64,000 nucleotides of DNA from Tubulanus polymorphus (lineage: Eukaryota; Nemertea; Palaeonemertea; Tubulaniformes; Tubulanidae): contig NC_134030.1 of assembly GCF_964204645.1 (NCBI RefSeq), positions 1,775,855-1,839,854 on the forward strand, read 5' to 3'. Positions 1-64,000 of this stretch are shown here, in pieces. The translations under genes and the position numbers were made by a program. Every line of letters begins with the position of its first letter. Position 1 is the first letter of the stretch. The notes beneath the pieces were generated by a model, which had not been told where the DNA came from, did not search any database, and worked only from the letters and a program-made list of their open reading frames with translations.

Positions 1-540
1 GTTATTACTGACACTGATTCAGAGAATTCCTAATGCTGGATAGAGGATGGACAGGGGTGTCCCGAGTTTGAACCCAGTAATTACTGATACTTACTCAGAG
101 TGGTCCTGATGCTGAATAGAGGATGTACAGGGGTGTCCCGAGTTCGAAGCAAGGAATTACTGGCACTGATTCAGAGTGGTCCTGATACTGAATAGAGGAT
201 GCACAGGGGTGTCCCGAGTTCGAACCCAGTAATTACTGACACTGATTCAGAGTGGTCCTGATGCTGAATAGAGGATGTACAGGGGTGTCCCGGGTTCGAA
301 CCCAGTAATTACTGATACTTATTCAGAGTGTGGTCCTGATGCTGAATAGAAGATGAACAGGGGTGTCCCGGGTTCGAACCCAGTAATTACTGATACTTAT
401 TCAGAGTGGTACTGATGCTGAATAGAGGATGTACAGGGGTGTCCCGGGTTCGAACCAAGTAATAACTGATACTGATTCCGAGTGGTCCTGATGCTGAATA
501 GAGGATGTACAGGGGTGTCGGGTTCGAACCCAGTAATTTC
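1..540. repeat. 76-bp minisatellite with tRNA-type B box
   Basis: About seven head-to-tail copies of a unit close to 76 bp run to the left edge, so the true length is unknown. Most units contain GGGTTCGAACCC or a one-base variant, which has the form of a tRNA T arm and RNA polymerase III B box. No A box, acceptor stem or anticodon arm is visible, so these are not tRNA genes. The unit could derive from a tRNA-related SINE. Confidence 0.85.
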
Positions 541-2504
541 TGTGAACTGATGTGAGGACAGCTTTACCCTATTGTCTACGATCCTGCTTGGGAGAAATAG
601 TGTAACCACACGATATGTTGACGACTAAAAAGCACTATTTCGTTTATTATTAAAATTACGTATATTATTAATTATGTGGAATATGGAATGCAAAACGAGG
701 TAAATTAGTAGTTCATATGTGATAAATATAGGTTAGATTTAGGACTGAGTTTGTGGTTACATTTTGAAATAAAAAGGGTATTCTGAAATCATTTTCCCCA
801 TGAGTCCAAGTTATTTCGTTTGAGAATAAATTGATTTTTTTCTTTCTGAGTATGGGCTTCACTAGGGATTGAGATTGAGATTGAGATTGAGATTGAACTA
901 GACTAGATCCTCTTTCCTTTATCGGAATTCCAGATGGTCGCTACGCACTATAAGTAATCGAAAAAATGCCTGACTTGTTTCTAGGTTGTTGACACCTAAT
1001 CGATCAATATTCTACTGTTAACATCTGGTTCGTTAAGTCCTGCTGATTTTAATACGTTGTCTATCGCATTTTTTCACTCGGATGTTGAAGTTCTTTCGTT
1101 TTTCGAGCTCTTTTCGGTCAAGGGTTGATTCAGTATGATTTTGAATCTATATTTTGCGTAGTCGATTCATCTCTAAATTGAGAAAATAGTCAGGTAGAAC
1201 AAGGCACATTTTTACAAGATGATTTTAAACAAAGAGCACATAATTCTTCAAGATGTTTTTCTTTTGAAAATTACAGCAAAAAAAGCAGATTTTCAAAATT
1301 TCAGAATGCCCTTTTTGCCTTTTCGTGCTAACCCTCGACAGTGTCCCTGGATCCGCCCCTGCCACCGGGTGGTCGTCCCCATTGTTCCTGGACGCTGAGA
1401 AGTGACAACCCTTCGTAGGATTCTACGATTGATAAATATTAACACTTCTTGAATGGGAAATACAAATCACGATTCAAAGCTTAGAATACTTTTGAACTAT
1501 TGTTATATTTGCCATCTTTTGTTAAGAACAATGTTTGTAAATGTGTACTTTTTGAATGAATGAATAAATTTCCTCAAATGTATAATACATAGTTACATAA
1601 ATAATTAGTATACATAATTACTGAATCTATACATTCAAGCAGGATATTCCCTATGCTCTGCGCAAATTGTTTTTTTGTGGGCAATAAAATATGAATGAAC
1701 GAAAGAAATACCATGACTGAACTGTGGTAACTATTTTCACCACTATGAAATGAATGCCGCCGTTTCTTTTTCAGACCCGTTATCAATCTGAAAACGGACG
1801 ACATCGAGATGACGCGATGGTCACCAGTCAACGAAAGATAGAAATGACGTGTTTATAATTCTTTTATTCCGATTCTCCATTCGATAAATGGCACCCAGAA
1901 AGAAAACTTATTTGAAAATATTACCTTTTGGAAATACAAGAGAACGAGCTTATGAATTTAAATGTTTTGCTGTCAGTTGATTATTTTTCATTTTCCTGTA
2001 AAATTCCAGGGTAACTTGACTTTTTAAGAGAGGGAGCGCTCCCCATGGATCCTGCGCTGGAACGGCCCAGCAGTAAAGGATAACTCAATCAACAATCCTC
2101 CGCTAACAATTTACGTAAGTCCCAGTCTTCATCAGAATCCTTGCCAAAATAAAGTGCCCAAATCGGATTGATATTTCTTCCTTTGAGCAGTTTATTGTCA
2201 TAGAATTCGTTAGAATCTTAAACAAAAACACTTAAAACAGGTCAAGATAACATTTCGATGTATACATTGAAACACTCATGAACTCTCGTCCTCTCATCAC
2301 ACACCTCGTCGAAGGGAAGGTCTATAAATCCATGTAATGAAAAGCAAATAAGACGTCATTCTAAAAAAGATTTCATTGGTTACATTTATTTCTTTGATAA
2401 AACATCACTTCATTCGATACAATAAATTGAGCATAAGGCAATATTAATTTCTCAAGAACCACTGTTCTGTAGAACGATAAACACACTCAAACGTGGTGAA
2501 CGGA
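541..2504. other. AT-rich intergenic stretch
   Basis: I see no conserved coding exon on either strand. There is a short GAGATT-type simple repeat near 868-897. Fragments resembling hAT-type transposon ends (CCTGGATCCGCCCCTG) lie near 1348. A minus-strand AATAAA at 2385-2390 could serve as a distal poly(A) signal for the PPOX gene that ends at 2834. Confidence 0.5.
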
Positions 2505-2720
2505 TAATAAGATAAAAACCCACTATCTACAGATTAAAAGAATTTAAAAACAAGAATTTATTAATTCAATCTAAAATATATAGAATACACGACGTTGCGA
2601 TCACACCCGACGATGATCTCTAGTCTGAGATCGAAACGTCATGTATTTTATATATTTTAGATTGAATAAATAAATTCTTGTTTTTAAATTCTTTTAATCT
2701 GTGTGGGTTTATTATCTTAT
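2505..2720. mobile_element. Foldback element with hammerhead-like centre
   Basis: A near-perfect inverted repeat of about 216 bp with arms of roughly 90 bp. Both ends read as an AATAAGATAAAAACCCAC-type sequence, and the arms continue through AGATTAAAAGAATTTAAAAA. The centre holds CCGACGA, a stem GATCTC/GAGATC with a six-base loop, then GAAAC. That is the order of a hammerhead ribozyme core with the CUGANGA box changed at its second base. It lies just downstream of the PPOX stop codon and may be in its 3' UTR. Confidence 0.75.
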
Positions 2721-2833
2721 CACTGTTCTATGTAGAACTATGGTTCAGTTGATCCTCTAGAACCAAGATTTTATGTAGAACTATGGTTCAGAGGGATCCA
2801 CGGTTCTTTCATCAATTTACGTTGATCTCCGAT

Positions 2834-5800
2834 TTATTGTGAATCGCCGCTATTGGTTTCAATATATTTCTCAACCTCGTCTCTACTCGATAGGATACAG
2901 TCGTTAACTCCGACTCCTGTGTACGACGAGCCCAACAAACTCAACGGTAAATCATTATCCTTCACGTAACTAAACGCATCGTCCAGTATCACAGAATGTC
3001 CAACATTATACTGAGCTATACAATCCTACAACGTAATTATATGATAAATTATTACTTAAAAGCGCTTTATATTATAAATCCGTCAAAACTCTAAAGATTT
3101 TGAAAAACTCTAAAGCTACTAAAGATTTTGAAATTCAATCAATACCAATATTGCCATCTTCAGAAATACTCAAGCACCTGTTTCAGTATTCCTGAAGATG
3201 ACTATTAGGATAAAGGTACAACGTTGAATCAACTACAATAGCTCAAAGGAAACATTTCAAACTCTTTTTATTGTTAGTGTGCAGGGATTTTATATCAACT
3301 TTACAACCCGGACTCAGAATGTTTTATCCATGGTTATAATGAGGACAACATCAGTATTCCTGAAGTTGACCATTAAGGATAAAGTCTAAACGTTGAATAA
3401 AATACACTTCTTCAAGGAGATCATTTCAAACTATTTTTATTCTTGTGCATGGATTTTATATTATCTTTACAACTCAAGACTGTGAAGAGCGTTTCAATAT
3501 TCGCTGTACAGAATATTTTTCTGAATGGAAATCTAAATCTGAATGGAATTTCAAAATGGAAAATATATTTTCGAACTGATGAAAAAAGAGAATGGTTTTG
3601 ATGAATTTATACCTTGTTGATGGTGACTTGAACATTGAGTGGATCTTTATCAATTCCCAGTTGATTATTCAATTCCTGTAGAGCTAATTGTTCTAAATGT
3701 TGACTAGAAACTTGATCGGGATCGCCGAAAAATTCTTCAAACCACGAACCTCCCATCATTACCTGAAAATTAAAACAAGTCTCAAGTTTGATCGAGGACA
3801 CAATTTAGTAGTGAATATGATCAAAGTGGATCTAGGGACCTTCCCACTGAGGTTGCCCTTCTTTTTGTCAAGACAGATATAGTTAAAACCATTGAATCTG
3901 ATCCACGCGGAATTTGCATCTTTTACGGTGGATTTCCTAAAAAATATCTTAACACCGACGGTGGGATTTATATCTGAGAAATGTATTTTCTTTCTTCTTC
4001 TGAACCTTGGCATTCCAATTTTCCAAGGGCCACCCTCGATACGTCTATGTCGGCAACAGTCGAAGTAGTCTTTGAACCCGCAGCTGTCAAGATGATGGAT
4101 CTATGTAATTACTTGACTATACATAACGTAGTTTATATTATGGGAAAATAAAGTCAGTTGTCTTATGATGTTGATTCAGTAAAGACGTGTTCCCCGCCGG
4201 TTTTACTAATCTTATCTTACGGACCTGGTCCAAATAAGTGGCAGCGCAGCCCACAGTCTATCTGTTACTGTGGATACTTACAGTAAGCCTTGTTGACGGA
4301 CGGTCAGTTCGATCGTGTTCAGGAAACAAACAAGAATCATAGATAACACCTAGAATATTTGAAGGTTCAATCGAGGGAACGAGATGTCCAAAACCCTGAA
4401 ATACATCAAACACACATTCAGCGTTAAACATAACTCAACTGAATAGTAATGACGGGAGAGGGAGAGTGCCCACTTGTTTGCCATCTCACAGGATCAATAA
4501 ATTATCTCTAGAGAATTCCAGTGCAGTCCGAGCCACAATAGGTCATTATATGAATAAGTTTGAGTAGGAAAATCTTTAGATATTTTTATGTGATAATGAG
4601 TGGCAATCCTCCATGTCAAGCACAGTCCAGGACATGTAATAACCATAGGCAATCAGCTCTTCCATGGCAAGCACAGTCCAGGGCATGTAATAACCATAGG
4701 CAATCAGCTCTTCCATGTCAAGCACAGTCCAGGGCATGTAATAACCATAGGCAATCAGCTCTTCCATGGCAAGCACAGTCCAGGGCATGTAATAACCATA
4801 GGCAATCAGCTCTTCCATGTCAAGCACAGTCCAGGGCATGTAATAACCATAGGCAATCAGCTCTTCCATGTCAAGCACAGTCCAGGGCATGTAATAACCA
4901 TAGGCAATCAGCTCTTCCATGTCAAGCACAGTCCAGGGCATGTAATAACCATAGGCAATCAGCTCTTCCATGTCAAGCACAGTCCAGGGCATGTAATAAT
5001 CAAAAAAGATTATGTGATGTTTCTTATTGAACTGGGGAAAGTATGAAACATCGGTAAAACAATACCTTGAACGGTAAAACCTCTCCATCATATTCGATAT
5101 TCAATGTCGCCACGGTAACGAACGGTATTTTACTCAGAGTTCGACTCAAATCACTTTCCGGTAAAATCTTCGACAATATATTCGAAGGGACTGTTGAAAA
5201 TAGATGCGCGCCTTCGAATTCACCTTTCGACGTCATCAACTAAAAATACAATTCAATTCCACAAATTTACAACAAATGTTTTTCTCCAGGGGCCAGTTGC
5301 ACAGTCGTGACTTAAGTCCAAAAGTGGTCTTAAATCTTAAGACTTCTCTTAAATTATTGGATTGGCTATAGAACTAAGTTGGTCTTAGACTGGTCTTAAG
5401 TCTAAGCCATGACTATGCAACCGGCCCCCAGGGTTTTAAGAGATCATTAAATCAAGCATTCCCTGATATATCCCTCGGATTTTCACATGAGGAAAATTTC
5501 TTTGATTGAATTCCTTGTGCCACTAATCACCAACAAGAACAACAAGACACCAAAAATTCAAATTCCCTGATTGAATTATAAGATATCCTCAGTGAGGGCT
5601 GCTTCTGATCAAGAGGTTCCTTGTGCCACTCGTCACCAGCAAGAACAACAAGACACCAAAACAGTCAAATTCCCTGATTAAATTATAAGATATCCTCAGC
5701 GAGGGTTTTTTCTTGTCCAGGATCCAGTTCCACAGTTGTGAGTTAAGATTTAACTCTGAGTTTACTCATTGAAAATGAACTAATTCTAACTCAGAGTTAA

Positions 5801-8249
5801 CTGTAACTCAGAACTGTGGAACTGAGTCCAGAGGTTCCTTGTGTCACTCATCACCAGCAAGAACAACAAGTCATCAAAAATAGATAGAACTCAATCAAAT
5901 TTGATTAGAGTTCTATGAAAAATCCAAGTTCCCTGACTTTTCCCCTGGTTTTTATTAAGAAGAGTCAAAACTGGGAATAAATCTAGAATTCCCTGATTTA
6001 CGGTGATCTTAACGAACTCTGATCACTTCGAAAGATAAGTTTTCAATCGATCTTACTTTGACAGTTTTAGTGTCGTCGTTGAAGGTGATATTTCTACACG
6101 GAGCTTCAGTAACAATCTCAACGTTAGAATCGCGTAAACTTTCCGCGATCGTTTCGCTTAATTGTTGAATTCCATTCTTTAATGACCAAACGGACCACAT
6201 TTCCTTCCTGGATCGAATCACCAATTCACTACGACTGGAACATTGCGGACCTACAAACAGAAGTTGTAGATTTTGTGGTTTCAAAATGATAAATTCTTTC
6301 GTATAATTTAATTGGAATTGTTGGATTTATTTAAAGAAGTAGTAGATTTCATCATAATTCATCACATATCTCATACCAGACACGGGTTTGGGAACAACGG
6401 CTAGGTACTAGACTATTGGTCCCCTAGAACCATTTACTACTGAATTCTAATCATATGGACTCAGTTCCACAGTTGTGAGTTATAGTTAACTCTGAGTTAA
6501 AATTAGTTAACTCAGAGTTAAGTTCCACAGTTCTGAGTTATAGTTAACTCTGAGTTAGAATTAGTTAACTCAGAGTTAAATGTTAACTCACAACTGTGGA
6601 ACTGGATCCTGGGGCCGGTTTTATAGACTGGTATTGCCCTTAACGCGGAGCTAACTCTCAATTGATAATGAATTGTGTAGAGATGTATGAAACCTTTTCA
6701 CTCAAATTGTCACCTGCTTTTCTCGATTTGATCATCCCTCTGAACACGGAACCGTGAAGTTGCTCGTGTTCAAATAGAGTCGGAGCTACAGATTTAATAC
6801 TTAAATTACGAATATCACCGGCATAAATTCCTCTAAACACTGCATCAGCCGCAAACTCAGCCAACTGAAATAAATAGAAATAACAAACCTGCGATGAACT
6901 CTGGTAATGGATTCAGGTTTAGTTAATTACTCTGGACCCAGTAACTCAAAACTGTGGGCTCCGCAATGAATTACACTGTCAAGACTTTAAGACCAGTCCA
7001 ACAGATAGCACGGATTTGACTACATAATGGCTATGTCCCTTTCTAAGACCATCTTAGTTCCAAAGCGTACGTAACAACTTTAGACTCAGGAATTAAGGCC
7101 ACTTCTAACTCAGTCACATTGGGACTACCCTAACATCATCTTGGTTCAGTTGCTTGAGAACAAGTCTAATGATTTTTGACACCCTTTTGGAATGTGCAAC
7201 TGGTTCCTGCATCCTAATCATTGGTGGTAAATTGTGAAAAAGTCCGGTTACTGACCAGATTCAAGTGAAACGATTTTCTTTGTTTCTCACCTCAGAACCA
7301 ACTCTACGAGAAATGAAATTATACACAGAATCATCGCTCAATGGTGGATCAGGAGCTGGGATGTTTCGTTCCTTCAGTATATTCCAGATTAAAGCCTGAC
7401 TGAACGGTGCATTCGTTCGGAATAGATTAAAGAATCCTAGAAAATGAAATCCATACATATATCAATGTTGTTTTCAATCTTTTAAATAATAGTAATAATT
7501 GTATCATCTATTCATCCAGACTGAAATGTTTCTAACTCTAGTATTTTAAATAAACATTATAGTCTTTCAACAATTGTCGGATTTCATATTTTCATCAGAA
7601 TGACACTAGGAATGGATTTGTGGCACGTACCATTGGGCATTTTATTAATTTGACCCTTGGCGTAAACATATCTGTTTTGAGCAGCTTCATGTCTGTTAGA
7701 TATGGCGAGAATTGACGATTCTAAACCCAATTCATCAGCCTGAAACAAAAAAGAACAATTAGAGTTGGAAAATGATCAATAATTGAGGGGTATAATTAAT
7801 GACTGGTTGAATTAGTCACCAGTTCTATAGTGTTGACCCCTGGTTTTCCGTAAGCCCGAAGACTTCTTGGCCCTCGTTCAAATATCGCTCCATTATCAGT
7901 TTTAACTGACTCCATCCAACCTCCTAGACGATCACTACCTTCTATTAATACTATCTGAAATAGATAAGAACGCCGGGTTAATTAGTAGCCGCAAGCTTCG
8001 GACACCGATACGTGCTGCCACCTACACGCAACCTGCGGCATGCACGCACGACCACGTCAGGTGCTGCTATCTGCGCACAGCCAGTGGCATGCGACTTTTT
8101 TAATCGGCAAAATGAAAACGTGAATAAAATGTTAATTTATAAATATCTGAGGCACTGACCTGACTAAATAGTGAGCCAGAAAACTTGCTGAGATAATGAG
8201 CGGCTGAAAGTCCAGCGATTCCACCGCCGAGAACGATTGCTTTAGACAT
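2834..8249 (-). CDS. PPOX: Protoporphyrinogen oxidase, 10 exons
   Basis: Oxidises protoporphyrinogen IX to protoporphyrin IX, the penultimate step of haem synthesis; family members are FAD enzymes of the mitochondrial inner membrane. Exons: 8160-8249, 7820-7954, 7631-7739, 7291-7436, 6714-6864, about 6027-6250, 5066-5239, 4282-4395, 3613-3762, 2834-3025. Phases agree throughout. Only the 3' edge of exon 6 is open (6018 or 6027, giving 497 or about 494 residues). The product starts MSKAIVLGGGIAGLSAAHYL, an N-terminal FAD-binding glycine motif at residues 8-13. Later blocks FERGPRSLR, RLTVMMGGSWFEEFF and SYTGVGVNDCI match family-conserved regions, the last near the C-terminal FAD site. Length is close to the human enzyme (477). 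Introns carry a 51-bp minisatellite and several palindromic elements. Confidence 0.95.
3150..3510 (+). repeat. Two tandem diverged units with hammerhead-like core
   Basis: Two copies of a unit of about 180 bp lie in the last PPOX intron. Each contains CAGTATTCCTGAAG followed by a GACTATTAGGAT-like stem sequence and (A)ACGTTGAAT. Both copies are degraded where an intact hammerhead core would read GAAAC. Related copies occur at 21130-21345, 32640-32700 and 63864-63996. Confidence 0.6.
4611..5000. repeat. 51-bp minisatellite, about 7.5 copies
   Basis: Nearly identical 51-bp units, some differing by CATGTC versus CATGGC, lie within PPOX intron 7. The period is 17 codons and three reading frames stay open, which produces spurious ORFs of 148-171 codons. 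They have no family resemblance and lie between PPOX exons, so I do not call them genes. Confidence 0.95.
5291..5427. mobile_element. Palindromic MITE, family A (137 bp)
   Basis: Ends GGCCAGTTGCACAG and CTATGCAACCGGCC are inverted repeats. Flanked on both sides by CCAGG (5286-5290 and 5428-5432), read as a 5-bp target duplication. The interior carries facing TTAAGAC/GTCTTAA blocks. It lies in a PPOX intron and is abutted by a dispersed repeat at 5434. Confidence 0.8.
5434..6000. repeat. Dispersed repeat cluster, interrupted by a MITE
   Basis: Three copies of a block containing TTCCTTGTGCCACT, then CACCAGCAAGAACAACAAG and AATTCCCTGA. Relatives occur at about 13675-13775 and 43045-43255 (reversed) and at 61135-61280. 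In several cases a CCWGG-flanked palindromic element abuts this repeat exactly, so the two may form composites. Confidence 0.7.
5722..5827. mobile_element. Palindromic MITE, family B (106 bp)
   Basis: Inverted ends ATCCAGTTCCACAG and CTGTGGAACTGAGT, with facing AACTCTGAGTT blocks inside. Flanks are CCAGG on the left (5717-5721) and CCAGA on the right (5828-5832), a one-mismatch 5-bp duplication. It splits the dispersed repeat in this PPOX intron. Confidence 0.8.
6457..6670. mobile_element. Double family-B palindrome followed by half of family D
   Basis: 6458-6607 holds a family-B element with an internal duplication: CAGTTCCACAGTT recurs twice before the closing AACTGTGGAACTG. Immediately after CCTGG comes GGCCGGTTTTATAGACTGG, the left half of another palindromic family (D) that is better preserved near 32740. 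No convincing duplication flanks the left end of the first element. Confidence 0.65.
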
Positions 8250-8657
8250 AGTTCAAGCTATAATACATGAACCTATATATTGACCATAGTAATCTACCGG
8301 GGCACCACCTACAGTGAAAATTATACACTTAAACATTATAGTTCATGCGCTAATCACTTCTCAAGCAACAGTCTCCTTGCAAAAATTGATACCTTCACAA
8401 AAAATAGATATTTCCAAGACACCAAAAACACAATATCCTCATCACCAGAATAACCATCACTCTTCAAGTTACATATCAAAAGAATTCCTCTTGCAAAGAG
8501 AAAGATTGCGCTCTCCAAGCGTCAAACATTAGTCTAGGGTCATCTTGATCCTCGCATTGAGACTGGAGACCGACTACAGCAAAACTGTCACTCAAAGAAT
8601 TTAAATAACGACAAAAATAATAAAATAGTTTTTTTACACTTGTGTTTTTCTTATTAT

Positions 8658-8663
8658 TTTATT
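8658..8663 (-). terminator. RPS25 poly(A) signal
   Basis: Minus-strand AATAAA about 32 bases beyond the RPS25 stop codon, a short 3' UTR typical of ribosomal protein genes. Confidence 0.75.
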
Positions 8664-8694
8664 TTGTACATAGAAATAGAATGTAACACATTTT

Positions 8695-10061
8695 TTATGT
8701 AGCTTCAGTTTTAGTCGTTCTTGTGTAGATGATCTGAGCTCGGTGTTTATCGACCAATCGGATTAAACCTACAAAAACACAAACAATCTGGGTGAAACAG
8801 CGAGAAATATTTAATTTTCAAACAACTGCTTTTGATTCATTTGGTAAAATGAAATCTGCATAAGAAAGAAAATAAGTACTAAATGCATCATCATAACAAG
8901 TTGAAGGAAATATTTCAGACCTAACTAATCGTCCTCAATACCCATTCGCTATACACTCGTAGCCCAAAATTTCCCCTTAATTCATTTTCACTTATTTGTC
9001 TTTGATAATGAGCGACTATTTTTAGGATCATCACTGGTGCCAGTTGATCCCAGTTATGGTAAGTCCACGCTGATCCTAGGGAAACTAGCCTCTAGGGAAA
9101 CTAGCTGTGGCATGGCGGATAAGGTGTTTGACTCACAACTGAGAGGTTGAGGGTTCGAATCCTAGTGAAACCATGCATTCAGGCAGGACACATATCAGTA
9201 CTTGTCGACTCACTGATTTAACAACAAGTCCGTACCTGGCAAAAATCTTCAGCATGTTGAAGTTGGCCAGTAATAGGTAGAACTAGAACTAGAACTGAAG
9301 AGGGGCTCAAAATTCGCAATTTCTTCCAGAAAATTCTCAACAATTCTCAAAGATTAGTATACAGGATTTTGAGATGAGACCGGAAGCAATCTAAGGATTC
9401 ACAAGTTTTTTGAGGCTGGGAGCAAGTACGACTTGATATACTTATAATAACCTTTAGATTGTAGTTCTTTCAGAGCAGCTCTCGCTAATGATCCGCGAAT
9501 CTTCAATCTTTCAGAGACGACAGACGGAGTTATCAATTTATAACTGGGAACTTCCTTGTACAGTTTATCGTAGGTACCCTTATCGAAGAGAACCAAGTTG
9601 TTCAACTTATCGCGAACTTTTCCCTTAGACCACTTCTACAAAATCAAAAAGGGAGACAATGTTTTAGGAACAAGCTATAGTTAGAACAAGGCAAAAACCT
9701 TATCAGTTGCAATGATCGAACTAACCTTCTTCTTAGCCTTTCCGCCGGACCCTTCCTTCTTCTTGGCCGGTACTTTCGAGGTCTTACCCCCTTTCGGGTC
9801 CTTGCCTTTCGGTGGCTAAAAAACAGACACGAGAAATAACTAAAAGTTCAATAAAGCGATAGCAGGTGGCGCCACCGTCTCAGTCGAAAAACACCTCGAT
9901 TAAACCCTTAAATTCACCAGGAAATCAGGGCTGTATCGGGTTTACATCACGGATAGTTAATAGAATATATACAGAAGTATTGTCTAAACTTCATTTAGCG
10001 ATAATTAAACAGTTATTTTAGGAATAAAGCACTAATGAACGTGTTAATTTCGACCTACCAT
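8695..10061 (-). CDS. RPS25: Ribosomal protein eS25, 4 exons, 116 aa
   Basis: Component of the 40S subunit. Exons: 10059-10061 (ATG only), 9726-9815, 9452-9635, 8695-8768; total 351 bp including stop. The N-terminus is a lysine-rich tail ([10 protein letters not shown]...KKK), followed by the conserved core [19 protein letters not shown] and [20 protein letters not shown], and ending [16 protein letters not shown] plus a short tail. Exon 3 reads on without splicing to a stop at 9399, giving a false C-terminus; the correct continuation is the last exon beyond a 683-bp intron that carries a SINE. The exon 3 donor (AAAG|GTTATT) is weak, but the phase fits and family conservation resumes exactly at the acceptor. 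Confidence 0.96.
9098..9298 (+). mobile_element. tRNA-derived SINE
   Basis: A tRNA-like head has an A-box-like TGGCGGATAAGG and a perfect B box GGTTCGAATCC about 35 bases downstream. It is followed by an unrelated body and a simple-repeat tail of tandem TAGAAC units at about 9278-9296. Head, body and microsatellite tail are the normal SINE plan. It sits in the last RPS25 intron, antisense to the gene. Confidence 0.7.
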
Positions 10062-10071
10062 GCTGCGAGTT

Positions 10072-10108
10072 CAATTACTGTGAAAAAGAGGCTCTACACG
10101 TGACGTCA
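10072..10108 (-). promoter_or_regulatory. RPS25 core promoter: CRE, E-box and 5'TOP tract
   Basis: Upstream of the RPS25 ATG, the palindromic CRE TGACGTCA (10101-10108) overlaps an E-box CACGTG (10097-10102). About ten bases closer to the gene, the minus strand reads CCTCTTTTTC, a C followed by pyrimidines as at the start of terminal-oligopyrimidine mRNAs. This predicts initiation near 10090 and growth-dependent translation; the start site itself is inferred. Confidence 0.6.
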
Positions 10109-10992
10109 CTGGATAGATGATAAAACACAAACTCGCATATGAACCGATGATGTATTGAGTTAACGTAATTAATCCATTTAACTAAAACAATTTGAGAATA
10201 TTTCTGAAAAGTGAATCAGAAGATCTATGAAAATTGAGAAATGTTTTGTTTTAGGAAATATTTACAGGTGTGACCATCGTGAAGATTTTCTCTACAACAA
10301 ACACTTGTTTGAAGCAATTGATTAACTGTTAATTGTAATTAATCAATTCGATACTAATAAAAATCAACGATTATTATAATCTTAATCATGACGTAATCTT
10401 TTTTCTATTCGAAAGTAAGAAAATATCTAGCGGTGCTGCCATCGTGCGGATATTGTCTACATTAAGTGACGTTTCCATCCAATCAGAACCTGGTGCTGGT
10501 GCTGCTGCTGCTGCAGCTACAGGGAATGGATGAGGAAGGGTGAAAATACTGAACCATACACCCTTTACCACTCTGAAGCAATCTATGCACCCTTTACCAC
10601 TGGATCGGGTAGGTTCAACTGACGCACGGCAAAACTTGTGGCGCCGGTTCAACTAACTGAGTCAGGCTCCAAAAAAAGTCCAACTAAAAAAAACCCATAA
10701 ACGAGAAAAGTAATTAACTGCACTATGTATGTTATGTTTGCTTTTAGTTTTAAAATCAAAAAAATTCCTGAGCATTTAAATTTAAGAAATAACCTGATAA
10801 CATGCATTACTTGTAGTGCATTTGGCTTTTCTTCAGCTTATTTTGATAAAAAAAAGAATTTAGGGCCTGAATACTGATTTTCTTTTTTGTGAATCTTGAT
10901 TTGAAATTATAATCTCAATGTGACGATCTTCACTTTAATTTCAGAATAAATAGAGAGCGGAGAAAATAGTAAAAGGAGGAAGAGATTCGAGA
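10109..10992. other. Intergenic region between RPS25 and the zinc-finger gene
   Basis: The two genes are divergent, so this stretch should hold both promoters. A splice acceptor (TTTAATTTCAG) at about 10944, 49 bases before the zinc-finger ATG, suggests an upstream noncoding exon of that gene. A short CTG/GCT repeat lies near 10493-10512. No other coding exon is visible. Confidence 0.5.
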
Positions 10993-13041
10993 ATGATGAA
11001 TCGTCACAACGGGACGACGCGGTCTGCTGCAGGTCCGAGCGGTGGTCAAGTGGAAGCGTTGTCATTAGAAACGAACAGACATCAGACGACTGTTGCTGGC
11101 TCCGTGCCTGATAATCCAGCGTCGATCTACTTCCCTACACCGGATACCGGCAATAATCCATCTTCATCGTCGGATACTACCGGGGTTTACTATCCTCCAT
11201 TACCGATAGACCCGGCAGTGACGTCCGTTTACCCCTCGTTAGAATCCTCACAACCTCCTCCGCAAATCTGTTTACCTCCCTCCGTATCTCATCACCTCCC
11301 CTCGACCGCAGCGCCACCTACAACCGCCTGCTCTTACGATTCCGCTAAATATCTCGAGGATTATTTCAAGGTCATCGAATCGTTCCAAGGTAGCGGCGGC
11401 GGACAAAACTACAACAACGCGCCACCAGGGGGAGTTAGTAGTTCGGGTTATTACGTACCCCAGATCGTCGGTACATCGCCCCCTGGTGGTGAAACGAGAA
11501 ATGAATCGAACACGGATAATTTGACCCCGAGTCGTGTAGCGCAGACGTTCAATAATATGTACGCGAGAGCGTTTTTAAACCAACCACACGGAACTAGTTC
11601 CGGTATTATAACTACTCCGTTATCGGATCACAGAGATAGTTCCGCTGGATCGGGCGATAGTTCCGCAGACGAGTCGGAGGATACTACCGCGGCTGTAGGT
11701 GGCGACACCGCTGCGGAATCGTCGGTCGTTATCGTTAAAATAGAGCGAGAGCTACAATCGGATAAATCTGAGTCCGAATTAGAAACGTTACAACCGGTTA
11801 CCGCGGTTACGACGAGTTCGTCTCCGGTTGCCGCGACGACGACGGAATGCGTGATATCGGCGAGCGCCGGTAAACCGACGAGGTTCCTTCCTCCGAGAAA
11901 AAAACGTAATCTATCGGCAATTATAGACGAGGTCGACGACGAGGATGAAAGAGAGGAGAGAATAAACAGACGTAAACGAGGACGTCCGAAACGTTCGATT
12001 CAAAACATCGAACAAATTCACGTAACCGATGACGACGACGATGATGACGAGGATGAAATAGAGGCTGAAGAAGTCGCTATGGCGACCAAAAACAATAAAT
12101 CGTCGTCGTCGGCGACAGGTGGCGGAGGGAAACGTAAGGGTAAACGTCGTTCCGTTAGAGGTACAAAAATATGCGAGAAATGTAACCGGAAGTTTGAGCG
12201 TAACGATACGTATCAGCGCCACCTATTGTTACACGATACTAAACTACTATACGGGTGTCACGTGTGCGGCGGGAAATACGAGAGACAGGAACATTTAACG
12301 AGACATCTACGCGTTCATTCCGGTGAGTTATACTGCTGCGACGTCTGCCATTCAACGTTCAGACAACAGAGACCGTTCCGCGATCACATGGCGAAATACC
12401 ACGCCGAACGTCGACCGTTCATCTGTCACATTGCGGGCTGCACATTCCGCGCTCAAACTCCGTCGCAGGTCGAGAAACACAGCGAGATCCATAGCGATCA
12501 GAAACAATACCGCTGCGAGAAGTGCGGTCGCGATTTCGCGCAGATAAACGGCTTACGAAGTCATCAACGTAGTTGCTACGAGAAACGTCAATATTTGTGC
12601 GATTTTTGCGGCGCGAAATTCAACTTTTTAGGCAGTTTGAAATCGCATCGTTACATTCACACCGGCGAGAAGCCTCACCAGTGTCCCGAGTGCGACGCGA
12701 AATTCACCGATCATCGCAATTTGCGACGACATCGTCTGATCCACGAGAACGCGTTCCCCTACCCCTGCACGATCTGCGATAAGAAATTCAGACATTCGAA
12801 TTCGTTAAAAGCTCACGTTAAAATGCATAAAGCGCCCTCTACATCGACGTCTGCGCCGGTATCGTCGGTTCAATCGAGTAGTTCGTCGTCGTCGGTACAG
12901 ATGGCGCCGTCGGGTCCGGTGAGCGGACTATCGACTCAATGGGAACGTCCCGAGGCTCAATTAGTTCATGAATATATGTTAGCTTTACAACATCAAACGT
13001 CACACGTTAATCAACAAGTTTCGCAAGTATCACATGTCTGA
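10993..13041 (+). CDS. C2H2 zinc-finger protein, intronless coding sequence, 682 aa
   Basis: Probable sequence-specific nuclear DNA-binding protein. Residues 1-390 are low complexity: Ser/Thr/Pro-rich, then an AT-hook-like RRKRGRPKRS after an acidic stretch, then a run of Asp/Glu and a basic GGGKRKGKRR. Eight zinc fingers follow at about residues 394-611. Finger 4 has a four-residue gap between its cysteines (CHIAGC) and finger 5 ends in Cys instead of the last His (C2HC). TGEKP-like linkers are mostly absent except HTGEKPHQC between fingers 6 and 7. The C-terminus is Ser-rich and ends in a Gln/Val/Ser segment. I do not recognise an orthologue by name. The whole coding sequence is one exon, with a probable 5' UTR intron upstream; retrocopy origin is possible but no sign of decay is seen. 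Confidence 0.93.
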   Translation: MMNRHNGTTRSAAGPSGGQVEALSLETNRHQTTVAGSVPDNPASIYFPTPDTGNNPSSSSDTTGVYYPPLPIDPAVTSVYPSLESSQPPPQICLPPSVSHHLPSTAAPPTTACSYDSAKYLEDYFKVIESFQGSGGGQNYNNAPPGGVSSSGYYVPQIVGTSPPGGETRNESNTDNLTPSRVAQTFNNMYARAFLNQPHGTSSGIITTPLSDHRDSSAGSGDSSADESEDTTAAVGGDTAAESSVVIVKIERELQSDKSESELETLQPVTAVTTSSSPVAATTTECVISASAGKPTRFLPPRKKRNLSAIIDEVDDEDEREERINRRKRGRPKRSIQNIEQIHVTDDDDDDDEDEIEAEEVAMATKNNKSSSSATGGGGKRKGKRRSVRGTKICEKCNRKFERNDTYQRHLLLHDTKLLYGCHVCGGKYERQEHLTRHLRVHSGELYCCDVCHSTFRQQRPFRDHMAKYHAERRPFICHIAGCTFRAQTPSQVEKHSEIHSDQKQYRCEKCGRDFAQINGLRSHQRSCYEKRQYLCDFCGAKFNFLGSLKSHRYIHTGEKPHQCPECDAKFTDHRNLRRHRLIHENAFPYPCTICDKKFRHSNSLKAHVKMHKAPSTSTSAPVSSVQSSSSSSSVQMAPSGPVSGLSTQWERPEAQLVHEYMLALQHQTSHVNQQVSQVSHV

Positions 13042-14319
13042 TCGATCTGTTTTACCACCTGTTAATAACCCACAGTCCCAGTTTCATGAGAAAGTTTAAC
13101 TCAAATGTTTGGTTTGAATCGCTATATTGGTTACTTATGTGTTTATTGAAGGCATCAATACAAACTCATCCGTTTTAAGCTTTAACTTTTTTGTGAAACT
13201 GGACTCAGTTTTATAATGCTGTGAGATAAAAGCAGTTCATTATCCATGAATCCGGGGTTGCAGTCGCTGCTTACCGATAAATGGCAGATAAATACTGATG
13301 TATCAATGGACTTTTAATTGTCACTATGGCATTTATCCCCTGGTTTATTCTAACTAGCTTTCTAGCGACTGTAGCCCTGATGTTTACTCACAACAGCGTA
13401 ACTGGAGCCAGTTCCCCAGTTGTAAGTTTTGAAACGAGTTTCGATGAGTTCATTCCCAGGAAATTCTAAACTCGCAACCGTGGAACCGGGTCGAAGGTTA
13501 TAACAGATCAGTGAAAATCAGGAATTACGGATTTATTTAAGTGAAATTAATGAAAGTAAAGTTCTCTACATGATCCAGTCCCACAGTTGTGAGTTAGAGT
13601 TAACTCTGAGTTAAAATTAGTTCATTTTCAATGAGTCAAATCTTAACGCAGAACTGTGGAACTGGGTCCTGAGCCTTTTCTTGAAAAAAGTCAGGAAATT
13701 TTAGTTTGTGATGTTCTTGCTGGTGATGAGTGGCATGAATAGCTTCTCGAAACTGCCCTCACTCAGAATGTCAGTGTATTTTGAATCCTTGACCTGTAAG
13801 AATCATTGATTTATTCATTGTGCTATAATGTGCTTACCTCCAGCTTGGAGTACTCCAAGCCTCCAGTCATTTCCAGTGTTGTCAGTTAACTAACTCACCA
13901 ACTGTGAAACTTGGTGCTTAGATTGTTTAGATTGCTGTAATCTAATGATTTTGAATGTTCTGTTTTGTTTTTATAAAGCGCTTTGCTCTGTTAATAACGC
14001 TAACGGCTTTTGCCAAACATTCCTCGTGTTTTAAGATTATTTAAGTATAAATAAGGCAGGATTCCTTTAATCGTAAAATCCTTGAATGAGTGAAAATAGA
14101 TGTGATGATTTTGCTTTTAGATGTGATTTACGCTCAAGATTCTTCCTGTATTTTCCATGTCTTCCGTTTGTTATATTTAGAATCCATCATGGTTTCCATG
14201 TTCATGAAATATTCATTTAGGCGCGGTCAATTTAAGAAGATTTTCTTTAATTTACGCTTAACGTAAAATTCGACTTGGTTTTGATTATACGGTGAAACCT
14301 TGTTATAACGAACATCAGG

Positions 14320-14476
14320 GCTGGGTTTCATAGATGTGGAAGAAAAATAGTTACTGGGAACATTTTGAAATTCGTCAGTTATAACCATGGTTTCTCATTG
14401 TTACTATGGTGGTTGTTACCCAAATTGAGGATTTACCCCTTGGGATAACTTTGATACCCAGTCTATGAAACCGCGC
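14320..14476. mobile_element. Palindromic MITE, family C (157 bp)
   Basis: Ends GCTGGGTTTCATAG and CTATGAAACCGCGC. Flanked by TCAGG (14315-14319) and CCAGG (14477-14481). Its reverse complement is the copy at 61285-61441, which is also 157 bp. It is inserted in a pogo-like 71-bp unit immediately after AACATCAGG. Confidence 0.85.
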
Positions 14477-14541
14477 CCAGGGGACCTTTAAATCTGTTTG
14501 TTATAACTGATACAGTGGAACCTCGTTACAACAAAATTCGG

Positions 14542-14636
14542 GCAAAAAGCTTTAACTCTTAAATTGATTTAGTTTCTTCATTAATTCAGTTTATCTTAAA
14601 TCGATTTAGGCCTTAATCCTTTATGTGAAACTGGGC
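14542..14636. mobile_element. Palindromic MITE, family E
   Basis: The interior shares TTAACTCTTAAAT and TTCATTAATTCAGTTTATC with the intact copy at 52288-52392. Its right end GTGAAACTGGGC is followed by CCAGG, while the left end is eroded. It is also inserted in a pogo-like unit at the position equivalent to the family C element nearby. Confidence 0.8.
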
Positions 14637-15085
14637 CCAGGAGACCAGAAAATCTGTTCATTATAACTGATTGTTCGTTACATCTAGTATGGTAGTTTCC
14701 AGTGTCAAATTAATTTGTCTCATGTTTTTATACGCAATTGTTTTGTTTCTGAGTTCGTTGTAACATAACGTTTCACTGTAATATACTTGTATTATATAAA
14801 TGATAGGCACGAACATTTGCCTTCAGTGCCATAGTAAACCAGTGTGTCAATCATGTAATCATTACTCCGCCTCCTAGTGATAGTTGCTTCTAAAGTAGAT
14901 CGAGAAGGAGTCTGCGGCAGGTGAATGTTGTTGATATATTATATGTTGTTAGTTAGTGTTGTTGCGGTCTCTTGTCAAACTCCATAAAATAAAATCTATC
15001 TGAAATCGTCATCTATAGATTGTATTTTGTTGGTGAGTCTGGAACGAACCTGGCGCATTGATCTTACTCAACAACACAATTTTAT

Positions 15086-15195
15086 CTGTAGCCTGTAACC
15101 TGCACCCCTTCAGACAGTCAGCAGCCTGGACCCTGCACCCCTTCAGACAGTCAGCAGCCTGGACCCTGCTCCTCTATCAGACTGGACCCTGTACC
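15086..15195. repeat. 37-bp tandem, about 3 copies
   Basis: Copies of a unit containing CAGCCTGGACCCTGCACCCC followed by TTCAGACAGT, the last one truncated. Intergenic. Confidence 0.8.
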
Positions 15196-15299
15196 CCTAC
15201 ATTGATGAACCACCCTTTTAGACATTGATAAGGATTGCCAACATTACAAAAGAAGTCACTTCTCTGTCCTTAGATGGTCGGTCAACTGATAGTACCGGT

Positions 15300-15452
15300 A
15301 AGGGGTCATTCATTTATTACGTACACATCAAGGGAGACGGGAGGTGTACTGTAATGCTTTATGTATATGAAAAAATGGCCGATTTTGTGTACAGAGGGGG
15401 AGGGGGGTGAAAAATTCAAATTTTATGCGTACGTAATAAATGAATGATCCCT
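15300..15452. mobile_element. MITE with 20-bp inverted ends
   Basis: Left end GGGGTCATTCATTTATTACG matches in reverse the right end ACGTAATAAATGAATGATCC. The interior is short and noncoding, with a G-rich patch at 15396-15408. A nonautonomous DNA transposon; I cannot place the superfamily. Confidence 0.75.
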
Positions 15453-15568
15453 AAGTCACCTCTGATTGTTGATCAAAAGCTACCGTCATCCTCTGATGGT
15501 TAAAAGACTTTTCTATTTCGATTTTCCATTAATATCATAAACTATTCAATACTTTCTTGAAAAACGAT

Positions 15569-15574
15569 TTTATT
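15569..15574 (-). terminator. TRAPPC4 poly(A) signal
   Basis: Minus-strand AATAAA about 75 bases beyond the TRAPPC4 stop codon; no better hexamer lies closer. Confidence 0.6.
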
Positions 15575-15647
15575 TACAAACATTGATATAATATGATATA
15601 ATATACATTAATAATTGACTAGTGACGCGTTGATGTGACGTAATGTT

Positions 15648-18600
15648 CTACATTCCTGCGAATCCTAGTTTATCCACCTGTTCAATAGCCAATTGTAGAT
15701 TACTATCAAATAATTCACATCTGAAAATAGAAAGAATGTCGAGTTATAGAGGAGCAGGGACTGACTAATCTAAAGAATAAAAGCCACGTGCCCGGGCGCA
15801 GAAATCTGCTAGCCATACTGTTGTATCAATTGGGAAAGAGCTTTGACACGTAAAAATGCAATAGCCTGGCAGACAAGTGATAACAATAACCTACTAACTT
15901 TGCCCTAAAAATAATATACTTGTCCCAGGCAATCGGACAAGTGCTTAGATCGGACCCTAGAGGAACCGTGTGTGAAATCAATAAACATGAAAACAGGATA
16001 GACTACTGTGTCGGTGAACTAGTTTTATTTGAAGTACGATCTTTCGTTACTAGTGTATGGAGTAGCTTTATCGGGTAAATGAGTAAACAGGTGGTCACAG
16101 GTGGTGTAGGGTTAACTGATTTTATCAGAAATAAATTAAGTTTTCCAACGAGAGAAATCCCACAAAAAATTATTAATAATCAGTTCAGCTAAATACTATT
16201 AGCATCATACCGGGTAATTTTCGCTACTAGTGTATGGAGTAGCTTTATCGGGTAAATGAGTAAAACAGGAGTTATAGCATAGGTGAAGTGATTTCAGGGT
16301 AGCTTCCAGGGTAGTCTTACCTGATAGGCATATCTATTGAGTAGAATGGATTCTTCAGAGCGAAATCACCGTAAATTTCATACAATTTTCGCAGTAATAA
16401 ATCAATACCGGATTGTTTAGGGTCGGCTAAAACAATAAACTTCACTCCTAGAAACAAGACAGAAACCGAGAAACAACTTCAATAACCAAACACTGGATAT
16501 GAGTAGAGAGATGAGTGGAGAGTGTGGCAGAAGAGGGGAGAGTGAAGAAGAGAGAGAGAGAGAGGAGAGGGAGAGATAGAGAGGGGAGAGAGAGAGAGAG
16601 GGGAGAGGGAGAGAGAGGGAGAGGGGAGAGAGAGAGAGGGGAGAGGGAAGGAGAGAGAGAGAGGGGAGAGGAAGGTTACATTGGAAATCAGTAAAGAGGA
16701 GAGTGAGGTTTGTTGATTAAAGAGAGCTCCATGTTGCATAAGGACTGACTGGAATCTATGATCGATTGACTGCTCTAATGAAACTGTCAAGTACATGAAC
16801 TACAAGTACATTACACCTAGACAATAACAAAATGTAACATCATAAGGGGGTGAATAGAGGAGGTGAGAGGGTTAATACAGCAGGGGGTTTATAACACTGA
16901 CCTGTTAATGTTTGTGAACAGCACAATTTAAACACATCCGTTTCTAAAACTTCGATTCCAGATGATTTGTGTTCGGGAGATAATTGAGAACCGATCGCGA
17001 ATAATCTGAAAAACCATCGATAATAATAACATTAATCATATTTGAATTGAGGATATCATAATGTGAGATGTGCTCACGCAACCAGAACATGCTAATATAA
17101 AACCCCACAATAACAATAAATAGAGTCAGAAAATGGTTCCTTGAGTTAGTAGTTCATTTCAAAATCTCTACGTATTTTTTATTAAGGAATATCAATTCTT
17201 GATTACAAACTACCGATTCTGTATTGTTTAGAAACGCCTGTCTAAAGGTCATTTATGACTTGGGGCTGGTTGCATAGTCAGGGCTTAGACTTAAAGACTG
17301 CTCGAAGACCAACTTAGTTCTATTGCCAATCTAACAACTTAGACAAGTCATTAGATTTAAGACGACTTTTGGTCTTAAAAGTCTTGTCTATGGAACTGGC
17401 CCCTGGTGCTGGCCCCAGATCATAACCAAAGTCCGGGTACTGCTACTCCTGATTTTAGGGTTTGATACTTACGAATGAAACATACTCGCTAATACAATTT
17501 TCTCGTTTGTTGAAAGTCGCGGCCGTCCAAATTTTATCGCTATCGGATAATTCTCTTCATTAGCGATCACTTCCAGGATTTCACGACCATCTTCTAACTG
17601 TCGCCCGGCAGCGGGAACTCCGTTTATACCTAGCACCGTGTGTCCAACTACAAATACAACAATTACAGAAACATCAATCTTAGAGTTTATTTATAGACAG
17701 ACGGAGACAGGAGCAAAGCCAAGGGTAGTCAGTAACCTGTCTGTGGTTTAGTTTCACGATCGGATATTATCACAAACCACAGTCAGGAATGGGAAGGTCA
17801 TTTTTGTATGAAATCTTCGTCAGCCAATTTGACTGACGAGTAATTTGCCTGGCATTTCATTGTCTCTTATGATATCCGTCTAATTTTTGTTCTAATCGAC
17901 ACACAACAGATTCGTAGTTTGTCTGATACCTATAACACCTCACCTGACGTTCTTAATCCATGTGCAAATCGGCCGTAAAGTGAGAGTAAATTTCCGTCCA
18001 GTCAACAGCTGCCATTTTGAAAATTACTGGAGGTGCTGGCACCTGTGGACTGAGGCCAGGACAACAGCACAAACTAACAAAGCGAAACGACGAAATTAAA
18101 AAAAAATTAAGAAATCAACACTTATTCATATTTTTCTTTTACCAGAAATTTATTGTTTCATTATTTGTTATGGAAAACACGAAGATTTGAAATACAAGTT
18201 GGAAAACCATCAAAAATAAAAATTGTCGTTTCGTCTTGAAAGTTTTATATAAATCCTTGTAGGTCCCCTTGTCTTATCATGCCACATGTGCAATACAGAG
18301 AAATGGCGGCCAATGGCGAAATTTGTGGAGAAATTAATTAATTTCTCAAAATAATGCTGATTAATCACTCGAAACGTACATAAAATTGGATTATTTCGAA
18401 AGGTACCTGTGTTAGTTTGTGAATAAAGCCATTAATTGTGGACTGAAGTGAATAGAAAGTATATTTTTGAAGTGTTACTTTTTTCAACCGTGTTTTGGTC
18501 CTTGTCATCCCTAACGTTGGTATAAGCCCATCCGATTATAAAAAGCTTACTACCAACGATTAGGTAACTAACTAGGCCAAGGGGAGGAGGAGGCTGTTAG

Positions 18601-18930
18601 TGTTTGAGGAGGCTGTTTTCCTAGCCTTGGTCATTCATCTTTCTCTCCCATTGCATATATGCCACGTACATGCAGCAACGTACCATATACAGATAATATC
18701 TGTGATTCAAATACAGAACTGTCACAGCAGAGAAAGAATGAACCCTTCTTACCCTTGACTCCGTCTCTTTGCCCGAATGAAACCACCACTCTCTCGTCGA
18801 ATATTTTCAATAGCGGTTCCAACGGGAAACTGAACGTTTTCTCTGTTTCAACACGGCGACCGTTATTACTGTCATAATCATAGATTAAACCTCCGGCACG
18901 ATTCACTACAAATACGCTGAAAATTGTCAT
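15648..18930 (-). CDS. TRAPPC4: TRAPP complex subunit 4 (synbindin), 5 exons, 218 aa
   Basis: Longin-fold subunit of the TRAPP tethering complexes, which activate Rab1/Ypt1-type GTPases in ER-Golgi traffic and autophagy. Exons: 18753-18930, 17473-17647, 16902-17005, 16321-16447, 15648-15720; 657 bp in all, every phase matching. The protein starts [20 protein letters not shown], continues with a PDZ-like insert region ([20 protein letters not shown]), then [59 protein letters not shown] and CELFDQ-like [11 protein letters not shown]. The human protein has 219 residues. Introns hold a GA-rich tract, a direct repeat and a family-A MITE. Head to head with ELAC1. Confidence 0.96.
16042..16275. repeat. 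Direct repeat pair in TRAPPC4 intron
   Basis: A block of about 45 bp containing ACTAGTGTATGGAGTAGC and TTTATCGGGTAAATGAGTAA occurs at about 16048 and again at about 16229. No coding potential or obvious inverted ends. Confidence 0.7.
16535..16675. repeat. GA-rich purine tract
   Basis: Almost uninterrupted AG dinucleotides with GGGGAGAG interruptions on the plus strand, in a TRAPPC4 intron. The complementary pyrimidine strand creates false Ser/Pro/Leu ORFs. Confidence 0.95.
17265..17401. mobile_element. Palindromic MITE, family A (137 bp)
   Basis: Ends GGCTGGTTGCATAG and CTATGGAACTGGCC; same length as the copy at 5291. Flanks CTTGG (17260-17264) and CCTGG (17402-17406) differ at one base. 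In TRAPPC4 intron 2. Confidence 0.8.
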
Positions 18931-19588
18931 CCTGTTGTCATCGATGAATATATATTGAATTTAAATGAATTCTAACGTGCTGCCACCTAGTGTGAGCAAT
19001 TAAATTCAATACATTTCAGTGAAATGAGACATTATTTAGTAGTAAAACTGATACAACCAGTTTCAAAAAATTAGAAATCAAATATTTGCGCAAAATAATA
19101 TTAAATAAACAAAACACAGATTGCAGGCTGTTCACTGTTTGGTTAAAGTTAAATCAAGTCGTTATCCAAGGCGCGCGATTAAATGGAGTAAATGTGGAGT
19201 CTGTTTAGCGCCCTCTACAATATGAAAATACCAATATTTTATTAATTAACCAACAATTAAACTATTCCTAGTTGGATGTTTGTCTTGTTTTTCTTGTAGA
19301 GGATTTTTACGGATATTTTCTATCGATCAGTGAAGTTTCAGATCGAAAGTCTCAATAGTTCCTGAAAAATTCCTCCAAGTGTCGCTTCGCTGGATAGAAT
19401 TGGTCATACTAAGTATCGAAAGGTACCGATATATTATTATTTGATTCGGGCCGCCGACGCCGGTAATTACGTAAAATGTTTAAATTCGTAGCAATTGATG
19501 CCAATTGTATCTGAAGTAAAATTAGTTGAATTCAAAGCCAATTCCTTAATGCTTCAAACTTTTATTTATAGTCAATTGTATTTGAAAG
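18931..19588. promoter_or_regulatory. Divergent promoter region TRAPPC4 / ELAC1
   Basis: Only 658 bp separate the two start codons, which point away from each other. An acceptor-like TTTATAG lies 18 bases before the ELAC1 ATG, so ELAC1 may have a 5' UTR intron within this stretch. No TATA box is evident. Shared bidirectional control is an inference from spacing. Confidence 0.45.
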
Positions 19589-22500
19589 ATGGAAATCACA
19601 TTTCTTGGAACTGGTTCTGCTTATCCCAGCCCTAAACGCGGTGTATCTTGTACAGCTTTAAAACAAGGTAAGTATTTTTTGAGTTGGTAATTGAGAGACG
19701 GATCTAGGGTGACTTGTACAAGTCCTCCTAATTTTTGAGCGCCATTTTTCATTTTGTCAACAAACAAAAATCGGATGACGCAGTTCAGTGCATTTATGCA
19801 TCAAAATACCATTTTGGAAATGACAAATTCATGAAAATTATCCCCTGGATCCACCCCTGGTAATATTTAAGAATCACCCATCTTCGCAAATTTATATATT
19901 CTACCACAATTTCGTGTACTAAAATATCATGAGTTCAAACTAATTTTGTAGCAGATTAAAATACTTATTTCAAACTATTTTGTTTGTGTAGAAGATGGAC
20001 AGATTTGGTTGTTTGACTGTGGTGAAGGATCCCGGATTCAAATTCAACGAAGTCAACTAAAACCAGGAAAAATAAGCAAGATCTTCATCACACATCTTCA
20101 CGGTGACCATGTTAGTAAATACAGGGGAATATCTTCACTATCTTCAGCTTCGGAAAGACTCTCTTCAGTCACAAGCAGAGGTCTTTTAAAACGATTTCAT
20201 AGATATGCGAAAATGCAATAAACAATCCCACGATATCTTTTCGACTTATCCTCGAAACAGTATCTTAAACGATCCCTTCTCAGCAACAGGCTAAGGCAGC
20301 GGCAAATTCAACTTGTAAGCTCTCCATAAATTAGAAACAAGGTATCCATAATATCAAGTCTTACAGCTGATCTGATGAGCAAGGCTTTCTCGATTATTGT
20401 TCATATAATCGTGCTTACGCGTGACAAGCAAATATTTTAGCAAAGGGTTTTTGTCATGTGCAATCTACTCTGCATGTTTTATTATAATTTTGACCGGATG
20501 TTTTTTTAGTTATTTGGTTTACCGGGATTGCTGTGTACGATCAGTCAGAATAACCTCAGAGACGACGCAGTTGAGATTTATGGACCTCTCGGTTTGAGAA
20601 AGTTCATTCGAGTCGCGTTGACTTTATCCAGATCACAACTAGGATTTAATTACAAAGTTCACGAGCTCGATTATACCGGTGTTGAAATGAATTTGGAGGT
20701 ATGTCGAATCAAAATTTCCGTCGATGAAACATCCTGAGTCCGTGTTGTAAAGATAATGTGAAATCCCTGCACACTAAAATGAAAAAGTGATCTTTAGGAA
20801 TACCGATTTATGGATGGTTGATTTGAATAATGGAGGTTTGATGAAGCCTTATCGTAGTAATAATGAAGTATTTTATCATGAGCATTTAGATTTTTGATTA
20901 TCTTTCTTATTACGTACCATCATTTCTAGGATATTTCCGTCGACCATACGACTAATGATGCTCTTCATCCGAACGAAATTGAAGGGGAAACTTTTAAACC
21001 TGATGAAAACGGAGCTTGGAACATGTAAGAATGAAAATAAGAGTCGTCGTTGAATCTTTATAAATGTTTTATTTTCTTGTTACGTCTTAACCGTTAATGG
21101 AACAATTTAAGTCCTTGAATCGCAATATGGGATAGTTTATTTCACCTTTTCCACTATATCCTAATAGTCATCGTCAGGAAAACTGATGTTGTCCTCATTA
21201 TAACCATTGATGAAACATTCTGAATCCGTGTTGTAACAATAATACAAAATCCTACTATAAGAACACTAGTATTTCTAAAGATGATTATTGTAATATAGCT
21301 GAAACATAGCTGAACAATCGTTAGCTCAAGGAAACTTTTCGGACTCTTTCTGTTCTAGCGCGAGTTCATATTTTCTCCGGTATATTTTGATTTTTCTTTC
21401 AGATTTTCAGATTCGATGATGTCAGTAAAGGCAGGGTATCTACAGCACAGAGTTCCTACGTTCGGTTATCTGATTACTGAATCAACTCAACCCGGAAGTC
21501 TAAACGCTGTGAAACTAAAAGCACTAGGAATTCCACCTGGTCCGCTTTATTCTAAAGTCAAGAGTGGCCAATCAATTATCAGTCCAACTGATGGTTCTAT
21601 TGTATCCTTAATAAATCAAAAAGAATGTTCCGATTGGGATTTGCCCCTTGCCAAGGTTTTAATTCTTTTGGACGAACCCCTTAGCCAAGAAACTACCCTT
21701 ATACATTAATCGGAAAATGATAGCCAGGTACTGCGGGCACTGTACTGTTTAATGAATAGAGATTTTACCACACCTGACTGGTCTCCACATTGACCTGGTC
21801 ACCCGCACTGACCTGACAAACTTACAAACTTCGACAGTCACTCCTGGTGTATGGTCTAGTGGTAAGCATGCTCGACTGGCATGCCGAAGGTCCATGGTTC
21901 AAGTCCCGTTGAGGTGTCGGATACACTGGTTAGCATTAATATGTATCTACCCATTTTAGCTGAATTCTAAGTGACATAACCATCTGGTTTAAAAATTTTT
22001 ATTCGAAAATTTTTGGTCAAAGTGAGATTATATTTGACACATTTTCTTTAGTTTTCACATACAAGAAAAATGTAGCGGTTAAATTCGACCTGTTCAATTC
22101 CTTCACTCCCGTTCCGTGTTGAATAGATAAACCCTAGTGATGTGATAGGTGCAGATAAACCCGGCAGGAAGATCCTGATACTCGGTGATACCTGTGATTC
22201 CAATCGTCTGGTTACGTTTACCAAAGATGTCGATGTTTTAATTCACGAAGCCACGTTAGAAAATGATAAATTATCAGACGCAATGGAGAAAGGACATTCA
22301 ACACCAGGTGATAAATCGAAAACTAAAGTCAAAAATCGTTGCTTGAATTGTCGTAGTTGTCGTAGTTGTGAGGATATGTTATGTTGATGACTTAATATCC
22401 AAATGATGGCGAATTAGAAATTCACATTGTGACTCAAGAATAGAGATGACTTCAGCTTTCTTAGAACTCAGGATCCCGATTCAGAAGGATCCAGTCGAGT

Positions 22501-23301
22501 CCGGACAGCTTAAATCGATTCGGGGGATAATAATCTTTGTGATATTGGGCCCTAACCGAGAAGTGTCCAATTACCAAAAGAACAGTAACAGGAGACACGC
22601 TGAAACTCTAAAGTGAAATTAATTCATTTCTAATGATTTATCCACCAGGACAAATTTGGATTCATAACTGTATTAAACAAACTGGGAGACTTCTTCACCC
22701 CGAGCTATTGTTAAAACTGTTGTTTGTTTTTTTTTTTGGTATTTTCTCAGGGATGGCCGCTGAATTTGCGAATGCGATTGGCGCTCGAAAGTTGGTACTC
22801 ACACATTTCAGTCAACGTTACAGATCAATCTCTGAAATAATTCGAGTACGTTTTTTATACGCTTAAATCCTAGGTTTCATTTCACACAATTTGTTATCAT
22901 AAATACGGAGTGGTGTTAAATCTTAAGACTGGTCTTACGTTTCTAGATTGGCTATAGAACCAAAATGGTCTTAAATTCATAGATTGGCTATAGAACCAAA
23001 ATGGTCTTAAATTCATAGATTGGTTATAGAACCAAAATGGTCTTAAATTCATAGATTGGCTATAGAACCTTAAAACCCGAGCCCGAGTCATAGAAATCAG
23101 AATTGAAGAATTCATCTGTATTTATATTGTAATGATTTGTTATATGTTGTCCGCACTGTGTTTCAGGATGGCGATGATAGCGTACAAACACTGGTCGATG
23201 AAGCTCAACTCGCGTTTAATGGCGAAGAAGTTATCGCTGCAGATGATTTCATGGTTTTACCGATCCCGCGTAGAAAAACTATCGAGGAAAACAATTCCTG
23301 A
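19589..23301 (+). CDS. ELAC1: Short-form tRNase Z (ELAC1), 8 exons, 363 aa
   Basis: Metallo-beta-lactamase-fold endonuclease that trims tRNA 3' trailers; ELAC1-type enzymes are also reported to process tRNAs cleaved during ribosome rescue. Exons: 19589-19667, 19992-20110, 20510-20698, 20930-21024, 21403-21601, 22127-22307, 22751-22845, 23167-23301; total 364 codons with stop, the same protein length as human ELAC1 (363). It starts [18 protein letters not shown]. The zinc-binding HLHGDH is at residues 61-66, followed by ILGD and [20 protein letters not shown] and LTHFSQRY with the last metal-site His at about 306. All key residues are present. Intron 5 looks U12-type. Confidence 0.96.
19698..19860. 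mobile_element. Probable hAT-type MITE fragment
   Basis: The right end CCTGGATCCACCCCTGG and an eroded left end CGGATCTAGGG are inverted copies of the CAGGGG(C/T)GGATCCAGG end common to animal hAT-like elements. Interior AT-rich and noncoding. In ELAC1 intron 1. Confidence 0.5.
21602..22126 (+). other. Putative U12-type intron of ELAC1
   Basis: The donor reads GTATCCTTAA, matching the minor-spliceosome 5' site GTATCCTT. About 20 bases before the acceptor (GTTGAATAG) lies TTCCTTCAC, one base from the U12 branch-site consensus TTCCTTRAY. Splicing here restores [15 protein letters not shown], which aligns with the human protein; the neighbouring alternatives do not. The intron also carries a tRNA-like sequence. 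Confidence 0.75.
21848..21925 (+). mobile_element. tRNA-like sequence, probable SINE head or pseudogene
   Basis: An A-box-like TGGTCTAGTGGTAAGC and a B box GGTTCAAGTCC are correctly spaced. The anticodon stem has a mismatch and an undersized loop, and no acceptor stem pairs, so a working tRNA is unlikely. It lies inside the U12-type ELAC1 intron. Confidence 0.5.
22914..23075. repeat. Tandem derived from family-A MITE interior
   Basis: Repeats of about 51 bp with ATAGATTGGCTATAGAACC and AAAATGGTCTTAAATTC, the same words found inside family-A palindromic elements. In the last ELAC1 intron. Confidence 0.8.
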
Positions 23302-23448
23302 TAATATTCATACATAGAACTAGAATTAAGAAATATTTTCGGATCCAGTTTAGAATATGAAATAACTGAAATAACTGATATAAACAACTGATTGAACTGT
23401 TACTGATCCTAACTTACAGCTGCTCAAACTCTGTTACACGATTGTTTC

Positions 23449-23454
23449 AATAAA
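23449..23454 (+). terminator. ELAC1 poly(A) signal
   Basis: AATAAA about 148 bases after the ELAC1 stop codon, with another overlapping AATAAA-like site 8 bases on. Confidence 0.75.
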
Positions 23455-24006
23455 AGTAATAAAGTTTATTTTTATCTACATTCTGTTTTCTATTTTGCGT
23501 GATTTGTATCAAGCACAGAGACTTTTCACAATTTAGAGTGAATGAATAAAACCAGTTTCGATGACCAACCCTGGTATGATCAGTTGAGGTATAAAAAACG
23601 TAATTAACTGATGAGGGTGGCCAATGCCGGTTCAAGGCAAACATTTCCTGCGTGAAATAAAGTTATCTAATCTTATCTTCTTTTGGAATGGAAAAAATAA
23701 CTGTCTCACTAAATAACGAGATGAGTAGTAATTAATAGGTTGAACTAATCTATTAGACGCACGAGTTTTCGCTAGTGAAAATAACTTATTGACTGCATTG
23801 TACCCGGCCGCCCCGGCAGTGCTGGAGGGCCTAAAAATATGAAATATTCACAGGAAATGTTGGCCCCCTTTGAAGTTGCAGCATCTGTTTTGCGTCCGAT
23901 GATATCTTTGATTTTGTGTAATTACCCATCATCAGGGCCACCCGTTCCAAGTGAATGAGTAACGGTCAATGCCGAAGGCAGACACTAATTAGAGTGGTCT
24001 CCCTAG

Positions 24007-24173
24007 ACCGTGCGGTGCTGCCGCTATGCTAAACGTTACCGGGATTTTCATACACTAACGCAAGTCGACTCTGGCAATCTAGAGTGTAGGACAGCTCGTC
24101 GATTGCCAGAGTAGACTTGCGTTAGTGTATGGAAACTCCGCTAACGTTGCGCATAGCGGCAGCACCGTACGGT
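24007..24173. mobile_element. Long palindrome (about 72-bp arms)
   Basis: The left arm beginning ACCGTGCGGTGCTGCCGC mirrors the right arm ending GCGGCAGCACCGTACGGT. The arms are interrupted by a spacer of about 21 bases and carry CATACACTAACGCAAGT in inverted orientation. Both sides are flanked by TAG. Reads as a foldback-type nonautonomous element; family unknown. Confidence 0.8.
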
Positions 24174-24838
24174 ATAGTGATACAATACATCGATCCTTAG
24201 CTCGTTAAGTTTCGGGTTGCTCGAATCGCTTGATTCTGGCAGTTGTAAAGAATCGCTTCGCATCGCAAAGCTGACCTGCGCATAACCGCCTTAGATGCAT
24301 TCAGTCCAAGGACCATGAGTTTCTTTTCCTTTGATACAGAATTCCATCTCCTCAAATAGAAAACTCTCCTAAGAAATAACTTATAAACATCCAAATCAAG
24401 ATTTATTTCATTGGTAGATATTTATATTTCTTTATTCAATATTTCATAATTTCATCCAAGTAAAATATGAAAAAAACAATTCAGAATGACATGAATAATG
24501 TCGCACTTGGAGGGGGGGTTGCGCGAGGGAGAGGATGGGGTCATACGATTACATCGTAACAAAAATGAGAGAAAGAGAACAATATTTTGTAACAAAAATC
24601 TATACACCATAATAATAATAATCATTGATCTTTCATTCCTTGAATGAAATGAAAAGAAATTAAACAGTTTTTGATTTTTACTCAATTCTTCGTTTTTTGA
24701 TTTTAAATATAACTAAGTAAAGCCATAAATCGCTTGTGTTTGTTTAACTTACAAAAAGACATGATCAATAGAAACTTGAGAGACAGAATCAAATTCACCA
24801 GAGTCTAAAATATCCAGACTAAACCTGCCCTGTAATTA

Positions 24839-25080
24839 CAGATGACATGCTGACCTGCCTGTTATTACAGGCTGACATGCTGACCTGCCTGTTATTACAG
24901 GCTGACATGCTGACCTGCCTGTTATTACAGGCTGACATGCTGACCTGCCTGTTATTACAGGCTGACATGCTGACCTGCCTGTTATTACAGGCTGACATGC
25001 TTGACTGCCTGTTATTACAGGCTGACATGCTGACCTGCCTGTAATTACAGACAGACATGCTGACTGCCTGTAGACTACAG
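24839..25080. repeat. 30-bp minisatellite, about 8 copies
   Basis: Near-identical units containing CTGACATGCTGACCTGCCTG and TTATTACAG. The 10-codon period keeps several frames open. Intergenic or chimaerin 3' UTR. Confidence 0.95.
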
Positions 25081-25869
25081 GCTGACAGCGACAGGCTACT
25101 GACAGCATGATATTCAATGAGAGATCATTATTGATTTCTATAATAAACCAGTTATCATAGTTTATATATTTGAGCAAGATTGACAATTTCCCCTGCCTCC
25201 CTACACCTCTATATCACCCCCCCCCCCGGCTCCCCCCCCCCCCACGGCTGGTTCCTACTAATCCTTGAGCAATCATTGATTAAAACATACAGTTTTTAAG
25301 CCCTCATTTCATACATGTTTATTATGTCTTATATTCATTTAAACTACCCCCGATTTGGAACCAGCCATCTTACAAACAGCCCAACCGCATTAACCCTTCT
25401 CAAATGTATCCCTCCCCATCTTATAGAATCCTATAAATTCTGAATTTATTGTCATCTTTATGCTTCAAATCTTGTCTTCATTAAAATGTCATAAATCCTG
25501 AAATAGTGACTAAATATGTACACGTTATTATGAGGTTGACTTGCCTCATTTAAAAGACTGATCGCGCGATAGAGGCTGCTAGCGTTGTTACTAGGCGTAC
25601 ACACTCGTGTACATAGTTCTAGTTACATATCATTCGAGAATCTCAATATAAATCAAAATAATCAATGAAAATTCAACATGAGACAGAGATAGGTAGAGAG
25701 GGGGAGAGATGGGAAGAAGGGCGAAGCTTTTTCTGCAGAGCGCTACAAGCAATCTTATCTATAATTTGCATACAATTTACATCATAAGAGTATTATCATT
25801 TAATCATCGTCATTCATTGCATAATAGAATTATCATCTACTTATAAAAAAAAACTGAATAATAGTAAGT

Positions 25870-26500
25870 AGTAGAACATGGTAGCACTGCTGTGATTGGT
25901 CACTGCACTGGTAGCACTGCTGTGATTGGTCACTGCACTAGAAAGGTAGCAGTGCTATGATTGGTCACTGCAATGGGCAGGTAGCACTGCTGTGATTGGT
26001 CAATGCACTGTCAGCAGTGCTGTCAGTGGTCACTGCACTGAGCAGGTAGCATGGCTGTGATTGGTCACTGCACTGGTAGCACTTCTGTGATTGGTCACTG
26101 CACTGGTAGCAGTGCTGTGATTGGGCACTGCACTGTCAGCAGTGCTGTGATTGGTCACTGCACTGGGCAGGTAGCATGGCTGTGATTGGTCACTGCACTG
26201 GTAATATTGCTGTGATTGGTCACTGCACTGGGCAGGTAGCACTGCTGTGATTGGTCACTGCACTGGTAGCAGTGGTGATTGGTCGCTGCACTGGTAGCAC
26301 TGCTGTGATTGGTCACTGCATTGTCAGCAGTGCTGTGATTGGTTGCTGCACTGTCAGCAGTGCTGTGATTGGTCACTGCACTGGTAGCACTGCTGTGATT
26401 GGTCACTGCACTGTCAGCAGTGCTGTGATTGGTCGCTGCACTGTCAGCAGTGCTGTGATTGGTCGCTGCACTGTCAGCAGTGCTGTGATTGGTCACTGCA
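25870..26500. repeat. 30-bp minisatellite, about 21 copies
   Basis: Units of the type GCTGTGATTGGTCACTGCAC alternate with GGTAGCACT, GTCAGCAGT or GGCAGGTAGCA spacers. Each unit carries ATTGGTCA, close to an inverted CCAAT box (ATTGG), so the array offers about twenty CCAAT-like sites. Multiple-of-three period explains the ORFs here. Confidence 0.93.
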
Positions 26501-26779
26501 CTGGTCTCACCATGGATGGAAAAGACATTCATTGTTATATAAGTTGTACATACGTATAATAGAGAAGCAGCAGAAATTGAATTCAAACAGTCGACTTGAC
26601 TAGTTATATAAACACTAGGGGGCAGTACTGGTCAGAGAGCACAACTGGAGCACATTAGTTGTTAGTTAATCCTTGGAGAAATACTCCAACTTCAGAGTAA
26701 CACATTTATCTCAGTTTATGTCACGTCCTCCAATTTCATTATCATATCCAACGGACTGCTGAAGCAGTGAATGCAGTTC

Positions 26780-26990
26780 AACTGGAGCATCAGTATATAT
26801 CACCAGTCCCCTGACTTCGGAGTTCTCCGATATTCCACAATTCTGATAATCCACGTTTATAACTGGAGCGTGATATATCACCAGTCCCCTGACTTCGGAG
26901 TTCTCCGATATTCCACAATTCTGATAATCCAAGTTTATAACTGGAGCGCGATATATCACCAATCCCCTGACTCCAGAGTTCTGTTCGTCC
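26780..26990. repeat. 78-bp tandem, about 2.7 copies
   Basis: Units containing CACCAGTCCCCTGACTTCGG and AACTGGAGCG with 78-bp spacing. Just downstream of the chimaerin stop codon. Confidence 0.88.
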
Positions 26991-27143
26991 GAGTCACTGC
27001 TGGAGAGATAACTAGAGACCGACTGAAGCCTCCAGTCTGATGTGGAGTAGCTGCTGCTACAAGAGGTAACCGGTTCAAGCAGTTTCTTGTCTTTTTTTTC
27101 CCAAAATTCAGCAAATGATTTTTGTCGTTTGTAATTACACGTT

Positions 27144-38372
<11,229 letters not shown>

Positions 38373-38879
38373 AGTTTATAGTGATGGGGCTATCAGTTAT
38401 CACTGACTGACTCACTCTCGCCTCACTCAGTCGTCACACCATACAGATACCGGGGGATGATCTCTACCGGACCGGGTCGGTTTGTTTAAATCTCAACTGT
38501 CAATCAAACTGATGATGATGAAATAAGAATCCACTGAATCCACTGATAAATCACTGATAAGACGACGTTCTTCACTGGGCGTCACAGGACCTGGCGCCTG
38601 CCATCGACACCTTCCCGGGACTCGTCATGCCACGTGTAATCCTTTAAAAGTGAAAATCGATTGCTAAGAGTCACTGGAATGTCGGGTAGTGGTATATTAT
38701 ATTGGTTAAAGTCAAATAAATGTATAATAACCCTTTTATGCTGGTTTGTTGTTTCACAATACCTAATTCTGCGTTAAAAGGAAATTCGTACGGTTTTGGA
38801 AGATATCGAAGGTATCAAATTGAATTGTATTGAATTGAATTGTATTAGTATGTAGTAAGCACAGGGAAGTGAGTAGCTA

Positions 38880-38960
38880 GGGTTAGGGATTCGAACCCGA
38901 TCTGTCAAGTGAAGCGCGCGCTGAAATCGTGGTTCGAATCCCGATTAACGGAGCGAGCTT
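38880..38960 (+). other. tRNA-like fragment with two B-box-like words
   Basis: GATTCGAACCC and GGTTCGAATCCC lie about 47 bases apart, between the divergent chimaerin and aralar starts. There is no A box in good position or pairing acceptor stem. Probably a SINE relic. Confidence 0.35.
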
Positions 38961-39104
38961 AAAAAAAAAGATAAAAACGAAAAACCCGAACGAACGAGCA
39001 AATGAGATTATACGACTGCGACCTATCTAATGTTTACTATGACCTGGGCGCCTGTCTGCTATGACCCCAGCTGAGGTCACAGATTGCACGTGAACATTCA
39101 AACT

Positions 39105-39150
39105 ATTAGCCAATCAGCGCTCGATTCTCTCATGAACACCGTAATTCAAG

Positions 39151-39160
<10 letters not shown>
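39105..39160 (+). promoter_or_regulatory. Aralar proximal promoter: CCAAT and YY1-like start
   Basis: A CCAAT box in AGCCAATCAGCG lies about 40 bases before the start codon. The ATG is embedded in CAAGATGGCAGCC, matching the YY1 form AAGATGGCGGC often found at TATA-less animal promoters just inside the transcript. Only 778 bp separate this ATG from the divergent chimaerin ATG at 38372. Confidence 0.5.
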
Positions 39161-55029
<15,869 letters not shown>

Positions 55030-55559
55030 ATTCGTCACCGCGACGACAATGACTATTATTAATAAAAACATTGTGAGTAGTAGATCTCACCCGGCCCGCC
55101 TGCCCGCCCGCGCCCGACCGCTTCACGTAGAGAGCTTACCGACTGTGATTATTGTAGTTACCGTGGTTACCAGTGTATCCGGAGGAACTATACCGCGTAT
55201 TGTCATCCATCCAGCTACATCAGTAACAACTGTTCGTGTCATCTCAGTAGCAACGCGTTGCGCCCGACGATAACGGTTGTCATTGTTGTCAGCGGTGTGA
55301 AACACAATGAAGATCTGTTCAACGATGTTTAGTATGAATGAAAGAGCGAGGCGGCTGAATTCTCCTCCCCGGATTATCAATCACTCCCCCTCCCTCTCCC
55401 CTCCCTCTCTCCTCCCTCTCCCCCTCCCTCCCTCACACTGTATGGTGTGAACAGTGTAACTACTGTAGGCAAACATTCAATGCATTCTATTAGAGATATT
55501 TAATATGATGTAGATATTCACTAGAATTATGTACAGTATGATATAAGACAACTTTACAA

Positions 55560-56300
55560 TGATAATATAGAGACTCAGAGTTAGACTCTGTGTCCTGATT
55601 CACAAGTCAGACTTGGAGAAGACTCTGTGACCAGAGTCTCTTATCTGACTTAACAGTCAGACTCAGAGTTAGACTCTGTGTCCTGATTCACAAGTCAGAC
55701 TTGGAGAAGACTCTGTGACCAGAGTCTCTTATCTGACTTAACAGTCAGACTCAGAGTTAGACTCTGTGTCCTGATTCACAAGTCAAACTTGGAGAAGACT
55801 CTGTGACCAGAGTCTCTTACCTGACTTAAGAGTCAGACTCAGGGTTAGACTCTGTGTCCTGATTCACAAGTCAAACTTGGAGAAGACTCTGTGACCAGAG
55901 TCTCTTACCTGACTTAAGAGTCAGACTCAGAGTTAGACTCTGTGTCCTGATTCACAAGTCAGACTTGGAGAAGACTCTGTGACCAGAGTCTCTTACCTGA
56001 CTTAACAGTCAGACTCAGAGTTAGACTCTGTGTCCTGATTCACAAGTCAGACTTGGAGAAGACTCTATGACCAGAGTCTCTTACCTGACTTAAGAGTCAG
56101 ACTCAGAGTTAGACTCTGTGTCCTGATTCACAAGTCAAACTTGGAGAAGACTCTGTGACCAGAGGCTCTTACCTGACTTAAGAGTCAGACTCAGAGTTGG
56201 ACTCTGTGTCCTGATTCACAAGTCAAACTTGGAGAAGACTCTATGACCAGAGTCTCTTACCTGACTTAAGAGTCAGACTCGGAGAAGACCTGACTCAAGA
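55560..56300. repeat. 88-bp minisatellite, about 8 copies, hairpin-forming
   Basis: Units contain AGTCAGACTCAGAGTTAGAC, TCTGTGTCCTGATTCACAAG and GAAGACTCTGTGACCAGAGT. Each carries AGACTCTG-TGAC-CAGAGTCT, a hairpin with an 8-bp stem. It begins about 530 bp after the aralar stop and could be transcribed in the 3' UTR. Confidence 0.93.
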
Positions 56301-58975
56301 ATCAGGTAGATATATTCGGTATAGAACCCCCGCCCTTCTTTACCATCTGTGTGATCCTATTCCCTGCTTAGATTTGTTACATTTATTTATAAAGAATTCT
56401 TCGAGTAGAAATGATTGTTTAGTTAGAATTGAATGGATTGAGCTTGATTAGGGGACAGGGGATTGTTCGCATACAAAATTAGAATATTACAGTAGTAATA
56501 ATATAACACGATAAAATGTATCAGAGTTTAGGGGATTACGGTAATTTGATAATAAGTTTAGGAAGATTTTCTGAATTTCTCGAGTTCCACTCCATATTAT
56601 TTTCTCTTGTAACCTTCCTAGCTTAACGTGTAAAAGTAGAGACGATCTTTCAAACGAGCTTAAACTGGATTTCAACTTGAACAAACTTATTTTACACATG
56701 ATTTGGATTACCGGTAAGCAAGTTTGATTGCTGTATCTAACTACAGCAGACTGCGTGTTTCTAGGATTGTCAGGTGCCCTGGACTCAGCTTGCCTTGGAG
56801 TCAATTGCCTTGGACTATCATGCGTCCTGACAAAAATCTTTACAACTACCCTACCCCAATTCATGCGATAATGACCCATCGTCGCTCCAACTGCCCCGCA
56901 GTTCACTTGCCTGACTGGTACCGCGAGATCCATGGCACCGGCGCAGTCTACTGTTAAAGAATTATTTTGCTACGCAATATTTGAATAAGTAAAGATACCG
57001 TAGAAAATTTGTAAATGAAATATTTGAAATTTCTATTGATGATTTTTCTTTTTAATCGACTCAATCATAAAAACTTGTAACATCATCACAGAATATTCTA
57101 CGCAAAGAGTGAATAGATATTGTTTTGTGTGTGTAGATAATACAGCGGGTAATTTATTAAAGAGTTCTCTCAATGGGAACTCTCTGCTCTCTCTCTCACT
57201 CTCTCTGAACTGGGAGTTCACGTGTTTGTGCCAAAAAGAATTAATTGCAAGCAGCTGTGAATTTAGGATCTCCTCTAAAAAACCCTCATGAGACCCAGAG
57301 CCTTACTGGGTCCTGGATTATCTCATTTGAGACAAAATTTCCGAATAGTGTATTTTGTCTCAAATTTAATGAAAATTTAGGTGATTGAAGCGCGGTAACC
57401 CAGTGCCACCTGGTGGATTTTTGCTGAATCTTCGCTTCCCTCAGTAGCGTTGCCGGTATCCCATTTAACAACTTTAAAGTCAGTCAGTAACCTGTCCGTC
57501 ATTTAGCCTCACAATCGGATATTTTCACAATCCGAATATAAGAGCTTACCAACGATGATTCATGAAAAACTTTAGAGACCTATCTTAAGATTGGACTTAA
57601 GTTACAACTACTGTGGAACTGGGTCGCGTTGTTTTAGTGGAAAATAAGATTATAAATTATTATATCTACTACGTATATTAGAGAGCTCTTTACTAATGAA
57701 TTACTTAAAAAGAAAATATGTAATAAATAAAAGTTAGGTATAATTAATTAGTACTGTGCTGTTTTAACGATAGTTTAGAGTGTAGAGCCTCTCGTTTATT
57801 AAGATTTATTTGTTTTTTGTAGAGATATAAATGTTATTTCAGTGCATTGTCATGACACGCGAAATACTTTGTACAAAATTTTAAATCTGGTTACAAAATA
57901 AAATTTATTACTTTACGGATTTTTTCGTGCGTATTTTTAACTTTTTCTAGAAGAGTTTTAGGACAATGGATTCGAACTCTTGACCTCCGACCAGCAAGCG
58001 GCGACCAGCGATTTCTACAGATATTGATTCAAACCCTGAATATTTGACAACGAAGCGTATCCACAATCCTCAAAGGACTCTGATAAAGATGAGCTGTCTT
58101 CAAGGGAGGTCCTTTATCCACAACCCTCTCTAGTATAGAATGAAATAAGTTAAACTGACGAAATCCACATCATGAAAAACCAAAATTTCAAATATTGAAT
58201 TCATACTCAACTTTTTTATTCATTCTTTATCAAACATATCTTTATTTCACGCTTTGAATTCGACAAAAATTCACGAAAAGAATTTTTTTTAATATACGAT
58301 GACATTAAACGTAGAAAAACAAGGCATCATCACGCACAGTAATAATGAGTGAAATATTGAACACATGACGGTACCGTAATTACAGTTTCACTTAATTACT
58401 AACTCAAGTTAAATCATCGTCAGATAAATCGTCAAATTACTGAAGTCATCTCTATCTTTGGGTACCAACTTATATATCCAAATCAATTTGCCAAGTGTGC
58501 GATAAATCATCACTTTTTCCACAGCAGTCCCCAAAATAATGAGTTAGGCTAAACAAAAATGATACCTTGTTTCTCCGCAGCGGCCGGGTCATTTTTGTAA
58601 AATATGATAAAATTTATAAACAGTTCATTTCTATAGCGGCCAGGTCTGTAATGGTAAAATTTATCACGATTTTAAAAAAAGTAATGTATAGGGTAGATAG
58701 GCGGCCGGCCGGGTCAACATTTAAGCTCAGCAGAGCGGAGAAACAAGGCATCAATTTTGTTTTGCCTTATCTGAGGTTGAATGACCATTAAAGACTCCTC
58801 TTAATTCGAAACAATGAGGACGTATTAATGTTTGTTCTCGAGTAGTTGGGCGTGATACGTCTTATAGATAATGGAATTTAGATCTCATTCTGTTGCAGAA
58901 AGAGTTCAAGTTAAGAGGAGTCAGTTGACTGTATTTTACTTCAAGCAATTTAACGAAGCACTAAAACGATTGTGC

Positions 58976-59231
58976 CCCAGCAAGGGCAGATCTAGGATAT
59001 TTGGAAGGTATTTCTCGGATAAAGTAACGAAGTCAAAAACCTCTATTGGGTATTCCTCTTGGTTCCACCCGCGGTATTGGATATTTTTGGAGAAATACAT
59101 CTGAAACGTTGCAATCGCCGAGAGGATGAGCATCAAATTTACAGGTTAACAATATCAGTCTTGACGAAAAGGGCCATCACAATGGGACCTTCCCGAGAAC
59201 ACCCCCTAAATCCACCAATCCACCCCTGCCC
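58976..59231. mobile_element. Possible hAT-type MITE
   Basis: Left GGGCAGATCTAGGATATT and right CCTAAATCCACCAATCCACC, followed by CCTGCCC, form imperfect inverted ends of the GG(C/T)GGATCTAGG type. Interior noncoding. Confidence 0.45.
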
Positions 59232-59714
59232 AGCGAAGAGGAAGATAATATAAGATACTCATTTGATGAGTCAAACTACATGTAGTCGATGGAAGCACAG
59301 AAAGAATATCGGTTTTCATGGTGCTCATGATTCAGCATCACCTCAGGTGATGACGACTCTACTGGATTTAATACAATTAACAAACGTTACCACCATATTC
59401 TGGTAGAGCTTCAAAATCAGTTACAAAAATACGCATTTTACAAATATCATTAACAGAAAAAAACAGAGCAAATAAGTCCAGACCATTGAGGTGATGATAG
59501 TGTGAAAAGAGAGAGAGAGCATTTTATAAAGTATTTCTAAGCACAGAAATGGTGGAAAAATTTCTAACCATCTCCAACAACCTCCCACCCCCACACCACA
59601 TATAGACAAACTCCCACCCACCCACACCACTTGCAGCAGAATACTTTATAAAGAGCCTCCTCCGTGAAGTGAGAGCACAGATTTTTACAAACAATCACTC
59701 GTTGTGAAGTAAGA

Positions 59715-62700
59715 TCAAGATTCACGCGATAATCGCTGTATAACTTTCTGATAGTTAGCGACTGATTCCTCGAACTCTTTCTGTAAATAATTCATACGTT
59801 GTTCAGTGGTGAGATTATTCATCGCAGCCATCAGTTCATTCTCTTGTAAAACCTTATTGTATTTACTCATATCATTACGAGATTTCTGAAATAAACATAT
59901 CATAGATTAGATATAAGAGAGAGATCAGTGGAGAGAGAGCAAGAGGGAGAGGGAGTGAGAGGAGGGAGAGGAGAGTGATAGGAGGGTGAGAGTGACGAAG
60001 GAAGGGAGAGAGTGAGGGAGAAGAGGGAGAGGAGAGAGTGAGAGGAGGGTGAGAGGGACGAAGGGAGAGAGTGAGGGAGAGGGGAGAGTGAGAGGAGGGC
60101 GAGAGGGATGAAGGGAGAGAGTGAGGGAGAGGGGAGAGAGTGAGAGGAGGGCGAGAGGGACGAAGGGAGAGAGTGAGAGGAGGGTGAGAGGGACGAAGGG
60201 AGAGAGTGAGGGAGAGGGCAGAGAGAGTGAGAGGAGGGCGAGGGGGACGAAGGAAAAAGAGGGAGTGAGAGGAGGTTGAAAGGGAAAGAGAACAAGACAG
60301 CAAGAGGGAGAGGAGAACGAGCAAAGGAGAAAAGGGAGAGAAGGGTAAGAGGGAGGGTGAAAGGAAGAAAAGATAGTCATTGCAAATACCAAATAATATG
60401 CGAGGTTCGCTTTTATTGCATCAAAACCTGATTACAGGAAGCTTAAAATATTTGCTGAGTAACAACTCTTGGGTCACAGAGTAAATTTTACACAACAATT
60501 CCTACATTCATGGAGCTCATCAGATCAGAAAGAGTATATATTTATCATCCTCACCTGAAATGGTTGATTGATACGTTTTTTAACGTCTAATCTGTACAGT
60601 TTAAACTTCTTCTCATTGTGTTCGTCGGTCGCTTGCAGACGCAAAATTTCATAAACTCTTCGAGCTTGTTTCTAAAACAAATAAAATGCCAGAAAAAATT
60701 TACTCGATTGATTTCCATCAGATGTGCAGATTCAAATTGCAATACACCTACACCATAGTGCAGTATCTGAATTGATCTTAACACTTTCAGTGTGTCTGCA
60801 CTGCAGTGCGACGAGTACATTGCATCAGTAAGCAGAATGTTCAAATTCATATATTGATAAGTCAGCACTGAAACGATTAAATAGAGTTTTCTCCTAACCT
60901 TGTTGATTTTTAATTCAGTTTGAGCTTGTTTCGCCATCTCCGCTGTGAACCCTTCGTGTAAACGATTCTCCTGGAAACTCGACAGTTTACGACAATTTCG
61001 TGCGTCGACGAAATCTCGTAAACGCTGAAAATCTTCCGACGGATCTTCAACTGAAAATAACGATCAGCGAAATTAAGTTATCGATAGAAATATGAAACTT
61101 ATTAACTGAATATGAAATATTATTCACAGGGCTCTGACAGATTAGGGAAATTTCCCTGACCCTTGACCGAAAAATCCCTAATAAAATTATAAGATATCCT
61201 CAGTGGATGCTGCTTCTTATCAAGAGGTTCCTTGTGCCACTCATCACAAGCAAGAACAAGACCCAAAAAATTCAAATTCCCAGGGCCCGGTTTCATAGAC
61301 TGGTATCAAAGTTATCCCTAGGGATAACTCCTAAATCTGGTTAACAACCACCATAGTAACAATGAGAAACCATGGTTATAACTGACAAATTTCAAAGAGG
61401 TTTCCAGGGACTATTTTGCTTGCACATCTATGAAACCAAGCCCAGAACTTTACGCAGATCAACAAAAGAACAAAATGCCCTGATTTTCCTTGCAGGAGAA
61501 AGGAATGTAGTAGTTCTTACCAGTAATATCCAGTATTTCATCTCTAGTTTTCATCTCGTTATAAAACGTCTGCAGCAGTTGGCAGCCGTGACCTTGTTTT
61601 TGAAACGGCGGTAAGATCAACACTTGGCTGATTCGAGGTCGGAATTTCTCCGGATACGCGTAGTAACGATACGTCGTCATGTATCCGACTGTTGCGTACA
61701 TCGTTTCACCATCGCGTTTATACTTCTCAAACCTAGCAACAATAACAACAATTACAACAGTTATAATCCATCAAATTTGAGCTCAGTTCATTATTTAAAA
61801 TCACAGATGACTAAATGAGAACAATAGGAACAGTTCTACGGTCTTCCCCTTTCAGACTATTGGTTAAAGTTAAAATAAGCACCATCTTAGAATCTTCTCT
61901 TAATCAAACTCACAGCTGAGGAACTGGTTGAAGAACTGTGGAACTGAGTCCTGAACTGTGGAACTGTGTCCAGAACTGTAGAACTGGTCAAAGTACTGTG
62001 GAACTGGGTTCAGAACTGTGGAACTGAGTCCTGAACTGTGGAACTGAGTCCTGAACTGTGTCCAGAACTGAGGAACCGGTTGAAGAACTGTGGAACTGAG
62101 TCCTGAACTGTGGAACTGTGTCCAGAACTGTAGAACTGGTCAAAGTACTGTGGAACTGGGTTCAGAACTGTGGAACTGAGTCCTGAACTGTGGAACTGAG
62201 TCCTGAACTGTGTCCAGAACTGAGGAACTGGTTGAAGAACTGTGGAACTGAGTCCTGAACTGTGGAACTGTGTCCAGAACTGTAGAACTGGTCAAAGTAC
62301 TGTGGAACTGGGTTCAGAACTGTGGAACTGAGTCCTGAACTGTGGAACTGAGTCCTGAACTGTGTCCAGAACTGAGGAACTGGTTGAAGAACTGTGGAAC
62401 TGAGTCCTGAACTGTGTCCAGAACTGAGGAACTGGTTGAAGAACTGTGGAACTGAGTCCTGAACTGTGGAACTGAGTCCTGAACTGTGTCCAGAACTGAG
62501 GAACTGGTTGAAGAACTGTGGAACTGAGTCCTGAACTGTGTCCAGAACTGAGGAACTGGTTGAAGAACTGTGGAACTGAGTCCTGAACTGTGGAACTGAG
62601 TCCTGAACTGAGTCCTGAACTGTGGAACTGAGTCCAGTAACTGTGGAACTGGTCAAAGAACTGTGGAACTGAGTCCAGAACTGTAGAACTGGATCTTGAA

Positions 62701-63678
62701 CTACTGTGAACAGGGTTCAGAACTGTGGAACTAGATCCTGAATTGTCGATACAAATTAAACTTACACAAGATAATAATTCCACCGAGGATCATCGGTATC
62801 GATGTATGAAGCTGCGTCTATATAAAACAGAATAAAGGGTTCCAGATGACTGTGGAACTCTCTGAATCCACGTTCATCCACATCCGTTTTATAAATCTCG
62901 AATTTACGAGTGTCAATTTCATCTGAAAAATATAGAAATCGTTTCGATGTAGCTAACTGCACAGGACTTTTTGGTTCTATAAGACCAGTCTATTTAAGTA
63001 TTGATTGACTATGTAATAAGCCCTAAGCCTCCAAACCTTCATTAACTGTATAAGAATGTATCAATTCTCCGAATGGTCGGAATTTTTTCTCTTTCTCGAA
63101 TTCTTTCACAAACTCGTCGATGTTTGTGTGATAACCCGGCGGTAACTTCTCTGTCAAAAGCGGCATTACATCATCAGCCTTTATAACAAAATATAAACCA
63201 TTCAAAATATCGTCAATTCAACCAGCTTTCAAGGACTTAAGATTAGCTTTTACCAGCTTTTACAGACTTTAGATTCAGTTTCTTGATATCATACCAGCTT
63301 TTCATCCAGTTTGATGAAATCGTACATTTTTTTATGATTTCCGCGTTAATTCAGTTTATCGCAAATCAATTCAAAAGTTTCATGAAAAGATTTCAACTCT
63401 ATTTGAGTTTGAGTTCAAATCTATTTGATTTCTTCATTAATTCAGATCAGTTGATTTCAGAGTTGATTCTTTTAACGAATTTGGAATCCCTTGATTCACT
63501 ACTCTGGTTAAAACGTGTCAACAATATGAATAAAAATTTTATTGATTTACTTACGTGAACTCCGTCGAATTTTTTCGGCGATATTTTATCGAGATATTTG
63601 ATATTTAGAAAAGTTTTCAAACTTCCCGCCGTACAAAACATTTCTATCTGTAAATCTCGATATCCGAATATACTTTCA
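59715..63678 (-). CDS. HAT1: Histone acetyltransferase 1, N-terminus beyond the window
   Basis: Type B acetyltransferase that modifies Lys5 and Lys12 of newly made histone H4, working with RBBP4/7. Exons seen: 63555-63678, 63037-63178, 62766-62922, 61521-61732, 60899-61050, 60555-60671, 59715-59885, giving about 358 codons with stop; the human protein has 419 residues, so about 60 N-terminal residues lie to the right. Order: FGYRDLQIEMFCTAGSL, FRPFGELIHSYTV, DERGFREFHSHLEPFILFYI, then the acetyl-CoA-binding core with LILPPFQKQGHGCQLLQTFY (QKQGHG fits Q/RxxGxG/A) and LDITVEDPSEDFQRLRDFV carrying the Glu-Asp pair used in catalysis. The C-terminal helical region is complete. Introns hold a purine tract, a TTAA MITE, a family-C MITE and a large family-B minisatellite. 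Convergent with aralar. Confidence 0.96.
59905..60375. repeat. GA-rich purine minisatellite, about 470 bp
   Basis: Plus strand almost wholly purine, in blocks such as GGGAGAGAGTGAGAGGAGGG and CGAGAGGGACGAAGG with a period near 36-40 bp. The pyrimidine strand (HAT1 sense) gives three overlapping Ser/Pro/Leu ORFs that are artefacts. In the last HAT1 intron; mirror symmetry could favour triplex formation. Confidence 0.93.
60778..60880. mobile_element. Short TTAA-flanked MITE
   Basis: TTAA at both ends with ACTTTCAGTGTGTCTGCACT and GTCAGCACTGAAACGA inside. An internally deleted relative of the 41051 element, in a HAT1 intron. Confidence 0.7.
61285..61441. mobile_element. Palindromic MITE, family C (157 bp)
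   Basis: Ends GCCCGGTTTCATAG and CTATGAAACCAAGC, flanks CCAGG (61280-61284) and CCAGA (61442-61446). Reverse-complement relative of 14320-14476 with identical length. It abuts the dispersed repeat at 61135-61280. HAT1 intron. Confidence 0.87.
61905..62745. repeat. Minisatellite built from family-B MITE ends, about 840 bp
   Basis: Some forty short units of GAACTGTGGAACTGAGTCCT, with variants CTGTGTCCA, CTGAGGAACTGGTTGAA and CTGTAGAACTGGTCAAA, arranged in larger blocks of about 140 bp. CTGTGGAACTGAGTCC is the right end of family-B elements. In a HAT1 intron. Confidence 0.92.
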
Positions 63679-63863
63679 CTGTAACACAAATAAACAAAAG
63701 ATATTAAATGAAGTTTTATCAACATGACTCATAAAGTCTGACGACATAGAATGCAGTTCAATATTACGATTGATAGAACACTATATCCGTGTTGACTCGA
63801 TGTAAGGGGGAATCCCACAATTATAACGAAAAAGTCCGAAAATGAAACTTCGAGATAGTAGTT

Positions 63864-63996
63864 TATTTCAACGTTTCGACTATATCCTAATAGTCATCTT
63901 CAGGAATACTGTATTCCTTGAGCTAGTGTAGTTTATTCAACGTTTCGACTATATCCTAATAGTCATCTTCAGGAATACTGTATTCCTTGAGCTAGT
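63864..63996 (-). repeat. Two tandem 69-bp units with intact hammerhead-like core
   Basis: On the minus strand each unit reads AGTATTCCTGAAGATGACTA, TTAGGATATAGTCGAAACGT, TGAAT. This is CUGAAGA, a six-pair stem GACTAT/ATAGTC with loop TAGGAT, then GAAAC: a complete hammerhead core. A local GGAATA/TATTCC hairpin precedes it. The array runs towards the window edge. The cleavage triplet and stem III partner are not resolved. Confidence 0.6.
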
Positions 63997-64000
63997 GTAG

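What the first reader, a model, noticed from the sequence alone, without database searches (positions are those of the whole stretch)
5286..61446. A group of palindromic MITE families sharing ends and a CCWGG 5-bp target duplication
Twelve short elements (5291-5427, 5722-5827, 14320-14476, 14542-14636, 17265-17401, 32838-32943, 43261-43432, 51411-51480, 51796-51931, 52288-52392, 52712-52847, 61285-61441) fall into at least four families by interior and length (about 137, 106, 157, 105 bp). All have ends close to G(G/Y)CC(A/G)GTTNCAYAG, and nearly all have flanks matching CCAGG or CCTGG. Flanks are identical at 5291, 32838, 51796 and 52288 and one mismatch apart in most others. Different interiors with common ends and target suggest one unseen transposase mobilising several families. 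I know of no eukaryotic superfamily defined by CCWGG duplications.
Basis: partly seen in the sequence, partly recalled or inferred. Interest (0 to 1): 0.78.

Follow-up and report, generated by a model that had tools for sequence, protein, structure and literature searches.

The report
Harbinger-type mini-transposons with CWG duplications
The short palindromic elements are ordinary miniature copies of a known animal transposon group (NuwaI, a PIF/Harbinger relative) that duplicates three bases, CWG, and not five; unexpectedly, about 30% of insertions carry A on one side and T on the other, as if the jumping DNA brings three bases of its old site with it.

Summary
The elements are real, but the reading of them needs correcting. 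Eleven of the twelve have both ends; 14541-14637 has lost its left end. They belong to at least four MITE families with hundreds to thousands of copies in a 268-Mb animal genome. The duplication is 3 bp, CWG. Autonomous relatives with the same ends encode a DDE_Tnp_4/HTH transposase and a Myb/SANT protein. This is the described NuwaI group of the PHIS (PIF/Harbinger) superfamily, and CCWGG is the core of the known Harbinger3_DR target. The MITE families match different transposase lineages, not one. One feature is unexpected: the middle base of CWG differs between the two sides in 41 of 136 insertions (30%). The rate does not depend on age, and three such copies have contiguous empty sites. 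Best explanation: the element leaves its donor site with a 3-nt CWG overhang that is sometimes kept at the new site. This matches what is reported for mPing.

The parts
5287..5431 (.). B-type (about 137 bp) MITE 5290-5428 with CAG/CAG duplication
5718..5831 (.). A-type (106 bp) MITE 5721-5828 with CAG/CAG; target c-CAG-a
14316..14480 (.). C-type (157 bp) MITE 14319-14477, CAG/CAG, inserted in a 71-bp satellite unit; target t-CAG-g
14538..14640 (.). D-type (105 bp) MITE 14541-14637, left TIR missing, inserted at the same position of the next satellite unit
17260..17405 (.). B-type MITE 17263-17402, TTG/CTG (left C to T)
32834..32947 (.). A-type MITE 32837-32944, CAG/CAG
43257..43436 (.). B-related MITE 43260-43433 with an internal 36-bp repeat, CTG/CTG, target c-CTG-a
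51407..51484 (.). Short A-type derivative 51410-51481, CAG/CAG, inserted in the last unit of the 71-bp satellite; target t-CAG-g
51792..51935 (.). B-type MITE 51795-51932, CAG/CAG
52284..52396 (.). D-type (105 bp) MITE 52287-52393, CTG/CTG
52708..52851 (.). B-type MITE 52711-52848, discordant duplication CTG/CAG
61281..61445 (.). C-type MITE 61284-61442, CAG/CAG, target c-CAG-a
48717..51411 (.). 71-bp satellite array (38 units) whose AACTTCAGG motif is the unoccupied target of three of the MITEs: one CAG, no CCAGG

Best explanation
These are non-autonomous MITEs of the NuwaI group of PIF/Harbinger-like (PHIS) DNA transposons. NuwaI-type DDE transposases encoded elsewhere in the same genome, probably together with a Myb/SANT helper, mobilise them by cut and paste. 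Shown: insertion is at a palindromic target TAAACHYCWGRDGTTTA, and CWG is duplicated as 3 bp. Shown: the middle base of the two CWG copies differs in about 30% of insertions. Inferred: the transposase cuts the donor CWG with a 3-nt stagger, so the excised element keeps 5'-CWG tails. At the new site the tail pairs with the target's CWG overhang through C and G. Where the donor and target middle bases differ, the mismatch is settled either to the target (like an ordinary duplication) or to the donor base, which gives CAG on one side and CTG on the other.
For: 3-bp duplication: outer positions match left/right only at the chance rate (76 observed against 77.5 expected, 80 against 78.1; n=136), and the inner C and G belong to the element. 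Empty sites hold a single CWG, often t-CAG-g or c-CAG-c. Autonomous elements with the same ends and CTG/CTG duplications: L061 (4.79 kb) and L215 (3.6 kb), with DDE_Tnp_4, HTH_Tnp_4 and Myb/SANT. MITE-to-autonomous subterminal matches: A106 with L061, B136 with L220, C157 with L222. The target logo fits the Harbinger3_DR target. Discordance: AA 54, TT 41, AT 24, TA 17, with non-A/T middle bases only 4 of 278. It is seen in all four families (14/52, 11/40, 9/25, 7/19) and is independent of divergence (Mann-Whitney p=0.80). Three discordant copies with contiguous paralogous empty sites: L145, L093, L188. In each, one side keeps the target base and the other does not. Literature: mPing excises by staggered cleavage of its TSDs (PMC4561436), and Pong-excised mPing carries the donor TTA/TAA into Cas9-cut sites (PMC11254759).
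Against: The overhang step is inferred from end products only. For mPing with altered TCA flanks in yeast, 45 of 46 new insertions lay in TTA/TAA and one in TCA (PMC4561436), so retention there is rare or absent. The expected weak inheritance of the middle base among close relatives was not detected (low power). One member (L178) of a duplicated D105 insertion has CTG where the other 14 have CAG on the left, so some change after insertion does occur. No reference NuwaI transposases were available for a phylogenetic test.
Confidence: 0.62

Rival explanations
1. Plain NuwaI MITEs with ordinary 3-bp CWG duplications; the middle-base discordance arose after insertion by point mutation.
For: A fully ordinary reading of the elements. 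L178 shows that a single A to T change can occur in a duplicated copy.
Against: Of 278 middle bases only 4 are not A/T, while 41 of 136 pairs differ by an A/T transversion (p about 4e-21 even for an assumed 5% rate). No rise with divergence: 13/37, 13/42, 14/39 and 12/39 over divergence quartiles.
Confidence: 0.04
2. Flank-limited gene conversion or ectopic recombination between copies exchanges the middle base after insertion.
For: CWG plus the element is shared by all copies, so a conversion tract could include the W and stop at the unique flank. L178 could be such a case.
Against: About 60% of copies would have to be converted at one end in 100-160-bp elements. Discordance does not rise with age. 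Exchange of flanks is excluded where contiguous empty sites exist.
Confidence: 0.12
3. Hairpin (quasi-palindrome) correction: CAG...CTG extends the perfect inverted repeat, so cruciform repair turns concordant into discordant flanks.
For: The elements are near-palindromes, and discordant W makes the flanks complementary.
Against: Fixed TIR mismatches one to a few bases further in are not corrected: 0/25 at C157 position 5, 1/40 at B136 position 13, 7/52 at A106 position 2. The outer bases show no excess complementarity in discordant copies (14 observed, 16.9 expected).
Confidence: 0.03
4. One reading: an unrecognised superfamily with a 5-bp CCWGG duplication.
For: In the window most flanks read CCWGG on both sides.
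Against: Outer positions match at chance rate; empty sites read TCAGG, CCAGC, TCTGA or CCTGC; the autonomous partners are DDE_Tnp_4 plus Myb/SANT elements.
Confidence: 0.01

Closest known systems
NuwaI group of the PHIS superfamily (Han et al. 2015, PMC4482050)
   Same: CWG duplication confirmed by empty sites, short G-rich TIRs, DDE transposase plus Myb/SANT ORF, autonomous length near 4.5 kb, animals
   Different: That paper reports CWG duplications without mentioning discordant middle bases and says MITEs may have been missed; here four MITE families dominate, and terminal bases vary (GGG, GGC, GGT, GAC, GAT)
Harbinger3_DR of zebrafish (review PMC3016246, citing Sinzelle et al. 2008)
   Same: Palindromic target AAACACCWGGTCTTT, close to TAAACHYCWGRDGTTTA found here
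   Different: Sequence relationship of the transposases not tested here
mPing/Ping/Pong (Tourist, PIF/Harbinger) of rice (PMC4561436, PMC11254759)
   Same: 3-bp near-palindromic TSD with a free middle base (TWA and CWG), two-protein system, evidence that donor TSD bases leave with the element
   Different: TSD is TTA/TAA; in yeast 45 of 46 insertions of a TCA-flanked donor showed the target triplet
piggyBac (from general knowledge)
   Same: Excised element carries flanking target bases as 5' overhangs that pair with the target overhang
   Different: TTAA is fully palindromic, so carry-over would be invisible; unrelated transposase

Membership tests
NuwaI (PHIS) | 3-bp CWG target duplication, confirmed by empty sites | tested here: met
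   the middle base is discordant in 30%
NuwaI (PHIS) | Transposase with a DDE domain of the Harbinger type and no extra domain | tested here: met
   PF13359 and PF13613 matches in L061 and L215, weaker in L217
NuwaI (PHIS) | Second ORF with a Myb/SANT domain | tested here: met
   PF13873 in L061 (2.7e-16) and L215 (9e-15); not found in the one L217 minus-strand ORF scanned
NuwaI (PHIS) | TIR of 12-61 bp, usually starting GGG | tested here: inconclusive
   TIR about 15 bp and more; B136 and several autonomous ends start GGG, others GGC, GGT, GAC or GAT
NuwaI (PHIS) | Autonomous length near 4.5 kb | tested here: met
   4.79 kb (L061), 3.6 kb (L215)
NuwaI (PHIS) | Transposase falls in the Nuwa clade | not tested
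   no reference NuwaI sequences were at hand
PIF/Harbinger in the narrow sense | TWA duplication | tested here: not met
ISL2EU | 2-bp AT/TA duplication and a YqaJ protein | tested here: not met
   CWG duplication and Myb/SANT partner
NuwaII | C|TNA|G target | tested here: not met
   target logo
New superfamily with a 5-bp CCWGG duplication | Five duplicated bases; empty site with a single CCWGG | tested here: not met

The most novel reading that the evidence does not exclude
In natural (free) transposition of NuwaI elements the excised DNA keeps the donor's 3-nt CWG as overhangs, and these are sealed into the target in a large share of insertions. The so-called duplication is then partly imported: about 30% of all copies, at every age, have one CAG and one CTG. 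By a simple steady-state model, about 0.43 of the ends at which donor and target bases differ keep the donor base.
Probability: 0.58. Interest if true: 0.55.

Novelty: new member of a known kind. Interest (0 to 1): 0.42.

Why it matters
The elements themselves are a known kind, so the claim of a new superfamily falls. The discordant middle base is a natural record of how PIF/Harbinger-type elements join their target. It turns an open mechanistic question (does the element carry its donor overhang into the new site?) into something that can be counted in genome sequence. It also warns that annotation pipelines which demand identical TSDs would lose about 30% of such insertions.

Tried and rejected
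A 5-bp duplication (rejected). Point mutation, hairpin correction and recombination as causes of discordance (and the empty sites). First candidates for the autonomous partner, L031-L060: ISL2EU-like elements with YqaJ ORFs, and Harbinger-like ones whose left ends are other sequences. A nearest-neighbour test for inheritance of the middle base found no signal. A first query for a control MITE was typed wrongly and is not the window's sequence; its empty result is void, and it was repeated correctly. Full-length patterns with sets of letters are not accepted. Sinzelle et al. 2008 is not held. Part of the first joined-flank search was saturated by a repeat next to L106.

Full report
OBSERVATION. 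The twelve listed stretches exist and are near-palindromic short elements with common ends. In the window's genome (G000, 267.8 Mb, 77 contigs) the pattern CWGGGYCCRGTTNCAYAG has 1,562 exact matches and its reversed control none. Four families were followed genome-wide: A (106 bp), B (136-137 bp), C (157 bp), D (105 bp), with 2168, 2556, 646 and 586 candidate places. Element 14541-14637 has lost its left end.

LENGTH OF THE DUPLICATION. In the window the mismatches between left and right flanks fall mainly on the first base of the left CCWGG and the last base of the right one, which suggests that the inner G and C belong to the element. I tested this on 148 copies of three families, extended to 136 independent insertions of four families with intact CNG and A/T middle bases. 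At the outer positions left and right agree exactly as often as independent draws would (76 against 77.5 expected; 80 against 78.1). The base after the left CWG is G in 132 of 136 and the base before the right CWG is C in 130 of 136, whatever the target. Empty sites settle it. The 71-bp satellite at 48717-51411 carries the unoccupied motif AACTT-CAG-G, and three of the window's elements sit at exactly this CAG in satellite units, two of them in neighbouring units at 14.3-14.6 kb. Copy L163 (C4:24173379) has five paralogous empty sites reading C/T-CAG-C. L093 and L188 have empty sites T-CAG-G and T-CTG-A. None shows a duplicated CCWGG.

TARGET. The joined target of 119 non-nested insertions is a weak palindrome TAAACHYCWGRDGTTTA. 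A review gives the Harbinger3_DR target as AAACACCWGGTCTTT (PMC3016246). CCWGG is therefore the core of a known preference.

AUTONOMOUS ELEMENTS. Crossing the TIR places with DDE_Tnp_4 hits gave L061 (C1:17790200-17796900). The element at L061:1589-6378 is flanked by CTG/CTG, with DDE_Tnp_4 and HTH_Tnp_4 in forward exons and a Myb/SANT ORF on the reverse strand. A protein search found relatives from 95% down to about 40% identity. L215 (61%) is a second full element, CTG/CTG, 3.6 kb, with the same two genes. The upstream ends of L217, L218, L220, L222 and L223 also start next to CWG. A-type MITEs share 40 bp (90%) with L061, B-type 40 bp (95%) with L220, C-type the 5' end of L222; the D-type link to L221 is only 17 bp. 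So several related transposase lineages, not one, match the MITE families. CWG duplication, G-rich TIR, DDE plus Myb/SANT and length define NuwaI (PMC4482050). Clade membership was not tested.

DISCORDANT MIDDLE BASE. The two CWG copies should be identical if the gap is filled in by synthesis. They are AA 54, TT 41, AT 24, TA 17, so 41 of 136 (30%) differ. Mutation does not explain this: only 4 of 278 middle bases are not A/T, and discordance is flat over divergence quartiles (p=0.80). All four families show it (14/52, 11/40, 9/25, 7/19). Hairpin correction is rejected because fixed TIR mismatches stay uncorrected. Exchange of flanks is rejected for three discordant copies whose flanks are contiguous in paralogous empty sites: L145 (CAG/CTG, two empty sites CTG), L093 (CTG/CAG, two empty sites CAG) and L188 (CAG/CTG, empty site CTG). 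In each, one side is the target base and the other is not. As a rough control, another TIR family of this genome with a 3-bp duplication, although more diverged, has identical triplets in 10 of 13 copies; its superfamily was not determined.

MECHANISM. mPing is reported to excise by staggered cleavage of its TSDs, leaving 5' overhangs (PMC4561436). In Cas9-targeted insertion the donor TTA/TAA is reported to travel with mPing (PMC11254759). If the NuwaI element likewise keeps 5'-CWG tails, the tail pairs with the target's CWG overhang at C and G, with a W:W mismatch when donor and target differ. If each end keeps the donor base with probability r, the steady-state discordant fraction is r/(1+r); 0.30 gives r of about 0.43. 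This last step is inference. Against it stands the mPing experiment with TCA-flanked donors, where 45 of 46 insertions lay in TTA/TAA (PMC4561436).

VERDICT. The high, age-independent discordance of the CWG middle base is a real and, in the literature I could search, unreported feature with a testable explanation.

Noticed in passing
window 61916-62746, 27370-27916: Minisatellite arrays whose unit is a MITE terminal repeat (CTGTGGAACTGGGTCCAGAA, 20 bp; AACTGTGGAACTGGATCCAG within 40 bp). Other arrays at 28200-28917, 22930-23069 and 46864-47072 resemble MITE sequence. The MITEs seem to seed tandem repeats.
   Followed up: partly
L177, L178, L180, L181, L190, L196, L205, L207-L214: A D-type MITE inserted inside an A-type MITE forms a composite found in at least 15 fetched copies (C54, C10, C7, C6 and C4), several near contig ends: the composite itself has been multiplied.
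   Followed up: partly
L052-L060 and three further places: An ISL2EU-like family (DDE transposase plus YqaJ exonuclease) present in at least 12 copies with identical transposase scores and open frames, the fetched ones 99.9-100% identical, hence very recently active.
   Followed up: no
window 15302-15451: Another multi-copy TIR family (GGGGTCATTCATTT ends, about 150-165 bp, 1076 candidate places) with a 3-bp duplication of loose sequence; superfamily not determined.
   Followed up: partly
window 48717-51411: 71-bp satellite of 38 units; its CAG is a repeated target of the MITEs.
   Followed up: yes
   Followed up: partly
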